DNA from: Opitutaceae bacterium | GTDB lineage: Bacteria; Verrucomicrobiota; Verrucomicrobiia; Opitutales; Opitutaceae | Direction of reading: 5' to 3' | Assembly: GCA_005792355.1 (NCBI GenBank) | Contig: SXSC01000146.1 | Coordinates: forward strand, 1 to 64,000 | DNA length: 64,000 nt | Notes under the pieces: model-generated | Database searches by the model: none | Told to the model about the DNA's origin: nothing | Seen by the model: only the letters and a program-made list of their open reading frames with translations | Shown here: positions 1-64,000 of the stretch, in pieces | How the letters are laid out: the number at the start of each line of letters is the position of its first letter | Position numbering within the stretch: position 1 is the stretch's first letter | Translations under genes and position numbers: made by a program

Positions 1-89
1 CTGCCCAATGGGAGGGCCTCCCACCAAGGAGCCTCCACCTCTCCGTCGAGAGCGCCCTCAGTTCCTCCGCATTCCTACCAAATCAACAA

Positions 90-133
90 GACGGATTCTA
101 GTTGGCGCTGATGACGGATTCTAGTTGGCGCTG
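90..133. repeat. 21-bp direct repeat, two copies
   Basis: Two identical 21-bp copies (90-110 and 113-133, beginning GACGGATTCTAG) are separated by 2 bp. The second copy supplies the last codons and stop of the minus-strand reading frame that ends at 121, so the repeat seems to have interrupted something. The layout resembles the tandem pair at 32137-32182. A REP-type repeat is possible, but no inverted partner is visible in this window. Confidence 0.6.
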
Positions 134-327
134 GACAGGCAGGTGTGAATCCGGAACCGATACGGCAGCGCGAGCTCCGGGTTGTCGAGTGACACCCCGG
201 TCAGGTCCTCGAAACTGATCACCGCGGGCGGTGAGTCCGCCACCTGGGCGAGCAACCGGGCAAGGACGGACTCGTCGGACTGCCGATCGGTCGCCGCGCT
301 GCGTGACTGAGGAGGGGCTTCAAGCAT
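121..327 (-). pseudogene. Short unrecognised reading frame truncated by the direct repeat
   Basis: A 68-codon frame of ordinary coding-like composition. Its last residues (SSAN, then TAG) are encoded by the 21-bp repeat, which suggests the 3' part of a longer gene was lost when the repeat arrived. There is no recognisable motif, signal peptide or membrane segment. It may equally be non-coding. Confidence 0.25.
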
Positions 328-714
328 CGGGGAGGGCGGGGGACGTGCTACCCTGCACCTCTTGCCTCACCAGGAGAAAGCAAAATCTACCGCGTCCTGG
401 TGTTTTACCGACCTCAATCTCGTCGTTTTCCGACTACCGCGACGATCCACTTCGACAACGGGAGCCGTGCTTTTTCCGGCCGGACCAGAAACAAGCCTTG
501 GGTCGCCAATGCATGGTGGCGCGATTATCGCCACGAAAACGTCGGTGCGAGCAGGCTTCCGCCATTGCGAATCGGATGTCGCAACTTGTGCCCGCGCAAG
601 TTGCGCGCCCGAGCCAGAGTCGCCAAATTCCGACAAACGTTTCGTTCCCAGGCGACCTTCCATTCTCCCGGATTGCGAACATCACGCGAGTCGCGAAAGA
701 ACATCGGTCAATCT
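328..714. other. Region before the ROK gene with no supported gene
   Basis: Several frames stay open here by GC bias, and one joins the ROK frame in phase as far back as 400. The extension has no family-like sequence, so I treat the stretch as non-coding. I cannot point to a convincing promoter. Confidence 0.4.
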
Positions 715-1737
715 ATGTCAGAATCCTCTGAATCACCCGCACGTGCCGGGACAACGCCCGTTGTGCCGTCGTTGCCGCCCGCGAACCAAGTCTTCGGCCT
801 CGATATCGGCGGCACCAAATGCGCCGCGAGCATTCTGCGCGACGGGCGCGTGGAAGAGCTTGCGCGCGTCGCAACCGGCGAGTTTGAGTCCACGCTCCAG
901 CAACTCATCGACGCCATCGCCGCTCACGGCGTCGGCGACGCACCCGTTTTCGGGGTCTCGTGCGGCGGCCCGCTCGACGCGGCCGCGGGTGTGATTCTCG
1001 CCCCGCCCAACTTGCACGCCAGTTGGCACGGTGTCGCGATCACACGTCGGTTGAACGAACGCTTCGGCGGGACCGCTCATTTGATGAACGACGCCAACGC
1101 CTGCGCGCTCGCCGAATGGCAGTTTGGTGCCGGCCGGGGCGCACGCCACCTGATCTTCCTCACGTCGGGCACCGGCATGGGCGCGGGTTTGATCCTCAAC
1201 GGTGAGCTTTACGAAGGCGCCACGGGTGACGCCGGCGAGATCGGCCACGTGCGTCTGCGCGCCGACGGCCCCATCGGCTATAACAAGGCGGGCTCGGTGG
1301 AAGGTTTCTACAGCGGTGGCGGCATCGCCCGAGTCGCGGAATCGCTCCTCCGGGCTCGCGGTGGGCTACGGCCCTCGTGGTATTCACCCTCAAGCCCCAT
1401 CACCACCAAGCTCATTGCCGACGCGGCGAAATCCGGCGACGTGCCCGCGCTTGAGATCATGCATCGGGCCGGGGAAAGTCTCGGCGAGGCGCTCGCCATT
1501 CTGATCGACCTCTTCAATCCCGAGCGCGTGGTGATCGGAGGATTCTTTCCGAGTTGCCGGACCCTGCTCGAACCCAGCATGCGAGCCGTGCTCGCACGCG
1601 AGGCGCTGACGATCCCCCGTGAAGCCTGCGTGATCGTTCCGGCCGAACTGGGTGACACCATCGGCAGCCACGGCGCGATCGCCGTGGCGTTGCGCGCGAT
1701 CAAAAGCGTCCCAGCTCGGCCCAACCTCCTTTCGTAA
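715..1737 (+). CDS. ROK-family sugar kinase
   Basis: Cytoplasmic ROK (repressor, ORF, kinase) protein of 340 aa, expected to phosphorylate a hexose such as glucose or an N-acetylhexosamine with ATP. The N-terminal phosphate loop DIGGTK is at residues 30-35, and the AGEIGH segment typical of ROK proteins follows in the middle. No DNA-binding HTH precedes the kinase domain, so it is a kinase and not a NagC/Mlc-type repressor. The usual CxCGxxGCxE zinc motif is replaced by a GYNKAGSVEGFYSGGGI-type segment, a variant I know from other ROK proteins. The start at 715 is chosen because the longer open frame upstream has no family character. It stands alone; the next gene is 270 bp away. The substrate cannot be told from sequence. 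Confidence 0.85.
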   Translation: MSESSESPARAGTTPVVPSLPPANQVFGLDIGGTKCAASILRDGRVEELARVATGEFESTLQQLIDAIAAHGVGDAPVFGVSCGGPLDAAAGVILAPPNLHASWHGVAITRRLNERFGGTAHLMNDANACALAEWQFGAGRGARHLIFLTSGTGMGAGLILNGELYEGATGDAGEIGHVRLRADGPIGYNKAGSVEGFYSGGGIARVAESLLRARGGLRPSWYSPSSPITTKLIADAAKSGDVPALEIMHRAGESLGEALAILIDLFNPERVVIGGFFPSCRTLLEPSMRAVLAREALTIPREACVIVPAELGDTIGSHGAIAVALRAIKSVPARPNLLS

Positions 1738-1877
1738 GCAATCCTGACCTCGACAATCTTTGCACGCGTGCGCCGGAACTCCTCCCCTTGCGGGAAAAAA
1801 TCGACGCCAGTTTCCGGATGCTGCGCTAGACCTGAATCGCCGTCGGTTCACAGAAATCCATCTTCACGCCTGATTTC

Positions 1878-1962
1878 CCAACCCGGCGAAGCCGGAACCA
1901 AGGGCTGAGGGCGATCGTGGGGCCTTGAGGTGCCTTCGGGAGGCCCGCCTCCGCCGGGTTGG
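1878..1962. repeat. 11-bp inverted repeat upstream of the 523-aa ORF
   Basis: CCAACCCGGCG at 1878-1888 is mirrored exactly by CGCCGGGTTGG at 1952-1962, with a GC-rich, partly self-complementary interior. It ends about 50 bp before the next coding start. It could be a transcript hairpin, a terminator for the ROK gene without a T-run, or the left end of a mobile unit. Confidence 0.5.
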
Positions 1963-2010
1963 TATGCGCAGGCGAGTTGAAACATGCCGTGGCAAGGGGA
2001 CAGTATCGGC

Positions 2011-3582
2011 ATGAGTGCGAAAGAAGGTTTGCTCACTCGTTATGCTGACAAGGTGGTTGGGACACTGGGATGCTACGATCGGTTGGTGCTGTCGGGAACC
2101 TTGCTGGCCATGGCCCACCCGAAGGCGATGGCCGAGGTGCTTTTCCGGGCCGGCGTTCGGTGTTTCGATCTGGGCCAGTACCTGGAGCCGCTGCGTGAGC
2201 AGGTCCGCCATAATGCCGAGGATATCGCCGCCAAGCACGGGCTCAAGATCCAGTATCTGCAAGACCGCCATATCCGCAAAGAGGCCATCGTTTCGGAGGT
2301 CCTGGCTCAACGCGGTCCGATGCCGGGCTTGGTCCACATCATCTCGGCGATGGAAACCTGCACCAAGTATTCGCCGTGGTATGACAAGGCCAGCGGCAAG
2401 ACCGGCCTGAAGTTTGCCTCCGGCAAGTGTCTGCATTACTACTTCTATTTCGTCGATGCGGAGCTGGGCTTGGCCTACGTGCGCGTGCCGACCTGGGCAC
2501 CGTTCCGACTGCAGGTGTGGTTCAACGGCCATCACTGGCTGGCCAGCCGCCTCCGCGAAGCGAAAGTGAGCTTTCGGATGGATGATACCGCCTTCGTCGA
2601 ACTCGGCGATTGGCCGCGTGCACAGAAGTTGAGCGACGATCTCTCCGTCTTCGGCCTGCACCAAAAGCTCGAAGCCTTCGGCCGGCGATACTGCCCACCC
2701 TGTACCCAGTTTGCCCAAGGCTATCACTGGTCAATCATGCAGGCGGAGTACGCGCTCGATGTGGTCTTCAAGCGCGCCGAAGACCTGAAACCCATTTATG
2801 AAGAGATCAGCCGCCAAGCGATGCTGACGGTGAAGATCGATGAGATGGCTCGTTTCTGGGATAAACGCCTCAGCCCGGCCGCGCAGGCCGCCACCCGTTT
2901 TGTCACGCGGGTCGAAGGCACCTGCGTCCGCCACCACTTCGGCCGCCAGTCGCTGAAGATGTATGACCGCGGCGGCCGCATCCTGCGGATTGAAGCGACC
3001 TCCAACGACATCACTTTTTTCCGTCACTACCGCAAGGTAGAGCACAAAAATGGCAGCTCGGAACACAAAGTGGCCGCACTCAAAAAATCGATCTACAGTC
3101 TGACCGATTTGGATGAGCTGATGGCTGCGGCGTGCCGGCGCTATCTCGATTTCATCGGGACACTGGAGGATCACTCCGCCCAGCGTCACGACTTGGATCA
3201 TATCAGCCGCACCGCTCACGATCAGCGCGACCGCAGTTGGCGCGGCTTTAACTTCTTCCTCACGGAAGACCTGTCCGTCATCCTCGCGCTGCTCCGCGGC
3301 GAGTTCGCACTCAATGGCCTCAGCGGCCGGCGCCTGCGCCGCCTCCTCCCGCAGAAAACCCCCGGCCAAATCGGCCGGATTCTCAAACGCCTCCGTCTGC
3401 ATGGTCTCATTCGCCGCGTCGGTCACACCTATCGCTACTATCTCACCAGCCTCGCCCGCCGTGCCCTCATCGTGGCGCGGAAATTGACCGAACACCTCAT
3501 CATCCCGACCTTGCAGCCCGCGGCCGCTTGGCGGCCGCTCTATCAAAATTCTTGCGCATTTTGCGCAGGATTTCACCGGTAA
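2011..3582 (+). CDS. Conserved 523-aa protein of unknown function, often labelled MarR-like
   Basis: It belongs, by recognition, to a family of about 500-residue proteins found in multiple copies in very different bacteria and annotated as hypothetical or MarR family. Visible family traits are YADKVVGTLGCYDR near the N-terminus, CLHYYFYFVDAELGLAYVRVPTWAPFR in the first third (written here only as a landmark), GYHWSIMQAEYA in the middle and a C-terminal segment (LRRLLPQKTPGQIGRILKRLR followed by HGLIRRVGHTYRYYLT) that looks like a winged helix. ATG 2011 is preferred over 1984 because AAGGGGA lies 10 bp upstream. The last 20 residues or so come from palindromic DNA (two GCGGCCGC blocks at 3519-3540, two TGCGCA blocks near 3555-3567) and look like read-through past the usual end. 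Function unknown; its distribution hints at mobility. Confidence 0.75.
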   Translation: MSAKEGLLTRYADKVVGTLGCYDRLVLSGTLLAMAHPKAMAEVLFRAGVRCFDLGQYLEPLREQVRHNAEDIAAKHGLKIQYLQDRHIRKEAIVSEVLAQRGPMPGLVHIISAMETCTKYSPWYDKASGKTGLKFASGKCLHYYFYFVDAELGLAYVRVPTWAPFRLQVWFNGHHWLASRLREAKVSFRMDDTAFVELGDWPRAQKLSDDLSVFGLHQKLEAFGRRYCPPCTQFAQGYHWSIMQAEYALDVVFKRAEDLKPIYEEISRQAMLTVKIDEMARFWDKRLSPAAQAATRFVTRVEGTCVRHHFGRQSLKMYDRGGRILRIEATSNDITFFRHYRKVEHKNGSSEHKVAALKKSIYSLTDLDELMAAACRRYLDFIGTLEDHSAQRHDLDHISRTAHDQRDRSWRGFNFFLTEDLSVILALLRGEFALNGLSGRRLRRLLPQKTPGQIGRILKRLRLHGLIRRVGHTYRYYLTSLARRALIVARKLTEHLIIPTLQPAAAWRPLYQNSCAFCAGFHR

Positions 3583-3960
3583 GGGACTAAAGGACATCGG
3601 CGCGACCAACATTGAGGGCGGACAACGGGTTCAACCCATTGATCGCTACCGCCCGAGAGACACATGGGCGCGGACGGAGGGCGGAACACCCATATGGAGA
3701 TCAGCTCCATTTCGATCAGCGATCAGCGGGCTGACCCCGTGGATTGCCCCCCTCCATCCGTTCCGGCGGAAGCCGTGACCGGAGTCGCTTCTCTCCACAA
3801 ACAGGCGAAGCACTGATTACGATGTCGGGCTTCCCGGCAGTCGGTGTTCATGATTTGCCCTTCTCGTGTCTTGCCGTGTGCTCCTCGTTAGAACTCATTG
3901 AAGGTAACCAATAACGAGGAATACTTCATTCATCAAAAATCGGCCGATCCCTCACCTGAG
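3583..3960. other. Spacer between the 523-aa gene and the helicase remnant
   Basis: No gene is recognised. One plus frame stays open for about 60 codons after 3590, but it resembles nothing I know. The stretch could hold the right end of whatever brought the 523-aa gene, yet no inverted partner of the 1878-1962 repeat is visible. A TTG at 3898 extends the next frame by 21 codons without adding family-like residues. Confidence 0.4.
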
Positions 3961-4998
3961 ATGTCTTCTTCCGGGCAGCATGCTTTTTCAGGCATTCGCG
4001 ACAACCACCGCCGTGGCACCGTCGGCGACTTTCTTCGTGCGGAACTTAAGGCCGGCGCCGCCCTCGACATCGTCACCGCCTATTTCACGGTCTTCGCCCA
4101 CGACAAACTAAAGGCCCACCTCGATAACCTCGGAAAAATACGCCTCCTCTTCGGCGAGGCCGCCTTCATCAAGGCCATCGATCCCGATCACAAGAATGGC
4201 GCAGCCTACGTGCTCCGTGACGATGACCTCGACCGCTACCTCGGCGTTAAACACCGAGTCGAGGCCCGCATGGCCCTCGTCGATCTCGCCGCCACCCAGA
4301 CCGACAACCTCCTCGATACGACTCAGCTCGAAGACCTCATCAAAGACGATCTGCTCTTCCGCGACCGCCAGCTCAAGCGCCTCAAGGACGAGGTGCTCGA
4401 TCTCGAAGACCTCGACGAATCCGTTTCCCTGGCCGACTTCTCCCTCGATGAATTCCGCCAGGATTTGATCAACTTCCTGCAGGCCCACCGGGCTGAGTTG
4501 GAGCGCGCGCCTCTCGGCCTTTATGCAGTCGTCCCACCCGCCGCCGATATCCCCCTCGCGCGCCCCGGCGTCATCTACTGCCTCCGGCAAAAAGCCCATA
4601 CCGCCACCCCGCAGGGTGAGCGCATCAATCCCCTCGCGCCCCACTATCTGGTTTACGTGCTCGCCACGGGCGAGGTGCGCCTCGCCTTCACCCAGGCCAA
4701 GACCGTGCTCAACCTCTTCCGCAGCCTCGCTCTCGGCCACGACGAACCCTACATCGAACTCTGCCGCCTCTTCGACCGCCAGACCGACAACGGCGCCGAC
4801 ATGAGCCAGCAGTCGCGTCTCATCGGCTCCGCCGTCCAGTCGATCACCGCCACCTTCCAGCAGAAGCTCGCCTCCGGCCTCCAAGGCCGTCGCGACTTCG
4901 TCATCCCCTTGGTCGAGGAGCAGCCGCAGGAGGACGAAGCCGCCTTCGATCTCGTGACTTGGCTCGTGCTCCACGACAGCACCACTACACCCGCCTGA
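3961..4998 (+). CDS. Helicase remnant: PLD-like N-terminus joined to C-terminal region, motor missing
   Basis: 345 aa. The N-terminus (GTVGDFLRAELKAGAALDIV, then TAYFTVFAHDKLKAHL and IRLLFGE) matches the phospholipase-D-like lead domain of large SNF2-type helicases of restriction/defence islands. From about residue 95 the sequence jumps to what I recognise as the far C-terminal region of the same proteins (DRYLGVKHRVEARM, SLADFSLDEFRQDL, ERAPLGLYAVVPP, LCRLFDRQTDNGADMS). No Walker A, DEAH or SNF2 motif is present, so the ATPase core, normally many hundreds of residues, has been deleted in frame. It could still be translated but cannot be a helicase. ATG 3961 is chosen over TTG 3898. Its neighbours (KilA-N, methylase relic, ASCH) fit a decayed defence island. 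Confidence 0.7.
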   Translation: MSSSGQHAFSGIRDNHRRGTVGDFLRAELKAGAALDIVTAYFTVFAHDKLKAHLDNLGKIRLLFGEAAFIKAIDPDHKNGAAYVLRDDDLDRYLGVKHRVEARMALVDLAATQTDNLLDTTQLEDLIKDDLLFRDRQLKRLKDEVLDLEDLDESVSLADFSLDEFRQDLINFLQAHRAELERAPLGLYAVVPPAADIPLARPGVIYCLRQKAHTATPQGERINPLAPHYLVYVLATGEVRLAFTQAKTVLNLFRSLALGHDEPYIELCRLFDRQTDNGADMSQQSRLIGSAVQSITATFQQKLASGLQGRRDFVIPLVEEQPQEDEAAFDLVTWLVLHDSTTTPA

Positions 4999-5014
4999 TC
5001 CGTCCACGTTTCCC

Positions 5015-5836
5015 ATGAGCAAAGCCAAACGCACCTCCCTCGACGTCAAAGGCACCGCCATCACCGTGCTCGCGAGAGACGGTGTCGATTACATCTCCCT
5101 CACCGATATGCTGCGGGCCAAGGACGGTGATTTCTTCATTTCCGACTGGCTGCGCAATCGGAACACCATCGAGTTCCTCGGCATCTGGGAATCCGTCTTC
5201 AATCCCCGGTTTAATTATGGCGAATTCGCCCTAATTAAAAGTCAGGCCGGTCTCAACAGCTACAAGATCAGCGTCAAGGAATGGGTTGAGAAGACCCAAG
5301 CCATCGGGCTGCAAGCCTCCACCGGACGCTACGGCGGCACCTATGCCCACCCCGACATCGCCTTTGAATTCGGCATGTGGATCAGTCCCGAATTTAAGAT
5401 ATACTTGGTCAAAGAGTTCCGCCGCCTCAAGGCCGACGAAAACGACCGCCTGAAGCTCGATTGGAACCTCCAGCGCACCCTGTCCAAGATCAACTATCGC
5501 ATCCATACAGACGCTATCCGCGATACCCTCATCCCGCCCGCCATCACCAAAGCCCAGGCCTCCTTCGTTTACGCCGAGGAGGCAGATTTGCTCAACGTCG
5601 CCCTGTTCGGCCAGACCGCGAAGCAGTGGCGCGACGCTCACCCCGACGCCGAGGGCAACGTGCGCGATCACGCCCCCTTGGAGCAACTGGTCGTCCTCGC
5701 CAACCTCGAAAGCCTAAACTCCGTGCTTATCCGCCAAGGCCTGCCCGCACCCGAACGACTGCGCATGCTTAACGAAATCGCCATCACCCAAATGCGCACC
5801 CTGCTCCAATCGAGCATTACCCAGCGGCTGCAATAA
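5015..5836 (+). CDS. KilA-N domain protein
   Basis: 273 aa. The N-terminal ~120 residues (VDYISLTDMLRAK, FFISDWLRNRNTIEFLGIWE, GRYGGTYAHPDIAFEFGMWI, SPEFKIYLVKEFRRLK) form a KilA-N domain, a DNA-binding fold common in phage and defence-associated proteins. The C-terminal ~150 residues are mostly helical and of unknown role. The start lies 16 bp after the helicase remnant, so the two are probably co-transcribed. In related islands such a protein accompanies restriction or helicase genes, so a regulatory or accessory role is likely. The reading frame looks intact. Confidence 0.8.
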   Translation: MSKAKRTSLDVKGTAITVLARDGVDYISLTDMLRAKDGDFFISDWLRNRNTIEFLGIWESVFNPRFNYGEFALIKSQAGLNSYKISVKEWVEKTQAIGLQASTGRYGGTYAHPDIAFEFGMWISPEFKIYLVKEFRRLKADENDRLKLDWNLQRTLSKINYRIHTDAIRDTLIPPAITKAQASFVYAEEADLLNVALFGQTAKQWRDAHPDAEGNVRDHAPLEQLVVLANLESLNSVLIRQGLPAPERLRMLNEIAITQMRTLLQSSITQRLQ

Positions 5837-6120
5837 GCCTCTCGTCTTCTCGCACCTCACCACCCGCCATTCGATACTCTCTCGCCGCTCATGCCAAAAA
5901 AGAGCCTGCTCCGCCGCTGCGCCCACCACAGCAAAACCACGCCCACTGGGTGCGGAATCCGTCGCGCCCATCAGTGTCACGCCAGAGCCCGTAATTCGGC
6001 ACCCAGCGGGTGACGAATCCGTCCCCGCCGACATTCCGATCTACTCGCTCCTCACTACCCGCTACTCGCTATTTTCCGGCAGCATGTCCGAATCCCTTCG
6101 CCCCATCCTCTTTCTCGCGT

Positions 6121-6589
6121 ATGCCCTCTAATCCCGAACTCCTGAAGCAAATCGAGGCCGCGCTGGCCGCTTTCGGCAGCGCGCCCGTGTTCGATGCTTC
6201 GCTTGGGCTGTTTGGCACTCTCGGCTATGGAGGGCGCGACCGGGCGTTTGCTTTGGTATGTTTCCAAAGACCGCGACCAAGCCGGATCGCAATCCATCCG
6301 AGCGTGCTCTCGTCTCTTGGAAGCGCGCCGGGGATCGGCCAAGGCCTTGTTCGGCGAATTTCGCCGTCTCGGAGTTTTTGAGTGGCGCGATATTCTGGCG
6401 ATGGCAGGCGGCGACCCAACGAAAGAGATCATCGCACTGCGCTTCGCCGACACCGAGCTTTTCGATCAATCGTTTCCCGGTGCCCAAGCCAAGGCGTTGG
6501 GCATCCGCAACAACTTCACTTCGCCCGTTAGAGTGCCGGAAGCCGCTTTTGCCGAAATCTACCGTCAGGGCATGAAACTCCCCGTCTAG
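6121..6589 (+). pseudogene. Chimeric relic: methylase N-terminus run into a PUA-neighbour protein C-terminus
   Basis: Starting at ATG 6121 about 38 codons (PELLKQIEAALAAFGS then FDASLGLFGTLGY) resemble the start of large Eco57I-type restriction-modification methylases. Then the coding sense switches frame near 6230 to a segment (RLLWYVSKDRDQAG, SIRACSRLLEA, LFGEFRRLGVFEWRDI, KEIIALRFADTELF, ending at TAG 6589) that I recognise as the C-terminal part of proteins usually encoded beside ASCH genes. The two halves belong to different genes and different frames, so this is a deletion junction. Assignments are from memory of such islands. Confidence 0.55.
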
Positions 6590-6604
6590 ACCTGATTTTC
6601 CTAC

Positions 6605-7033
6605 ATGCCCAGCCCGACCAGCATCGAAATCCCGCCATCCGCCCGCTGGACTCCCGCCCTCCAAGCCCTGCCTGCGCTCGCCATACGGCAGCCCTACGCC
6701 TGGTTGGTGGTGAACGGAATCAAGGATATCGAAAATCGGTCGCGCCGCACTCTCTACCGAGGGCAAGTGCTGATCCACGCCTCGTTAAACGAAGGGCTGC
6801 TTTTCGCGGACTCCTTAAAGGAACTGAGCGCCCGTGCCGACATCGAGCTACCCGGCTCTTTCAAGACCGGGGGCATCGTCGGCGTGGCTGAAATCGTCGC
6901 CTGCGAACGCCGCCACGGGTCGGAATGGAAAGACCCGTCGAGTTGGGGCTGGGTGTTGACCGACGCCCGTCCCTTGGCTTTTCGCCCGTGCAAGGGAGCA
7001 CTCGGATTTTTTCGTCCGAAGTTTACCGCATGA
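6605..7033 (+). CDS. ASCH (PUA-like) domain protein
   Basis: 142 aa. The central motif LPALAIRQPYAWLVVNGIKD and the following IENRSRRTLYRGQVLIHAS are typical of the ASCH/PUA-like fold, which binds RNA or modified nucleotides. A GGIVGVAEIVAC strand and SSWGWVLTDARPL follow in the expected order, so the protein is complete at normal family length. It lies 15 bp after the end of the chimeric relic and would have been its operon partner. Its role is unknown; such genes are common near restriction systems. Confidence 0.75.
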   Translation: MPSPTSIEIPPSARWTPALQALPALAIRQPYAWLVVNGIKDIENRSRRTLYRGQVLIHASLNEGLLFADSLKELSARADIELPGSFKTGGIVGVAEIVACERRHGSEWKDPSSWGWVLTDARPLAFRPCKGALGFFRPKFTA

Positions 7034-7256
7034 GCAGTGGAGCCGGACCGAGTCGGCAGCTATTGGATGTTCGACGTTTCCCAGAAATAGACACTCGTCG
7101 TGTTCTGTTCTCGGCCGACTCAAATCGAACGCGAACGAAGATCGGACCGCCTGACCCCGGTGGACTGGCGTTGGTCGATTGCCCACTCCGCCCACCGCGC
7201 CGCCTTTGCGCTGGCCCCACGCCCACCGGTTCGCATCATCGACCCCCTCTCCCCCG

Positions 7257-7424
7257 ATGCTGAACTACCTCTGGCTCGCCCTCGTGACCCTGGCTGTGAT
7301 CATCGGCGCCGCCACCGGGCGGATGCGCGAGGTCACCGAAGGCGGATTTCGTATGGCGGACTCCGCCGTGATAAAGATCGCGCTCCTGCTCGTCGGCGTG
7401 ATGGCGTTGTGGCCCGGCCCCGTG
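7257..7424 (+). pseudogene. 5' stub of a SpmA-like nucleoside-recognition membrane protein
   Basis: From ATG 7257 about 55 codons (MLNYLWLALVTLAVIIG, ATGRMREVTEGGFRMADSAV, IKIALLLVGVMALWPG) match the first two membrane segments of SpmA/nucleoside-recognition proteins. After WPG the similarity ends and the frame runs into unrelated sequence, where a full gene would continue for several hundred residues. The remaining 210 bp up to the sulfatase stop show no gene. Confidence 0.6.
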
Positions 7425-7636
7425 TGTCACGGCGCCCCGATCAAATACAGACTTTCATCTCCGATGGCCTTTGCGAACGCGCGCCGGAGACAAGCCCTAT
7501 GTCGCGCCTGGCACGGCAGTGGTGTTGGTCTCCGCCGGGCCGTCGCTTCCACCCAGCGCGGTGCACGCTCTCCCGCTGGCTCTCGGTGTCACGCACTCGG
7601 GTTACACGATTCGCCACGCTGGCGGTGGTTCATATC

Positions 7637-9187
7637 TTACTTCGCAGGCGCGGAGGATTTCGCGTTCGAAATATCCGGACGGCGGGGTTCGGGATCGAAG
7701 AAGCGCGCGCCGGCGCCGGCGCGATCGAAGTCGCCGATGTCGGTGCGGGCTTTCTCGGCGATCGCGAGCAGCCGGGACACGACCTGCGGGTTTTTCGCGG
7801 CGACGTTGTTTCGTTCGCCGATGTCGGCTTCGAGGTCGAAGAGCAGCGGCTCGGCCAGCGCGGCGGTCTCCGCCGGCGCGCCGAAGACGGACCAACGCTC
7901 ATCCTCCGGACGCGACAGATGCAGTTTCCACCGGCCCGCGCGCACGGCCTCGAGCCGCGTGTGGCAGTAATAATAAAACGCCTCGGTCGGACTGGTCGCC
8001 CCCGCGGTGCCGTGGAGAAGCGGGCTGATGTCGCGGCCGTCGATGATGCGGTCCGTCGGCGCGACGGCGCCGGCCAGCTTCGCGAGGGTGGGCAGGAGAT
8101 CGAGCGTGGAGGCCATCTCGTGGCGCGTCGCCCCGGCCGGCACGCGACCGGGCGCGCGCACGATGCACGGCACGCGGAAGCCGCCCTCCCAGCTCGAGGC
8201 CTTGGCGCCGCGCAAGGGGCCGGCGGAGCCGAAATGCGCGCCGCGCTCATCGCGTTGGTTGTAGGGATACCGGAGCTGCCCATTCGGCAGCCGCGTGCGG
8301 GCGTCGTCGGGCGCGGAGAGAGGCCGGTCGAGATACCACGGGCCGTTGTCGCTGGTGAAGATGATGTAGGTGGAGCGGTCCATGCCCTCGGCGCGGAGCG
8401 CCTCCCACAGCCGGCCCACGTTTGAATCGAGTTCCTCGACGGCGTCGCCGTAGAGGCCGGCGGCGGATTTGCCGGCGAAGGCCGGCGTGGCGGCGACGCG
8501 CGTGTGCGGCATCGAGTGCGCGAGATAGACAAAGAACGGGCGATCCTTGCTGCGCCGGATGAAGTTGATCGCCTCGTCGGTGTAGCGCTGCGTCAGCGTG
8601 GACATGTCTGCGCCGGTTTCCTCGACCTTGGTGCCGCGCAGCAGATTCACCGTGGTGTCGTTGCTTGAGGGCGTGCCAAAATACTCGTCGAAGCCCTGAT
8701 GTGGCGGGAGCAGGTCGGGCTCGTAGGCGGTCTGTGAATGCCCGGCGAGGTCCCACTTGCCGTAAGCCGCCGTGGCGTAGCCGCGCGTCTTCAGGATTTC
8801 GGCGATGGTGATCTCCTGCGTGTGGAGTCGCGGGTGATGTTCGACCACGTTCTTCCGTTTCGCCACGCGGAGCGGATAGCAGCCCGTCATGAGCGCGGCG
8901 CGCGACGGCCCGCACACCGGCTGCGCGTAAAAACTGGTGAAGCGCGTGCCCTCGGCTGCGAGGCGGTCCAAATTGGGAGTGCGGATGCGCTTCCCTCCGT
9001 AGGAACCCAAATCGCCGTAGCCGAGATCGTCGGCAAATATGAGGACGACGTTCGGCTTGTCGGCGCGAGCAGGCCCCGGTTGGGCGGCGACGCTGGTGAC
9101 TAGCACAAGACCGAACAGGGCGGCGGCGAAGGCGGCGCGAGGAAGACTCAAGCGTGGAAGGAATTTCGCAGCGGCGAGGGAACTCAT
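7637..9187 (-). CDS. Secreted sulfatase with altered GKWD motif
   Basis: 516 aa from ATG 9187, type I arylsulfatase. A signal peptide (about residues 1-42) is followed by NVVLIFADDLGYGDLG, which supplies metal-binding aspartates. The activation motif CGPSRAALMTG has Cys92 to become formylglycine, SMPH gives a second active-site histidine and TSDNGPW the distal metal ligands. The usual GKWH is GKWD here (Asp146, codon 8750-8752), replacing a histidine normally involved in catalysis; activity may be altered or lost. It starts 7 bp after the stop of the upstream receptor gene, so the two form an operon and probably serve the same sulfated glycan. The longer start at 9226 would lie inside the receptor gene. 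Confidence 0.9.
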   Translation of the reverse strand: MSSLAAAKFLPRLSLPRAAFAAALFGLVLVTSVAAQPGPARADKPNVVLIFADDLGYGDLGSYGGKRIRTPNLDRLAAEGTRFTSFYAQPVCGPSRAALMTGCYPLRVAKRKNVVEHHPRLHTQEITIAEILKTRGYATAAYGKWDLAGHSQTAYEPDLLPPHQGFDEYFGTPSSNDTTVNLLRGTKVEETGADMSTLTQRYTDEAINFIRRSKDRPFFVYLAHSMPHTRVAATPAFAGKSAAGLYGDAVEELDSNVGRLWEALRAEGMDRSTYIIFTSDNGPWYLDRPLSAPDDARTRLPNGQLRYPYNQRDERGAHFGSAGPLRGAKASSWEGGFRVPCIVRAPGRVPAGATRHEMASTLDLLPTLAKLAGAVAPTDRIIDGRDISPLLHGTAGATSPTEAFYYYCHTRLEAVRAGRWKLHLSRPEDERWSVFGAPAETAALAEPLLFDLEADIGERNNVAAKNPQVVSRLLAIAEKARTDIGDFDRAGAGARFFDPEPRRPDISNAKSSAPAK

Positions 9188-9194
9188 GATCGGG

Positions 9195-12100
9195 TCAGAA
9201 CGTGAAGGTGTTCGAGAGAAACGCATCGATGGGATTCGGATTGCGCACGACCGTGACGCGGCCGTCGGGATTGATGATCACCGGGATGTAATCCTTGTTT
9301 CGCACGAGGTTCAACACGTTCAACTGCACCTTCCACCCGATCCGGTTGTTCAACTTGCGCTCATAGCCGAGCATCACATCGCCGTTGATCTGCGCGTCGT
9401 CGTAGAAGGGCCGTTTCAGATCGGGAATCACGACTCCGCCGGTGGCGCTCAGCGTGGGGTAGCCGACCGCCGCCTTGCTCTGCCCGCGGAAAGCCCCGCC
9501 AAATTGAAAACCCCTGAGTCGGCCCGTGGTGAACCGATAGTTGGAGACGAGGTTGACGCGGTATTTTCGCTGCTCGGCCGCGATGGCGCCATCCCGGGCG
9601 AGGACGGCGGTGAGCGCGTTGAACGGGCCGCCCACAAACCGGGACTCGTAGGTGAACGCCTCGGTGCGCGTCACCGAATCGAGCAGGCCGTTGAGCCCCG
9701 ACGCGGCGACTTCCTGCCGATGCAGCCGGGCAACCGCGGCAGCGAGGAGGGCGGTGTCGGACTGCACGGTCTCCTGCTGGGAGAAGTTAAGGGACACATT
9801 CCAACCGGGCGTGATGCGGCCGACGAGTTCCGCCTCATAACCCTTCGCGGTGAAGGAATTCGTGATCGTCGGCCGCTCGACGGGATTCAGCCACGCGCCG
9901 AAGGGCTGCCCGTTCGCCCCGTCCACGAGGTTGAAACGGTTGCCGTGGCTCTTCGCGAGGGAGAAGTTGAGGATCGTATCGTAGATTTGCTGATACGACG
10001 CAAAGCGCGAGACCGCGCCGGCGGGCTGCCCCTGGGCGCCGAGGTATTGCTGGATGGTCAGCGTGCGCGAGTTTTCGTAGGCCCGCTGCAGCATCGTCAC
10101 GATCTCGCCGCCGGCGAGGGCGTTGCCGCCGACGGCGGCGGACACGGCGTCGCTGGAGGTCTCGAAACGATTCAGGCGCAGCGAGAGCGCCCGGTCGCGC
10201 AGCTCGAGCGTGATGCCGTAGTCGCGGGTGCGGCCCACGGGATTGCCCAGCGGGTTCCGCTTGATGTCGTTGCGGGAAATGTCCGCCGTGAAATTTCCGG
10301 ATTCGCTGAAGTGCCCGCTCACGTCGGCCGGCAGCATCTTCGTCCACGGCTTCGGCACGTGGAAGACAACACTCTTGGTGACGGTGTTGCCGCTGTTGGT
10401 CGAGGGGGCGGCGTAGTCGATATCCATGTTTCGGAAGTCCCACTCGCCATTGGCCAGCCGGGCGACGCCCGGGCTCGAGAACGTCCGCGAGATGTCGCGG
10501 CGCACGCCGAGCATCGCGATCACGTGGCCCTTCCAGAAATCCGTCTGCCAGCTCGCGACTTTCGACTCGATCTTCTGGACGGTGTGCTCGCCGTCGTTGA
10601 GCGCGTAGTAAACTTGGAATTCATCCACAAACGTCGGCGTGCGGTTCTGCGAGTTGAGCCGCGGCGCGCCAAAGTGGCTGTAAACCTGGCGATACCGGTC
10701 GCCGTTGCGCGGGACGGGATTGGTCACGTAGTCGGTGATGCGAACCTGATTGGCCGCGGTGAGATTCTGGAGCGACGGCGTGAGGTAATTGACTTGGAGA
10801 ACCTTCATGCGACCTCCGTTCAAGAGCGGGCCGGCGAGAGCGCCCAGGATGTTCGTGCTGGCCCCGGGGACATCGACCCAGACCGGATTGCGAAACAGGT
10901 AGCTGCGGTCGATCTCCTGCGTGCCCCAGAAACCGGTCAGGGTGTGCCGGCCGAGCCACCGCACCACGCCGGATTTTTCCGTGAAATCGAGCCGGTAAAA
11001 CGCCGTCGCCTGCGCGGCCTCGCGCCTCGTCGTCCGGGTGCGCTCGGCCATGTCGTCTCCATTGCCCTGTGACATGACGTAGGCGCGGCCCACGTTGGGA
11101 TTCGGCGAGAGGTCGGGCAGATAGGAGTTGATGTCCACCACGAGCATGTTGCTGCGCGTGTCCGCGTGCACCAACTGGGACCTGTTTTCATACCGCTGCC
11201 GGTCGTAGGCGAATTGAATCCCGCCGCGCCCGCCGGCGAACAACTGATCGAGCGACACGTTCTTGGCGTCAAAGCTCTCGCGGACCCGGCTGCCATCGCC
11301 GGCGACCATGAGCTTGGTGTTGTCGAGGATGCTCCGGTCTTGGACGACCGGGCTCGTGTAGCCCGGCATGAGCCCGAGAAACTCGAGCGGGGCGACGCCG
11401 AGGAAGTCGATTTGCCGCGTGTTGGGCGGCGCCGTCGGACTCAGCAGCTGCCATTGCACGCGCCCGATCACCCCGGCGATCGAAGCGTCGGGAAGCCCGA
11501 CGCTCGCCCGTTGGGCACCGGGGGAATTGTAGGTCACGGGCAGTTGAAAGAACCACGGAGTCAGCCCGGCGTTGGGAATGTTGGCCTCGGTAAACAGGCC
11601 CGTGCGATTGTCCACGATGAGCTTCGGCACGTAGCCGCCGTTGCCCACCCACGCGATCCGGGCGGGCAACGCGCCATCGTTGAGCGACCGGACGGCGGCG
11701 GCGGAATGAGGCGGCGCCGAAAACCACGGCGTGATTCCATCCAGCGGCGGGACGATATTGGGCGGGTTGGCGACGGTCCGGCCAAACTCGCCATTGGCCT
11801 TGAGGGTGAGCGGCCCGAGGATTCCGGAGCGCTTGTTCTCGAAAATGACGGCCTTCAGCGCGAGGTAAAGGCGATCAACGTCTTCAAAGGCCGGCCGCTG
11901 CTGGAACTCGGTCGTCTCCTGAAGTCCGGCGATTCGCAGCGCGACGCGATTCGGCACTAGGACGAAATTGAAATCCACGTTCTCGCGATGCGAGCTGCGC
12001 AGGCCCGCGCGGACGGTGGCCTCACCGAAATTTCCGTAGGTCTCCGCCGGCTTGACGCTGTTGTCGATGATGCCGCCGACCTCGCCGATGCCGAAGAGCA

Positions 12101-12626
12101 AGGCGTTCGGCCCGCGGCTGATCGTCACGCGATCCGTGTTGAAGCTGTCGAAGGGGATGTCGGTGAGGAAAAATCCGCGCGTGATCGAGGCCCTCGCCAA
12201 GCCGCGCACGCGCTGGCCGCTGCTCTGCGGGGTCGTGCGCTCGGCGGTGACGTCGAAATGCTGCGCGCCTCCGGTCAGGCCGCCGCCGGCAAAATTTCCC
12301 TGCACGCCCGACACCTCCATGCTGGCCGTGAAAGCGAGGACGGACGCCGCATCGGTCGCGCCCATGTCGGTGAAAAAATCCCTGGTCAAAACCGAGACCG
12401 GTGCGCCGACATCGCGGAGCGGGGTGTTGAGCCGGGAGCCCGCGAGGGTGCTGGTCGCCTGATAGCCGCGGTCGGTGCCGGCGGAAACGGTGAACGGGCT
12501 CAGTTCGATGACGGTCTCTTTTGGCTTTTCGTTTTTCGTCGCATCGGGAGTTTCGGCGGCTCGGGATGTGGGGGCGAATACCGATGCAAGCGCGAGAATG
12601 ACGGCAGTGGACTGGGGATGATTCAT
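9195..12626 (-). CDS. TonB-dependent outer-membrane receptor, 1143 aa
   Basis: Outer-membrane importer energised by TonB, probably for a glycan or its fragments. A signal peptide spans residues 1-23, followed by a conserved ELSPFTVSAG box typical of Opitutaceae receptors. The plug domain follows (VSVLTRDFFTDMGATDAASV, then RVTISRGPNALLFGIGEVGG), then a long beta-barrel ending in the classical terminal phenylalanine (SNTFTF). At 1143 residues it is at the long end of the family. The sulfatase gene follows 7 bp downstream. Upstream lies a 65-bp block (12721-12785) shared with the promoter of the second sulfatase/receptor operon, which suggests common control, plausibly by the AraC protein at 17801. 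Confidence 0.92.
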   Translation of the reverse strand: MNHPQSTAVILALASVFAPTSRAAETPDATKNEKPKETVIELSPFTVSAGTDRGYQATSTLAGSRLNTPLRDVGAPVSVLTRDFFTDMGATDAASVLAFTASMEVSGVQGNFAGGGLTGGAQHFDVTAERTTPQSSGQRVRGLARASITRGFFLTDIPFDSFNTDRVTISRGPNALLFGIGEVGGIIDNSVKPAETYGNFGEATVRAGLRSSHRENVDFNFVLVPNRVALRIAGLQETTEFQQRPAFEDVDRLYLALKAVIFENKRSGILGPLTLKANGEFGRTVANPPNIVPPLDGITPWFSAPPHSAAAVRSLNDGALPARIAWVGNGGYVPKLIVDNRTGLFTEANIPNAGLTPWFFQLPVTYNSPGAQRASVGLPDASIAGVIGRVQWQLLSPTAPPNTRQIDFLGVAPLEFLGLMPGYTSPVVQDRSILDNTKLMVAGDGSRVRESFDAKNVSLDQLFAGGRGGIQFAYDRQRYENRSQLVHADTRSNMLVVDINSYLPDLSPNPNVGRAYVMSQGNGDDMAERTRTTRREAAQATAFYRLDFTEKSGVVRWLGRHTLTGFWGTQEIDRSYLFRNPVWVDVPGASTNILGALAGPLLNGGRMKVLQVNYLTPSLQNLTAANQVRITDYVTNPVPRNGDRYRQVYSHFGAPRLNSQNRTPTFVDEFQVYYALNDGEHTVQKIESKVASWQTDFWKGHVIAMLGVRRDISRTFSSPGVARLANGEWDFRNMDIDYAAPSTNSGNTVTKSVVFHVPKPWTKMLPADVSGHFSESGNFTADISRNDIKRNPLGNPVGRTRDYGITLELRDRALSLRLNRFETSSDAVSAAVGGNALAGGEIVTMLQRAYENSRTLTIQQYLGAQGQPAGAVSRFASYQQIYDTILNFSLAKSHGNRFNLVDGANGQPFGAWLNPVERPTITNSFTAKGYEAELVGRITPGWNVSLNFSQQETVQSDTALLAAAVARLHRQEVAASGLNGLLDSVTRTEAFTYESRFVGGPFNALTAVLARDGAIAAEQRKYRVNLVSNYRFTTGRLRGFQFGGAFRGQSKAAVGYPTLSATGGVVIPDLKRPFYDDAQINGDVMLGYERKLNNRIGWKVQLNVLNLVRNKDYIPVIINPDGRVTVVRNPNPIDAFLSNTFTF

Positions 12627-12720
12627 GGGAGACGGCGCGGTCTGAGAGGGTTGGGGGACCTAAAAACAGCAAGGCTCGGGCACACGAGGGGGCGGCAGAT
12701 TGGCGAGGCGCAATGATTAG

Positions 12721-12785
12721 TCGCGCATCCACGATTCGATGGAAAGCCCGCGACTAGCACCACCGCACGACGATTATCCACATCG
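12721..12785 (-). promoter_or_regulatory. 65-bp upstream block shared with 17672-17736
   Basis: It aligns without gaps to 17672-17736. The first 14 bp (TCGCGCATCCACGA on the plus strand) are identical, then GAAAGCC, CACCA, CACGA and TTNTCCAC are identical at the same spacing. It lies 95 bp before the receptor start at 12626. Shared position before two receptor/sulfatase operons suggests an activator-binding region. The rest of the 12627-12975 gap holds only the hairpin at 12883-12903. Confidence 0.6.
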
Positions 12786-12882
12786 ATTACGCGGGCGTAT
12801 GTGCGCTGCATGGGTGTGATGCCAACGTCTCCTCATTTTCAGGCGATTGTCCGAGGTAGGGACCGACCTCCGGACGGTCCGC

Positions 12883-12903
12883 GGCCCGCTCGGAGAGCGG
12901 GCC
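12883..12903. terminator. GC-rich 8-bp hairpin between two receptor genes
   Basis: GGCCCGCT (12883-12890) pairs with AGCGGGCC (12896-12903) across a 5-nt loop. It sits about 70 bp after the stop of the receptor gene ending at 12976. There is no T-run, so it could be a factor-dependent terminator or a dispersed repeat. Confidence 0.4.
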
Positions 12904-12975
12904 CTACCGGCGCTGGCGAGCCAAAAGAGTTAACTCCGGCCTTCACTGGGGCGCCGGATGGAGTCGGGGCGGAAT

Positions 12976-15936
12976 TCAGAATTTCCCCTGCACGCCGAAG
13001 TTGAATCGCCGCGAGCCGGCCCAGACCGCGCTGGCGAACTGCCGGTCGCCGACGCCGAGCAACTGGAAAGCGGGCTGCTCGGTGATGTTGTCGATTGCGA
13101 AGAAGAATTCGTAGGACTTGCGCCAGCGATAGCCGAAATTCACATCGACCTTTTCGCGGCGCGCGTTGGTGGTGCCGAGCGCGGGATTGGCTGTGGTGCC
13201 GACGGGAAACGCCGCCTGCTGGTTGTAGCGTGCGAGGGCGTAGAATCGGCCCTTGGCGTACTCGCCGACGATGTTCCACGCCCGGGGGATGAAGCCGGGA
13301 ACCTGGCCGGTGCCCAGCCGCGAGCCGGTCCCGAAATCGCCTTCCGCGCTCAGCACGGTGATGTTGCCTTTGAACGTAAAGAGTCCGATCGAACGCGGGA
13401 TGAAATTGAGCTGGCGCACGAGGTTGAACTCGACGCCCTGCACCTTGGCGTCGCCGCCGTTGACCTGGGAGTTGAGTTGATAGCCGACGTATTGGTCGCC
13501 GAGCGGAAACCCGGGCTGCACGGTGCCGATCTGGCCGACAATGTAGTCGGCGATGTCCTTGCGGAACAGGCCAAAGGAGATGAGGCCCGCCGGCTCGGTG
13601 TAGTATTCGAGACTCAGGTCGTAGCTGTCGGCGAACTGCGGGCGCAGACCGGAGTTGTTCGTCGTCACGACGCGAGTGTCGTCGTTGACGGTGGTGTTGG
13701 GCACAATGGCGCCGAAGCCCGGACGACCGATGCCGGTGGAGTAGCTGGCGCGGAGTTGAAGATTGGGCATGAACCGATAGAGGGCATGCACGCTCGGAAA
13801 CGCGTTCCGATATTCGCTCGAGCGCGAGACATTCCGGTAGTTGTTAATGGCGCGCTGGAGCGGATCGGGGATCTGGGCGGCCGTTGCCTGGACCGGATTG
13901 GTGAACACGCCGGTCCCGGTGACCTTGGTTTTTTCCCAACGCACGCCGCCGAGCAGTTGGAATTTATTCCAGTTCGTCTCCGCCATGACGTAGCCGGCGG
14001 AGACTCTTTCATCGACGTCGAAGTTGGTCGAACGCGCGCGGACGGCGTTGCCATAGACATCGTCGATCCAGAGCTGGGGCTGCTGCAAGAAACTCCCGTT
14101 CACGTCGGCATAGTTGAACATGAAGGGACGGCGGTTGCCGGCGTCGCTGTAACCGGAGATGGCCGGGCCGGTGTTCACAAAGCGGCTGAGCCGGTCGTCG
14201 ATCCGGCCGGTGGCGGCATTCACGCCGGCCACGCCGTCCTCGCCGACGAAGTTGCGCATGTTGTTCGCGAACGTGTTGAGCCGGCTTTGGTTGTTCCGGT
14301 TCACGCCGGCCTTGAGCTTCGTCGGCAGCGTCCACGCGAATTCGCGTTTGATGTCGAGGCGCGCGCCCTCGCGGATATCGTCGCGCAACTGGAAGAACTG
14401 GGAGGCCGCGAGGGTGTAGTTGTCCGGATTGTAGAGCGCGTCGGGGTTGGCGCTGGTGAACCGGGCGATGGGAAAGCGCATGTCCCGGGTGGAGTCGATG
14501 ACGTAGGACGGGCGGAGCGCGGTCAGCAACGTGGCGGTGAGCCCGCCGTATTTCATCACGCCCGCGTCGCCGCCCTCGCGGCGGATGTTGCGGAGGCGGG
14601 CCTTGGAGTGAAACACGCTGTAGTTGATCTCCCACGGATCGAGGCGATGCCTGCCCTCAAACGAGAGTGAGTCGGCGCGCGTGTAGGGATGCTCGCTGTT
14701 GTGGCCAATCTGCATGTTGGCGGTGGAATAGGCGCGCATCGCGGGCGTCCAGTTCGCCGCCGTGACCGCACCGGAGTGCGTGGTGAAGACGGTCTCGGTA
14801 AATTCGGTCCAGTTGTCGTGCTTGTATTTCAGCGCGAACTCGTGGGCGCTGCCGCGCCGGTGGTCGAGGGTCACCGACCAATTCTTCCGGTAGCGAAAGC
14901 GATCGTTCTCGAAATTCTGATTGGTCGTGGGCAGCGGGCCGAACGTCGCGTTGTTGACGATATTCTGCGTCGAGCGGAGTTGGTTGGTCGTCTCCTTGTT
15001 GAAGCCGGCGGTGGCATACACGCCCCAGTTGCGCCTGGCCCCGAAGGTGTCGTGGTAGGTCAGTTGCAGATTCGGAGTGACCCGATTGTCGAAGCCGCTG
15101 CGCGTGGTCACAAACTGGCCGCCCAGGCGGTATTCGAAGTTCGCGGCCGACTGAGGATAGTCGAGGGCGCTGCGCTGGATCAGGTTCACCATGCCGCCGA
15201 TCGCATCGGCCGCGCGGTCCGGCGTGATGGCTTTGATGACCTCGGCGGACTTGATGTTGTTGGTGTTGGTCGTGGAGAGAATTGACGAGCGGTCGTTGGT
15301 GGAGCCGTTGATCGAGGGCGTGGCGAAGGCGTTGCCGTCGAGCTGAATGTTGTTCAACGAGGAACCCATGCCACGGATGGATACGCGGTCCGCTTCGTTG
15401 AAGAAGATGGAACCGTGCACGCCGGGGAGGAGTTGGAGCAGCTCGGCGGGATTGTCGTTGTTGAGCATGCCGTAGGCCGCGATATCGACGACGTTCTTCA
15501 CGTTGGGCGCGTGGCGCTGTTCGGTGACGGCGAGGGCATCGGCGTTGCGGTTGGTCACGACCGAGAAGGCGCCCATGATGAGCACGTCCTCGCTGAGTGC
15601 GGTGGTGACCGACGTCGCTTGCCCGGCGGTCACGGTCACGCGGGCGGTGGCGGGAGTCATGCCCGTGTAGGCGATGCGGAGCGAATACTCGCCGGGAGCC
15701 ATCGCGCCGAGGTCGAATTCGCCGCGGCGGTCAGTCGTCGTAGCACGGTTGATATTGTCGATCGTGACCGTGGCTCCTTCGAGATAGGCGCCGCCGCCGG
15801 TGTTGGTGACGACGCCGGTGATGCGGCCGGTGTTTGGCTGGGCTCCGGCGAACGACACGATGAGGACGGCGAGCAGTGAAGCGACCGCTGGACGGAGGAG
15901 GGCCTGCGCTCGGAGAAATGAAGTGTGGATTTTCAT
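12976..15936 (-). CDS. TonB-dependent receptor with carboxypeptidase-regulatory-like domain
   Basis: 986 aa from ATG 15936; the frame is open further upstream to 16125 but that part lacks protein character. A signal peptide (to about residue 32) precedes a ~75-residue CarboxypepD_reg-like sandwich (GRITGVVTNTGGGAYLEGAT, then DRRGEFDLGAMAPGEYSLRI). The plug follows (VSIRGMGSSLNNIQLDGNA, IKSAEVIKAITPDRAADAIG) and then the barrel, ending NFGVQGKF with terminal Phe. Plug details resemble the TonB-Xanth-Caul type of glycan receptors. It lies 185 bp downstream of the sulfatase at 16122-17621 on the same strand and is probably in its operon. Confidence 0.92.
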   Translation of the reverse strand: MKIHTSFLRAQALLRPAVASLLAVLIVSFAGAQPNTGRITGVVTNTGGGAYLEGATVTIDNINRATTTDRRGEFDLGAMAPGEYSLRIAYTGMTPATARVTVTAGQATSVTTALSEDVLIMGAFSVVTNRNADALAVTEQRHAPNVKNVVDIAAYGMLNNDNPAELLQLLPGVHGSIFFNEADRVSIRGMGSSLNNIQLDGNAFATPSINGSTNDRSSILSTTNTNNIKSAEVIKAITPDRAADAIGGMVNLIQRSALDYPQSAANFEYRLGGQFVTTRSGFDNRVTPNLQLTYHDTFGARRNWGVYATAGFNKETTNQLRSTQNIVNNATFGPLPTTNQNFENDRFRYRKNWSVTLDHRRGSAHEFALKYKHDNWTEFTETVFTTHSGAVTAANWTPAMRAYSTANMQIGHNSEHPYTRADSLSFEGRHRLDPWEINYSVFHSKARLRNIRREGGDAGVMKYGGLTATLLTALRPSYVIDSTRDMRFPIARFTSANPDALYNPDNYTLAASQFFQLRDDIREGARLDIKREFAWTLPTKLKAGVNRNNQSRLNTFANNMRNFVGEDGVAGVNAATGRIDDRLSRFVNTGPAISGYSDAGNRRPFMFNYADVNGSFLQQPQLWIDDVYGNAVRARSTNFDVDERVSAGYVMAETNWNKFQLLGGVRWEKTKVTGTGVFTNPVQATAAQIPDPLQRAINNYRNVSRSSEYRNAFPSVHALYRFMPNLQLRASYSTGIGRPGFGAIVPNTTVNDDTRVVTTNNSGLRPQFADSYDLSLEYYTEPAGLISFGLFRKDIADYIVGQIGTVQPGFPLGDQYVGYQLNSQVNGGDAKVQGVEFNLVRQLNFIPRSIGLFTFKGNITVLSAEGDFGTGSRLGTGQVPGFIPRAWNIVGEYAKGRFYALARYNQQAAFPVGTTANPALGTTNARREKVDVNFGYRWRKSYEFFFAIDNITEQPAFQLLGVGDRQFASAVWAGSRRFNFGVQGKF

Positions 15937-16121
15937 AGTGATTCTTGACGAAAAACGGGTGGGAGGAGCCAACGAAACTGCGGTGCGGGACGGCGGCTTC
16001 GCGGACGCTGAAGATTTCATGCTTGTTGGTCCGATACCCCTTCGGCGTGGTTGGGAGCACGAAACTGCCCGGGGAGTGCACGCGTCCCGCGTGCCGGCTC
16101 GGGCGTCTCGCCCGGGGCTTC

Positions 16122-17621
16122 TCATAGTTTCGACGCAGTTTTCACGGGCACCTGGAGCGTGCGCGGACCGGGCTCGAAGAATCGCGCGCCCTGGCCCGTC
16201 CGATCGATGTCGCCCAACTCGGTGCGAGCGGCCTGGAGCCGCTGGTTGAGAGCGGCGATGACGTCTGGATGCGTTGCGGCAACGTTGATCGTTTCACCGG
16301 GGTCGGCCTGAAGATCAAACAGCTGCGGCTCCCTGATCTCTTCGATCAGGCGGCCCCACCAACCGGTGCCGGGTGGATTCGCGGGGCGAGGAATGACGAG
16401 CTTCCATTGCCGTTGCCGGATGCCGGTCAGCCGGCAGCCGGTGTAGTAGAGGTATTCGGTGCGAGGATTGCGGGGGGATTTTCCGAGGAAAAATTCGCTG
16501 GCGTCGACACCGTCGAGCCGCAGCGAGGCGGGCAGCGTGCCCCCGGCCAGCGCGGCGAAGGTGGGCAGCAGATCCATCGTGGTGAGAATTTGGTCGCTCC
16601 TCCCGCCGGCGGGAATTTTTCCGGGCCAGCGCGCGATGAACGGGACGCGCGAGCCGCCCTCCCACGCGGACATCTTCCAGCCGCGCAGCGGCCCGGCGTG
16701 GCCCGAGTGATCGCGGGGGATGAACGCTTTGCCGGCGGGATTCATCGCATGCGTGGTTTCGATCCAAGGTCCGTTGTCGGAGGTGAAGATCACGAGCGTC
16801 TTCTCGTCGAGGCCGAGTTCGCGAAGCGTCCGGAGAATCTCCCCGGTGGACCAGTCGATCTCCTCGATCGCATCGCCATAGGGGCCGCCGGCGGATTTGC
16901 CCTTGAACGCCGGCGAGGCGCCGAGCGGGATGTGCGGCATGTTGTGGGAGAGGAAGAGGAAAAACGGCTTCGCCCGGTTCGCGGTGATGTAGGTGATGGC
17001 CTCGCGCGTGTAATCGGCGGTGATGTAGTCCCAATTCTCGACGGCCTTCACGACGACCTCGCGGTTGCGAAAGACCGGGCTGCGAAACGGCGCGTCGGTC
17101 ACGGCCACGTGAGCGCCGTTATACAACGGCGTGCCATAGAAGTAATCGAAGCCCTGGCCATTGGGCATCGTGGCCGGATCGTAGCCGCCCGGCGCGGATC
17201 GGTCGGCGAGGCAGAGGTGCCACTTGCCGAGGATCGCGGTGGCGTAGCCGGCAGCCTTGAGCACCTCGGCCATCGTGAGTTCCTGCGGATGGGGCACCGT
17301 GTGCAGGCGCTTCAGGTTTCCCGGCTCGCCGACGCGGATGGGATAGGAGCCCGTCATCAAAGCGGCACGCGAGACGCCACACACCGGCTGCGCGTAAAAG
17401 CTGTTCACCATCAACCCGCCCGCAGCCATGCGATCCAGATTGGGCGTCTTGATCGATTTGGATCCGAAAACACCGATGTCCTCGTAGCCCTGGTCGTCGG
17501 TAAAAATGACGATGATGTTGGGGCGCGGTGCCGCAGCACTGGCCGCGTGCTGGAGCAGCATGGCGGTCAGCAGCACGACCACGGGGAGCGAACGAAGACA
17601 GGATAAGGTTGGCATTTGCAT
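16122..17621 (-). CDS. Secreted sulfatase with atypical CGVSR activation motif
   Basis: 499 aa from ATG 17621; the open frame reaches 17669 but there it touches the regulatory block. Signal peptide to about residue 31, then NIIVIFTDDQGYEDIG, GKWHL, SHNMPH and TSDNGPW: all catalytic landmarks of a type I sulfatase are present except the third position of the activation motif. It reads C81-G-V83-S-R instead of C-x-P/A-x-R (Val codon at 17373-17375). Formylglycine-generating enzyme normally needs that proline, so maturation may be poor. Close relative of the sulfatase at 7637-9187 (shared C-terminal DRTGQGARFFEPGPR-type ending). Operon: this gene, then the receptor at 12976. It is divergent from the AraC gene, with the 65-bp block between. 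Confidence 0.9.
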   Translation of the reverse strand: MQMPTLSCLRSLPVVVLLTAMLLQHAASAAAPRPNIIVIFTDDQGYEDIGVFGSKSIKTPNLDRMAAGGLMVNSFYAQPVCGVSRAALMTGSYPIRVGEPGNLKRLHTVPHPQELTMAEVLKAAGYATAILGKWHLCLADRSAPGGYDPATMPNGQGFDYFYGTPLYNGAHVAVTDAPFRSPVFRNREVVVKAVENWDYITADYTREAITYITANRAKPFFLFLSHNMPHIPLGASPAFKGKSAGGPYGDAIEEIDWSTGEILRTLRELGLDEKTLVIFTSDNGPWIETTHAMNPAGKAFIPRDHSGHAGPLRGWKMSAWEGGSRVPFIARWPGKIPAGGRSDQILTTMDLLPTFAALAGGTLPASLRLDGVDASEFFLGKSPRNPRTEYLYYTGCRLTGIRQRQWKLVIPRPANPPGTGWWGRLIEEIREPQLFDLQADPGETINVAATHPDVIAALNQRLQAARTELGDIDRTGQGARFFEPGPRTLQVPVKTASKL

Positions 17622-17671
17622 GGTGGGGATCCAGACCGGAGGTGGAGAGAGAAGCGGAGCGCGAGTCATGA

Positions 17672-17736
17672 TCGCGCATCCACGACGCAGTTGAAAGCCG
17701 TGGCTTCACACCAACTCACGATGATTCTCCACCTCG
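17672..17736 (-). promoter_or_regulatory. 65-bp upstream block, second copy
   Basis: Gapless match to 12721-12785. It lies 51 bp before the sulfatase start and within the 179-bp divergent region shared with the AraC gene at 17801. Conserved sub-blocks keep identical spacing, as expected for protein-binding half-sites and not for chance. Confidence 0.6.
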
Positions 17737-17757
17737 CGATGGACGAGAATCGTGTGA
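17716..17757. promoter_or_regulatory. Imperfect dyad in the sulfatase/AraC divergent region
   Basis: TCACGATGATTCTC (17716-17729) is mirrored by GAGAATCGTGTGA (17745-17757), about 15 bp apart and 43 bp before the AraC start. The left arm overlaps the end of the 65-bp block. A regulator that binds as a dimer, most simply the adjacent AraC protein itself, could act here on both genes. Confidence 0.45.
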
Positions 17758-17800
17758 GCGCCCGCTTGTCAGTTCGGGGCGCGCCAATCAATGTGATGGG

Positions 17801-18640
17801 ATGTTCAAGCCGCCCAACCTGCAGGCCGACTCCACGGTCGATGGCGCGCGCAGTCACCGTTGGGTTTTGGAAGCGAAGGACTGTTCGGAGTTGGCCGTGC
17901 GGCACATGGCTCGGCTGGGAATTGAAGAGGCGCAGGCGCCGTATTGTCGGGTGCGTTTGCAACCGGCCGGCAGTTTTTTCCTCGCGGCGCTGGCAGGCGA
18001 AGGGCGTGTGCTGCTGGAGGGACGTTGGCAGAAAATCGGTCCCGGCATGATGTGCCTCGCGCCGCCGCGGGTCTTGAATGCACTCGTGGCGTCGGCGGGC
18101 CAACGGTGGGTCTTTGCGTGGGTGCGCTATGATGAACCCTCGTGGGTGGGTCCGCTCGTGGGCGCGTCGTCTCCGCTGTGCGTGCGTGCAGGTGCGGAGG
18201 ATTTCGGCCACGTGCTGCGGGGGTTGCGCCGGGAATGGGACGGTGAACGGGACGCGGCACAGCTGCATCACTGGGTCAGCCTGCTGCACGGACTGGCGTT
18301 GCGCGCGGCCCGACCCTGGCACAGCGATTCGCGGGTGGGGCAGCTCTGGGACGTGGTGGCCAACGACCTGGCTTACGACTGGAAACTGGGTGCGCTGGCG
18401 CAGCGCTGCCATGTGAGTGCCGAGCATCTGCGGCGTTTGTGCCGACGGGAGTTTGGGCGAACGCCGATGGAACATGTAACCTATATGCGGATCCGCCAGG
18501 CACAGGGATTGCTGGAGACGACCGGGAACAAGCTGGAGCACGTCGCGGCGAGCGTTGGCTACCGGAGCAACGATGTGTTTACGCGGGCATTTGTGCGCTG
18601 TGTGGGGGTGACGCCTTCGCATTACCGCGAACGGCGGTAA
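17801..18640 (+). CDS. AraC-family transcriptional regulator
   Basis: 279 aa. The N-terminal ~165 residues look like a cupin-type ligand-sensing domain (GRWQKIGPGMMCLAPP, RWVFAWVRYD). The C-terminal ~100 residues carry two helix-turn-helix units (DWKLGALAQRCHVSAEHLRR, then NKLEHVAASVGYRSNDVFTR, AFVRCVGVTPSHYR), the classical AraC/XylS signature. Transcribed divergently from the sulfatase/receptor operon and separated from it by the 65-bp block and the dyad, so a role as local activator of both sulfatase/receptor pairs is likely. The sugar sensed is unknown. It converges with the receptor gene at 18831. Confidence 0.88.
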   Translation: MFKPPNLQADSTVDGARSHRWVLEAKDCSELAVRHMARLGIEEAQAPYCRVRLQPAGSFFLAALAGEGRVLLEGRWQKIGPGMMCLAPPRVLNALVASAGQRWVFAWVRYDEPSWVGPLVGASSPLCVRAGAEDFGHVLRGLRREWDGERDAAQLHHWVSLLHGLALRAARPWHSDSRVGQLWDVVANDLAYDWKLGALAQRCHVSAEHLRRLCRREFGRTPMEHVTYMRIRQAQGLLETTGNKLEHVAASVGYRSNDVFTRAFVRCVGVTPSHYRERR

Positions 18641-18830
18641 GGGTGGCGGCGGGATACCTCACTCAACTGGCGGCACACCCGCACATGGTCGCTCTACGTG
18701 CAGGGCCGCAAATCACGCGCCAGCCGCTGAAGTGGTTCGACACCCCGCCCGGCGTCGCCGCGAGAGGTGTTGCCGACGTGAGTTGATTCAAGCCGGGGAA
18801 GGCCGGCTCCGGCCGCGACGGTCGCGTCGA

Positions 18831-21800
18831 TCAAAACCGGCCGCTGATCCCGAAGTTCACGAACGCGCCGTTGTCGAAGTCCGCCTGCGTCCGGCTGCGC
18901 TCGAAGTAGAACCACTCCTGCCGCGCGTTGAACATATTCTGGATATCAAAATAGAACTGGAGCTTCGGCGAAACGGTATAGCTCAAGTTCACGTTGCACG
19001 CGGTACGCGCCATCTTGTAGCGGAGTCGCGACCGGTCGGTCGAATAGCCCACGAGGAATTCGCCCGTGTGATTCACGAGCAGGCGCGCGCTGAAATTCTT
19101 CCACGGGAAAGTCAGGCCCGCATTGACCGTGGTCGGCACGAAGTTCGGCACCAGGTTGGTCGTGCGCGGTCCGGTCGTGCCATAGTCGCCCTCGGTGGTG
19201 AGCCGCGTGTAGTTCGCAAAGAAGCTCATCCGCTTCAGCGTCCCGGGCAGGAAGGTGAGCTGTTGCTGGAAGCTGAGCTCGATGCCCTGGATCGTCGCCG
19301 TGCCGGCGTTGCGGTCGGTGATCAGGTTGTAGCCGCCGTAGCTGCCACCGAAGCCGTTGTCGGGGCCGTTGGGGACCGTCTCGCCGCCGAGCGAGACGAT
19401 GAAATCTTTCAGTTTCTTCTGGAACACGCCCGCGGAAAACGCGCCCACCGGCTCGAAGTAATACTCGAGCGTGAGGTCGATGTTCTCGGCGAACTGCGGC
19501 TGCAGCGCCGGGTTGCCCACGACGAGAGTCTGCGTCTGGTCGTTCACATCCTCGCGCGGCACGAGGTTGGCGAAGGGCGGTCGGCCGATGCTGTTCGACC
19601 AGTTGGCGCGCGCGAGCAGGTTGCGCGAGAAATTATAGGTGAGGTAGGCGCCGGGAAACGTGTGGCTGTAGCGGCCCGTGATGCGCCGCGGATTGTTGTA
19701 ATCGAAACGCGCGCGCGCCGCCGGATCGGGGATCGCCGCGGCCGTCGCGAGCGTGCGCGCCCGCACAAAGCCCCGCCCCGCCACCTCCGTCTCCTCGAAA
19801 CGCAGCCCGCCGACGGCCCGCAGTTGGCCCCAGCGCGTGCCGCCCATCAGGTAGGCGGAGGACACATCCTCGACGACGCGGCGCGTGCCGAGGTATTTCC
19901 GCGACTCGTCGTAGTAGCGGTCCTCGAACCAGTGCGCCGGGTTTTTCTTCACGTGCTCGGCCACGTAGCCGACGTGCGTGTAGGGGATCGGGCCGTTGCG
20001 CAGGCTTTCGGTGGTCTTCACCCCATTGAACTGAAAGATGCTCAAATCGTCGTCCCGGAGGCCGGTCGCGGGATTGACCCCGAGGACCCCGTCGGGCCCC
20101 GCATATTGCCAGCGTCGGTCGCCGCCGACTTCCTCCGCCGTCTGGCGGCGGAAGCGCGCCCCGGCCTTGAGGTAGCTCATCCGGCGCGCATCGAGGAAGT
20201 ATTTGGCGTTGGCCGACACGCTCTCGAGCGTGCCGTTGCGCTCGTTGTCGCGCTTGTTGAGTTCGCTGTTCGTGTAGTTCCGCAGGTCGGAGATGCTCGG
20301 CCCGCCCGTCTGCGTGAACCGCGGTCGCATCTCGTCGCCGGTCTTGTCGAGGGTCCAGCCTACGCCCGTCAGCCAGGTGCGGAAGAAACCGCCGGAGCCA
20401 ACCTTCGGGCTGTTGTGCCCGTCGTTCTGCCGCACGATGCTCTCCGAATAGGCGGCATCGTAATCGATCAGGAGGCGCGCGTAGGTGTGCTCCGCGCCGG
20501 CGTGCAGTTGACGCTGCGAATCCTCGAAGCGGTTGCCGTCGGTCTGCAGCTCGAAGGTCGACGCCGGCACTGCGCGCACGCGCGTGATCTTGCTGGTGAA
20601 GTCCGGGAGGATGGCGTTGGTGCCCGTGGGCTGGCCGGCGGCGTCGAGCGCGGCAACGGTGCGCGACGTGAAGGCGCGCGTCCGCAGATACTCGAACGAG
20701 CGCTCGTGCGCGTCGTTGTAGATGCCGTTGAGAAAGACGCGGAAGGTCGGGCTGAAACGGTAGTCGATCTTCAAGGTCGCGCTCTTGTTCATGCGGTTGT
20801 TGTAGATGTCCGCCGAGCGGTAGTCCCACACGTAGGCGGGGCTCGTGGTGACGAAGGCGTAGTCCTGCGTCATCTGGATCGCGGACACCGCGTTCTCGCT
20901 GTAGAACATGCTGAAGGTCACGCCCAGGTTCCGATCGCCGCCGAAGGCGTCGAAGGCCTCCTGGTAGCTGAAGGACGTCATCGGGTGGATCGAGTGGTTC
21001 CGCGTCGCGGGGTTGTGGTCGTAGAACGGCGGGGCCCACTTGGCGCCGAAGCGGTAGATCATCCGGCGCTTTTCCTTCATGCTGAGCGGCGAGCGGGTCT
21101 TCATGTTGATGTTCCCGCCGAGCGAGTCCGCATCCATGTCGGGCGTCGCCGCCTTGGTGACCTCGATCGTGTCGAAAAACGCGCCGGGGATGCTGTTGGT
21201 GCGGAAATTCCGGTTCATGCCGCCGGAGCTGGCCATCTTGTTGCCGTCGATCGTGACGGAGTTGAGCGTATGATTGGTGCCGCGGACCATCACCTCGCTC
21301 ACGACGCCCTCGCCGTTGAGGGAGCCGGCGATGCCCGGCAGCCGGATGAGCAGCTCGCCGGCCTCGCTGTTGGAGAGGTTGCCGTAGGCGTCGAGCGCGA
21401 CGACGCTCTTCACGCTGGCCGCGTTGCGCTGGGCCGTGAGCGCGGCGGCATTGCCCTCCCGCTCGCCGACCACGCTGAACTTGTCCAAGCGATAAATATC
21501 GGAGCCGAGCTCAAACGCCGCCGACGCTTGCTGCCCGGCCGCGACCGCGATCCGGCGCTCCTCGCGGTTCAGCCCGGTATAAGTCACGATCACGGCATGG
21601 TTGCCCGCCGGGAGCTGCTCGATCCGGAAGCGACCCAACGAGTCGGTCAGCGTGCGCACGCCGAGCGCGGGGATTTCGACCACCGCACCCTCGAGCAGCG
21701 CCCGCGTCGCGGCGTTGCTCACCTGCCCGGAGATTTGACCGGAGTCGCTCGGTGACTGAGTCTGCGCGAGCAGCACGCCGGCGCCAGCGACCAGCGCGAC

Positions 21801-21845
21801 GAATAGGAAACGAAGGAAGCGACGGAGCGGAGGGAGGGGTGTCAT
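18831..21845 (-). CDS. TonB-dependent receptor with carboxypeptidase-regulatory-like domain
   Basis: 1004 aa. Signal peptide (residues 1-27), then a CarboxypepD_reg-like domain (SGQISGQVSNAATRALLEGA, LGRFRIEQLPAGNHAVIV), plug (VVSEVMVRGTNHTLNSVTID, FFDTIEVTKAATPDMDADSL, GGNINMKTRSPLS) and barrel ending NFGISGRF. It is of the same sub-type as the receptor at 12976 (TonB-Xanth-Caul-like) but clearly diverged. ATG 21845 lies 43 bp after a well-formed -10 box of the conserved element (21888-21952), so its promoter is predictable. No co-transcribed enzyme follows; the AraC gene converges with it. Confidence 0.92.
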   Translation of the reverse strand: MTPLPPLRRFLRFLFVALVAGAGVLLAQTQSPSDSGQISGQVSNAATRALLEGAVVEIPALGVRTLTDSLGRFRIEQLPAGNHAVIVTYTGLNREERRIAVAAGQQASAAFELGSDIYRLDKFSVVGEREGNAAALTAQRNAASVKSVVALDAYGNLSNSEAGELLIRLPGIAGSLNGEGVVSEVMVRGTNHTLNSVTIDGNKMASSGGMNRNFRTNSIPGAFFDTIEVTKAATPDMDADSLGGNINMKTRSPLSMKEKRRMIYRFGAKWAPPFYDHNPATRNHSIHPMTSFSYQEAFDAFGGDRNLGVTFSMFYSENAVSAIQMTQDYAFVTTSPAYVWDYRSADIYNNRMNKSATLKIDYRFSPTFRVFLNGIYNDAHERSFEYLRTRAFTSRTVAALDAAGQPTGTNAILPDFTSKITRVRAVPASTFELQTDGNRFEDSQRQLHAGAEHTYARLLIDYDAAYSESIVRQNDGHNSPKVGSGGFFRTWLTGVGWTLDKTGDEMRPRFTQTGGPSISDLRNYTNSELNKRDNERNGTLESVSANAKYFLDARRMSYLKAGARFRRQTAEEVGGDRRWQYAGPDGVLGVNPATGLRDDDLSIFQFNGVKTTESLRNGPIPYTHVGYVAEHVKKNPAHWFEDRYYDESRKYLGTRRVVEDVSSAYLMGGTRWGQLRAVGGLRFEETEVAGRGFVRARTLATAAAIPDPAARARFDYNNPRRITGRYSHTFPGAYLTYNFSRNLLARANWSNSIGRPPFANLVPREDVNDQTQTLVVGNPALQPQFAENIDLTLEYYFEPVGAFSAGVFQKKLKDFIVSLGGETVPNGPDNGFGGSYGGYNLITDRNAGTATIQGIELSFQQQLTFLPGTLKRMSFFANYTRLTTEGDYGTTGPRTTNLVPNFVPTTVNAGLTFPWKNFSARLLVNHTGEFLVGYSTDRSRLRYKMARTACNVNLSYTVSPKLQFYFDIQNMFNARQEWFYFERSRTQADFDNGAFVNFGISGRF

Positions 21846-21887
21846 GGTGGCGGACGGGTCGGAATGGGAACTAGGCGAATTCCCTCG

Positions 21888-21952
21888 ATAGTATCGTTTC
21901 CGGAAATCCCGTCACTGCGGTTATGCGGCGCCGTTCCTCAGGTTTTTCTTCA
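21888..21952 (-). promoter_or_regulatory. Conserved receptor-promoter element, copy 1
   Basis: Read on the minus strand: block TGAAGAAAAACCTGAGG (21936-21952), then after the family's fixed 37-bp offset the -35 box GTGACG (21910-21915), a 16-bp spacer containing the palindrome TTTCCGGAAA, and the -10 box TACTAT (21888-21893). It drives the receptor at 18831. Similarity to copy 4 extends beyond the element on both sides (about 21874-22000 against 47507-47640). Confidence 0.75.
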
Positions 21953-22028
21953 CGCGATCTTTGACCGCCCCATGTCACCGCAGCACGTCACAGGTGAGGC
22001 CGCGTTTCACGAGGTCGCGGCACCGCCC

Positions 22029-22090
22029 CTACGGCTGCCGCATCAGCGCGGAGGCCGTGACGAGGTGGATGAGTTCGCGGAGGGTGTGTA
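22029..22090 (-). pseudogene. 3' stub of a second DUF1592-type gene
   Basis: The last ~20 codons (HTLRELIHLVTASALMRQP then TAG) repeat the C-terminus of the intact gene at 22961 (HTLRELIHLVAASELMRQP), with near-identical DNA. The rest of that copy is missing; sequence upstream on this strand is the toxin-antitoxin pair. A duplication and deletion scar. Confidence 0.7.
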
Positions 22091-22191
22091 GTGGCCTGGG
22101 CATAATTTTTTTGCCAATCATCGTAGGGCAACCCAAACGACGGAGTCGAACGCAGGGGATCGCGACCATGAGCCGGTCGACTAGGACGGCT

Positions 22192-22434
22192 TTACAGGCC
22201 AAGCTTGCGGATAAGATTCTCGACCGTGAGATCGTGGTGCGTGGCGATATCCTTGAGGATTCCGGACAGGGTGCCGACCTTGATTGGGTGATGGTTTGGA
22301 GCCACCTCGTGATGTTCGCCGCCCTGTTGAGTTGTGACTCGCACATGCGAACCCTTCTGCCGGTCCACCACATAACCGAGAACGCGCAGCGCCTTGACCA
22401 GCTCCGGGCCGGACAGGTCGCGCGGCAGCTTCAT
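22192..22434 (-). CDS. hicA: HicA-type mRNA interferase toxin
   Basis: 80 aa from ATG 22434. SGPELVKALRVLGYVVDRQK followed by GSHVRV is the HicA double-stranded-RNA-binding-like fold, with His30 as the expected catalytic residue. HicA cleaves mRNA during translation and is silenced by HicB. Its ATG overlaps the TGA of hicB (ATGA at 22431-22434), so the two are translationally coupled with the antitoxin first. The longer frame to 22509 is ignored because it lies inside hicB. Confidence 0.88.
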   Translation of the reverse strand: MKLPRDLSGPELVKALRVLGYVVDRQKGSHVRVTTQQGGEHHEVAPNHHPIKVGTLSGILKDIATHHDLTVENLIRKLGL

Positions 22435-22643
22435 CGCGCCATCACCTCGTCGCGGACGAAGTGGAGCCGGATCATTTTCGGCGCTGCCATCGTCTCGTCG
22501 AAGTAGCAATCGACCGCCTCTTTCACGTTGGCCCGCAACTCGTCGAGCGTCTCGCCTTGGGTGTGGATGCCGACGCCGAGCGCCGCGGCGGTGTAGCCGC
22601 CGTCCGCGTCGTCCTCGCGAACCTCGAAGATGATTTCAGTCAT
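22431..22643 (-). CDS. hicB: HicB-type antitoxin
   Basis: 70 aa. FEVREDDADGGYTAAALGVG, then IHTQGETLDELRANVKEAVD, is the partial RNase H-like fold of HicB. The short form ends soon after this domain, and no separate DNA-binding domain is visible (VRDEVMAR tail). It is expected to bind HicA and repress the operon. The pair sits between a DUF1592 stub and the intact DUF1592 gene, next to copy 1 of the promoter element, which suggests it was acquired at a recombination point. Confidence 0.88.
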   Translation of the reverse strand: MTEIIFEVREDDADGGYTAAALGVGIHTQGETLDELRANVKEAVDCYFDETMAAPKMIRLHFVRDEVMAR

Positions 22644-22960
22644 GGGCAGCAGTGTGAGCGGGCGACGGCGGATATCAACCCCCGCTTTCTCGGGGATGGT
22701 CGCAAGGGCGAGGCGTGGCCGGTTTCACGGGATCTGCCGTAGCTGCCGCCGGGCAAGAGGAGCATTGCCGCGCCGGGAGGTTTCGCTGGCAAACAGGGTG
22801 TCAGCGTCGGGGCATCTTTTTCAGTGGCGCCGGCGGGCCAACGGCGCGCCCTGCGGCCAGATGGGAAGGGGTGAGTCTGCCGCGTGGAGCGTGGCCGGCG
22901 GCGCAAGCAGCCGGGCGCGGAGAAAACGGGGATGGGTTTCGCGATGAAGTGACACGGGCC
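22644..22960. other. Gap between hicB and the DUF1592 gene
   Basis: No gene, hairpin with T-run or repeat that I can support. It must hold the hicBA promoter near 22644-22700, but no clear boxes stand out. Confidence 0.4.
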
Positions 22961-25531
22961 CTACGGCTGTCGCATCAGCTCGGAGGCGGCGACGAGGTGG
23001 ATGAGTTCGCGGAGGGTGTGGTTTTTCGCTTTCCAATCGGTCTGCAGGCGGCGGAGGGCGGGCTGGTCGGCGAAACCGAGCGGGCGGCCCAGCGCGTAGG
23101 TAAGGAGGCGGTGCGCGAGGTTGTGCGCGAGGAGGCCGGGGTGCTGCACGAGGTAGGCGCGGATGTCGGCGGGACTGCTGACGGGCTGGCCGCGATACTC
23201 GCCGGTGGTGTCGATGGCGGCGCCGTTCGGATAGGTGCGGCGGAAGTGGCCGATGGGATCGTAGGCTTCGAGCGCGTAGCCGAGGGGATCGATCCTGGCG
23301 TGGCAGTCGGCACAGGCCTGGACGTTGCGATGTTTCTCCAGTTGCTGACGGATGGTGGTGGCGCCGCGGATGTCGGGCTCGATCGGCGGCACGTCGGGCG
23401 GCGGCGGGCTGGGCGGTGTGCCGAAGATTTTTTCGAGCAACCAGACGCCGCGCGTTACGGGGGAGGTCTCGACGCCGTTGGCGGTGACAGTGAGGATGCT
23501 GGCCTGGCCGAGCAACCCGCGCCGCGCTGAATCGGCGGGCAGGCGCAAGCGTTGCAGGGCGTCGCCGCGGACGTCGGGCAGTTCGTAGAGCCGCGCGAGG
23601 CCGGCATTGAGATAGGTGAAGTCGGCATCGACGAGCGCGGTGACGGGTCGGTCGGCGCGGACGAGTTCGGCGATGAAGCGCCAGGTTTCCTCCTTCATCG
23701 CGGGTTCGAGACGGTCGATGTGATAGGCGGGAAAAGTTTCTTTCGCTGGCGGCATGGTGCCGAGCTTGTTCAAGCCGAGCCACTGCTCGGTGAAGAGGCG
23801 CAGGAAGCGGTCGCCGCGCGGCGAATCGAGCAGGCGGTCGGTTTCACGGCGGATGGCGGCGGGATCGAGCGGGCCATTGGCGGCGAGCGAACGGAGCGAT
23901 TCATCGGGCGGACCGGCGGTGAGGAAGTAGGCGAGGCGCGTGGCGAGTTGTCGCGGGGTGATCGTCTTCGCGTCGGTTTCCGGCTCGGAGAGAAACAAGA
24001 ACTCCGAAGAGCAAACCAGGACTTTGAAGACAGGCCGCGCGGCGTCGGCGTAGCGGGTCTTGCCATCGAGACGCTCCTGCACGGCGCTCACGTAGGGGGC
24101 GAGGTCCTCACCCTTTACCTCGCGACGAAACAGGCGGCTGGCGAGGCCTTGCAACTCGGTGTGGAGTCGGGCGGGCTCGATTTGTATTTCATCGGGCGCG
24201 ATCTTTGCAAACAGCAGCGACCGGGCGGGGTGCGGTGGGTCGTCGCGCAGCGGGCCGGTGACCTGCCAGTAGCGCAGGCGGATTTCGGGGCCTTGGTAGA
24301 GGTGCTGGTAGAGTTGGTCGCGCTCGGCTCGCAGGGCGAGGTTCTCCCAGACGTGTTTTTCGATCTGCGGCACGCTGGGGTCGTATTTGTAGAGCTTGGT
24401 GGAGATGAACTGGCCGCGCGTGCCTTTCGGCGGGCCGTCGATCCAGGAGAGATAAGGCTGGGTGCCGCGATCCAGCCAGATGCGGGCGCGCACGGTCGTG
24501 TAGCGCCCGTCGGGCAGCTCGGTGGTGTGGACGATGTTGGCCGGGAGGAGCCGCCAGCTGTTGCCTCCTATTTTCATCGACTCGCCTTGCCGGCCGATGC
24601 CGAGCTGCATGGGCTGCGATTCGTCGTAGTAGGACTTCAGGCCCTCGTAGTATTTTTCCGCGCCTCCCAGCATCAGATCCTGGCCATACGGGTGATGCCG
24701 GTTCGCGGCGGTGGCCTCGACTTCGATCTCATACCAGCCGGAATGGGGCACACCGGCGGTGCCCAGCCGGCCAAGGAAGAGCTTTCCGTCGTAAATGAGC
24801 TCCCGATTTCGCAGGCCTTGGCTGAGGTGGATGTAGGCGGGGCCTTGCGCTTTCTCGGCGCTGATGACGCCCAGCCCGAAGGCGCCCTGGGTGGTGGCGT
24901 TGAGTCCGGCGCCGGCGTCCGGGTTGTCCCGCCATTGCCGGGCCTCGGGCTTGCCGTTCACTTCCGCGAGGTCGTAAGCGTGATCGAGCACCGCATCGGC
25001 GGCCTGCAGATACTGTTCCAGATGATGCCGCGAGGTGCGCAACGCGGAACCGATATTGCGAAAGCCTTCCAGCTCCTCATCGCCCGGAAAGCGGCCGGTG
25101 GGGTCGAAGTCGCCCGCGAACCCGAAGAGGTCCTGCACGGTGTGCAGATACTCCGCGCGGTTCAGGCGGCGATGCACCACCCGCCCGCCCCGGGACCGGG
25201 CGGCGGCATGCGCCTCGGTGAGCTGCCCCTCGATCCAGGCGAGCAGGGCGCGGCGCTCCTCGTCGGTCGGTTGCTGCTTCTTCGCCGGCGGCATCTCGCC
25301 AAGTTGGAGTTGGTGCATCACCTCCTGCCAGCGTTCCGCGATCGCGAGGTCGGTGCCGATCCGGAAAGGCAGGTCGTCCAGCCGACGGTCGCCCTTGCGC
25401 TCGACGTCGTCGTGGCAGCCGAGGCAGTAGCGATCGAGAAACGTCTGCGCTTTCGCCGCCGCCAGATCGGCCGCGGGGAGTGCACTGGGGAGACCGAGGC
25501 CGATGAGGCCGGCGAGCAACGACAGGCGCAT
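22961..25531 (-). CDS. DUF1592-type secreted protein with N-terminal cytochrome c motif
   Basis: 856 aa, a planctomycete/verrucomicrobial multi-domain protein (DUF1587, DUF1595, DUF1592, DUF1588, DUF1585 in that order). A signal peptide (1-20) precedes a single haem site CLGCH at residues 36-40. HRRLNRAEYLHTVQDLFGF marks DUF1587, LATRLAYFLTAGPPDESLRS DUF1592, RRGLLGQASILTVTANGVET and SPVTRGVWLLEKIFG DUF1588, and CADCHARIDPLGYALEAYDP DUF1585, which also carries a second CxxCH. Such proteins are exported and may be electron-transfer enzymes; the reaction is not established. It begins 1 bp after the stop of the DUF1552 gene, the usual pairing. Confidence 0.88.
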   Translation of the reverse strand: MRLSLLAGLIGLGLPSALPAADLAAAKAQTFLDRYCLGCHDDVERKGDRRLDDLPFRIGTDLAIAERWQEVMHQLQLGEMPPAKKQQPTDEERRALLAWIEGQLTEAHAAARSRGGRVVHRRLNRAEYLHTVQDLFGFAGDFDPTGRFPGDEELEGFRNIGSALRTSRHHLEQYLQAADAVLDHAYDLAEVNGKPEARQWRDNPDAGAGLNATTQGAFGLGVISAEKAQGPAYIHLSQGLRNRELIYDGKLFLGRLGTAGVPHSGWYEIEVEATAANRHHPYGQDLMLGGAEKYYEGLKSYYDESQPMQLGIGRQGESMKIGGNSWRLLPANIVHTTELPDGRYTTVRARIWLDRGTQPYLSWIDGPPKGTRGQFISTKLYKYDPSVPQIEKHVWENLALRAERDQLYQHLYQGPEIRLRYWQVTGPLRDDPPHPARSLLFAKIAPDEIQIEPARLHTELQGLASRLFRREVKGEDLAPYVSAVQERLDGKTRYADAARPVFKVLVCSSEFLFLSEPETDAKTITPRQLATRLAYFLTAGPPDESLRSLAANGPLDPAAIRRETDRLLDSPRGDRFLRLFTEQWLGLNKLGTMPPAKETFPAYHIDRLEPAMKEETWRFIAELVRADRPVTALVDADFTYLNAGLARLYELPDVRGDALQRLRLPADSARRGLLGQASILTVTANGVETSPVTRGVWLLEKIFGTPPSPPPPDVPPIEPDIRGATTIRQQLEKHRNVQACADCHARIDPLGYALEAYDPIGHFRRTYPNGAAIDTTGEYRGQPVSSPADIRAYLVQHPGLLAHNLAHRLLTYALGRPLGFADQPALRRLQTDWKAKNHTLRELIHLVAASELMRQP

Positions 25532-25532
25532 A

Positions 25533-26789
25533 TTAGACGAGCAGTTGGTTCAGGTTGCCGTTGCTCGTGCCGAAGCGGTCGCGCTCGACACCCATCTGCT
25601 GGAGGAGCGTGACGAAGAGGTTGCACATCGGCGTCTGCTGCCGGTTCTGCTTGGGAAAAAACAGGTGGCGACCGTGGCGGAACCCGCCGCCGGCCAGCAG
25701 CACGGGCAGGTTGGTATTGGCGTGGGAACTGGCGTTGCCCATGCCGCTGCCGAAGACGACCGCGGTGTGATCGAGCACGCTGCCGCCGCCGATGTCCTTC
25801 ATCGCGGCAAGCCGGCCGAGAAAATGGTCCAACTCACCCATCAGCGCGGACTCGACGACGTGCAGTTGCCGCAGCTTCTCGGTATCCTGGCCGCTGTGCG
25901 AGAGATCGTGGTAGCCGCGATTGATGCCGGCAATTTTCGTGACCGGCAAACCACCGCCGATGTTCAGCGTGATGATGCGCGTGGCATCGGCCTGCAGCGC
26001 CAGCGCAGCGAGATCGAAGTTCGCCCGCACCTTGTCCATGCAGCCGTCATTGGACCACGTGGGTTTCGGGCCGGCGGTCACCGGCAGCGGCTTGTCCAGC
26101 CAGGCGATATTCGTGGCGTTGGCCCGCTCGAAGTCGCGCATCGCGCCCATGAACTCGTCGATCTTTTCGCGATCCCAGCGATCCAGCTGCGGGGCCAGGC
26201 GCTTGGCATCCCGCGCGATGAGCGAGAGGACGGATTCATTCTCGGCCAGCGCCGCGCGCTTGGCGGCCGTGGCGACCCCGCGCTGTGGTTTGAAGAGGAG
26301 GTCGAACGCCGCCCCGGGGTCCTCCAGTTTCGGCACCGCGATGCCGGAGCGCGTCCACGAGATGGCATCACCGCCGCCCACGCCAAAGCAGAGCGAGGGA
26401 AACCGCGTCAAGCCGCCGCAATGCTCCTCCACCAGCTGGTCCAGCGACACGCAGCCATCCGCGAAGCTGCCCGCCTGCTCGCGGCGCACGCCGCTGAGAA
26501 ACGCATGCACGCCGTAGTGGCCGCCTTGCACGCTCGGGTGATCCAGCTGGGAAAAGACCGTCATCTTCTCCCGCCAGTGCGCCAGCGGCTTCAGCAGCGG
26601 CGTGAGTTCCAGCCCGGGTCCTTGGCTCGCCGGGAAAAACGATTCCGGCCGCAGCCCGAAATCCAGCCCGATGCAGACCAGCCGGCGCGGCGCCGCCTTG
26701 GCCTCGGCGCCGCGCAGAGCCAGCGGAGAGAACCACGGGAAACTCAGCGCCGTGGCGCCGAGGGTTTGGAGGAAGTGTCGTCGATGCAT
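25533..26789 (-). CDS. DUF1552 secreted protein
   Basis: 418 aa from ATG 26789 (26792 also possible). The N-terminus MHRRHFLQTLGATALSFPW has a Tat-like RRHF signal. Conserved DUF1552 stretches are LVCIGLDFGLRPESFFP, SQLDHPSVQGGHYGVHAFLS, SLDQLVEEHCGG, PSLCFGVGGGD and DHTAVVFGSGMGNASSHANT. It is the standard partner of DUF1592 proteins; the pair is probably exported together and shares an unknown oxidative role. The 104 bp upstream, up to the ATPase stop, would hold the promoter. Part of a TGACGAAAAACC block occurs at 26945-26961 within the ATPase 3' end. Confidence 0.88.
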   Translation of the reverse strand: MHRRHFLQTLGATALSFPWFSPLALRGAEAKAAPRRLVCIGLDFGLRPESFFPASQGPGLELTPLLKPLAHWREKMTVFSQLDHPSVQGGHYGVHAFLSGVRREQAGSFADGCVSLDQLVEEHCGGLTRFPSLCFGVGGGDAISWTRSGIAVPKLEDPGAAFDLLFKPQRGVATAAKRAALAENESVLSLIARDAKRLAPQLDRWDREKIDEFMGAMRDFERANATNIAWLDKPLPVTAGPKPTWSNDGCMDKVRANFDLAALALQADATRIITLNIGGGLPVTKIAGINRGYHDLSHSGQDTEKLRQLHVVESALMGELDHFLGRLAAMKDIGGGSVLDHTAVVFGSGMGNASSHANTNLPVLLAGGGFRHGRHLFFPKQNRQQTPMCNLFVTLLQQMGVERDRFGTSNGNLNQLLV

Positions 26790-26893
26790 CATCGTTGTTC
26801 GATTTTTGGGATACGTAGGTGCGTTTAGTCCCGCGTCGGCATCATGGGTGATTTCCAGCAGATTCAGATCTCCGCAAGATAGAGTGGCATTCC

Positions 26894-28294
26894 TCATCTT
26901 ACGCGGTCTTGAGTCAATTTACTGTTCGATATTGTGCCGGAGAAACTCAGGTTTTTCGTCAGCCCTCTCACGCCCCCACCGCCTTCCAGCATCCATTCCC
27001 AGGCCGGACGCACGGTGACGCCTTTCGGTGCTTCGGCCTGGGCCTGACTCACCCCGGTGGAGCCTGCGGTGAGCAACAGGCCCGGGAGTTTTTTGTGCTC
27101 CGCCATCGCCTCCTGCATGGCTCGGAACTCGCGCGCCCGCGTCTCCGCATCGCTCATGTCTGCACAGACCTGGATCAGCGCCGGCTTGCCGACGGGCGGT
27201 GTGGCGAGGAAATCCACCTCATAGCCACTGCTGGTGCGCACATACGCACGCTCGCATTTGCGGCGCTCCAGTTCGACGAGCACCGCCGTTTCCAAAGCAT
27301 GTCCCGTGTTTGGCCGGCCCGTGCGATCAAACGCGGCGATGAGACCCGCATCCACCGGGTAGGCTTTGCGCGGGTTCGCCTGGCGCTGGCGCTCGCTGGC
27401 CGTGTGCAGCGGCACCAGTCGGATCATGAACGCATCCTCCAAGTGCCCGAGCATGGCATGAAGCCCATCCTTCGACACGGCGATACCCTGCGATTTCTGA
27501 TCGGTAAAAAAACGGTGCATGCTGAACAGACCCGCCGCCGCGCCCAGCAGTTGCCGTGTGAGGCGGCGCAGCGCGACCACATTTGTGACGCCGTGACGCT
27601 CCACCACGTCCCGGAGGATGACGGAGTCCACGTAGCCTTGGAGCAGCGGCAACCGGTCCTGGGTCGCCAGACCCTGCGCCTCTGGAAAGCCGCCGTTGAG
27701 CAGAAACTCCGCAAAACGCTTCTCCACCGCCGAGCGTTTCGCCTTGGGCAAAAAGGCCGGGTCGCCCTCCGGTTCCGCGTTCTGATGCCGCAAGCACTCG
27801 CGAAAACTGAACGGATGCACGAGCGTCTCCATCGCCCGTCCCCGCAGCGCGGTGGCGATCTCACGGCTGAGCATCTTGGCCGAGGAGCCGCTGACCATGA
27901 CGTCCACCTTCTCCGAATCCATGAGGCGACGCACAAAACTTTCCCAGCCCGGCACGACCTGGATTTCATCGAAATAGAACGTCACCTTCCGCCGGTCGCG
28001 ATGCTGCGGAAAACGGAGAAAATACTCTTCCAGCACCCAATGCAGTTGTGCCGCCTCCATGCCCGCGAGGCGTTCATCATCGAAGTTGAAATAGACCTGG
28101 GTCTCGCGCGGCGCACCCAGCTCCATCCGCTCACGCTGGAGCTGGTGGAGGAAGCAGGTCTTGCCGGCGCGGCGCATCCCGATCACCGCATGCGTTTTTC
28201 CCGGCACCGCCGGCAGGCAAATGTCCCGCCGGGTGATCGCGGGCAGCGCCGACTGCACGGCATCGGCAAGTTTCTGTCGGATCGGTTCTCTCAT
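26894..28294 (-). CDS. AAA ATPase with DUF4143
   Basis: 466 aa. Walker A GMRRAGKT at residues 39-46, Walker B (VTFYFDEIQ) around 105-113, sensor-like [17 protein letters not shown], then the DUF4143 region ([56 protein letters not shown]), all in the standard order. These cytoplasmic ATPases are widespread and of unclear function. AAAGGATA just before the start is a good ribosome site. The last ~22 residues (LTKNLSFSG and onward) are encoded by DNA that resembles the first block of the promoter element, so the C-terminus may have been replaced by intergenic sequence. Confidence 0.85.
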
Positions 28295-28375
28295 AGGTAT
28301 CCTTTCAGGGCGGAAACAATCGGCTCAAAGTGTCCTTCTGTAAAGGACACATTATTCCAACCGCCCGTAAGCATT

Positions 28376-28560
28376 GGCCTTTGTCGCTGAGGGCGTAGCG
28401 TTGGTCGCCGGGGTAAGCAGCAGGTGAGTTCCTCGTGGTCCACGCTGAGGAGGTGCAGCCAGGTGGCGCGCAGGTCGTGGCTGTGGACTTTGTCCACGGC
28501 GGCTTTGGGGCCGAACTCGTCGGCGGCTACTATGCCAGCTTCCGCGGGGGTGGCAGCGAC
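28376..28560 (-). pseudogene. Frameshifted 3' end of a DUF1501 gene
   Basis: The minus strand reads [20 protein letters not shown] then [13 protein letters not shown], the familiar C-terminus of DUF1501 proteins. Near 28419 the sense switches frame and continues [14 protein letters not shown]. The 5' part is absent. DUF1501 proteins are partners of planctomycete-type cytochrome proteins, so this belongs with the DUF1552/DUF1592 neighbourhood. The remaining sequence of the 28295-28681 gap shows nothing else. Confidence 0.7.
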
Positions 28561-28681
28561 CGCACAAACGTGGGCAACGCCACCTCGCTCTCAGCGTAGA
28601 GACGGAGAAACCGGGCATGGCGTTCTGGTTCGGCGTGGGTGCGAATGGTGGCCGGCTACCAAGTCGTCGCCCATCGCGCGC

Positions 28682-29221
28682 TCATTTGCCGAAAAGTTTT
28701 CGGAAAGTAGCCATCTCGCTGAGTGGCACGGGCCGCTGGCGATACCAGACGGCGTTGTTGGATTGGCGGCCTGCGAGAAGGATGTCTTTGGCTCCGTCGC
28801 CGTCGAGATCGACGATCTTCAGGTCGTAGGCCTGCTGGTCGTTCGTCGTGTCGATGTCGTGCGCGGTGAATTTTCCGCCGCCGAGATTTTCCCACCAGCG
28901 CACCACTTTCGCGCTGAAGGAGCATCCGGCGGCATCCATGTCGCCATCGGCATCGAGCGCGACGGCATGGATCGTCCGACCGCCGCGCGTGTCAGCGATC
29001 TCCACCACGCGCCAGTCCGGCGCGATGATCGCCCACACCTTCGTCTCGCCCGCGGCGACGAGGTCGAGCTTGCCATCGGCATTCACATCCATCGCCGCCA
29101 CGCCCCAGACGCCCTGCGAGAGAGGAAAGGCGTGCCGTTCGAAAACAGGTGCACCCTGTGCGAGCGGGGATGAAATCCCGCCGAGCAGCAGGGCGGTGAG
29201 GAGCGGGATCGCGGGTTTCAC
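28682..29221 (-). CDS. Small secreted VCBS/FG-GAP repeat protein
   Basis: 179 aa with a signal peptide (to about residue 23). Three repeats carry calcium-loop motifs: DVNADGKLDLV, DADGDMDAAG and DLDGDGAKDIL, typical of VCBS/FG-GAP beta-propeller blades. A full propeller needs about seven, so this is either a fragment of a larger protein or a minimal binding module. The leader MKPAIPLLTALLLGG resembles the leader shared by the three secreted proteins at 32601, 34133 and 39196. Substrate unknown. Confidence 0.7.
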   Translation of the reverse strand: MKPAIPLLTALLLGGISSPLAQGAPVFERHAFPLSQGVWGVAAMDVNADGKLDLVAAGETKVWAIIAPDWRVVEIADTRGGRTIHAVALDADGDMDAAGCSFSAKVVRWWENLGGGKFTAHDIDTTNDQQAYDLKIVDLDGDGAKDILLAGRQSNNAVWYRQRPVPLSEMATFRKLFGK

Positions 29222-29224
29222 GGC

Positions 29225-29350
29225 TTACTTCTCGTTCTTCGAAGCGGGTGAACGTGTGCCGAGCTTCGCCTCACCGGCCTGCTGAACGGCCTTGGTGGTG
29301 CCGGGAATCGAAAGGTCGCGCAGGTCGAGGGCTTCGCCTTTGCGGCGCGA
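29225..29350 (-). pseudogene. Short 3' gene fragment, unrecognised
   Basis: An open stretch ending in TAA at 29225-29227 reads GEALDLRDLSIPGTTKAVQQ and then a Lys-rich tail. It looks like the C-terminus of a protein, but there is no start and no family I can name. It directly abuts the stop of the receptor gene at 29351. Confidence 0.3.
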
Positions 29351-31738
29351 CTACCAGCTGAGTGAGGTCGAGAAACGGTAGCCGATGGGCTTGCTCAGAC
29401 CGAATTCTGAGGCGTAGAGCTTGTCGGTCACGTTGTAGACGTTAAGTTGAGTGCGAAGCGAATAGGAACCACGCAGGCGCCACGAGTAGGTGGCGAAGAC
29501 GTCGCCGAAGGCGCGGTTACTGACATAAGTGCGGGCGAGCGGGTTGTTGTTGGGTGCGCTGATGAAGATCCGGTCGTCCCGAACGACGGTGACAGATCCG
29601 CCCAACGAGAATCCGTTCCGGATCGAGTAGCGGACGAGCAGCACCGCGGAGTTATCCGGAGTTTGCGCCAGCTCCTGGCCCACCGTCAGCGGTAATGATT
29701 TATTGCTCTTAACGGATGAATCGAGGTGGGCGTAGCTGAGATTTAAGGAGAGTGCTGAACCAAGATTCGCGCTCACCTCGAATTCATAGCCCTTCACCTG
29801 ATTTTCCCCCGACTGTTCCTGCCACGTCAGGGTTGTGCCCGTGGCGGGTTGGAATTCGGACACGTTGACGACGAGATTCGACTGGCGCACGCGAAAGAGC
29901 CCGGCAGAAAGGCGCAGGCGCTGCTTCGGCAGGTCGAGACGGAATCCCACATCGCCGCCTCCACCCTCGATCGGTCCGGCGAGAAAGGGCTGCTGATTGC
30001 GATCTCGGAGCAGGGTCACCTGAGGACGAAACGTCGTCCCATCGTTCGCATAGATGGAGAACTGCTTGTTGAGATTGTAAACCGCGCCGACCGAGTAGGT
30101 CGACTTGAACTGATTCGCCTGCCCCACCGTGGCCCCGGTGCGCGACACCTGGAAGAATTGCTTGTTGATCAACTCGGGTTCGTCGCGCCGGCCACTGCCC
30201 GTGAAAATCAAGCGGTCGTCGAAAAGTTTCACGTGGTTGATCCAGTAGTAGCCCATTCCCTGGGTGGTATTGGTGAAGTTCCCATCCGGCACCGTGAAGG
30301 TCGACCGCGGGGGCGTGGCCTGGGTCAGATTCCATCCGGCGCCGGGTTTGAGGACATTGGCCACCACCGCCTGGATTCGTTGGGCGGCGGGCAGCTGGGC
30401 GGCGCGTTGCGCCGCGTTGGCCGTCCACCACCAACTGCTGCGCCAGCGGTCTCCGTAGAAGACCTCCTGGTTGTAGTCCGAACCCAGCACCGTCTGCCAC
30501 GAGCCGGCGCGAAAATCAAAGTGACCGAGCAAGTTGATCTGCACCGAATCAGACGCGAGGTTGTCCAGGCCCAGCTGGCCATCCGGTGATGCAAGCAAGT
30601 CACCGACGATGGTCGGGGTTGTCACCGGCTGTCCCGTCGTCGCCGATGGCGCGAGCGTCGAGCCGGCGGCCAGGACCGGCGTGGTGACGAACTTCGAGGT
30701 GATCATGGAATCCCGATCCATGTGGGTGCGCGATGCGGAGGCCCGCAGCCACCAGCGACTGGAGAACTTGTGGTTGAAGTCGGCGGAGAACGCCGTGGTG
30801 ACGACATCGGAGAAGGACTCGGGCGTGTTCGTGTTGCTCCGGCGATTCAGTAGTCCGGACGAGACCGGATCGGTTCCGAGCGTCTGAAAAAGCGCCGACT
30901 GGTTGGCCTCGTTGTTGGGATTGCGCCGACCGGCAAATCCGTCCCAGCGCATATACGCTGGTGCGTCGGTGTGGCGATCGGAGTGCGCCAGCGTCAGTTG
31001 GAGCGTCGTATTGGGCCGAAACGCGTAGCGCAGGCGGGCGTAGAGTTCCCGGGTTTCAAAACCTGTGTATTCGTTGTAGGCGTCGCCCGATTGGTATCTG
31101 AGCGCAACGCGGGAAGTGAGCTTGCTATCGCTGGAAACCGGCCCACCGAAGTCCACGTCGGAAAACCTCTCGCCCCAGCTCCCGATTCCGGCGGTGACCG
31201 AACCCCTGGCCTTGGCGAGGGCGGGCTTGAAGACGTAGTTGAGCGTGCCACCCGGCTCACCCAGGCCGAACAGCGAGCCGGAGGTGCCTTTCAGAATTTC
31301 GACGCGGTCAATGGCGATGCCGGGCGTCTGCAGCGAGTTCATGAAGAGGCCGTCCGCATAGACCCGCACCGAGGACGTGCCGCGGATGAACGGGCGGTTC
31401 TGCGACTTGCTGATGAAATTTTCCGTGGGGTTGACCCCCGCGTTCAACCGGAGCGCCTCGATTTCATTCATAGCGGCGAAATCCCGGAGCAAATCAGCCG
31501 ACAGGACGCTGAGACTGAAAGGCAGATCCTTGGTGTCGACGGCGATTTTCAGGGCGCTGTTGGAGTCGGTCACGGTATAGCCGGAATCAGACGTGGAGCG
31601 CACTTCAAACGGCGAAAGCACGACGGCTTCGTTGCGCGCGTTGCTCGCCGGGGCGGTTTGAGCCGCGAGAGAGGCCATCGCGGCCAGGTTCAGGGAAAGC
31701 AGCAGGGCGCTGCGTGGCCGAAAGGCGATGAGGATCAT
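29351..31738 (-). CDS. TonB-dependent receptor, siderophore-receptor type (locus A)
   Basis: 795 aa from ATG 31738. Signal peptide RSALLLSLNLAAMASLAAQT, then VLSPFEVRSTSDSGYTVTDS, a plug (LPFSLSVLSADLLRDFAAMN, FIRGTSSVRVYADGLF, IDRVEILKGTSGSLFGLGEP) and a barrel ending FSTSLSW with an aromatic final residue. Plug style is that of ferric-siderophore/FhuE-like receptors, though in this family the ligand may be a sugar. It is a close paralogue of the receptor at 49194 and shares leader, plug and barrel blocks. The open frame continues to 31879 through a piece of a PfpI-like gene. Confidence 0.9.
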   Translation of the reverse strand: MILIAFRPRSALLLSLNLAAMASLAAQTAPASNARNEAVVLSPFEVRSTSDSGYTVTDSNSALKIAVDTKDLPFSLSVLSADLLRDFAAMNEIEALRLNAGVNPTENFISKSQNRPFIRGTSSVRVYADGLFMNSLQTPGIAIDRVEILKGTSGSLFGLGEPGGTLNYVFKPALAKARGSVTAGIGSWGERFSDVDFGGPVSSDSKLTSRVALRYQSGDAYNEYTGFETRELYARLRYAFRPNTTLQLTLAHSDRHTDAPAYMRWDGFAGRRNPNNEANQSALFQTLGTDPVSSGLLNRRSNTNTPESFSDVVTTAFSADFNHKFSSRWWLRASASRTHMDRDSMITSKFVTTPVLAAGSTLAPSATTGQPVTTPTIVGDLLASPDGQLGLDNLASDSVQINLLGHFDFRAGSWQTVLGSDYNQEVFYGDRWRSSWWWTANAAQRAAQLPAAQRIQAVVANVLKPGAGWNLTQATPPRSTFTVPDGNFTNTTQGMGYYWINHVKLFDDRLIFTGSGRRDEPELINKQFFQVSRTGATVGQANQFKSTYSVGAVYNLNKQFSIYANDGTTFRPQVTLLRDRNQQPFLAGPIEGGGGDVGFRLDLPKQRLRLSAGLFRVRQSNLVVNVSEFQPATGTTLTWQEQSGENQVKGYEFEVSANLGSALSLNLSYAHLDSSVKSNKSLPLTVGQELAQTPDNSAVLLVRYSIRNGFSLGGSVTVVRDDRIFISAPNNNPLARTYVSNRAFGDVFATYSWRLRGSYSLRTQLNVYNVTDKLYASEFGLSKPIGYRFSTSLSW

Positions 31739-31825
31739 TTTTATTTTTGAGGGGGTTGCAGTCGTTCTGGATGCCCGCTGATAGGAAACTGGATTTTCAG
31801 GGGGATTGGATCCGGGAGGGGTTTT

Positions 31826-31879
31826 CTCAGCCGCGTCGCCCACCACGATGAGTGCCTTGCTGTGGAATGGAGTAGTCAT
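31826..31879 (-). pseudogene. 5' stub of a DJ-1/PfpI-type gene, locus A
   Basis: The first 18 codons (MTTPFHSKALIVVGDAAE) match the stub at 48926 and the start of DJ-1/PfpI proteins. Similarity then stops, and the frame runs on into the receptor gene. ATG 31879 sits just after the -10 box of copy 6, so the promoter was originally that of the PfpI gene. Confidence 0.6.
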
Positions 31880-31887
31880 GGACTCGC

Positions 31888-31953
31888 AGCATAATAGGAT
31901 TGGCAGTCGCCGTCACTACACTCCTTAGTCAGGAAACCTCAGGTTTTTCGTCA
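31888..31953 (-). promoter_or_regulatory. Conserved receptor-promoter element, copy 6
   Basis: Minus strand: block TGACGAAAAACCTGAGG (31937-31953), -35 GTGACG (31911-31916) at the same 37-bp offset as in all copies, 17-bp spacer, -10 TATGCT (31888-31893). With copy 5 it forms the second sequence class (block followed by TTTCCTGACTAA). It lies between a divergent regulator stub and the locus A receptor. Confidence 0.75.
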
Positions 31954-31964
31954 CCCCTTTTTTC

Positions 31965-32135
31965 ATGGCTTCCCGCCGTCTGCGTCCTCCCCGCGTCGCG
32001 CTCCTGGTCGAAACCACGCGCACCTACACCCGCGAACTCCTCGCCGGAGTGCGGCGCTACGTTGCGGCGCACGGCCCTTGGTCGTGATTCATCGAGCTGC
32101 GCGCGCTGGAGTCCGGCCCGCCGCCTTGGCTGAAG
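31965..32135 (+). pseudogene. 5' stub of a XylR-type regulator, with in-frame TGA
   Basis: From ATG 31965 the first ~38 codons (MASRRLRPPRVALLVETTRT, YTRELLAGVRRYVAAHGPW) nearly match the intact regulator at 47679-48842. A TGC-to-TGA change then stops the frame (32086-32088), after which FIELRALESGPPPWLK continues in frame. Past 32135 the gene is replaced by the inverted-repeat element. It is divergent from the locus A receptor exactly as the intact gene is from the locus B receptor. Confidence 0.8.
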
Positions 32136-32136
32136 G

Positions 32137-32281
32137 GCATACCAAAGGGGTCACGTCGGGGCATACCAAAGGGGTCACGTCGCAAGTCTTGACAAGTCGC
32201 AATAACCTATTTCTTCACTGCCCGGTCATGTCTTTCCGATCGATTCGAGGTGTCTGTCAAGACTTGCGACGTGACCCCTTT
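32137..32281. repeat. Tandem 22-bp repeat plus perfect 27-bp inverted repeat
   Basis: A 22-bp unit occurs at 32137-32158 and 32161-32182. The second copy leads into a 27-bp arm (32168-32194, starting AAAGGGGTCACGTCG) that is repeated exactly inverted at 32255-32281, with a 60-bp interior. There is no ORF inside. It separates the regulator stub from a sialidase stub, so it is either a small non-autonomous element or a REP-type hairpin at a deletion junction. Confidence 0.75.
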
Positions 32282-32283
32282 TG

Positions 32284-32513
32284 CTGGCCCCCACAAACGG
32301 TCCTTTGGTGAAGCCAACGAGGATTTCTTTTCCACCGTCCCACGTCCAAGCGCCGTTATTGGCAGGCCAGCCTGCAAACGAAGTCGGCTCGCCGAAGACA
32401 ACGACGTTCTTTGCCCCATGGGGCGTGGGCGGGTTGGTGGCAGTCCCGGCGGACGGGTCCGCAGCGAGCGCGGCGCTTCCGGTAACGGTTAAGGCTGCAA
32501 TCAAGATTCTCAT
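32284..32513 (-). pseudogene. 5' stub of an exo-sialidase-like gene
   Basis: A signal peptide (MRILIAALTVTGSAALA) is followed by KNVVVFGEPTSFAGWPANNG then AWTWDGGKEILVGFTKGPF, the opening of secreted sialidase/BNR-repeat proteins. Similarity ends where the inverted repeat begins (32281). The remaining several hundred residues are missing. The sulfatase gene ending at 32601 is upstream on the same strand. Confidence 0.6.
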
Positions 32514-32600
32514 TGTGCGCGTGGTTTTGATGGTCGGTTCGCTGGTAGCAGCGTGTGAAGGATGACGGTGAACTTCATCCGATGGGTTTCAGGGCTTGGT

Positions 32601-34121
32601 CTATTTCTGCTTGGTTTCGGTTTTGGTCGCGGCGGGCGGCGTCACAGGCTTGGGCATCTGTTTCTGCCAGGCGAAGAAGGCTGCGCTGAGTTCCTTGACC
32701 TTTTCAGGGAACTCGGTGGCGAGGTCGTTCAGTTCGGCGGGGTCGCGACTCAGGTCGTAGAGTTCCCAGGGGCGGGCGTCTTCGGGACGCATTTTATCGA
32801 CGCTAGCTTGGCTGGGGTAGACATTGTTAGGGTAGAGTTCCTGAGCGCGGGAGTCGTCGGTGCCGTCGAAGGGTTGGTCGAGCTTGATGACTTTCCATTT
32901 ACCGCTGCGGATGGCCAGGTTGTAGGCGGGCACGGGATAGGCGGGGTGGGGTTTGCGTTCGTTCGGTCTGATCCAGACTTGCTGTTGCCAGCACAGGGTT
33001 TCGTGCGGGTGGCCGGTCTTTTCGCCCTTGAAGTAAGGCATGAGATCCACGCCGTCGAGGTTGCCGGGCACAGTGGCGTTGGCCACTTTGGCAAAGGTCG
33101 GGAACACATCCACCGTGCTGACGATGCCATCAAAGGTTTGGCCGGCGGGCACCTGGCCGGGCCATCTCATGATGAAAGGAACGCGCACCCCGCCTTCCCA
33201 CACGTCGAACTTGTGGCCGCGGTATGGGATGTTAATTGCGGTGTTACGGGTGTGCATGGCGGCGTTGTTGCCGCCGCCGCCGTTGTCATTGGCAAAAACA
33301 ACGAGCGTATTCTCGGAAAGTCCGAGTTCTCGCAGCTTGTCCATCACGCGACCGACGTTGCGGTCCACAGCGCGCACCATGGCGGCATATTTGCGACGAT
33401 CGGGACTGATGTCCTTCGCCTCGATGGCGGCCTGGTCTTCGTCGAGACCGTGCAACGGGGCGTGCGGGGCGTTGAAGGCGAGGTAGAGGAAGAAGGGACC
33501 GTCTTTCTGCCGCTGGATGAACTCGCAGGCTTCGGTGCCGAAGAAGTCGGTGAGGTAGTCGGGCGACTTGAAACGCTCATACTTCCCGTCCTTCAGCCGT
33601 GCCAGTTCGGTGCCTTTCCAAAAGGTGTGCATGCCGCCGGTGATGCCGACGAACTCGTCGAAGCCTCGCTCGTGCGGCGGCTTGAAGAGGAAGCCGCCGA
33701 GGTCATCGCCGCTGTGCCCGCTGCTGTGGCCGCTGAGGTGCCATTTGCCGATATTGGCGGTGCGATAGCCTTGTTTTTTGAGAACGTCGGCCAGCGTGGT
33801 CTGCTGCATCCAGAGCTGGCTTTCCTCCGGCGTATACACGTTGTTGAACACACCAAAGCGGGCCGGGAATTTCCCGCTCATGAGGCCCATGCGCGAGGGC
33901 ACGCAAATGGGCGCGACGGTGTAGGCGCTGGTGAACCTGGTGCCCTCGGCGGCGAGCCGGTCGAGATGGGGTGTGGGGATGTCCTTGCAGCCGTATGCGC
34001 CGATGTCGGCATAGCCCATGTCGTCGGTGAAGATAATGACGAGGTTGGGTTTGTCGGCGGCGTGCAGCGCGGCCAGCGGCGCGAGCAGCAGGGCGGTGAG
34101 GAGGGTGAGGGTCTTTTTCAT
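32601..34121 (-). CDS. Secreted sulfatase
   Basis: 506 aa type I sulfatase. The signal peptide MKKTLTLLTALLLAPLAAL is almost identical in DNA to those at 35728 and 40701. Metal site NLVIIFTDDMGYADIG, activation motif CVPSRMGLMSG with Cys73, GKWHLSGHS, NAPHAPL and ANDNGGGG are all present, so it should be active. The C-terminus is rich in Lys, Thr and Pro (VTPPAATKTETKQK). It lies 11 bp downstream of the beta-helix gene and is probably co-transcribed with it. Substrate unknown; the neighbours suggest a sulfated plant or algal polysaccharide. Confidence 0.92.
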   Translation of the reverse strand: MKKTLTLLTALLLAPLAALHAADKPNLVIIFTDDMGYADIGAYGCKDIPTPHLDRLAAEGTRFTSAYTVAPICVPSRMGLMSGKFPARFGVFNNVYTPEESQLWMQQTTLADVLKKQGYRTANIGKWHLSGHSSGHSGDDLGGFLFKPPHERGFDEFVGITGGMHTFWKGTELARLKDGKYERFKSPDYLTDFFGTEACEFIQRQKDGPFFLYLAFNAPHAPLHGLDEDQAAIEAKDISPDRRKYAAMVRAVDRNVGRVMDKLRELGLSENTLVVFANDNGGGGNNAAMHTRNTAINIPYRGHKFDVWEGGVRVPFIMRWPGQVPAGQTFDGIVSTVDVFPTFAKVANATVPGNLDGVDLMPYFKGEKTGHPHETLCWQQQVWIRPNERKPHPAYPVPAYNLAIRSGKWKVIKLDQPFDGTDDSRAQELYPNNVYPSQASVDKMRPEDARPWELYDLSRDPAELNDLATEFPEKVKELSAAFFAWQKQMPKPVTPPAATKTETKQK

Positions 34122-34132
34122 GGTCTATCTTC

Positions 34133-35728
34133 CTATTTCGTCGTGGATGAGATTTCTCCGATCTTCGCTGCGCCGCTGACCGAGATCGGATTCGGCACTT
34201 CGGTGGTCATGATGTTATCGAGCTGTAGTTGCCCGATTTCGCCGATGTCGTGCTGGAGCACGCTCTTGATCCGGCTGGCGCTGATATTCGAGAGATGTAG
34301 GCGATTGATCTGCGGCTTGCGTTCGAGACTCTGAAGGGCTTCCGGCCAGCCGCGGCCGTTGACCGCCCAGGGATAGGAGGCATTGAGGACGCTCCGTCCG
34401 ATACTGTAGTATTTCTTCAACTTGGTTTTGTCCGGATCGGTGCGGACCAGCGAACCAGCGATGGGCATTTCCTTGGGGCGAAAGAGGGTCACGTTGTTCA
34501 CGGAGAGAAGGTCGATGTGCCCGTCCACTTGGATCACGGGAGTCTGGGCGGAGCGCGGGTCTTTCTGGTAGAGGCTCATCCCGTCCACGTGCAGCACGCC
34601 GATATCGGAACTCGGCTGCACCCAGACCACGGGCCGGCTGTCCACGGGCAGGTGGCTGTGGATGTTGCGCAGCGTGAGTTGCTCGATGTTGCCCTGGATC
34701 AAAAACACGAAGGGCAGCGGCCCGAAGTCGGGCTCCAGCGGGCGCAGGTCGATGTTCTCAAACGTGATCTTGCCGAGATTTCCGCCGGGCCTCCAGGCCG
34801 GAGAGATGAAGAAGCCATACTTGGTGAAGGTGCCCTGCACATTGCGAATGGAGACGCGATCCACCCGCGAGACGCGGGAGAGAATGCGGATACCGTTGTG
34901 CCCCCCGTCAATGAACACGCCGTCAATGTCCACATCGCTGATGGGACCAAAGCTGACATTGGGACCGTAAAAGTCATTGCCGGTGAACTCGCCCTGCTTG
35001 TTCCAGTCGCAATTGTAGTCGTCGGCGTTGAGCGCGATGATGTCATCGCCGGGATTGCCGTGGATATTTCTCATGGAGAGAAACTGGCCCGGGCCTTGAA
35101 ACTGAATCCCACACTGGAGCGGCTCGGGCTTTTGGCTGAGGTGAATGAAGACGTTCTCGCAGGTGACGCGCCGCCAGTTTGAGAACTGCACGGCGAGGGT
35201 GGTCATGTCCACGATCGCTAGATCGCGCATCGTGACCTGCTCCACGCCATACAAGGCGAAAGCGACGGTCCAATTCTGCCCCGGTGGCAGTTTTGAATTC
35301 AGCGTGATGTGGGTCTGCTTGGCAGAGTTTCCGTTATAGGTGCCGCCGAGGAACGTGAGGTTGTGGTTCTTGCGCTCCGTGGCCGAGGGATCGGCGTTCC
35401 GGATGATCGGCTGGTCCACGTGATCCGCGAGGAAGAAGCCGCAATCGCTGCTCAGGCACTCGATGGTAGTGTTGGAGTGGACCTTGAGCCCCTTTACGAG
35501 GATCGCGCCGTCGACGATGAGCCTCAGCGAACCGAGCTTCGGCGCGCGGTCGAGGATGCCCTGGATGAGCGCGGTGTCGTCGGTGCCGCCGCCCTTGTTG
35601 ACATCGCTGTCGAGCTTCGCGCCGGCCTGACTGGCGATGACGATGCGGGCGCTTGGAGATTGCGCGGCGTGTAGTGCGGACAGCGGCGCAAGCAGCAGGG
35701 CGGTGAGGAAGGTGAGGGTGTATTTCAT
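34133..35728 (-). CDS. Secreted right-handed beta-helix protein, GH28-like
   Basis: 531 aa. The shared leader MKYTLTFLTALLLAPLSAL is followed by a pectate-lyase-superfamily start (TDDTALIQGILDRA) and many short strands typical of a parallel beta-helix (NTTIECLSSDCGFFL, LTFLGGTYNGNS, VTMRDLAIVDMTTLAVQFSN). NPGDDIIALNADD resembles the catalytic Asp pair of GH28 polygalacturonases, and GGHNGIRI is near the expected GHG/RIK region, but the exact active-site set cannot be confirmed. Probably a glycoside hydrolase or lyase exported to the periplasm or surface. First gene of an operon with the sulfatase at 32601. Confidence 0.75.
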   Translation of the reverse strand: MKYTLTFLTALLLAPLSALHAAQSPSARIVIASQAGAKLDSDVNKGGGTDDTALIQGILDRAPKLGSLRLIVDGAILVKGLKVHSNTTIECLSSDCGFFLADHVDQPIIRNADPSATERKNHNLTFLGGTYNGNSAKQTHITLNSKLPPGQNWTVAFALYGVEQVTMRDLAIVDMTTLAVQFSNWRRVTCENVFIHLSQKPEPLQCGIQFQGPGQFLSMRNIHGNPGDDIIALNADDYNCDWNKQGEFTGNDFYGPNVSFGPISDVDIDGVFIDGGHNGIRILSRVSRVDRVSIRNVQGTFTKYGFFISPAWRPGGNLGKITFENIDLRPLEPDFGPLPFVFLIQGNIEQLTLRNIHSHLPVDSRPVVWVQPSSDIGVLHVDGMSLYQKDPRSAQTPVIQVDGHIDLLSVNNVTLFRPKEMPIAGSLVRTDPDKTKLKKYYSIGRSVLNASYPWAVNGRGWPEALQSLERKPQINRLHLSNISASRIKSVLQHDIGEIGQLQLDNIMTTEVPNPISVSGAAKIGEISSTTK

Positions 35729-35821
35729 GGGTGTTACGCGCTTGTCACCCGCACGCGTGGGGCCGGCGCGCCCGCGATTACGATCGGGGCGCGCCGCGGC
35801 GGACGTTCAATCCATGCGCGC

Positions 35822-38713
35822 TCAGAAGCTGAGGGTGTTCGTCCACACCCAGGTGCGCGGGTCGTTGCGCAGGATGGCGTTGTCGATCACGCCGGTGGCG
35901 ACGTTGGGCGCGAGCTCCACGCTCCGCCGGTCGAACACGTTGTTCACGTTGATTTGCATGCGCCACTTCATCCGGCGGCTGATCGGCAGCTCGTAACCGG
36001 CGATCGCGTTGATCGCAATCTGGTCCTCCCAGTAGTAGGCCGTGCGGAGATTTCCCTTGGCGGCATTGTTGTAGTAGTAACGCAGCAACTTCAGGTCGGC
36101 GCGGCCGTTGAGCCCGAGACTCAACCCCTTGAGCCGCGGCTGGGAGAACGTGTGCATGGTGGTGGCGGTGAATGAGTGCCGGGGGAACCCGGAGGTCGCC
36201 TCGCCGCCGTTGCGCACCTGAATGCCGGGCACGACCGGCACAAAGCCGAGCTGATGCTGGCTGATCGGGAGTCCGTTGCGCCCGGTGCCGACGCCGGACA
36301 CCGTCAGCCCGAGCGCCCCGGCGTTTTGAATCAACCCGCTGTCCGCCGCGATTTGGGCCCGGTAATTGCCGTTGGCGTCGCCGCTCCGCAGGATCGCGAC
36401 CGTCAGCGGTTGGACGGCGGTCCCGTCGGGATAAGTTTTGCCGTCCGTCGCGACGCGGGTCGCCGTGCTCACCGGCACGAGCAGCGGAGTGCCGTCACCG
36501 AGCAGGACCTGACCCTGGGCGTTGGTGCGGAACTCGTCGTTGTAAAAGAAGGGCAGCGTCAGGTTGTCGGCCTCGACGCCCTTCGCCTGGGAAAACCCGA
36601 ACATGGTCCGCCAAAATTTCGTCGGCCGCGCGCTCAAGGTCACCTCCACGCCCTTGGTGGTGCGATTGTAGGTGTAGACCGGGCTCTGGAACGTATACCA
36701 GCGTCCGTTGATTCCCGCCGGATCGGTCACGGTGCGAACTTCCGCGCTCAGCGCGGTGGTGAGGTTGATCGCGCGGGTCTCGAAGGCGGTGATCGAGCCG
36801 GAGACCCGCCCTTCCAGCGCGTTGACCTTGAATCCCGCCTCGAGGCTTTCACCGCGCCCACTGGGGGCGGGCACCCCGTCCCAGCGCCGGATGTTGGTCA
36901 GATAGGGGCTGAAGTTCGACGATGCCCCTACATAGAAAGACGCCGGCTCCGAGAACTTCCAGACCGCGCCGACGTTGCCCGTGGTGCCGGAGCCCTGGAA
37001 ACGCAGACCTTGACTGATGGCCGTCACGTAGGACTCGTCGTGCCGCACGCCGATGATCGACGACACCCGATCGCCGAACCAATCGGTATACAAAACGGCG
37101 GCATAGGCCGGCGTGTGGCCCTTCGAGTAGAGCGCCCCCGCGGAACCGGCATTGAAGCCGAGCGGATTATCCGGAGTGGCATTCGCGGGATTCGGATATT
37201 TCTGCCAATCCCGCACGTAGGTGATCCCATTGACGGTGTAGGATCGCTGGCGCGCGACCACATGGCCCGCCGGGTTGGCGAGCACATCGACCCACTGGAC
37301 GGGCATGATGGTCCGGCCGCCGTCCGTGTTGTTCAACTGCGCCGGGTTGCGCACGAAGTTGCCGCTGGCGTCCACCTGATACCAGCGCGCGCCGAAGCTC
37401 GAGCTATACGGGTTCGTGGTTTTCTCCCAGTTGAGCACGAGTTGGTTCTTGAGCTTGGACGTGATGCGGAAGTCGGCGGTCAGCAAGCCGCGCACGCCCC
37501 GGGACCTCCCCTCGTTGCGCAACACCGAGGGAAGGTAGCCGACGGCCCAGGCGTTCAGGGGGTTGTTGAGGGTCAGTGGCGGCCGGAGTTCTTGAAAACT
37601 GTTTGGGCTGGCGTTGTCGTTGAAGGCGTAGGCTTCGTAGGCCTGCACTTGTCCATGCAGCCAGGGGAGGATCTTTGAACTCAGGGCGATTTCATCGAAG
37701 CGCTCGCGGCGGAACTGATATTGGGCGTTGCCGGCAAACGTATCGATGTTCTCCCACCTGAGCCGGCCGTCGGCGATTTGCGCCAGGGCGGGGTTCTTGG
37801 TCCCGAGCAGCACCGACAGCGGCGTATTGTTGGGCACAATGGTCGGGATGCCGGTCACGCGGCTCTGCGCCCTCGGCTGCACCGAGAGCATGCTGCGCTC
37901 CTCAAACGTGACGCGCAGCGTGGTCCGGCTCGCGGGCAACAACTCGGCCGCGAGCTGGGCATAGACGCCGCGACCCTCCGCGTGGATGAAGTCGCGCCAG
38001 AACTTGGTGTCGGCATCGAACGCGGCGACGCGCAGCGCGACGCGGCGTTGGGCGAGTCGGCCGCTGAGGTTGGCGTCGAGTTCGTAGCGGCGGGTGCCGT
38101 TGGCGTCCGCTCGCAGCATGATGCTCCCCTTGTTCTGACCCATCGTCGCGCGCTTGGTGTTGGCGTTCATGATCGCACCGGCCGGGGAAATCCCGAAGAG
38201 CAGCGACTGGGGCCCGCGGATCACCTCCATGCGCTCATAGGAGTAACCCTCGCCGAGATTGCCGAGGAACAGGTGCCCGTTGCGAAACAACTTGGTCCCA
38301 AGTCCCCGCGACGTGAACGCGCCCATGCTGAGGGCGTCGCCGCTCTGCAGCCCCCCGGAGTTCGACGTGCCGTTGTCCGGCAGACCGATCCCGGTGAAAT
38401 GCTTGGTCAACAGCGCCGTCACGTCGGACGTGGCGAGATCGGACATCATCTGCGCGTTGAAGATCTCGGCGGTGATGGGCAGCCGGTCCAGGGAGCGATT
38501 GGTGCCCGTGAGCGACGAGGTATTGAGCGCCTGATAGGTGTCGGAAGCGTCGGCCGTCACCTCGAAGGGACTGAGCGTCACCGTCTGTGATTTGGTCGGA
38601 TCCGAGGCCGCCGGCGTGCCCGGGCTCGGCGTCTGCGCGAATGCGCTGGTGAGGAGGAGTGCGGCCGCCGCGGCGGCGCGCAGGGCGGACAGTTGGGGAT
38701 ATCGGGATGTCAT
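35822..38713 (-). CDS. TonB-dependent receptor, 963 aa
   Basis: Start ATG 38713; the open frame reaches 38833 but passes through the promoter element. Signal peptide with an Ala-rich core (to about residue 27), then TLSPFEVTADASDTYQALNT, plug (SLDRLPITAEIFNAQMMSDL, YERMEVIRGPQSLLFGISPA, GAIMNANTKRA) and a barrel ending WVWTNTLSF. Terminal Phe is present. The mature length is typical. It is preceded by element copy 2, 93 bp upstream, and followed by the beta-helix/sulfatase pair's start only in the sense that those genes lie downstream on the same strand (93-bp gap), so one operon of three genes is possible. Confidence 0.92.
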   Translation of the reverse strand: MTSRYPQLSALRAAAAAALLLTSAFAQTPSPGTPAASDPTKSQTVTLSPFEVTADASDTYQALNTSSLTGTNRSLDRLPITAEIFNAQMMSDLATSDVTALLTKHFTGIGLPDNGTSNSGGLQSGDALSMGAFTSRGLGTKLFRNGHLFLGNLGEGYSYERMEVIRGPQSLLFGISPAGAIMNANTKRATMGQNKGSIMLRADANGTRRYELDANLSGRLAQRRVALRVAAFDADTKFWRDFIHAEGRGVYAQLAAELLPASRTTLRVTFEERSMLSVQPRAQSRVTGIPTIVPNNTPLSVLLGTKNPALAQIADGRLRWENIDTFAGNAQYQFRRERFDEIALSSKILPWLHGQVQAYEAYAFNDNASPNSFQELRPPLTLNNPLNAWAVGYLPSVLRNEGRSRGVRGLLTADFRITSKLKNQLVLNWEKTTNPYSSSFGARWYQVDASGNFVRNPAQLNNTDGGRTIMPVQWVDVLANPAGHVVARQRSYTVNGITYVRDWQKYPNPANATPDNPLGFNAGSAGALYSKGHTPAYAAVLYTDWFGDRVSSIIGVRHDESYVTAISQGLRFQGSGTTGNVGAVWKFSEPASFYVGASSNFSPYLTNIRRWDGVPAPSGRGESLEAGFKVNALEGRVSGSITAFETRAINLTTALSAEVRTVTDPAGINGRWYTFQSPVYTYNRTTKGVEVTLSARPTKFWRTMFGFSQAKGVEADNLTLPFFYNDEFRTNAQGQVLLGDGTPLLVPVSTATRVATDGKTYPDGTAVQPLTVAILRSGDANGNYRAQIAADSGLIQNAGALGLTVSGVGTGRNGLPISQHQLGFVPVVPGIQVRNGGEATSGFPRHSFTATTMHTFSQPRLKGLSLGLNGRADLKLLRYYYNNAAKGNLRTAYYWEDQIAINAIAGYELPISRRMKWRMQINVNNVFDRRSVELAPNVATGVIDNAILRNDPRTWVWTNTLSF

Positions 38714-38805
38714 GGTGGGATGCGGTGAGGTGTTTTGCAGTGGGTCTGGCAGGGATGGCGCGGACGGGAAAATCGAATCCGAGCGCGTAGCGCGGAATAC
38801 CCTCA

Positions 38806-38870
38806 ACAGTATCGTTTCCGGAAATCCCGTCACTGCGGTTATGAGGCGCCGTTCCTCAGGTTTTTCGTCA
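38806..38870 (-). promoter_or_regulatory. Conserved receptor-promoter element, copy 2
   Basis: Minus strand: block TGACGAAAAACCTGAGG (38854-38870), -35 GTGACG (38828-38833), 16-bp spacer with TTTCCGGAAA, -10 TACTGT (38806-38811). It drives the receptor starting at 38713. Confidence 0.75.
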
Positions 38871-38931
38871 TGCGCGTTAAGGAGGTTGATCCGCAGGCCC
38901 GAGTTGGAGGCGAGTCACCGTGTCACCGGCG

Positions 38932-39168
38932 TCAGTTCTTCCCCGGCCGGGAGTAGTCGAGCACATGGAAGGTCCTTGTCGGCCCGACCGGCTCGGGAAC
39001 GCCCGGTGCGCTTTTGGGTTTTGATTCAGCCAACTGGGTTAGGCCTTTTTCAGCGGCCGAAGTAGGAGAGGAAGCAGCACCCGTGGCCAGCGCCGCGGCG
39101 GAGATCGCCGCAAGGCCGGAAGACTTGATGAAGTCGCGGCGGTTCAGGGGATCGGGTTTGGAGGGCAC
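38932..39168 (-). pseudogene. Tat-leader stub, 78 aa
   Basis: The N-terminus NRRDFIKSSGLAAISAAALA is a clear twin-arginine leader, much like the one of the rhamnosidase at 43425 (PRRDFLKSSGLVALS). After a short linker it ends at VLDYSRPGKN. Too short to be an enzyme, it is best read as the two ends of a Tat-exported protein with the middle deleted. It starts 27 bp after the sulfatase stop and is probably co-transcribed. A genuine small exported protein cannot be excluded. Confidence 0.5.
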
Positions 39169-39195
39169 GGGTGCGCTTTTTCCTGCTTTGGGCGG

Positions 39196-40701
39196 TCATT
39201 GCTTGGGCCTGGGCATGTTCGCGTCCGTCTCCTTGCGCCAGGCGTGGAGGCGTTCGCGGAGTTGCTGGACGATTTCGGGATGCTGGGCGGCGACGTCGTT
39301 TTTCTCGGACAGATCGGTAGCGAGGTTGAACAGCTCGGCGCTGTCGTCCTCCAGCCACTCGATGAGTTTCCAATCACCCACGCGCACGCTGCTGCATGGT
39401 CCGCTGCCGTGATTGCCGTAGTGCGGGAAGTGCCAGAACAGGGCGTCATGCACGGGTTTGGTTTCGCCTTTGAGCAGCGAGGCGAAACTGACACCATCTT
39501 TGTGCAGGTCTGGTTTTGCGGGCAATCCGCAGGCTTCCAGCACAGTGGGCAGGATGTCGGTGTTCATCACTGGCACGTCGCAGGTGCCGCCGGGCTTGGT
39601 CACGCCGGGCCATTTGACGATCCATGGTTCGCGCACACCGCCTTCGTAGAGCCAGCCTTTGCCGCCACGGAGCGGGCGATTGCTGGTGACGGTGTGGCCA
39701 CCGTTATCGCTGGTGAAAAGGATCAGCGTGTGGTCGGCGATGCCGAGTTCGTCGAGACGGGCCAAGAGCCGACCGACGTTGGTATCCATCGTCTCGATCA
39801 TCGCGGCGTAGGTCGGATTCACCTGCTGCTCGGGCAGCTTCTTCGGCGAGGCACCGTGCATTGGATTACCCTCGGTATAGGTGGGCACGGCATCAACGGC
39901 GGGCAGTCGCATCTTCGCCGCTTTGGCCTTGTATTTCTCGACGAGTTCCGGCTTCGCCATGACGGGCGTGTGGACGTCGTAGAAGGGCAGGTAGAGGAAG
40001 AAAGGCTGCTCCGGTTTGCGCTTTTCGATGAGTTTGATTGCCTCGCTGGTAAGGCGGTCGCAGAGGTGCTCGCCCTCTTTGCCGCCAGCACGAAGTCCCG
40101 GCATCGGAGTCATGTGGTAGCCTTTCATCTGATCTCTCGCGAGCGGACGCACCACGCTCACGCCCTCATCGTCGCCATAGGGCCAGAAGAAACTCTTTGG
40201 CGCACCGCTATGATTGCCGGCGATGTTCACCTGGAAGCCCTGGTCCTGCGGATAGAATCCCACGTCTCCGAGGTGCCACTTGCCGACATGCCACGTCGCG
40301 TAACCCGCATCGCGCAATACCTCGGCGATGGTCGCCTCCGCGAGCGGCAGCTCATACCTCATCTCAGCGGGCAGAAACTTGCCGCTCTTGCCATTGCTCG
40401 GGATGTAATCGGTGATCTTCAACCGCGCCGGATGCCGCCCGGTCATGATCGCCGCGCGTGAAGGCGAGCAATACGGACTGCTCGAATACGCCTGCGTGAA
40501 GCGCATGCCCTGAGTGGCGAGCTTGTCGAGGTTCGGCGACTCGTGAAACGTGCTGCCGTAGCAAGAGAGATCCGCCCAACCGAGATCGTCGGCGAGGATG
40601 ACGATCACATTCGGTTTCGCGCCAGGCTTTGGCTCAGCAGCCCGCAACGCAGCCAGCGGCGCGAGCAGCAGGGCGGTGAGGAGGGTGAGGGTGTGTTTCA
40701 T
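39196..40701 (-). CDS. Secreted sulfatase
   Basis: 501 aa. Leader MKHTLTLLTALLLAPLAAL is shared with the proteins at 34121 and 35728. NVIVILADDLGWADLSCYG, activation motif CSPSRAAIMTG (Cys78), GKWHLGDVGF, YDVHTPV and FTSDNGGH make it a complete type I sulfatase, of the arylsulfatase A-like kind. It lies 21 bp downstream of the rhamnosidase gene, so desulfation and rhamnose release are probably co-expressed. The three sulfatases with normal or near-normal motifs are not close to each other in sequence, which suggests different linkages or positions. Confidence 0.92.
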   Translation of the reverse strand: MKHTLTLLTALLLAPLAALRAAEPKPGAKPNVIVILADDLGWADLSCYGSTFHESPNLDKLATQGMRFTQAYSSSPYCSPSRAAIMTGRHPARLKITDYIPSNGKSGKFLPAEMRYELPLAEATIAEVLRDAGYATWHVGKWHLGDVGFYPQDQGFQVNIAGNHSGAPKSFFWPYGDDEGVSVVRPLARDQMKGYHMTPMPGLRAGGKEGEHLCDRLTSEAIKLIEKRKPEQPFFLYLPFYDVHTPVMAKPELVEKYKAKAAKMRLPAVDAVPTYTEGNPMHGASPKKLPEQQVNPTYAAMIETMDTNVGRLLARLDELGIADHTLILFTSDNGGHTVTSNRPLRGGKGWLYEGGVREPWIVKWPGVTKPGGTCDVPVMNTDILPTVLEACGLPAKPDLHKDGVSFASLLKGETKPVHDALFWHFPHYGNHGSGPCSSVRVGDWKLIEWLEDDSAELFNLATDLSEKNDVAAQHPEIVQQLRERLHAWRKETDANMPRPKQ

Positions 40702-40722
40702 AGACTGTGCTCCGGGGTGTTG

Positions 40723-43425
40723 TTACGTGTGTTTCAGTTCGAGGTTCACGGTCTGGCCGGCCGGGAGGGCGAAGCGGCCGGGGGCGATCAACCTCAACGC
40801 GAGTTGCTCGTCGCGATGCACCACGAGTTCGCCGGCGGCGTTCGGGGGCAGCGTGAGGGTAAGCGTCCGGGCGCCGAGCGGTCCCTTGCCGGAAAACGCA
40901 ATCGGGCCGTGCGGGGTGTGCACCGTCAGCGCGAGGTCGGGCAGGTCGGCCAGTTGTGGGCGAATCTCGTAGCGCTTGAACGCCGGCTCCAGCAGGCGGA
41001 TGCCGGCCAGGCTCATCACGGCGACGTAGATCGGCGCGCAGCAGGCATGGCTCCAGTTGTTCGGCGTGTCGGGTTTTTTGCTGCCGCCGTAGAATTCCTC
41101 GATAGAATTGTTGAGCCGCACCGAGTTCATGGCGCCATAGACCTCGCGCAATTCCTTCACGACCACGTCGGGGCGACCGCCTTTGGCCAGGGCCCACCAG
41201 CCCCACGCCACCGGTTCCGTCGAGTTGTCGACGCCTAAATTCTTGGGCTTCGTTGCCAGCAGTTCCACGCTGCGCCCGATCGCGCCGCCCGGGCACTGGT
41301 CATACTCCACGGAGATGCCGAGGGTCATTTCGCTATAGTGCACATCGCCGTCTTCGCGCCACCAGGGCAGATTGTCCACAAAGGCGCCGTGTTCCTTGCT
41401 CCAGAAGCGGGCGATGGTGGCCTTTAGCACGCGTGCGCCGAGGCGCTCGATTTCGCCGGCGAGTTTCGTTTCACCAAAGGCGCGGCACATCGGGGCCATC
41501 GCCCGGCTGAGACTGGCGGCCCAGAAAAGGTTGAAGGCGCATTGCCGATCCCTCTGGTGCGGGAAACAACCGGAGAAGCCCACGTAAACAATCGGGAACA
41601 CGTAGTCGTCCTGATCCACCGGCAGCAAACCATCCGGATTCATTTTTCCGCGCAGGTAGTTCACCTGGCGCAACAGCCGCGGATAGGGTTCGCGCAGCGG
41701 CGCGAGGTCGCCCGTGTAGAGGTAGTAGTCCCAGCAGTCGAAGGTGAACCGAACTCCCATATCGAGGCACACGCCGCAATGCGTGGCCTCCAGCACCCGC
41801 TGGCCCCAACGAGTGAGCCGGTCATGCGAAGGCCAGGGCTCCATGAAGTAGCCCTCGGCCGTGCTGCCCTGGCTGAAGCTCCGGATAAAGCGCGCCACCT
41901 GTCGCTTCTCTCCCGCCAACGCGTAGATCGCGTGCCGGCACAGCGACATTCCGCCGGAATACTGGTTTCGCTCCCGGGCCATGCCGTCCACGAAGGTTTC
42001 CTGCGCGGCATTGCGCAGGGTGTTGGTCGCGGCATCGAAGACCCGTTGCACCACGGCATCCGAGGTGACGACGCGCGGTTCGTGCGGCCAGGGATACTCG
42101 CGCTTCAGGATGCCGGGGTTCGACACCACGACCGTGCCGCGTCCCGGATGCAGGTGGATTTGCATCCAGCGGAAGCAGTCAAAATCGAACCAGCGGAAGT
42201 GGTTCACCCCTTCCCGGCAGGTGAAGCGCGCCCATTTGTGATAATGCGTGTTCAACAGCGCGGGACCGCCCACTTGATGCCCGTCGAGCTGCATCATCTC
42301 CAGTGTCGTGCCCGCGGGAGCCTCGATCGTGATGCCCGGCCAGCCCACGGATTGCTCCGGCAGCGCGAAGGTCAGGGTCGTGCCGCGCTCGGGGTCGAGT
42401 TCGAGCCGCCACGCCTTATCTCCGGCGGGCTGGGCCGCCCGCGTGACTTCAGCCTGGTAGGCATTCGCCGGGCGCACGGCAAAATACTCGGCAATCGGCC
42501 GCCGCCACTTGATGCGGTGCTGCTCGACCAGCGGCGCCGCCGAAACCCACGTCTCGCGCATCAGGGGAATGAGGCGCGGGCGCAGCTCGAACTTGGAACG
42601 GGCCTCTGCGCCGTAGATGAACTTCCGTGGGCCGTGAATCCAGTTCATCACTTCGTTGGTCGGATCGGCGAAGATGGGCTGATTGGCCGGACACGGCGGC
42701 AAATACGGTTCCAGCCAGTCGGCATTCTCCACGAAGCCTTGCTCGTTCCATCCGTGTGGGTGCAGGCGGCCATCGAACTCCTCCTGCAGGGCGCGCATGA
42801 AGAACATGCGATGCTGTCCCGGTTTCCACGCCTGCGACAGGTGGCAGCGCCACGTATTGTCCGAAACCACGGTTTCGCGCCGGCCGTCGGCGTGCTCGAT
42901 CTCCAGCTTGAAGATAAAGCCCGCCCGCCCCATCGGGCACGTCGAGTCTCCCTGTCCGAAATAGAGCACCGTCGCCCCGATCGCGTTCTCACCCGCCGTC
43001 AACACCGCGGTGAGATCCATGGGGTCCACCTCCGCCCAGCGCGGGTCGCTGGGCGCCGGGCCCCACTGGATACGCCGCCCGTTTACCTCGAGGAGGTAGC
43101 GGCTGTCGCCGATGATCCAGCCGGTCGCTTTCTTCGGCTTCCCGTTCAGCCGCAGGACGCGGCGGAACAGGACAAAGGTGTTCGGCAGCATCCGGTCGCC
43201 GGGATACCACAGCCATTTGGCCGGAGAAAGATCCAGCGTGTCGCCGGGCGCCGACTCAAACGGCTTCACTGCAAACGGTGCCGCGGGCGCCCCCGGAGCG
43301 TCGGAGGACTTGGCGGCGTCGGCAGCCACCGCCGCCGGCGTGACGGCGGTCGATAACGCGACGAGACCGGAGGATTTCAGGAAGTCACGGCGAGGAATGC
43401 CGGCAGAGTGAGGTGATGGTTTCAT
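40723..43425 (-). CDS. Tat-exported alpha-L-rhamnosidase-like glycosidase (GH78-like)
   Basis: 900 aa from ATG 43425. A Tat leader (PRRDFLKSSGLVALSTAV) precedes N-terminal beta domains (FVLFRRVLRLNGKPKKATGW, RYLLEVNGRRIQWGP, ENAIGATVLYFGQGD) typical of the lectin-like region of Bac_rhamnosid proteins. The (alpha/alpha)6 catalytic barrel has FVDGMARERNQYSGG in place of the common DCPxRxExxxWTGD segment, and later FDCWDYYLYTGDLAPLREPY. A C-terminal beta domain closes the protein (FKRYEIRPQLADLPDL, FALPAGQTVNLELKHT). It would release L-rhamnose or a related 6-deoxysugar from exported glycans. Operon with the sulfatase 21 bp downstream. Confidence 0.82.
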   Translation of the reverse strand: MKPSPHSAGIPRRDFLKSSGLVALSTAVTPAAVAADAAKSSDAPGAPAAPFAVKPFESAPGDTLDLSPAKWLWYPGDRMLPNTFVLFRRVLRLNGKPKKATGWIIGDSRYLLEVNGRRIQWGPAPSDPRWAEVDPMDLTAVLTAGENAIGATVLYFGQGDSTCPMGRAGFIFKLEIEHADGRRETVVSDNTWRCHLSQAWKPGQHRMFFMRALQEEFDGRLHPHGWNEQGFVENADWLEPYLPPCPANQPIFADPTNEVMNWIHGPRKFIYGAEARSKFELRPRLIPLMRETWVSAAPLVEQHRIKWRRPIAEYFAVRPANAYQAEVTRAAQPAGDKAWRLELDPERGTTLTFALPEQSVGWPGITIEAPAGTTLEMMQLDGHQVGGPALLNTHYHKWARFTCREGVNHFRWFDFDCFRWMQIHLHPGRGTVVVSNPGILKREYPWPHEPRVVTSDAVVQRVFDAATNTLRNAAQETFVDGMARERNQYSGGMSLCRHAIYALAGEKRQVARFIRSFSQGSTAEGYFMEPWPSHDRLTRWGQRVLEATHCGVCLDMGVRFTFDCWDYYLYTGDLAPLREPYPRLLRQVNYLRGKMNPDGLLPVDQDDYVFPIVYVGFSGCFPHQRDRQCAFNLFWAASLSRAMAPMCRAFGETKLAGEIERLGARVLKATIARFWSKEHGAFVDNLPWWREDGDVHYSEMTLGISVEYDQCPGGAIGRSVELLATKPKNLGVDNSTEPVAWGWWALAKGGRPDVVVKELREVYGAMNSVRLNNSIEEFYGGSKKPDTPNNWSHACCAPIYVAVMSLAGIRLLEPAFKRYEIRPQLADLPDLALTVHTPHGPIAFSGKGPLGARTLTLTLPPNAAGELVVHRDEQLALRLIAPGRFALPAGQTVNLELKHT

Positions 43426-43438
43426 AAAAACGATGCGT

Positions 43439-43690
43439 TCAGGTTGTGCTTCGCCCCAGTAGGAAATTGCAGCCCAACGAGGGGAGTGGTTCATCGAGTG
43501 TGGCTTCGGCGTGGCCGTCTCGGATCGTGGTGGCCGGAGACCGCAACTGGCCCGCGACATCGATACCTGACCACGTGTAGCGGGTGAAATCACCGGCCAG
43601 CCGAATGGCCGCGGCGGGAGCGGGCGCGGTGCTGACGGCGCCTTGAAGGAAGCGCCGGCGGCTCAGGAAGGCGGAGTCAGCCGGGCACAT
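43439..43690 (-). pseudogene. Second Tat-leader stub, 83 aa
   Basis: SRRRFLQGAVSTAPAPAAAI is a Tat-type leader, followed by about 50 residues (FTRYTWSGIDVAGQLRSP, LPSLGCNFLLGRSTT) that look like the tail of a larger protein. Same pattern as 38932-39168: the two ends of an exported protein with its body missing. It ends 13 bp before the rhamnosidase start and starts about 50 bp after the receptor stop at 43742. Confidence 0.45.
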
Positions 43691-43741
43691 CGCGGTGGAA
43701 ACGGAAGCATCGACCGGCCGGTCGGGCGCGGCCTTGGCGGG

Positions 43742-45988
43742 TTACAGTTGCCGGCGCAGCGAGAGCAGGAAGTTGCGCGGCGGGTAGAGGTTGTTGCTCG
43801 ACTGTGCGATGCCGAACGAGGGCAGAAGCTTGTCGGTGACGTTGTTGACGTTGAAGGCGAGATTCCAACGACCGAACGTGTAGTCGGCGCCCAGGTCGAT
43901 GACGAAGCCGCCCGCGATGCGGTAGTTGTTGGACACTCGTCCGACAATGCTCGTCTGATAGGTCATGCCGCCCTTGATCCGGAAGCCGTCGGTGCGTTTG
44001 CCCCGCAGGTCATACGAGACGAACGACATCACCTTGTGGCGTGGCACGCCGGGCAACTCAGGGCTCCTCACGCTCGTGGTGGGATCGACCACGGACGTAT
44101 CCATGAGGGAGTAACCGCCCACCAGGGTCATCCCGGCCACCGGGGATCCGAAGAATTCCAACTCCCAGCCTTTGGCGCGATTGCCGCCCTGGAGGTAGTT
44201 TCGCCCACCGCCAGGTGCCGTGGGGTCGAATTGACCGAGCACGGCGTCCAGCGCCTGGATGTCGAAACGCGCGAGCGAGGCACTCACCTTGCCGTTGAGC
44301 AACTCGGTCTTGATCCCAAACTCCTCGTTGATGCGGATGGGCGTGGCGGAGAAGAACTGCTGCCGCGGGTCCGCCAATCCAATTGAGCCGAAGACCGGAA
44401 CCTGCGAGGTCGGCGCGCCCGCTTCGCTTTTCACGGCATAGAGTGCCAGCGTCCGGGTGGGCTTGAACGTGATCCCATACATCGGGCTGTCGATGTTGGC
44501 GGGATCGGGCGAGACAACCGCGCGGTTGTTGCGCCGGTCTTCCAGCTTTTGCCCGACCGCGGTATCCCGCCGCAGCCCGGCGGTGACGATGATGCGGTCA
44601 TTCCAAAATCTGGACTGATGGTTGGCAAAGTAGCCGATCGACCGGTTCCGCGTCACCTGATTGCTGAGAAGCACCGGTGCGCCCAACGGCATGTCATTAT
44701 TGGGCAGGTAGACGTTCAGGTCTCCGATCGATCCTTGAGAGGTCTGGCTGTCGCTCCGGGTCCGATTCACCTCGTATCCGGCCAGCGTCTGGTGAGTGCC
44801 GCCGAGCACGTTGTATTTCAGGACCAGGTCACCCTGCGCGGACAGCAGATTCTGGGCGGCGTAGCTCAGCTGATAGGTTGGGCGGGTCAGATAGACATAG
44901 CCGTCGGCTCCGATATAGTGGACGTGGGTCGGGCGGGCCTTCGGGGTATCGATGTCGGTCCATTGCCGCATCAGGTTCTGGCGGAAGGAGAGGTTGTCCG
45001 TGAAGGCGTGGGTGAACGTCAGGAAGAGGTTCTCGACCCGCTGCACGCGCCCCTCGAGCTTGCGGTCGTTGGTGTTGAGCTTGAGCGGGGCCCAGCGCGG
45101 CGTGAGGCTGATCTTCGGGGTCGCTCCGCCCCGGATATCGAGAGGATTGCTCGTGCCATCACGGACGAACGCGAGGTAGACGTTTGCCTCGTTGCTGGTG
45201 GTCACCGCGTCGAGATACTCCGCCTCGACGAGCAGATTGGTCTTGTCCGAAATGCGCCAGTTCACCGAGGGGTTCACGCCGAACTTGTGCAGTCCGTCCT
45301 CGAAGTCGCGCCAGCCGCCGCCGGTCTGGTAGGCAGTCACCAGCCGGTAGGTGAGCTTCTTGCTGTCGGCCGTGATCGGCCCGCCCATGTCCAACTCGCC
45401 GCGGAACATGCCGTAGCTGCCGGCGGCCGCGCCGATCGTGATGGCCTGCTTGTCGAGCGGCTTCTTCGTGATGCGATTCACCAAACCGCCCGACTCGGAC
45501 GAGCCGGCGATCGCGGCGGCCGGGCCCTTGACGATCTCGATCCGATCGAGGGCGAAATTGTCGGAAACGTAGCCGCTCGTCCTGAACCCGTTGCGGTAGG
45601 CGTTGAAGGCGGGAAATCCCCGGATGACCGAGCCGTCGTTCACGTTCTGGCGATAGCTGACGTTGGGGATGTAGGCGACCGCCTGCGCGTAGTCGAAGGC
45701 GCCGATGTCGCGCATCAGGGCCGAGGTGACCACGCTGACCGACTGCGGGATGTCGATGATCGGGGTCTTGAGGCGCGTGGCGGAGGAAAACGACGAGACG
45801 CCGTAGCCGGACAATTCGGATGTGTCGGTGACCTTGAACGCCTCAAGTTTGATGGCCTCCTCGCCCTTGTCGGGCTTTCTGGCCTCGACGGCCTGGGCGA
45901 GAAGCGACGGAGTGCTGGAGCAAGCAGCGGCAAGCGCGAGGGCGAGCGCGATGGAACGGTTCTGGTGGTGGCAGGGTGATGTTTTCAT
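43742..45988 (-). CDS. TonB-dependent receptor, siderophore-receptor type, 748 aa
   Basis: Start ATG 45988 (the open frame to 46135 runs through the promoter). Signal peptide to about residue 32, then EAIKLEAFKVTDTSELSGYG, plug (IDIPQSVSVVTSALMRDIGA, VIRGFPAFNAYRNGFRTSG, LDRIEIVKGPAAAIAGSSES) and a barrel that ends NFLLSLRRQL, without the usual terminal Phe or Trp. The plug pattern is that of FhuE/ferrichrome-type receptors. It is preceded by element copy 3 and followed by the Tat stub, rhamnosidase and sulfatase on the same strand. Confidence 0.9.
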   Translation of the reverse strand: MKTSPCHHQNRSIALALALAAACSSTPSLLAQAVEARKPDKGEEAIKLEAFKVTDTSELSGYGVSSFSSATRLKTPIIDIPQSVSVVTSALMRDIGAFDYAQAVAYIPNVSYRQNVNDGSVIRGFPAFNAYRNGFRTSGYVSDNFALDRIEIVKGPAAAIAGSSESGGLVNRITKKPLDKQAITIGAAAGSYGMFRGELDMGGPITADSKKLTYRLVTAYQTGGGWRDFEDGLHKFGVNPSVNWRISDKTNLLVEAEYLDAVTTSNEANVYLAFVRDGTSNPLDIRGGATPKISLTPRWAPLKLNTNDRKLEGRVQRVENLFLTFTHAFTDNLSFRQNLMRQWTDIDTPKARPTHVHYIGADGYVYLTRPTYQLSYAAQNLLSAQGDLVLKYNVLGGTHQTLAGYEVNRTRSDSQTSQGSIGDLNVYLPNNDMPLGAPVLLSNQVTRNRSIGYFANHQSRFWNDRIIVTAGLRRDTAVGQKLEDRRNNRAVVSPDPANIDSPMYGITFKPTRTLALYAVKSEAGAPTSQVPVFGSIGLADPRQQFFSATPIRINEEFGIKTELLNGKVSASLARFDIQALDAVLGQFDPTAPGGGRNYLQGGNRAKGWELEFFGSPVAGMTLVGGYSLMDTSVVDPTTSVRSPELPGVPRHKVMSFVSYDLRGKRTDGFRIKGGMTYQTSIVGRVSNNYRIAGGFVIDLGADYTFGRWNLAFNVNNVTDKLLPSFGIAQSSNNLYPPRNFLLSLRRQL

Positions 45989-46107
45989 GGAGGGCAGAGT
46001 GGGTGGGTGCTGAGGGGAGGTGGGAGGGGTTGGTGCGAACGGCAGTCGCTCGCGGGGGAGATTGACGGGCGGGGCCGCAGATTTTTCGGGTCGGCGGGCC
46101 GCGGGTG

Positions 46108-46172
46108 ATAGTATCGCATCCGCCAGTCCCGTCACTGCGGTTTTGAGGCGCCGTTCCTCAGGTTTTTCGTCA
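46108..46172 (-). promoter_or_regulatory. Conserved receptor-promoter element, copy 3
   Basis: Minus strand: block TGACGAAAAACCTGAGG (46156-46172), -35 GTGACG (46130-46135), 16-bp spacer in which the palindrome is degenerate (ACTGGCGGAT), -10 TACTAT (46108-46113). It lies 120 bp before the receptor start at 45988. Confidence 0.75.
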
Positions 46173-46263
46173 TGCGACCTCGGCTGCCCGCGTCACCACT
46201 CATGCGGCAGACGCTCGGCTGAACGCGGCCGTCCCTGAGCGGCCGCAGCCAGCCCGCCGTTGC

Positions 46264-46522
46264 TCAGGCCACTTCCTTGCCGCGAAATTCGCCCGGCGTC
46301 AGCCCGTAGGCGCTCTTGAACGCGGCCTGCAGGTAGTGGCTGTAGGCAAACCCCGTCTGCTGGGCGATCACGTCGATCGTCAGCTCGGTCTCGCGGAGGA
46401 GGCGCTCCACCTCGCGGAAGCGCACGCGGAGAATTTCCTCCTTCGGGGTGCGGCCGATCGCAGCCTTCATCCGGCGATCGAGGGTGCTGCGTGAGGCATT
46501 CAATTTCCGGCAGAGGTCGTCA
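46264..46522 (-). pseudogene. 3' fragment of a duplicated XylR-type regulator
   Basis: Codes for DDLCRKLNASRSTLDRRMKA through GEFRGKEVA, nearly identical to the AraC-type HTH end of the intact regulator at 47679-48842 (differences include GLTPG for GQTPG). The sensor domain is missing; at 46522 the match breaks into a hairpin repeat. Without upstream signals it is a relic of a regulator duplication. Confidence 0.8.
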
Positions 46523-46526
46523 CCAC

Positions 46527-46571
46527 GCATCGCGTGATGCCTGAGCGGGTTCATCACGCGGAGCGTGATGA
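46527..46571. repeat. Two REP-like hairpins at the regulator breakpoint
   Basis: GCATC-GCGT-GATGC at 46527-46540 is followed by a perfect 9-bp stem, TCATCACGC (46551-46559) with GCGTGATGA (46563-46571), loop GGA. They begin within 5 bp of the point where the duplicated regulator loses similarity, so they mark or caused the break. Confidence 0.6.
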
Positions 46572-46685
46572 CTACAATGCAGGGCCTCGCGGGCCAGCGG
46601 AAGGCTATCGACTTGAATTTGGCCAAGCGCCACGCGGCACCACTGGAGATTTGACCCTGCGCCCTGCACCACGCACGTTGGGCCG

Positions 46686-46973
46686 ATGCGACTCACCTCC
46701 GAAACGGCCCAAGCCATCCGCGATGAGGTCAGCCGGGCTGACCCGCAGGCGGAGATCTGGCTTTTTGGCTCGCGGGTGAATGACGAGGCGCGCGGTGGCG
46801 ACATCGACCTATTGGTGGTCTCCGAGCAGATCACCTTCCCGGACGAACTTCAGCTGCGCACCGCCCTTCTTGATCGGATCGGCTGGCAACGGTTGGATCT
46901 CATCGTGCGGGGCCGCGAACAATTGCGTGAGCCGATCGCCGCTTTGGCGCTGGAAACGGGAATCAAGCTATGA
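46686..46973 (+). CDS. MNT-type nucleotidyltransferase antitoxin
   Basis: 95 aa, minimal nucleotidyltransferase fold: FGSR (27-30) and GGDIDLLVV (37-45) give the GSx(n)DxD active site. In MNT/HEPN pairs this protein AMPylates or otherwise modifies the HEPN toxin to silence it. Its TGA overlaps the ATG of the HEPN gene (ATGA, 46970-46973), so translation is coupled. The operon points against its neighbours and sits between two copies of the regulator 3' end, as an inserted unit would. Confidence 0.85.
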   Translation: MRLTSETAQAIRDEVSRADPQAEIWLFGSRVNDEARGGDIDLLVVSEQITFPDELQLRTALLDRIGWQRLDLIVRGREQLREPIAALALETGIKL

Positions 46974-47422
46974 ACCCCGAGACACCGCGCCGTCTCCTGG
47001 ATCACGCTTTGGTTGAGCTCGAGGCGGCGAGAAGGCATCTCGATTTCTCCGCCGAGCGGGTGCGAAACCTGCCCGGTGACCTGCAACTGATCTCAGAAGC
47101 GCAGTTGGAGAGCGCGGAAGCGTTCACGAGTCGGTTTGCGCGCACGGTCGATCTCTTGGTCAACAAGGTCCTCCGGGGCCTCGATCGCGTCGAACTTAAG
47201 CCGCCTGGAACCCTGCTGGATGTCGTCAACGGGGCCGAACAGCGTGGTTTTGTCGCATCGGCCGCCACCTTGCGGGAGATGAAGATGGTGCGCAATGAAG
47301 TGGCTCATGACTATGCTGGAACCCGACTCGCGGCGGTCTTTGCCTATTGCCGGGAGCGAAAACCCGCACTCGACGAAATCTGCGGCCACGTGCGTGACTA
47401 TGTCCGCAATCTGCCGGCCTAG
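46970..47422 (+). CDS. HEPN-domain toxin
   Basis: 150 aa, all-helical HEPN protein. The RNase motif RxxxxH is R108-NEVA-H113 followed by DY (RNEVAHDY), which is typical of active HEPN toxins of MNT/HEPN systems that cleave RNA. The stop TAG is the first three bases of a 15-bp inverted-repeat arm (47420-47434), so the C-terminus was set by that element or the element landed on the stop. Partner: the MNT gene immediately upstream. Confidence 0.85.
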   Translation: MNPETPRRLLDHALVELEAARRHLDFSAERVRNLPGDLQLISEAQLESAEAFTSRFARTVDLLVNKVLRGLDRVELKPPGTLLDVVNGAEQRGFVASAATLREMKMVRNEVAHDYAGTRLAAVFAYCRERKPALDEICGHVRDYVRNLPA

Positions 47423-47508
47423 CAGCCCGTCGGACTTCGAAAATCAGGCTTGGGGGTGATTTTCCGGAATTTTGCCGGCAACGGGGGCCCGACTCCGACG
47501 GGCTGCTA
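47420..47508. repeat. 89-bp palindromic element (15-bp perfect inverted ends)
   Basis: TAGCAGCCCGTCGGA at 47420-47434 is repeated exactly inverted at 47494-47508, with 59 bp between. The left arm contains the stop of the HEPN gene; the right arm abuts the sequence that leads to element copy 4. Size and structure fit a MITE or REP-like unit. The T-run needed for a simple terminator is absent. Confidence 0.75.
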
Positions 47509-47522
47509 GGCGAATGCCATCG

Positions 47523-47587
47523 ATAGTATCGTTTCCGGAAATCCCGTCACTGCGGTTATGCGGTGCCGTTCCTCAGGTTTTTCATCA
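47523..47587 (-). promoter_or_regulatory. Conserved receptor-promoter element, copy 4 (orphan)
   Basis: Minus strand: block TGATGAAAAACCTGAGG (47571-47587), -35 GTGACG (47545-47550), 16-bp spacer with TTTCCGGAAA, -10 TACTAT (47523-47528). No receptor follows; transcription would run antisense into the HEPN/MNT genes. It must once have served a receptor now lost. Confidence 0.7.
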
Positions 47588-47678
47588 TGCGATCTTTGAC
47601 GGCCCCCTTGTCCCCGCAACACGCCGCAGGTGCTCGCCGAACCACCGTCGCCTCTCGGCGAGCCGGCCCCGCCGTTGC

Positions 47679-48842
47679 TCAGGCCACTTCCTTGCCGCGA
47701 AATTCGCCCGGCGTCTGGCCGTAGGCGCTCTTGAACGCGGCCTGCAGGTAGTGGCTGTAGGCAAACCCCGTCTGCTGGGCGATCACGTCGATCGTCAGCT
47801 CGGTCTCGCGGAGGAGGCGCTCCACCTCGCGGAAGCGCACGCGGAGAATCTCCTCCTTCGGGGTGCGGCCGATCGCCGCCTTCATCCGGCGATCGAGGGT
47901 GCTGCGCGAGGCATTCAATTTCCGGCAGAGGTCGTCAACATTCAGCCCGGCAGCGGCGTTCTCGCGAATGATCCGCGCGGCGTGGGCGACAAGGCGATCC
48001 GTGATGACGAATTCATCCGAAGAGGCGCGGACCACGATCCCCTTGGGCGGAAACAATGTCTCGCCCTTCGGCCGCGCACCGCCGCGCATGAGGCGCGCAA
48101 GGAGTTCCGCCGCGGCAAAACCGACCGTCGCGCCGTCGAAGCGCACACTGGTCAGCGGCGGGTTGGCGAACGCGCACAGGGTCTCCTCGTTTTCCGCGCC
48201 GACCACCGCGACCTCTTCCGGCACCGGGATGCCCGCGCGCTGGCAGGCATCGAGCAGGCGGACGCCGAGTTGGTCGTTGGCGGCAAAGATGCCCACGGGC
48301 TTCGGCAACGCGGAGAGCCACGCGATCAGCCGGGTCTGGCCCTTTTCCCAGTCGGCCGCGCGATCGGAGATCGGCTCCGGCAGCAGCGAACAAGCGCCGC
48401 CGCGCTGCTCCACGGCCGTGACAAAATTCTGCACGCGCTCCTCAAAGAAGCGTTCGGTGTGCAGGCTGTAGGCGGCAAAATTCCGGTAGCCACGGTCGAA
48501 GAAATGCTCGGCGACCATCTGTCCGATCAGCCGGTTGTCCATGCCGACAAACGGGAGAGGGCTCTTCAGGTAGGTCGCGCGCAGCTCGACGGCCGGGAGC
48601 CCTGTCGCGGCGATCACGTCGGCCATTTCCTGCGTGAACGTGCGCGTGAGGATGCCGTCGCCGTCCCAGTTCTTCAGCCAGGGCGGCGGGCCGGACTCCA
48701 GCGCGCGCAGCTCGATGAAGCACGACCAAGGGCCGTGCGCCGCGACGTAGCGCCGCACTCCGGCGAGGAGTTCGCGGGTGTAGGTGCGCGTGGTTTCGAC
48801 CAGGAGCGCGACGCGGGGAGGACGCCGACGGCGGGAGGCCAT
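47679..48842 (-). CDS. XylR-type transcriptional regulator (LacI-like sensor plus AraC HTH)
   Basis: 387 aa from ATG 48842. Residues ~10-270 form a periplasmic-binding-protein-like sugar sensor (PRVALLVETTRTYTRELLAG, VGMDNRLIGQMVAEHFFDRG, GIFAANDQLGVRLLDACQRA, EEVAVVGAENEETLCAFANP). Residues ~285-387 are an AraC double HTH (LNVDDLCRKLNASRSTLDRR, IDVIAQQTGFAYSHYLQAAF). This is the layout of XylR of E. coli, which has no N-terminal LacI HTH. It is divergent from the locus B receptor, with element copy 5 starting 9 bp upstream of its start codon, so it most likely controls that element and itself. Two truncated paralogues (31965, 46264) show repeated duplication. Confidence 0.9.
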   Translation of the reverse strand: MASRRRRPPRVALLVETTRTYTRELLAGVRRYVAAHGPWSCFIELRALESGPPPWLKNWDGDGILTRTFTQEMADVIAATGLPAVELRATYLKSPLPFVGMDNRLIGQMVAEHFFDRGYRNFAAYSLHTERFFEERVQNFVTAVEQRGGACSLLPEPISDRAADWEKGQTRLIAWLSALPKPVGIFAANDQLGVRLLDACQRAGIPVPEEVAVVGAENEETLCAFANPPLTSVRFDGATVGFAAAELLARLMRGGARPKGETLFPPKGIVVRASSDEFVITDRLVAHAARIIRENAAAGLNVDDLCRKLNASRSTLDRRMKAAIGRTPKEEILRVRFREVERLLRETELTIDVIAQQTGFAYSHYLQAAFKSAYGQTPGEFRGKEVA

Positions 48843-48851
48843 AAAAAGGGG

Positions 48852-48917
48852 TGACGAAAAACCTGAGGTTTCCTGACTAAAGAGTGCAGTGACGGCGACT
48901 GCCAATCCGATTATGCT
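48852..48917 (+). promoter_or_regulatory. Conserved receptor-promoter element, copy 5
   Basis: Plus strand: block TGACGAAAAACCTGAGG (48852-48868), -35 GTGACG (48889-48894), 17-bp spacer, -10 TATGCT (48912-48917). It lies between the intact regulator and the locus B PfpI stub/receptor. It is the mirror image of locus A and the only copy still beside an intact regulator. Confidence 0.78.
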
Positions 48918-48925
48918 GCGAGTCC

Positions 48926-49111
48926 ATGACTCCTCCATTCCACGGCAAGGCACTCATCGTGGTGGGCGACGCGGCTGAGACGCTCGACACCCTCTATCCC
49001 TACTACCGGCTTTTTGTCTTCTTCAATGTGCCGTTCTCTTCCCGAGCCGCCGGAGGTTTCCCCTCGAAGCTTCCGGCGGCCTCGGGTTCCACGAATCGAC
49101 TGAAACCTTAG
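48926..49111 (+). pseudogene. 5' stub of a DJ-1/PfpI-type gene, locus B
   Basis: ATG 48926 begins MTPPFHGKALIVVGDAAETL then DTLYPYYRL, the recognisable start of DJ-1/PfpI family proteins. After 28 codons it changes to unrelated sequence and stops at 49111. A long imperfect hairpin (about 49041-49087, arms CCGCCGGA/TCCGGCGG) lies in the unrelated part. Break points differ from locus A, so the two stubs were truncated independently. Confidence 0.6.
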
Positions 49112-49132
49112 AAATCGAACAACATGCATCGT

Positions 49133-49141
49133 CCCCCCCCC
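49133..49141 (+). repeat. C9 homopolymer within the receptor start region
   Basis: ATG 49124 followed by CAT CGT and then nine C. With eight C the frame would read MHRPPPKILRLRSALLLALN and continue directly into the receptor, giving the same leader as the locus A paralogue. With nine C the start is out of frame. Slipped-strand phase variation or a base-calling error are the two simple readings. Confidence 0.75.
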
Positions 49142-49193
49142 GAAGATTCTCCGCCTGCGCAGCGCCCTGCTGCTTGCCCTGAACCTGGCGGCG

Positions 49194-51521
49194 ATGGCCT
49201 CCCTCGCGGCTCAAACCGCCCCGGCGGGCGATCCGCGCAACGAAGCCGTCAAGCTCTCGGCGTTCGAAGTGCGCTCCACCTCTGATTCCGGCTACAACGT
49301 CACCGACTCCAACAGCGCGCTGAAGATGGCAGTCGATACCAAGGACCTTCCCTTCAGCCTCAGCATTCTTTCCGCCGACTTGCTGCGGGACTTCGCGGCG
49401 TTCAACGAAACCGAGGGCCTGCGCCTCAACGCTGGCGTCAATCCGGTCGAGAACTTCATCGCGAAATCCCAGAACCGGCCCTGCATTCGCGGCACGTCTT
49501 CAGTCCGGGTCTATGCCGACGGTCTTTTTCTCAATTCGCTCGTCACGCCCAATATTGCCATTGACCGGGTGGAGATTTTGAAGGGCACGTCCGGAAATCT
49601 CTTCGGCATCGGGGAGCCGGGCGGCACGCTCAACTACGTCTACAAGCCGGCGCTGGCGAAGGCGAAAGTCTCCCTTAACGCCGGCGTCGGGAGCTGGGCC
49701 GAACGATTTGCGCAGCTCGACCTTGGCGGCCCGCTCGCGGCGGATGGAAAACTCACCGCGCGTTTCGGGATCGGCTACCAGTCGGGTGAGGCCTTCAACG
49801 TTTACACGAAGTTCGAGACCAGGGAATTCTACGCCCGTCTCCGCTACGCGTTCACGCCTGACACCACTCTCCAGCTCACGCTGGCGCAATCCGATCGGCA
49901 CACCGATTCGCCGTCGCGACTGTCCTACGACGGCCTTGCCGGCAGGCGCCATCCAGTGAATGAGGCGAGCCAGGCCGCCCGCTATCAATCCCTCGGCACC
50001 GACCTGATCAAATCCGGCCTCCTCCACCGCCGCAGCAACACGCAAACTCCGGACTCATCCGCCGACGTCGTCACCAACACGTTTGGGGCGGAAATCAGCC
50101 ACAAGTTCTCCGCCCGGTGGTGGCTGCGCGCGGCGGCGGCGCGCACCCACATGGATCGCGATTCGCTCCTGACGCCGATTTGGTTCGATACTCCGGTCAT
50201 CGAGGCCGGCACCACGCTTTCCCCCCATCCCGTCACCGGCCAAACGGTCGCGACGCCCACGGTCCGGGGCGACATCCTGGCTTCGGCGGATGGCGGTGCG
50301 CTCATGTTCGACAACCTCGCGTCTGACTCCGCGCAGATTAATCTCCTTGGCCATTTCGACTTTAGCCGCGGCAGCTGGAAGACCGTGCTTGGCGCCGACT
50401 ACAATCAGGAGGTGTTTTACTACGACCGTTGGCGCAGCAACTGGATTTTTGGCCCCACTGCCGCGGAAAACGCCGTCCTGCTTGGGCCCACGCTCCGGGT
50501 GCAGCCCGTCGTCGCCAACGTGCTCAATCCGGGCGCCGGATGGAGTCTGAAGCAGGCCACGCCACCCCGGTCGACCTTTACCGTGCCCTTGGGCAATTTC
50601 ACCAACACTGTGCAGGGACCGGGCTACTATTGGATCAATCACATCAAACTCTTCGGCGACCGGCTTGTTTTCACCGGCAGCGTCCGTCGCGACGAGGCCA
50701 AGGCGAACAACAAACAATTCCGCCAGATCTCCCGCACCGGGTTGACCACCGCCAAGGCCGATCAACCCCAGACCACCCACTCGCTCGGCGCGGTCTTCAA
50801 ATTCACGAGGAATCTCTCCGCTTACGTGAACGACGGCACCACCTTTCGGCCCCAAGCCGCCCTGGTCACCGACCGGGCTCAAAACGTCTCCCTGGCCCAA
50901 CCCCTTTCCGGCAACGGCGGTGACATCGGCTTCCGGCTCAATCTGCCCCGGCAGCGCCTCCAGCTCTCCGCGGGTGCCTTCCGGGTGGCCCAGACCAATT
51001 TCATCGTCACGGTGACGGAGCGCCAGCCGGACGGCACGAACCTCACCTGGCAGGAGCAGTCCGGCGAAAATCAGGTGGAGGGATACGAGCTCGAGGCGAG
51101 CGCGAACCTGACCTCCGCCTTGTCGGTCAACCTGAGCTTTGTGCACCTCGACTCGTTCGTGAAGCGCAACCGGCAGTTGCCCCTGCAGGTGGGACAGGAA
51201 CTCGCCGGCACGCCCGCGAACAAGTTCGTCCTGCTCGGCCGCCATACCTTCAACGACCGGCTCTCGCTTGGCGGCGCCGTCACCGTCGTGCGGGACGACC
51301 AGTATTTCCTCACCGCCCCCAACAACAATCCCCTCAATCGCGCCTATACCAGCGGCTATCATCAGGCCGATCTGTTCGCGACCTACTCCTTTCGTTGGCG
51401 CGACCAACACCGGGTCCGCCTGCAGCTGAACCTTTACAACATCACGGATGAGCTCTACTCCGCCGAATTCGGCACCAGCAAGCCGTTCGGCTTCCGCTTC
51501 TCCACCTCGGTCGGCTGGTGA
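49194..51521 (+). CDS. TonB-dependent receptor, siderophore-receptor type (locus B), start out of frame
   Basis: 775 aa from the first in-frame ATG (49194), but that start falls inside the signal peptide (MASLAAQT). The true start is almost certainly ATG 49124, which is one base out of phase because of the C9 tract; the full protein would have about 798 aa. Then LSAFEVRSTSDSGYNVTDSN, plug (LPFSLSILSADLLRDFAAFN, CIRGTSSVRVYADGLFLNS, IDRVEILKGTSGNLFGIGEP) and a barrel ending FSTSVGW. Closest relative in the window is the receptor at 29351. Promoter: element copy 5. Divergent from the XylR-type regulator. Confidence 0.88.
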   Translation: MASLAAQTAPAGDPRNEAVKLSAFEVRSTSDSGYNVTDSNSALKMAVDTKDLPFSLSILSADLLRDFAAFNETEGLRLNAGVNPVENFIAKSQNRPCIRGTSSVRVYADGLFLNSLVTPNIAIDRVEILKGTSGNLFGIGEPGGTLNYVYKPALAKAKVSLNAGVGSWAERFAQLDLGGPLAADGKLTARFGIGYQSGEAFNVYTKFETREFYARLRYAFTPDTTLQLTLAQSDRHTDSPSRLSYDGLAGRRHPVNEASQAARYQSLGTDLIKSGLLHRRSNTQTPDSSADVVTNTFGAEISHKFSARWWLRAAAARTHMDRDSLLTPIWFDTPVIEAGTTLSPHPVTGQTVATPTVRGDILASADGGALMFDNLASDSAQINLLGHFDFSRGSWKTVLGADYNQEVFYYDRWRSNWIFGPTAAENAVLLGPTLRVQPVVANVLNPGAGWSLKQATPPRSTFTVPLGNFTNTVQGPGYYWINHIKLFGDRLVFTGSVRRDEAKANNKQFRQISRTGLTTAKADQPQTTHSLGAVFKFTRNLSAYVNDGTTFRPQAALVTDRAQNVSLAQPLSGNGGDIGFRLNLPRQRLQLSAGAFRVAQTNFIVTVTERQPDGTNLTWQEQSGENQVEGYELEASANLTSALSVNLSFVHLDSFVKRNRQLPLQVGQELAGTPANKFVLLGRHTFNDRLSLGGAVTVVRDDQYFLTAPNNNPLNRAYTSGYHQADLFATYSFRWRDQHRVRLQLNLYNITDELYSAEFGTSKPFGFRFSTSVGW

Positions 51522-51572
51522 TCGCACGATTCATTAGCGCCACACCTCACCGGTCACAATCTCTCCCAACTC

Positions 51573-52301
51573 ATGTCCCTGCAACTGCTCAATCGCGCTC
51601 GCGTCGAAGCGAGCATCGCCACGGCGAGAATCGTCTTTCGCCACTTCTAGGTCTCCCTCCCGCTGTTCGCGGCGTGGACCATCAAGGACTGGGAGGGGAA
51701 GGGGCCCGAATACGACGAGGTGCGCGATTGCGCGTTGGGTTGGGATGTCACCGATTTCGGGAGCAAGGATTTCCCGCGGATTGGCCGCACGCTGTTCACG
51801 CTGCGCAACGGCCATATCCGCGATCCGCGCTATCCGAAGAGTTACGCCGAAAAACTCATCCTCGACCCCGAGGGCCAGCGCGCGCCGGCGCACTTCCACC
51901 GGACCAAGCGCGAGGACATCATCAACCGCGGCGGCGGAAACATCTGCGTGCAACTCACCCGCACCGACGCCGAGGATCGGCCCGCCAAGGGAACCCTCGA
52001 CCTCGTCGTGGACGGTTGCCGGCGCACGATCGCCAGCGGCGAGACGGTGCGGCTGACGCCGGGCGAGAGCCTCTGCATCCCGCCGCGGACCATCCACCAA
52101 TTTTGGGGCGAAGAGGGCACCGGCTACCGTATCGACGGCGTCGGCTACAGTGTCAGCAGCGAAGTCTCGAGTGTGTGCGACGACATGAAGGATAATTTCT
52201 TCTTCGCGGATCTCGTGCGCTACCCGGTCATCGTGGAGGACGCGCCGCGCATCCACTACCTCTGCAACGAATACCCCGGCGTGGAGGCGGTTGCGCGTTA
52301 A
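51573..52301 (+). pseudogene. D-lyxose-isomerase-like cupin gene with in-frame TAG
   Basis: From ATG 51573 the frame reads MSLQLLNRARVEASIATARI then VFRHF, TAG (51648-51650), VSLPLFAAWTIKDWEG and on to TAA 52299. The part after the stop (RDCALGWDVTDFGSKDF, TLFTLRNGHI, EKLILDPEGQRAPAHFHRTK, EDIINRGGGN, CIPPRTIHQFWGEEGTGYR) is a metal-binding cupin of the D-lyxose/D-mannose isomerase type, with its His ligands kept. An internal start (51720) would lose about 50 residues. A single base change explains the stop. It overlaps no gene and lies 5 bp before the MFS gene, which is broken in the same way. Confidence 0.7.
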
Positions 52302-52306
52302 CTCCG

Positions 52307-52978
52307 ATGAATTCCCCCGCCCCGAGCCCCACGGCCGCGCCGCTCAAACCCACCCGCGCCCGCTTCGGGGTCGTGGGTTTCTGCGTCGCCCTCGCCGTCG
52401 TCACCTATCTCGACCGCGCGTGCATCGGCGTGCTCGCGCCCGACATCCGTCGCGATCTCGGGCTCGACATGAAGCAGATGAGCTACGTCTTCAGCGCGTT
52501 CACGCTCGCCTAGGTTTTCGCCGTGCCGGCCGATCTGCTCGGCGGCGTCACGACCGACTGGCTCGCGCGCAAGCTGGGCCTGCGCCTCGGCCGCGCCCTC
52601 GTGGGCGGCGCGGCCTACGCCGTCGCGGCGACCGCGATGTTTGCCGCCACGCAGGCGACCGACAATCCGCACGCGTCGGCCGTGCTCCTCGCCGTGGCGG
52701 GTGGCGCCTCGATGTTCGCCCTGGCGGCCTCGTGGGCGACGTGCATCGAAATCAGTTCCGAGCACTCGGGCCTTGTCAGCGCGACGATGAACACCATGGG
52801 CCAGGTCGGCGGCATGCTCTCGCCCATCGTGCTCGCGTGGCTGGTCGAACGTTCCGGCGCGGCCGGCAAGTGGCAGCTGCCGCTCCAGTTGATCGGCACC
52901 GTCTACGCCACCGCCGCACTCGCGGGGATCTTCATCAACCCCAGCCGGCAACTCTCCGTCGCTCCACCACGGCGGTGA
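52307..52978 (+). pseudogene. MFS transporter with in-frame TAG and internal deletion
   Basis: The first 68 codons give the start of a hexuronate/sugar-type MFS permease ([34 protein letters not shown]), then TAG (52511-52513) where homologues usually have Tyr, then VFAVPA. The sequence next jumps to what looks like the second half (GGVTTDWLARKLGLRLGRAL, ATMNTMGQVGGMLSPIVLAW), so about four or five membrane helices are missing. At 223 codons it is half the usual length. It cannot be a working 12-helix permease. Confidence 0.7.
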
Positions 52979-53034
52979 CTTTTCGGCCGAACGGCTCGTC
53001 GCCTTTTCTCCCGACACCAGCGAGATTCCGGGTG

Positions 53035-53062
53035 TTGACGCGGCCGGATCACTGGTATGACC
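53035..53062 (+). promoter_or_regulatory. Promoter with GntR-like site before the FAH gene
   Basis: -35 TTGACG (53035-53040), 15-bp spacer, -10 TATGAC (53056-53061) overlapped by TGGTATGACC (53053-53062), a TGGT-N3-ACC site like those bound by FadR-subfamily GntR regulators. The same arrangement, with TATGACCTCTNACCTC, occurs before the SDR gene at 62902. Confidence 0.7.
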
Positions 53063-53100
53063 TCTAACCTCTTTCCCTCTGTTTCGCCCCCTTCCTCCCC

Positions 53101-53958
53101 ATGAAACTCATCCGCACCGGCGCGCCCGGTCTTGAAACTCCCGGCCTCCAGCTCAGCGATGGCCGGCGCATCGATGCCTCGGGCTTCGGCTCGGACTACG
53201 ACGAAGCTTTCTTCGGCAGCGACGGCCTGGCGCGGCTGGCCGCCTGGGCGCAGGCGAACGCCGCTTCCGCCCCGGTGATCACTCCGGATGTGCACCTCGG
53301 GCCGTGCCTCGCGCGCCCGAGCAAAATCGTGTGCGTGGGGCTGAACTACGCGGACCACGCGAAGGAGTCCGGGATGCCGATCCCGCCCGAGCCGATTCTC
53401 TTTTTCAAGAGCACCACGTCCATTGCCGGGCCGAACGATGCGGTCGTCATCCCGCGCGGCTCGAAGAAGACGGACTGGGAAGTGGAGCTGGCCGTCATCA
53501 TTGGCCGGCGTGCGAGCTACGTGAGCGAGGCGGACGCGATGCAGCATGTGGCCGGGTATGCGCTGCACAACGACTACAGCGAGCGCGAGTGGCAGCTCGA
53601 GCGCGGCGGCCAGTGGGTGAAGGGAAAAAGCTGCGACACTTTTGCGCCGCTCGGGCCGTTCCTGGCCACGCGCGATGAAGTGGCCGACCCGCAGGCGCTC
53701 AAGCTCTGGCTCAGCGTCAACGGCGTGAGGCGCCAGCACAGCACGACGGCGCAGATGATTTTCGGCGTGCGACAGCTGGTCAGCTATATCAGCCAATTCA
53801 TGACGCTCCTGCCCGGCGATGTGATCAGCACGGGCACGCCGCCCGGGGTCGGCCTGGGACTCAAGCCGCAGCCGATTTTCTTGCAGCCCGGCGATGTGGT
53901 TGAACTGGGCATCGACGGCTTGGGCACGCAGCGTCAGGTGGCTCGCGCCTACGCCTGA
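53101..53958 (+). CDS. FAH-family hydrolase, candidate 2,4-diketo-3-deoxy sugar acid hydrolase
   Basis: 285 aa, cytoplasmic. SKIVCVGLNYADHAKESGMP, ILFFKSTTSIAGPNDAVVIP, TDWEVELAVIIG (metal-binding acidic residues) and LLPGDVISTGTPPGVGLGL are standard FAH-domain landmarks. Members of this subgroup include ureidoglycolate lyase-like proteins, acylpyruvate hydrolases and 2,4-diketo-3-deoxy-L-fuconate/pentonate hydrolases. The last is favoured here because an SDR with the same promoter and glycolate-oxidase-like genes lie nearby; the products would be pyruvate plus lactate or glycolate. The exact substrate is inference. Confidence 0.85.
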   Translation: MKLIRTGAPGLETPGLQLSDGRRIDASGFGSDYDEAFFGSDGLARLAAWAQANAASAPVITPDVHLGPCLARPSKIVCVGLNYADHAKESGMPIPPEPILFFKSTTSIAGPNDAVVIPRGSKKTDWEVELAVIIGRRASYVSEADAMQHVAGYALHNDYSEREWQLERGGQWVKGKSCDTFAPLGPFLATRDEVADPQALKLWLSVNGVRRQHSTTAQMIFGVRQLVSYISQFMTLLPGDVISTGTPPGVGLGLKPQPIFLQPGDVVELGIDGLGTQRQVARAYA

Positions 53959-54041
53959 TCCGCCCTGTCTTCGACCCCAGGCCCATCTACCCCAACCCCG
54001 TCCGTCGCTCGAAATCCGGACGATAGAATCCGAATCGAAAA

Positions 54042-56687
54042 ATGAAAACCCACCGCTCCTTTTTCCGTTTCCGCCCGGGTTGTCCGCGGCTTCTTCTCTC
54101 CCTGTGGCTCGCATCGCCGGCCGTGCTACCGGCCGCCGAGCCGGTCGATCCGAACCGCTTCGAAAAGGAAGTGCTCGTGAAAGCGGCGCGCGATGCGATC
54201 CAACTGGAGGTGCTACCCGGTGGTGACGTGCTCTTTGTCGAATACTGGGGCGGAGTGAAACGCTGGGACGCGAAGTCGGGCGCGGTCAGCAAGCTGGGGC
54301 AGGTGCCGGCGTATGCGAAGGGCGAACTCGGGCTGCTCGGCCTGGCCGCCGCGCGTGATTTTGAGCGAAGCGGACATTTGTATGTGCAGTTTTGTCCGGC
54401 CGCGAAACAGGGGACGATGCGCGTGAGCCGGTTTACGGTGAAAGACGGAAAAATGCCGGCGGAGTCCGAGTTGGAGCTGCTTTCCTGGCCCTACGATACC
54501 GAGCACGTCTTTCACATGGGCGGCGCGATGTGGCTGGATGCGAAAGGCGATCTCTACATCGGCACGGGTGACAATTGTCACTTTGACCCGGGCCTGCCGC
54601 AGGACACGCGGCCGGACCGCAAGAACTGGGACGCCTTCCGCACCGCCGCAAACTCGCGCGACCTGCGCGGCAAGGTGCTGCGCATTCATCCGCGGCCGGA
54701 GGGCGGCTACTCGATTCCCGCGGGCAATCTCTTCGCCGATGGCAAGGACGGCAGGCCGGAGGTGTTCGCCATGGGCGTGCGCAATCCGTTCCGGCTCTCG
54801 GTGGACGACAAGACCGGCACGCTCTACTTCGGCGATGTCGGCCCAAACCTGCCGCCATCCCTGGGAGTGACTCCGGACGGCTATGAGGAAATCAATGCCA
54901 CGCAGACCGCCGGCAATTTCGGCTGGCCGCTCTTTGTCGGTCCGAACGAGGCGCTGCCGCTTTACGATTTTGCCGCGGACAAGCCCGGCAAACGCTACGA
55001 CCCGCAGTCGCCGGAGAATCTCTCGCCGCGTAACACCGGCCTCCGGAAGCTGCCGCCCGCCAAACCTGCGCTCGTCTGGTATCCGAGCGTGCCGTCCCAG
55101 CGGTTCCCCTCGCTCGGCAGCGGCGGCCGCACCATCATGGCCGGGCCGGTGTATCGCTACGACGCGGCGAACCCCTCCCCCCACAAGCTGCCCGCGGCCT
55201 TCGATGGCCGCCTCTTTATCTACGAGTGGATGCGAAACTGGATTCAGACCGTGAAGCTCGACACTGCCGGCCCGGAAATCGAACCCTTCGTGCCCAACTG
55301 GACGCTGCGCCGCCCCATCGACATGAAGTTCGGTCCCGACGGAGCGCTCTACATGATCGAATACGGCGATCTTTGGTGGCAGAACAACGACAGCCGCATC
55401 GTGCGGATCGGGTATCGGCGCGGCAATCGCGCCCCGGTGGCGAGACTCGTCGCCAGTGAAACGGCGGGCCGGCAGCCGCTCGCGCTCACCTTCGATGCTT
55501 CCACCTCCACCGACGCCGACGGCGACACGTTGAAATTTGCGTGGAGCATTGCGGGCCAGGAACAGCCAGGCGGCGGAGCGAAGTTCGCACACACCTTCGG
55601 GCAGCCCGGCAACTATGAGGTCCGCGTGACGGCGCTGGATCGGAGCGGGGCGAAGAGCACGGCGACAGAGATGATCTACGTCGGCAATGGGCGTCCCGCG
55701 GTGCGCTTCGATTCACCGACGCACGGCTCGTTCTTCGAATGGGAGGCCGCGATTCCCTACCAGGTTTCCGTCACCGAAACCGACGGCGACCGCGTGGAGA
55801 CGAATCTCGCCACCGTGCAAGGCGAGTTCCGCGGCCGTCGCTTCGCCACCGATGGCGACCTGGCCACGCTCGATCCCGGACTCGCGCTGATGCGGGCCAG
55901 CACGTGCTTTTCCTGCCACATGGCGGACACGCCCTCCGCCGGCCCTTCCTACAAGACCGTCGCCTTGAAATACAAGGACGACCCCGCGGCCGCCGAGCGT
56001 CTCGCGCAGAAAATTCTCAATGGCGGCAGCGGCGCCTGGGGTCTGATGCCGATGCCGCCGCATCCGCAGCACAGCCTCGATCAGACCCGTCGCATGGCCG
56101 CGTGGGTGCTCGCGCTGAAGGACGATCCGTCGAGTCCGCCGCAGTCGGGCACCAGCGGCACCTTTATCGCTCCAAAGCAGCCGGCAGACCGCTTGGTGAA
56201 TGAAGGCGTGCTCATTCTCACCGCGGCCTACACGGATGACGGCAAACAGGGCTCGATGCCGCGCCTGCGGGGCGAGAGTTCCGTGGTGCTGCATTCCCGC
56301 CGCAAGAAGGCCGCACTCTACGACGAGAATCACGGCATGTCCTACATCGAGCACGCCTACGGGGAGAAAGCCATCGTCGGCTATTTCAAGGATGGCGCCC
56401 ACATCCTCTGGCGCGACCTGAACCTCGCCGGCATCTCGCGCCTCACGGTCCGCGCCGGCTCCTTCGCCACGAAGGGCGGCACGCTCGAACTCCGCCGCGG
56501 CTCACCCTCCGGCGCCCTGCTCGCCCGCGTCGACGTGCCGCCCATCGGCGCCGGCGATGGCAACGAGTTCGTCTCGCTCCCCGCCACGCTCACGAACGCC
56601 ACCGGCCTGACCGACGTCTGCGTCGTCGCGCGCTGCACCGACCGGGGCACCGTGCTCGGCCTGAATTGGATCGAGTTTCACCCGTGA
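54042..56687 (+). CDS. Secreted PQQ-type sugar dehydrogenase fused to PKD, cytochrome c and C-terminal beta domain
   Basis: 881 aa. Signal peptide to about residue 30. Residues ~40-470 are a glucose/sorbosone-dehydrogenase-like propeller (LEVLPGGDVLFVEYWGGVKR, YAKGELGLLGLAAARDF, ALYMIEYGDLWW). About 475-560 is a PKD domain (ALTFDASTSTDADGDTLKFA). A haem motif CFSCH begins at Cys622, with a distal Met in LMPMPPH. The last ~150 residues look like a CBM6-type carbohydrate-binding domain. It probably oxidises aldoses to lactones in the periplasm and passes electrons to its own cytochrome. It may supply the first step of the pathway completed by the genes downstream. Confidence 0.85.
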   Translation: MKTHRSFFRFRPGCPRLLLSLWLASPAVLPAAEPVDPNRFEKEVLVKAARDAIQLEVLPGGDVLFVEYWGGVKRWDAKSGAVSKLGQVPAYAKGELGLLGLAAARDFERSGHLYVQFCPAAKQGTMRVSRFTVKDGKMPAESELELLSWPYDTEHVFHMGGAMWLDAKGDLYIGTGDNCHFDPGLPQDTRPDRKNWDAFRTAANSRDLRGKVLRIHPRPEGGYSIPAGNLFADGKDGRPEVFAMGVRNPFRLSVDDKTGTLYFGDVGPNLPPSLGVTPDGYEEINATQTAGNFGWPLFVGPNEALPLYDFAADKPGKRYDPQSPENLSPRNTGLRKLPPAKPALVWYPSVPSQRFPSLGSGGRTIMAGPVYRYDAANPSPHKLPAAFDGRLFIYEWMRNWIQTVKLDTAGPEIEPFVPNWTLRRPIDMKFGPDGALYMIEYGDLWWQNNDSRIVRIGYRRGNRAPVARLVASETAGRQPLALTFDASTSTDADGDTLKFAWSIAGQEQPGGGAKFAHTFGQPGNYEVRVTALDRSGAKSTATEMIYVGNGRPAVRFDSPTHGSFFEWEAAIPYQVSVTETDGDRVETNLATVQGEFRGRRFATDGDLATLDPGLALMRASTCFSCHMADTPSAGPSYKTVALKYKDDPAAAERLAQKILNGGSGAWGLMPMPPHPQHSLDQTRRMAAWVLALKDDPSSPPQSGTSGTFIAPKQPADRLVNEGVLILTAAYTDDGKQGSMPRLRGESSVVLHSRRKKAALYDENHGMSYIEHAYGEKAIVGYFKDGAHILWRDLNLAGISRLTVRAGSFATKGGTLELRRGSPSGALLARVDVPPIGAGDGNEFVSLPATLTNATGLTDVCVVARCTDRGTVLGLNWIEFHP

Positions 56688-56842
56688 CCGATTCCACCCC
56701 GTCGAACACCCGCCGGGTGGTGCTGCTTTTCGCCGCCACGAATAACAACTGGAGCGTCAACATCGGCCTCTTCGCCCTCAGTTACTTCCTCGGCGCCATC
56801 TGCTGGGCCTTCATCAACTCCGAGGACCGCCTGCACGACTAG
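56684..56842 (+). pseudogene. 3' end of an MFS transporter gene
   Basis: Overlapping the dehydrogenase stop (GTGA), a 52-codon frame reads VVLLFAATNNNWSVNIGLFA then LSYFLGAICWAFINSED, the last helix and tail of an MFS permease. Nothing before it belongs to a permease, so the body is lost. It may have been the missing transporter of this sugar-acid cluster. Confidence 0.6.
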
Positions 56843-56947
56843 CTCATCACTCCAACCCTCCCTTGCTCCAAAACTCCAACCCTCCATTACTCCACCCTCC
56901 ATCCTCCACCACTCCAATACTCCAATACTCCAACCCTCCATCACTCC
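56843..56947. repeat. CTCCA-rich low-complexity tract
   Basis: About 100 bp made of loosely repeated ACTCCA/CCCTCCAT units, ending at the ATG of the SMP-30 gene. The same vocabulary fills the gaps at 61503-61631 and 63655-63688 (reverse sense). No ORF. Length variation by slippage is likely. Confidence 0.65.
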
Positions 56948-58015
56948 ATGAAATCCTCCTCATCCACCACCACCACCTCCCGTCGTTCCTTCCTCACCAC
57001 GCTCGGCACGCTCGCGGCCGCGCCGTTGATCGCGCGCGACTTCGGGCCTGGCGCCGCGCCGGTGCGTTATCCCGAGCCGGATGTCGTCGCGCTCGATCCC
57101 GCGTTCGCGAAATACAAGATCGCCATGTCGCCCATCGAGCGGCTGCACACCGGCATGTATTGGGCGGAAGGCCCGGCGTGGAGCGGCTGGGGAAACTACC
57201 TCGTGTGGAGCGATATTCCGAATGACGTGCAGCACCGCTGGCTGCAGGACGACGGCCGCGTGACCGTCCTGCGCAAACCCGCCGGCCACAGCAACGGCAA
57301 CACCTTCGACCGTTCCGGCCGCCAGATTTCCTTCGAGCACGGCAACCGCCGCGTCGTGCGCTACGAGCCCGACAACTCGGTCACCGTCCTCGCCGACAAG
57401 TTCAACGGCAAGCCGTTCAACGCCCCCAACGACGGCTCCGGACACCCCGACGGCAGTCTCTGGTTCACCGATCCCGGCTACGGCAGCCTCGGCAACTTCG
57501 AGGGGCACAAGGGCGAGCTCTTCCTCAAGGAAGCCGTCTATCGCCTCGATCCCGGCGGCAAGGTCGAGAAAGTCACCGACGAGATTTTCAAACCGAACGG
57601 CCTGTGCTTCTCGCCCAACTACACGAAGGTCTACGTGGCCGACACCGGCGCGTCGCACTACCCGGATGCGCCGAAAAACATCAAGGTTTGGGACGTCGAT
57701 GGGACCAGATTGAAGAATGGCCGCGAGTTCGCCTCGATGAAGATGAACCTCAATGGCAAGGAGGTCGCCGGGCTCGCCGATGGCATCCGTTGCGACCGGG
57801 ATGGCAACATCTGGGCCAGCGCCGGCTGGGTGGGCGCCGGCTACGACGGCGTGCACATCTTCTCGCCCGACGGCAAACGCATCGGCCAGGTGCTGCTGCC
57901 GGAAATCTGCAGCAACGTCTGCTTCGGCGGCCCGCGCCGCAACCGCCTCTTCATGACCGGCAGCCGCTCGCTTTACGCCGTCCACAGCGAGGCGCTCGGC
58001 GCGCACTGGTGCTGA
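56948..58015 (+). CDS. Tat-exported SMP-30/gluconolactonase family protein
   Basis: 355 aa. A Tat leader (SRRSFLTTLGTLAAAPLIA) is followed by a six-bladed SMP-30 propeller: GMYWAEGPAWSGWGNYLVWS, GHSNGNTFDRSGRQISFEHG, NAPNDGSGHPDGSLWFTDP, FKPNGLCFSPNYTKVYVADT and ADGIRCDRDGNIWAS give the metal-binding Glu, Asn and Asp positions of lactonases. It would open aldonolactones made by the dehydrogenase encoded just upstream, in the same compartment. The aldose epimerase gene follows after 11 bp, so they are co-transcribed. Confidence 0.87.
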   Translation: MKSSSSTTTTSRRSFLTTLGTLAAAPLIARDFGPGAAPVRYPEPDVVALDPAFAKYKIAMSPIERLHTGMYWAEGPAWSGWGNYLVWSDIPNDVQHRWLQDDGRVTVLRKPAGHSNGNTFDRSGRQISFEHGNRRVVRYEPDNSVTVLADKFNGKPFNAPNDGSGHPDGSLWFTDPGYGSLGNFEGHKGELFLKEAVYRLDPGGKVEKVTDEIFKPNGLCFSPNYTKVYVADTGASHYPDAPKNIKVWDVDGTRLKNGREFASMKMNLNGKEVAGLADGIRCDRDGNIWASAGWVGAGYDGVHIFSPDGKRIGQVLLPEICSNVCFGGPRRNRLFMTGSRSLYAVHSEALGAHWC

Positions 58016-58026
58016 ACCGCCACTCC

Positions 58027-59136
58027 ATGAAACCTCTCCTTCTCCTCCTGGCCGCCCTCGGCCTCCTCGCCACCCAAGCCCGCGCCGGCGTGACCAAAGA
58101 CACCTTCGGCACCACGCGCGACGGCGCGTCCGTCGAGCGCTACACGCTGAAGAACCAGCGGGGCCTCGTCGCCAAGATCATCACGCTCGGCGGCATCATC
58201 ACCGAGCTGCACGTGCCGGACCGCGCGGGCCAGCTCGCCGACATCGCGCTCGGTTTCGACACCGTCGCCGAATACGAGGAGCACAACGGCACGGTGTATT
58301 TCGGCTGCATCACCGGGCGCGTCGCCAATCGCATCGCGGGCGGCAAGTTCGAACTCGATGGCAAGTCCTACACGCTCGATCTGCATCCGAAGACGAGCTT
58401 TCACCTCCACGGCGGCCTGAAAGGCTTCAGCAAGGTCATCTGGAAAGCAGAAATCATCACCGACCCCCGCGGCCCCGCCTTGCGCCTGACCTACCTCAGC
58501 AAGGATGGCGACCAGGGGTTCCCCGGCAATCTCACGACGGCGGTCACCCATGTGCTCACCGAGGACGGCGCGCTCGTCATCGAGTATGTGGCGACGACCG
58601 ACAAAGCCACGCCCGTCAATCTCACGAACCACACCTACTTCAACCTCGCCGGCGCCGGCAGCGGCACCGTGCTCGACCACCGGCTCACGTTGCACGCGCA
58701 ACGCTACCTCGAGACCGATGCCGACATGGTGCCCACCGGCAAGCTGCTGCCCGTGGCCGGCACCGCGTTTGATTTCACGAAAGGTGAAGTCATCGGCCGC
58801 CGCACCGCGCAGATCGCGATCGGCGGCTACGACCACGCCTACGTGCTCGCTGACAAACCCCGGCCCAAGCCCGTCCTCGCCGCCGAGGTGCACGAGCCAA
58901 AGAGCGGCCGCCTGATGCGCGTCCTCACCAACGAGCCCGGCGTGCAGCTCTACACCGCCACCTACACCACGCCGCTCAAGGGCAAGCGCGGCACAAGCTA
59001 CGACCGCTTCCATGGCTTCTGCCTGGAGACCCAGCATCACCCCGACTCGGTGCACCACGCCGCCTTCCCCAACACCATCCTCCGCGCCGGCCAGACGTAT
59101 CGCACCACGACCGTGCATCAGTTCACCACGCGATGA
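58027..59136 (+). CDS. galM: Secreted aldose 1-epimerase
   Basis: 369 aa from ATG 58027. Signal peptide (1-20), then the galactose mutarotase fold: ITLGGIITELHVPDRAG, GRVANRIAGGKFELDGK, FHLHGGLKGFSKVIW (first catalytic His region), TPVNLTNHTYFNLAG (second His), GYDHAYVL and FHGFCLETQHHPDSV (catalytic Glu). Converts alpha and beta anomers of aldoses such as galactose or glucose so that the periplasmic dehydrogenase can use both. 11 bp after the SMP-30 gene and 18 bp before glcD. Confidence 0.9.
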   Translation: MKPLLLLLAALGLLATQARAGVTKDTFGTTRDGASVERYTLKNQRGLVAKIITLGGIITELHVPDRAGQLADIALGFDTVAEYEEHNGTVYFGCITGRVANRIAGGKFELDGKSYTLDLHPKTSFHLHGGLKGFSKVIWKAEIITDPRGPALRLTYLSKDGDQGFPGNLTTAVTHVLTEDGALVIEYVATTDKATPVNLTNHTYFNLAGAGSGTVLDHRLTLHAQRYLETDADMVPTGKLLPVAGTAFDFTKGEVIGRRTAQIAIGGYDHAYVLADKPRPKPVLAAEVHEPKSGRLMRVLTNEPGVQLYTATYTTPLKGKRGTSYDRFHGFCLETQHHPDSVHHAAFPNTILRAGQTYRTTTVHQFTTR

Positions 59137-59154
59137 GGGCGTGAGCTTTTGTTG

Positions 59155-60555
59155 ATGAGCCACTCCGCACTCGCTTCTCAGCTCCAACGCCTGCTCCCGC
59201 GCGGGCGCGTGCTCGCCTCGCCGGCGCAGCTGGCGGGCTATGCGGCCGATGCCCTCGGCTACAAGAGCTTCCGGCCGGATGCGGTGGTGATTCCCGCGGA
59301 TGCGGAGGAGCTGATCGAGTTCATGAAAGGCGCGCGGCAGCTCGCGGTGCCGGTGATTTTTCGCGGCGCGGGCACGTCGCTCTCGGGCGGGCCGGTCGCG
59401 GCGCAGGGCGGCGTGATCGTTCACACGTCGGCGTTGAAACGCGTCCGCGAAATCAACGTGGACGGCTTTTGGTGCGAGGTGGAAAGCGGCGTCGCGCTCA
59501 ATGACCTCGATGCCGCGCTGAAACCGCACGGCGTGTTCTATCCACCGGACCCGTCGAGCGGGCCGGTCTGCACCCTCGGCGGCAATGTCGCGTCCAACGC
59601 GGGCGGCGCACACTGTTTCCGCTACGGCGTGACGAGCAACTACGTGCTCGGCGTCGAGGTGATTCTGCTCGACGGCAGCGTGCATCGCTTCGGCGGACCG
59701 GCGGGCGGGCGCGGGCCGTGGCGCGAGGATTGGAAGCGTTTCATGATTGGCTCCGAAGGCACGCTCGGTGCCTTCACACGCTTCTGGCTGCGCCTGCTGC
59801 CGTTGCCGGAGAAAGTGTGGACCTTCCGCGCGACGTATCCCGACCTGCGCTCCATCGAGGCCGCGATTCACGCACTCGTGGCGCATGCGTCGTTTCCCGC
59901 CGCCATCGAAATGCTCGACCCGCGCGGCGTGGCGATGGTCGAGAGCAGCCAGATGGCGTGCGGTTTGCCCAAGGGCTCGTTCATGCTGCTCACGGAGATT
60001 GATGGCCCCGCCGCGCTCGTCGACGCGCGCGTGGAGCCGGTCGCGGACGTGCTGCGCCGCGCCGGTTCGAGCGACGTCACCTTCAGCGATGAGGACGCAA
60101 TGCGGCAAAAGCTCTGGAAGGCGCGCAAGGCCGCCGGCGGTCTGCTCGGCCAGCTCAGTCCCGACTACGTCGTGCAGGATGCGGTGATTCCCAAGCGCGC
60201 TCTCGCCGAAGTCCTGCAGCTCGTCTACGACGAGGCGGACGCGGCGGGCATCCGTGCGGTGAATGTCTTCCACGCGGGTGACGGGAATCTGCATCCGAAC
60301 TTCCTCTTCGACTCACGCGTGCCCGGCGAACTCGAGAAAATCGAACTCATCAGCGAACGGCTGATGCGGCGCGTCATCGAAGTCGGCGGCACGCTCAGTG
60401 GCGAGCACGGCATCGGCAACGACAAGGCCGCCTACATGCCGCTCGTCTTCGGCCCCGACTCGATGCGCCTGCAATGGGCGGTGCCCGCCGCCTTCAATCC
60501 CACGCATCAGCTCAATCCGCTGAAAGTTTTCGGCCACCGCCGCTTCGCCGCATGA
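59155..60555 (+). CDS. glcD: FAD-linked glycolate/lactate oxidase, GlcD-like subunit
   Basis: 466 aa from ATG 59155 (TTG codons just before it are not needed). FAD-binding_4 domain: FRPDAVVIPADAEELIEFMK, VPVIFRGAGTSLSGGPVAAQ, FYPPDPSSGPVCTLGGNVAS, NAGGAHCFRYGVTSNYVLGV. C-terminal FAD-oxidase_C domain: NVFHAGDGNLHPNFLFD and GGTLSGEHGIGNDKAAYM, which carries substrate and flavin contacts. It oxidises glycolate or a related 2-hydroxyacid at the membrane with GlcE and GlcF, feeding electrons to quinone. Its TGA overlaps the ATG of the next gene. Confidence 0.9.
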   Translation: MSHSALASQLQRLLPRGRVLASPAQLAGYAADALGYKSFRPDAVVIPADAEELIEFMKGARQLAVPVIFRGAGTSLSGGPVAAQGGVIVHTSALKRVREINVDGFWCEVESGVALNDLDAALKPHGVFYPPDPSSGPVCTLGGNVASNAGGAHCFRYGVTSNYVLGVEVILLDGSVHRFGGPAGGRGPWREDWKRFMIGSEGTLGAFTRFWLRLLPLPEKVWTFRATYPDLRSIEAAIHALVAHASFPAAIEMLDPRGVAMVESSQMACGLPKGSFMLLTEIDGPAALVDARVEPVADVLRRAGSSDVTFSDEDAMRQKLWKARKAAGGLLGQLSPDYVVQDAVIPKRALAEVLQLVYDEADAAGIRAVNVFHAGDGNLHPNFLFDSRVPGELEKIELISERLMRRVIEVGGTLSGEHGIGNDKAAYMPLVFGPDSMRLQWAVPAAFNPTHQLNPLKVFGHRRFAA

Positions 60556-61517
60556 AGACCATCGCGCCCATGCCGGACGAGCGCCTGTTCACTCCTTTCA
60601 TCGACGCGGTGGATGGCACGCTGTGCCTGCCGGCCGGCGCGAGGGCCGCGGACATTCACGCGCAAGCCGCGGCGCACCGCCTGCGCTTCCCGCTCATCCT
60701 CGCGGCGGACGCCACGCTGCGCGAGCACCTCGGCGCCGCCACGCACGCGCCGTCGTCGTGCCGTTTCGGACCGTATTGCGACAACATCCTCGGCCTCAAC
60801 TGGCGGCTGCCCGGCGGGCGCATCGCGCGCATCGGCGAACGCGTGGTGAAGACGACCACCGGCTACGACTGGCTGCGCTTTCTCCTGCACAGCGGCAGCC
60901 GCTTCGGCGAGCCCGTGGACTGCGTGCTGCGGCTGCGCCCCGACTGCGGCTTCGATCTCGCCGCCCGCTTTGACGGCAGGGTCCCGGCGCTGCGCGGCTG
61001 CGTGAGCCGGCTCCTGCACAGCGGCTGGATGCACTGGTGGGACGCCGTGGACTTCATCGCGGAAGGCGCCGCCACTTCCGTGCGCGTCGCGGTTCACTGC
61101 CCGCCGGACGAGGCGCGAATTTTTGCGGAGCATCTCGCGCGCATCGCCGCCGAGGTTCAGGCCGAACTCATCCTGCAGCACGACGCGCCGCCACCCTCCG
61201 ACGGCCTGCCCGATGTGGTCATCAAGACCACGCCCGACCGCGCCATCGGCCTCGCCGATGAACTCGCGCGCGACGCGGTCCGCTGCGTGGCGCTGGTTTA
61301 CAGCGGCGTCGTTCACGTTCACCTCCGCGCCGGCGGGGATCTCGCCGAACGCGCCCACGCGCTCATGCAGCCGCATCTCGGAGAACTGCACGCCCTCGGC
61401 GGCGACTGGCATTCGCGCTGGCTGCCAGAGACGCCGCCGACCGTGACCGAATCGCGGTGGATTGAAACGTTGGAACGAGCCATCCACCAAGCAGGAGGGA
61501 GCGGAGTGGTGGAGTGA
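60552..61517 (+). CDS. glcE: GlcE-like FAD-binding subunit
   Basis: 321 aa, overlapping glcD by 4 bp (ATGA). It is a shortened FAD-binding_4-type protein: DGTLCLPAGARAADIHAQAA, FPLILAADATLREHLGAA, GPYCDNILGLNWRLPGG, VVKTTTGYDWLRFLLHSGSR and FGEPVDCVLRLRP. The latter two segments are usual GlcE landmarks. Position between GlcD and GlcF supports the call. It is less conserved than GlcD and would be catalytically passive or structural. The sequence past 61500 enters a low-complexity GGAGTGGTGGAGTG tract that supplies the last residues. Confidence 0.82.
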   Translation: MKTIAPMPDERLFTPFIDAVDGTLCLPAGARAADIHAQAAAHRLRFPLILAADATLREHLGAATHAPSSCRFGPYCDNILGLNWRLPGGRIARIGERVVKTTTGYDWLRFLLHSGSRFGEPVDCVLRLRPDCGFDLAARFDGRVPALRGCVSRLLHSGWMHWWDAVDFIAEGAATSVRVAVHCPPDEARIFAEHLARIAAEVQAELILQHDAPPPSDGLPDVVIKTTPDRAIGLADELARDAVRCVALVYSGVVHVHLRAGGDLAERAHALMQPHLGELHALGGDWHSRWLPETPPTVTESRWIETLERAIHQAGGSGVVE

Positions 61518-61631
61518 TGGAGTAATGGAAAAACACCACCAACGACCCAGCACCATCTTTCCGGCCCACCTCGACTCCGGCACTCCATGACTCCTTCGCT
61601 CCATCACTCCACTACTCCACCACTCCAGTCC
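61503..61631. repeat. TGGAGT/ACTCCA low-complexity tract spanning the glcE-glcF junction
   Basis: GTGGTGGAGTGATGGAGTAATGG-like sequence at the end of glcE (two shorter pieces, GTGGTGGAGTG and ATGGAGTAATGG) faces CACTCCATGACTCC and CATCACTCCACTACTCC at the start of glcF, so the tract is roughly self-complementary as a whole. It codes for the first ~14 residues of GlcF and the last of GlcE. Confidence 0.6.
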
Positions 61632-62831
61632 CCGGGCACACCGCCCGACTATTTCTCGAACTGCACCCACTGCGGCTTTTGCCTCGCCGTCTGTCCGACC
61701 TACCAGCTCACGGGCGACGAAAACAATTCGCCGCGCGGACGCCTGCGCCACTGGAGCGAGGAAGCCGCCGGGCGGCTGCCGCCGGACACATGGACCGACC
61801 ATTACACCGCCGAATGCGTCGGCTGCCTCGCGTGCGAGCCGGCGTGCCCGGCGCACGTGCCGTATGGCGCGTTGTTCGAGCGCACGCGGCACGACCACGT
61901 CGCCGCCGGGCGGAGCAAGCCGGCGCTCGCGCTGCGCCTCGCCGCGGCGGCGGTGGCGCGGCCCGCGTGGTTTAACCTCGCGCTGCTGCCCGCGCGCCTG
62001 TTGCGCGGACTCGGCCTGCCGCTGCACCGCTTTCTTTTCCACGGCCGGCCCGCCGTCTTGCAAAGCACCGCCGCCTACACGCGCGATCTCTTGCAGCGGC
62101 ATCGGCCCACCGGCCCGCGCGTCGCGTTCCTCACCGGCTGCCTCATGGAAGCGGCATTCCGCGAAATCAATTTCGCCACCGTGCGCGTGCTCATCGAGAA
62201 CAACGTGCAGGTCATCATCCCCGAGAACCAGACCTGCTGCGGAGCCTTCCAGGAACACACTGGCCTCGCGGGCGTGGAATCGTTGCGCGAGCAAAACCGC
62301 CGCGCCTTTGGCCCGCTCGAGGTCGATGCCATTGTCAGCAACTCCTCCGGCTGCGGCTACGCGCTCGGCAAGACGCTCGCCCCCGGCAGACAGGTGCGCG
62401 ACGTCCTCGGCTTCCTCGGCGAACTCGGCCCCGTGCGCCGCCAGCGGGCCAGCGACGACGCCACGCGGGTCTATGTCGATCTGCCGTGCCATCTCGTGCA
62501 TGGACAAAAGTCCCCCGGCATTCCCGCCAGCGTGCTCGACGCCACCGGCTACCGCTGGGAACTCGCCCCGAACGCCAAAGACTGCTGCGGCTCCGGCGGC
62601 GTCTATAACATCCAGAAACCCGAAAACGCCCAAGCGATCCTCGCCGGCAAATCCGCTTTCCTCAACGCGGTCGAAGGCTCGCCCACCATTCTCGCCACCT
62701 CCAACCACGTCTGCATGATGCAATGGCACAGCGCCGGAGCCACCGGCCTCGTCACGCGTCCCTACGAGGTGAAACACGTCATCCAGCTCCTCGATCCGGG
62801 CGCGGGCTTGGTGCTTCCGGGAAGCGCGTAG
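61587..62831 (+). CDS. glcF: GlcF-like iron-sulfur subunit
   Basis: 414 aa. Two ferredoxin-type motifs: CTHCGFCLAVCP (Cys26, 29, 32, 36) and CVGCLACEPACP, each expected to bind a 4Fe-4S cluster. Two CCG domains follow (CCGAFQEHTG and CCGSGGVYNIQ). This is the standard layout of GlcF and LldE-type subunits that carry electrons from the flavin subunit to quinone. The start at 61587 lies in the ACTCCA tract, and the first ~15 residues (SLHHSTTPPLQSPG) are repeat-derived; no other Met precedes the first cluster motif. The promoter of the SDR gene follows 23 bp after the stop. Confidence 0.9.
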   Translation: MTPSLHHSTTPPLQSPGTPPDYFSNCTHCGFCLAVCPTYQLTGDENNSPRGRLRHWSEEAAGRLPPDTWTDHYTAECVGCLACEPACPAHVPYGALFERTRHDHVAAGRSKPALALRLAAAAVARPAWFNLALLPARLLRGLGLPLHRFLFHGRPAVLQSTAAYTRDLLQRHRPTGPRVAFLTGCLMEAAFREINFATVRVLIENNVQVIIPENQTCCGAFQEHTGLAGVESLREQNRRAFGPLEVDAIVSNSSGCGYALGKTLAPGRQVRDVLGFLGELGPVRRQRASDDATRVYVDLPCHLVHGQKSPGIPASVLDATGYRWELAPNAKDCCGSGGVYNIQKPENAQAILAGKSAFLNAVEGSPTILATSNHVCMMQWHSAGATGLVTRPYEVKHVIQLLDPGAGLVLPGSA

Positions 62832-62853
62832 TCTGCTCCGGCAAACAAGAAAG

Positions 62854-62881
62854 TTGACGCGAAAGGCACGGTGGTATGACC
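62854..62881 (+). promoter_or_regulatory. Promoter with GntR-like site before the SDR gene
   Basis: -35 TTGACG (62854-62859), 15-bp spacer, -10 TATGAC (62875-62880), TGGTATGACC site (62872-62881). Same boxes, spacing and downstream CTCTNACCTC as the promoter at 53035. ATG 62902 follows about 20 bp later. Confidence 0.7.
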
Positions 62882-62901
62882 TCTGACCTCAGCTTGATTC
62901 C

Positions 62902-63654
62902 ATGAACCAAATCGACCTCAACGACCGCGCCGCCATCGTCACCGGAGGCGCCCGCGGCATCGGCCGCGCCATTGCGGAACGTCTCCTCGCCTCCGGGGCC
63001 AAAGTCTCGCTGTGGGACGTGGACGCCGCCGCGCTCGCCACGGCCGCGCGCGAATTGGCGCCGGCCGGCACCGTTCACACCGCGACGGTGAATCTCGCGG
63101 ACTGCGCTTCCGTGAAGGCCGCCGCGGATGCGACCGCGGCCGCGTTCGGCAAGCTCGACATCCTCGTGAACAACGCGGGAATCACCGGCGGCAATGCGAA
63201 GACGTGGGAGCTGAATCCCGACGACTGGCGGCGCGTGATGGAGGTGAATTTGAACGGCCCGTTCTATTGCTGCCACGCCGTCGTGCCGCACCTGCTGAAG
63301 AACGGCTACGGCCGCATCGTCAGCATCGCCTCCATCGCGGGCAAGGACGGCACCCCCAACGCCGCGCACTACAGCGCCTCGAAGGCCGGCGGCATCGCGC
63401 GCACGAAGTCGCTCGGCAAGGAGCTCGCCACCGCGAACATCACCGTCAACGCCGTCACGCCCGCCGTCATCGCCACGGACATCCTCGCGCAGATGCAGCA
63501 GTCGCACATCGACTACATGCTCTCGAAAATCCCGATGGGCCGCTTCGGCAAGAAAGAGGAAGCCGCCGCGCTCGTCGCCTGGCTTTGCTCCGAGGACTGC
63601 TCCTTCACCACCGCCGCCGTCTTCGACCTCTCCGGCGGCCGCGCGACCTACTGA
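62902..63654 (+). CDS. SDR-family dehydrogenase, candidate 2-keto-3-deoxy sugar acid dehydrogenase
   Basis: 250 aa, classical short-chain dehydrogenase: TGGARGIG (14-21) for NAD(P) binding, an acidic residue after the second strand (SLWDVD), NNAG, Ser in IASIAG, and YSASK with Tyr157 and Lys161. FabG-like by sequence, but its promoter is a copy of the one driving the FAH hydrolase, which argues for oxidation of a 2-keto-3-deoxy sugar acid to the diketo acid that the hydrolase then cleaves. Other SDR roles remain possible. No neighbour within the same transcript is evident. Confidence 0.85.
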   Translation: MNQIDLNDRAAIVTGGARGIGRAIAERLLASGAKVSLWDVDAAALATAARELAPAGTVHTATVNLADCASVKAAADATAAAFGKLDILVNNAGITGGNAKTWELNPDDWRRVMEVNLNGPFYCCHAVVPHLLKNGYGRIVSIASIAGKDGTPNAAHYSASKAGGIARTKSLGKELATANITVNAVTPAVIATDILAQMQQSHIDYMLSKIPMGRFGKKEEAAALVAWLCSEDCSFTTAAVFDLSGGRATY

Positions 63655-63688
63655 TGGAATAATGGAGTTTTGGAGTATTGGAGTGATG
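63655..63688. repeat. TGGAGT-type tract after the SDR gene
   Basis: TGATGGAATAATGGAG followed by TTTTGGAGTATTGGAGTGATG: the reverse-sense version of the ACTCCA tracts at 56843 and 61503. It fills the gap up to the next gene. Confidence 0.5.
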
Positions 63689-63699
63689 ACTTTGAAAAC

Positions 63700-64000
63700 A
63701 TGAATGCCGAACGCCGAAACAAGAACCGTGGCTACCAGCAGTTGCTGGTCTGGCAGGATGCCATCGAGTTGTATGGACTCGCGTTCAAGGCGGTGCGCGG
63801 TTGGCCGTTTGAGCAAAAGAAGCTGGCCTCACAATCCATCGCCTCAGCTGATTCAGTGCATCGCAACATTGCTGAAGGCTACTGTCGGCGAACGGTTCGT
63901 GAGTATCTCCAGCATCTCAATATCGCGCTTGGCTCCCTCGGCGAAACGCTCTCGGGTTTCATCGCCTACTCGCGCAACGGCCAGATTGGCCCCGCGGAGT
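63700..64000 (+). CDS. Four-helix-bundle protein (23S rRNA intervening-sequence type), cut by window end
   Basis: At least 100 residues from ATG 63700. QQLLVWQDAIELYGLAFKAV, FEQKKLASQSIASADSVHRN, IAEGYCRRTVREYLQHLNIA and LGSLGETLSGF are the signature of the S23/four-helix-bundle family, first known from rRNA intervening sequences and found as free genes in many Bacteroidota and Verrucomicrobiota. The function is unknown. The last family helix is missing only because the window ends. Confidence 0.85.
   Translation, partial: MNAERRNKNRGYQQLLVWQDAIELYGLAFKAVRGWPFEQKKLASQSIASADSVHRNIAEGYCRRTVREYLQHLNIALGSLGETLSGFIAYSRNGQIGPAE

Follow-up and report, generated by a model that had tools for sequence, protein, structure and literature searches.

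A predicted XylR operator-promoter repeated in front of TonB receptor genes in an Opitutaceae bacterium

Among described regulators, XylR of Escherichia coli and XylRA of Vibrio combine a LacI-type sensor with an AraC-type DNA-binding domain, and the extracts of PMC12125979 give the motif of XylRA as two direct repeats. In freshwater Verrucomicrobia, TonB receptors, glycoside hydrolases and sulfatases lie beside a regulator, and sulfatases occur near PSCyt genes, as described in the extracts of PMC5615132. LacI-family regulators, according to parts of PMC4052901, can expand their regulons stepwise, with a local regulator gaining targets in some lineages. The regulator analyzed here carries the same two domains in the same order as XylR and XylRA, and its predicted operator is likewise a pair of direct repeats, whereas its predicted targets are TonB receptors, PfpI/TIM-barrel genes and cytochrome-type genes. 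In the cited extracts, the freshwater loci are given without an operator or regulon, whereas one predicted operator appears to join the parts here. As in the LacI-family expansion, a local regulator seems to have acquired targets; unlike the cases in those parts of the source, the new sites still carry truncated regulator and neighbor genes. A full-text literature search found no paper on such a Verrucomicrobiota regulon with TonB receptors.

The window, that is, the whole 64,000-nucleotide stretch that was analyzed, lies on one contig (C97) of the Opitutaceae genome and contains the following genes.

47679-48842, minus strand: xylR-type regulator, 387 aa, with a periplasmic-binding-like domain and an AraC-type HTH (Pfam)
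18831-21845, minus strand: TonB-dependent receptor TBDT1, 1004 aa
29351-31879, minus strand: TonB-dependent receptor ORF, 842 aa, open from a pfpI-derived ATG
35822-38833, minus strand: TonB receptor-like ORF, 1003 aa, with Plug and TIGR01783 matches under their cut-offs
43742-46135, minus strand: TonB-dependent receptor; downstream of it in the same orientation lie GH78 (40723-43593) and a sulfatase (39196-40701)
49194-51521, plus strand: TonB-dependent receptor, downstream of the class B copy at 48852
22961-26897, minus strand: DUF1552 gene (25533-26897) and PSCyt3-type gene (22961-25531), a possible further target

The clustering of TonB receptors with glycan-active enzymes and a regulator fits a polysaccharide utilization locus. 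Judged by its sequence, the regulator is of the XylR type, having both the sensor domain and the AraC-type HTH and matching E. coli XylR (4fe4/4fe7) along its full length (E 4e-49). The pfpI operon holds a xylose isomerase-like TIM barrel (PF01261) without an NCBIfam match, and xylA and xylB models matched none of the proteins scanned, which were part of the locus genes.

The six copies of a promoter element listed in the initial annotation were all recovered as exact matches to TGANGAAAAACCTGAGG, at 21936, 31937, 38854, 46156 and 47571 on the minus strand and at 48852 on the plus strand. Across the genome (8,416,821 bases, 416 contigs) there are seven exact copies, all on the contig that carries xylR, the seventh lying beyond the window at C97:71290 on the plus strand; the reversed pattern has no exact match in the same 8,416,821 bases. 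One mismatch adds a single further match (26945, minus strand), and up to three mismatches give nine matches in the window, compared with a mean of 0.28 and a maximum of 2 in dinucleotide shuffles. The sites fall into two sequence classes, A and B.

21883-21953, minus strand: class A operator-promoter, 5′ of TBDT1
38800-38871, minus strand: class A operator-promoter, 5′ of the receptor-like ORF 35822-38833
46106-46173, minus strand: class A operator-promoter, 5′ of receptor 43742-46135, with a xylR 3′ fragment just ahead
47518-47588, minus strand: class A operator-promoter, immediately past the 3′ end of xylR; what now follows it is a stretch that looks inserted, not a receptor
31884-31955, minus strand: class B operator-promoter, between a xylR 5′ fragment and the receptor ORF that starts with pfpI codons
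48850-48921, plus strand: class B operator-promoter, divergent from intact xylR; half-site 1 at 48852-48868, half-site 2 at 48874-48890, -35 at 48889-48894 and -10 at 48912-48917
26930-26961, minus strand: degenerate eighth site, 5′ of the DUF1552-PSCyt3 pair (profile E 0.0014, model positions 3-34)

The fixed geometry reported earlier holds throughout: GTGACG begins 37 bp past the start of TGANGAAAAACCTGAGG at each of the seven exact copies, and the spacer between the -35 and -10 boxes, given as 16-17 bp, measures 16 bp in class A sites but 17 bp in those of class B. In alignment A1, comprising 20 sites from this genome and seven relatives, GTGAC occupies positions 38-42 from the block start in every site. 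The statement that the copies face TonB receptors is correct for most of them, but the copy at 47571 is now separated from any receptor by an inverted repeat and a HepT-type gene pair. Similarly, of the two copies assigned to divergent regulator/receptor regions, that at 48852 is so placed, whereas that at 31937 diverges only from a xylR fragment (aa 1-58). The block TTTCCGGAAA, taken earlier as the mark of class A, occurs in three of this genome's four class A copies but is absent from all six class A sites that alignment A1 includes from relatives, and was for this reason rejected as a second binding site.

The site can be described, from its sequence, as two direct half-sites 22 bp apart next to a promoter, which corresponds to a predicted operator. 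Half-site 1 (TGACNAAAAACCTGAGG, positions 1-17) and half-site 2 (positions 23-39) would form a tandem direct repeat, a structure that the initial annotation had missed. The direct-repeat score is strongest at an offset of 22, with 7.35 of 17 in 20 class B representatives (null 4.30, P 0.00035) and 9.1 of 17 in class A (null 4.4, P 5e-5); the count is also high at an offset of 38 (6.9 and 7.6 of 17), which counts against this arrangement. Half-site 2 differs between the classes, so two sequences share one geometry, and in both it touches the -35 box. A sigma-70 consensus scan of 46000-49300 found no promoter, indicating weak promoter hexamers.

Taken together, it is very probable that the element is the operator-promoter of the XylR-type regulator at 47679-48842, acting through an activating dimer, and that its regulon has grown by promoter duplication. 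The AraC-type domains of the dimer would read the two half-sites, and because half-site 2 abuts a weak -35, the ligand-loaded dimer bound there may recruit RNA polymerase to the -10 box 16-17 bp farther on. The genes switched on would be the TonB receptors with their sulfatase and rhamnosidase neighbors, and the PfpI/sugar-isomerase-like operon; regulation of xylR by its own product is also conceivable. Counting against this reading are the negative sigma-70 scan and the conservation of the HTH segments that we took as recognition helices: among 43 orthologues these are 82% and 69% conserved compared with 72% for the ligand domain, so that just the first of the two putative helices exceeds it.

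The same regulator could also act with the opposite sign, XylR at half-site 2 repressing transcription until a sugar releases it. The sensor domain of LacI/periplasmic-binding type and the overlap of half-site 2 with the -35 box would suit such a mode, as would an opposite-strand TATG, a possible -10 of xylR, which 31 of 44 class B sites (12 of 20 representatives) have inside half-site 2. Of the 44 class B sites, 32 (9 of 20 representatives) have an opposite-strand CAA at either of two places, and none of ten class A sites has one at the first of these; an opposite-strand promoter for xylR in class B is kept solely as a possibility. However, the DNA-binding domain is AraC-type, the Vibrio homologue with its direct-repeat motif is reported in the extracts of PMC12125979 as a positive regulator, and weak hexamers are expected where an activator is needed. 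Repression is thus considered unlikely.

A leader peptide had been raised as an alternative, in which the block encodes a short frame, (M/V/L)TKNLR... followed by a stop, for attenuation control. The base ahead of the block completes an ATG, GTG or TTG in 43 of the 44 class B sites and in all seven class A sites examined, and 13 of 20 class B representatives have a start and a stop within 13 codons; when the sequence downstream of the block is shuffled, the mean is 6.8, and 0.4% of shuffles reach 13. Changes also peak at the third codon position (7, 15 and 21 of 100 each at positions 1, 2 and 3). Although the frame is thus commoner than in shuffles, its stops sit in half-site 2, which is conserved and is destroyed by the shuffle; the short frame is missing in seven of the 20 representatives, and two new sites of one relative (G182, C32:15055 and 18512) lack ATG, GTG and TTG at that place. 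An attenuator should be under purifying selection and lie on the transcript, but the codon changes are 9 synonymous versus 25 non-synonymous, and the frame is upstream of the -35 and of the proposed start. In class B its start is separated from that of the divergent regulator gene by a few bases, so that no promoter is apparent for the frame. A leader peptide therefore seems very improbable.

Support for the operator-promoter reading is phylogenetic. In 50 GTDB loci, where at most four mismatches over 16 fixed positions were allowed within a 215-bp upstream stretch, the block lies 5′ of 41 of 46 regulator orthologues of at least 60% identity in Verrucomicrobiota, exactly in 11, and 5′ of none of four regulators below 60% identity. 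In 44 of the 46 loci, no more than 1.5% of shuffles equaled the best block match; a second consensus drawn from the same data entered this test as well. Locus L057, with five mismatches, has no clear site; nor has L091, where the regulator N-terminus is not matched. In 12 distant genomes the best site in every one was that 5′ of xylR, seven of these sites having belonged to the training set of a profile, R2, which has matches in just four of 387 genomes of the phylum. Among 252 family genomes, profile R1, built from 20 sites, gave 28 matches at E≤1e-4 in 10 genomes, 20 of them being the training sites recovered by construction; of the eight new ones, seven precede TonB receptors and one a PSCyt2/DUF1553 gene. 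The earlier proposal of one receptor regulon under a XylR-type activator thus gains from these sites and from the tracking of xylR orthologues by the block across families, its activating sign being our preferred reading.

Predicted sites also lie 5′ of TBDT1 orthologues in G112, G171, G146 and G067. Two of these genomes have a site without an orthologous regulator: in G146 the best match is 41% identical, and G067 has none at E 1e-30. Class A sites are lacking at locus L069 (G026), and one in G171 points toward no clear gene. The regulator of G120 is 63% identical, but the match next to it is weak (E 0.08). A one-mismatch block search of 150 family genomes returned mostly chance matches; five of the 28 loci read adjoin xylR (G026, G091 twice, G112 and G139).

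Class B copies are 95-99% identical across 311-489 bp and class A copies 86.5-91% across 67-127 bp, with one pair 90% identical across 422 bp. Several gene ends travel with them.

31965-32138, plus strand: xylR 5′ fragment, aa 1-58, 95% identical
46267-46545, minus strand: xylR 3′ fragment, aa 292-387, 91% identical
31826-31879, minus strand: opening 18 codons of pfpI, sharing the frame of the receptor ORF
48926-49015, plus strand: opening 30 codons of pfpI, in a different frame from the receptor

Since the copies carry truncated xylR and pfpI ends, the promoters appear to have been duplicated in front of other genes, in some cases fusing the first codons of pfpI in frame to the new downstream gene; comparable promoter duplications are seen in two other genomes. 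The within-class likeness of the copies reflects, in part, recent descent, which was overlooked earlier, and is by itself no proof of selection. A mobile or merely duplicated repeat, kept by recent descent and devoid of regulatory meaning, would account for copies 86-99% alike on the contig and bearing xylR and pfpI pieces. However, the shared stretches (67-489 bp) have differing ends, for which a mobile element was rejected, and in other families, 5′ of regulators 65-94% identical, the core is conserved but the spacer is not, leaving this explanation barely credible. Under the operator-promoter reading, the oldest site would be the divergent class B promoter 5′ of xylR, and relatives in the family have a further site, of class A, on the 3′ side of xylR; in this genome, class A or B stretches with truncated xylR/pfpI ends would then have been copied before other genes.

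Through the shared operator, the PSCyt2/DUF1553 protein is predicted to belong to one regulon with the receptors, and DUF1552-PSCyt3 pairs perhaps do so too. Two of the four DUF1552 loci examined have a site, that of the window being weak; the operator precedes a homologous DUF1552-PSCyt3 pair in G255, whereas orthologues of the pair in G091 and G182 have none. A separate weak match on contig C25 of G255 (E 0.009) lies ahead of a 374-residue frame that matches PAF-acetylhydrolase.

For a sugar-type regulator of Verrucomicrobiota, the analysis thus gives a predicted operator together with a list of predicted targets. Growth of the regulon is unusually visible, scars of intermediate steps being still present. 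We tentatively suggest, with somewhat less than even confidence, that the xylR-pfpI promoter is a recurrent grafting cassette and a main route by which receptors and PSCyt-type proteins are recruited, at times with the pfpI start codon and the codons after it fused in frame to exported proteins; truncated xylR/pfpI ends would then record the addition of targets, and the shared operator would tie PSCyt/DUF1552 proteins to receptor-mediated sugar uptake. The predicted operator may in this way provide a handle on these proteins of unknown function.

The block TGANGAAAAACCTGAGG, reported in the initial annotation at six places in the window, was confirmed at each of them, with GTGACG starting 37 bases after the block start. 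A scan of the whole genome (8,416,821 bases, 416 contigs) gave seven exact copies, all on contig C97 (75,649 bases; the window covers bases 1-64000), and the reversed-pattern control gave no exact match in the same genome. The seventh copy lies beyond the window end, and a single-mismatch copy was found at 26945 (minus strand). With up to three mismatches, 87 block matches were obtained versus 38 for the control, so that just the strong copies are informative. The exact copies fall into two classes, A and B, which share the block and GTGACG but little of what lies between; several adjoin or carry pieces of the XylR-type regulator gene (xylR, 47679-48842) or the DJ-1/PfpI gene (pfpI), as identified by self-comparison and translated searches:

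21936, minus strand: class A copy
38854, minus strand: class A copy
46156, minus strand: class A copy, adjoining xylR amino acids 292-387
47571, minus strand: class A copy, directly 3' of xylR
31937, minus strand: class B copy with xylR amino acids 1-58 and 18 pfpI codons
48852, plus strand: class B copy 5' of xylR and pointing away from it, with complete xylR and 30 pfpI codons
71290 of C97, plus strand: class B copy with xylR amino acids 1-107 and complete pfpI

Given the carried pieces, the likeness within each class is to a large part due to recent descent and alone is no proof of selection on geometry. The pfpI start at 31879 shares the reading frame of the receptor ORF behind it; the one at 48926 is out of frame. 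About 50 bases separate the end of a PSCyt2/DUF1553 and DUF1501 gene pair (L008 2750-6909; C97 66750-70909) from the truncated xylR by the pfpI operon. Near gene ends or starts, there are 90-94% identical stretches about 50-65 bases in length (34057-34123, 35664-35730, and 40644-40701). Self-comparison also showed short repeats at C97 56845-56949 and 64237-64309 (82-86% identical).

The only intact xylR is flanked by both classes. The copy at 71290 is followed by an intact gene for DJ-1/PfpI, a TIM barrel resembling xylose isomerase, and a cytochrome c-type protein, and the remaining copies, except 47571, by TonB receptors or receptor-like frames, one of these receptors being followed by GH78 and a sulfatase. 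Copy 47571 is an orphan, separated from the xylR 3' fragment by a HepT-type gene (46970-47422), a preceding small frame (46686-46973) read as its MNT-type partner, and, at ~47419-47509, an inverted repeat; the stretch 46686-47509 is apparently an insertion. For the receptor at 49194, the probable signal peptide is in a frame that lacks ATG, GTG, or TTG upstream (region 48926-49260), just behind a nine-C run (49133-49141); phase variation, decay, or assembly error are alternative explanations.

An orthologue of the regulator (E up to 1e-120) is present in 9 of 252 family genomes, and GTDB contigs gave 50 loci with a relative. At loci of at least 60% identity, the block lies upstream in 41 of 46 (up to four mismatches; exact in 11), and at the same tolerance in none of the four more distant loci. 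At many of the distant loci, the block takes the form TGACCAAAAACCTTACT; 44 sites were aligned with a second consensus derived from distant loci, and statistics on these sites are partly circular because it was drawn from the same loci. Twenty sites from eight genomes, ten of each class, were aligned; positions 38-42 read GTGAC in all of them, and the -35/-10 spacer is variable.

Direct repeats were sought by column similarity over offsets of 14-53 bases (class B) and by matches per sequence over offsets of 17-39 (class B) and 17-44 (class A). Offset 22 ranked first in class B (7.35 of 17; 20 representatives; null 4.30, sd 0.86, P 0.00035) and class A (9.1 of 17; null 4.4, P 5e-5), followed by offset 38. 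On visual comparison, half-site 2 of class A, GCNNCATAACCGCAGTGAC, is closer to the phylum-wide form TGCANCATANCNGCAGTGAC than is this group's class B. Such a pair of tandem half-sites, spaced by two helix turns and with the second one in contact with the -35 box, is an arrangement known from AraC-type activators. The candidate operator, with its two direct repeats, resembles the motif of two direct repeats reported for Vibrio XylRA in the accessible part of PMC12125979.

The block had also been considered as a short leader peptide frame. The frame itself is present, with a start codon at the block (43 of 44 class B sites) and a stop within 13 codons (13 of 20 representatives, compared to 6.8 in shuffles, 0.4% of which reach 13). 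However, the stops lie in half-site 2, a part that shuffling destroys, and the reading is disfavoured by the codon changes (9 synonymous, 25 non-synonymous) and by the frame's position upstream of the proposed promoter. The copies are very probably operator-promoters of the XylR-type regulator, a grading lowered by the excess of short frames and by modest helix conservation: among 43 orthologues, mean identity to the window protein is 82% and 69% for the HTH segments and 72% for the ligand domain, so that the first segment alone stands out. From sequence comparison of draft genomes (window's genome: completeness 98, contamination 5.06), we infer activation, dimer binding, a ligand, and autoregulation. 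The accessible text of PMC8857213 mentions neither AraC nor promoter.

A profile of the 20 aligned sites, run over all 252 family genomes, yielded 28 matches with E no higher than 1e-4, spread over 10 genomes and comprising its 20 training sites and eight new ones:

G182, contig C32: 15055, 18512, and 32266
G171, contig C103: 1098
G112, contig C13: 17797
G091, contig C3: 57093
G146, contig C302: one site
G067, contig C36: one site

TonB receptors behind seven of the eight support the proposed receptor regulon. Four of these receptors are 86-92% similar to that at 18831-21845, three of them matching over about half of it, at contig or locus ends; the eighth site precedes a PSCyt1/PSCyt2/DUF1553 protein. 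Relatives contributed six class A sites to the training set: four precede TonB receptors (two recognised by Pfam and two by their similarity to a window receptor), one precedes a GH28 enzyme, and one faces no clear gene. In G146 and G067, both with receptor and site, a search for the orthologous regulator found none, for which loss, a draft gap, or another regulator are alternatives. Three same-genus genomes without the orthologue show no site below E 0.01.

A second profile, from 22 class B sites, placed its best site 5' of xylR in 12 of 12 distant genomes, seven of these best sites belonging to its training set, and 10 of the 12 genomes have no further site below E 0.01. In G262 (locus L052), the first operator, with intact xylR, now faces an 835-codon frame without Pfam match (801 scanned), and the second, with xylR fragments (amino acids 5-47 and 97-144), faces pfpI. 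In G255, a second operator precedes a DUF1552-PSCyt3 pair. The DUF1552 protein of that pair shares 72% identity with window 25533-26897, which has a degenerate eighth site upstream; no site lies before the orthologues in G091 and G182. In the window, the degenerate operator upstream of the DUF1552 and PSCyt3-type pair (22961-26961) overlaps an AAA_14/DUF4143 frame at that frame's end. The class B copy on G091:C3 carries xylR amino acids 2-36 and twelve pfpI codons that continue in frame into an apparent signal peptide of the PSCyt2 protein. Nothing is known of the functions of PSCyt families, according to the accessible part of PMC5615132. In an operator scan of a phylum sample, the profile matched 4 of 387 genomes (E up to 1e-5), namely the window's genome itself, G026, and two whose sites coincide in coordinates with loci found before.

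Most outgroups have one candidate operator 5' of xylR, relatives have a second 3' of it, and this genome has seven, numbers that fit a stepwise growth of the local regulon. GH78, GH28, and sulfatases nearby suggest that its glycan target may be rhamnose- or uronate-rich and possibly sulfated.
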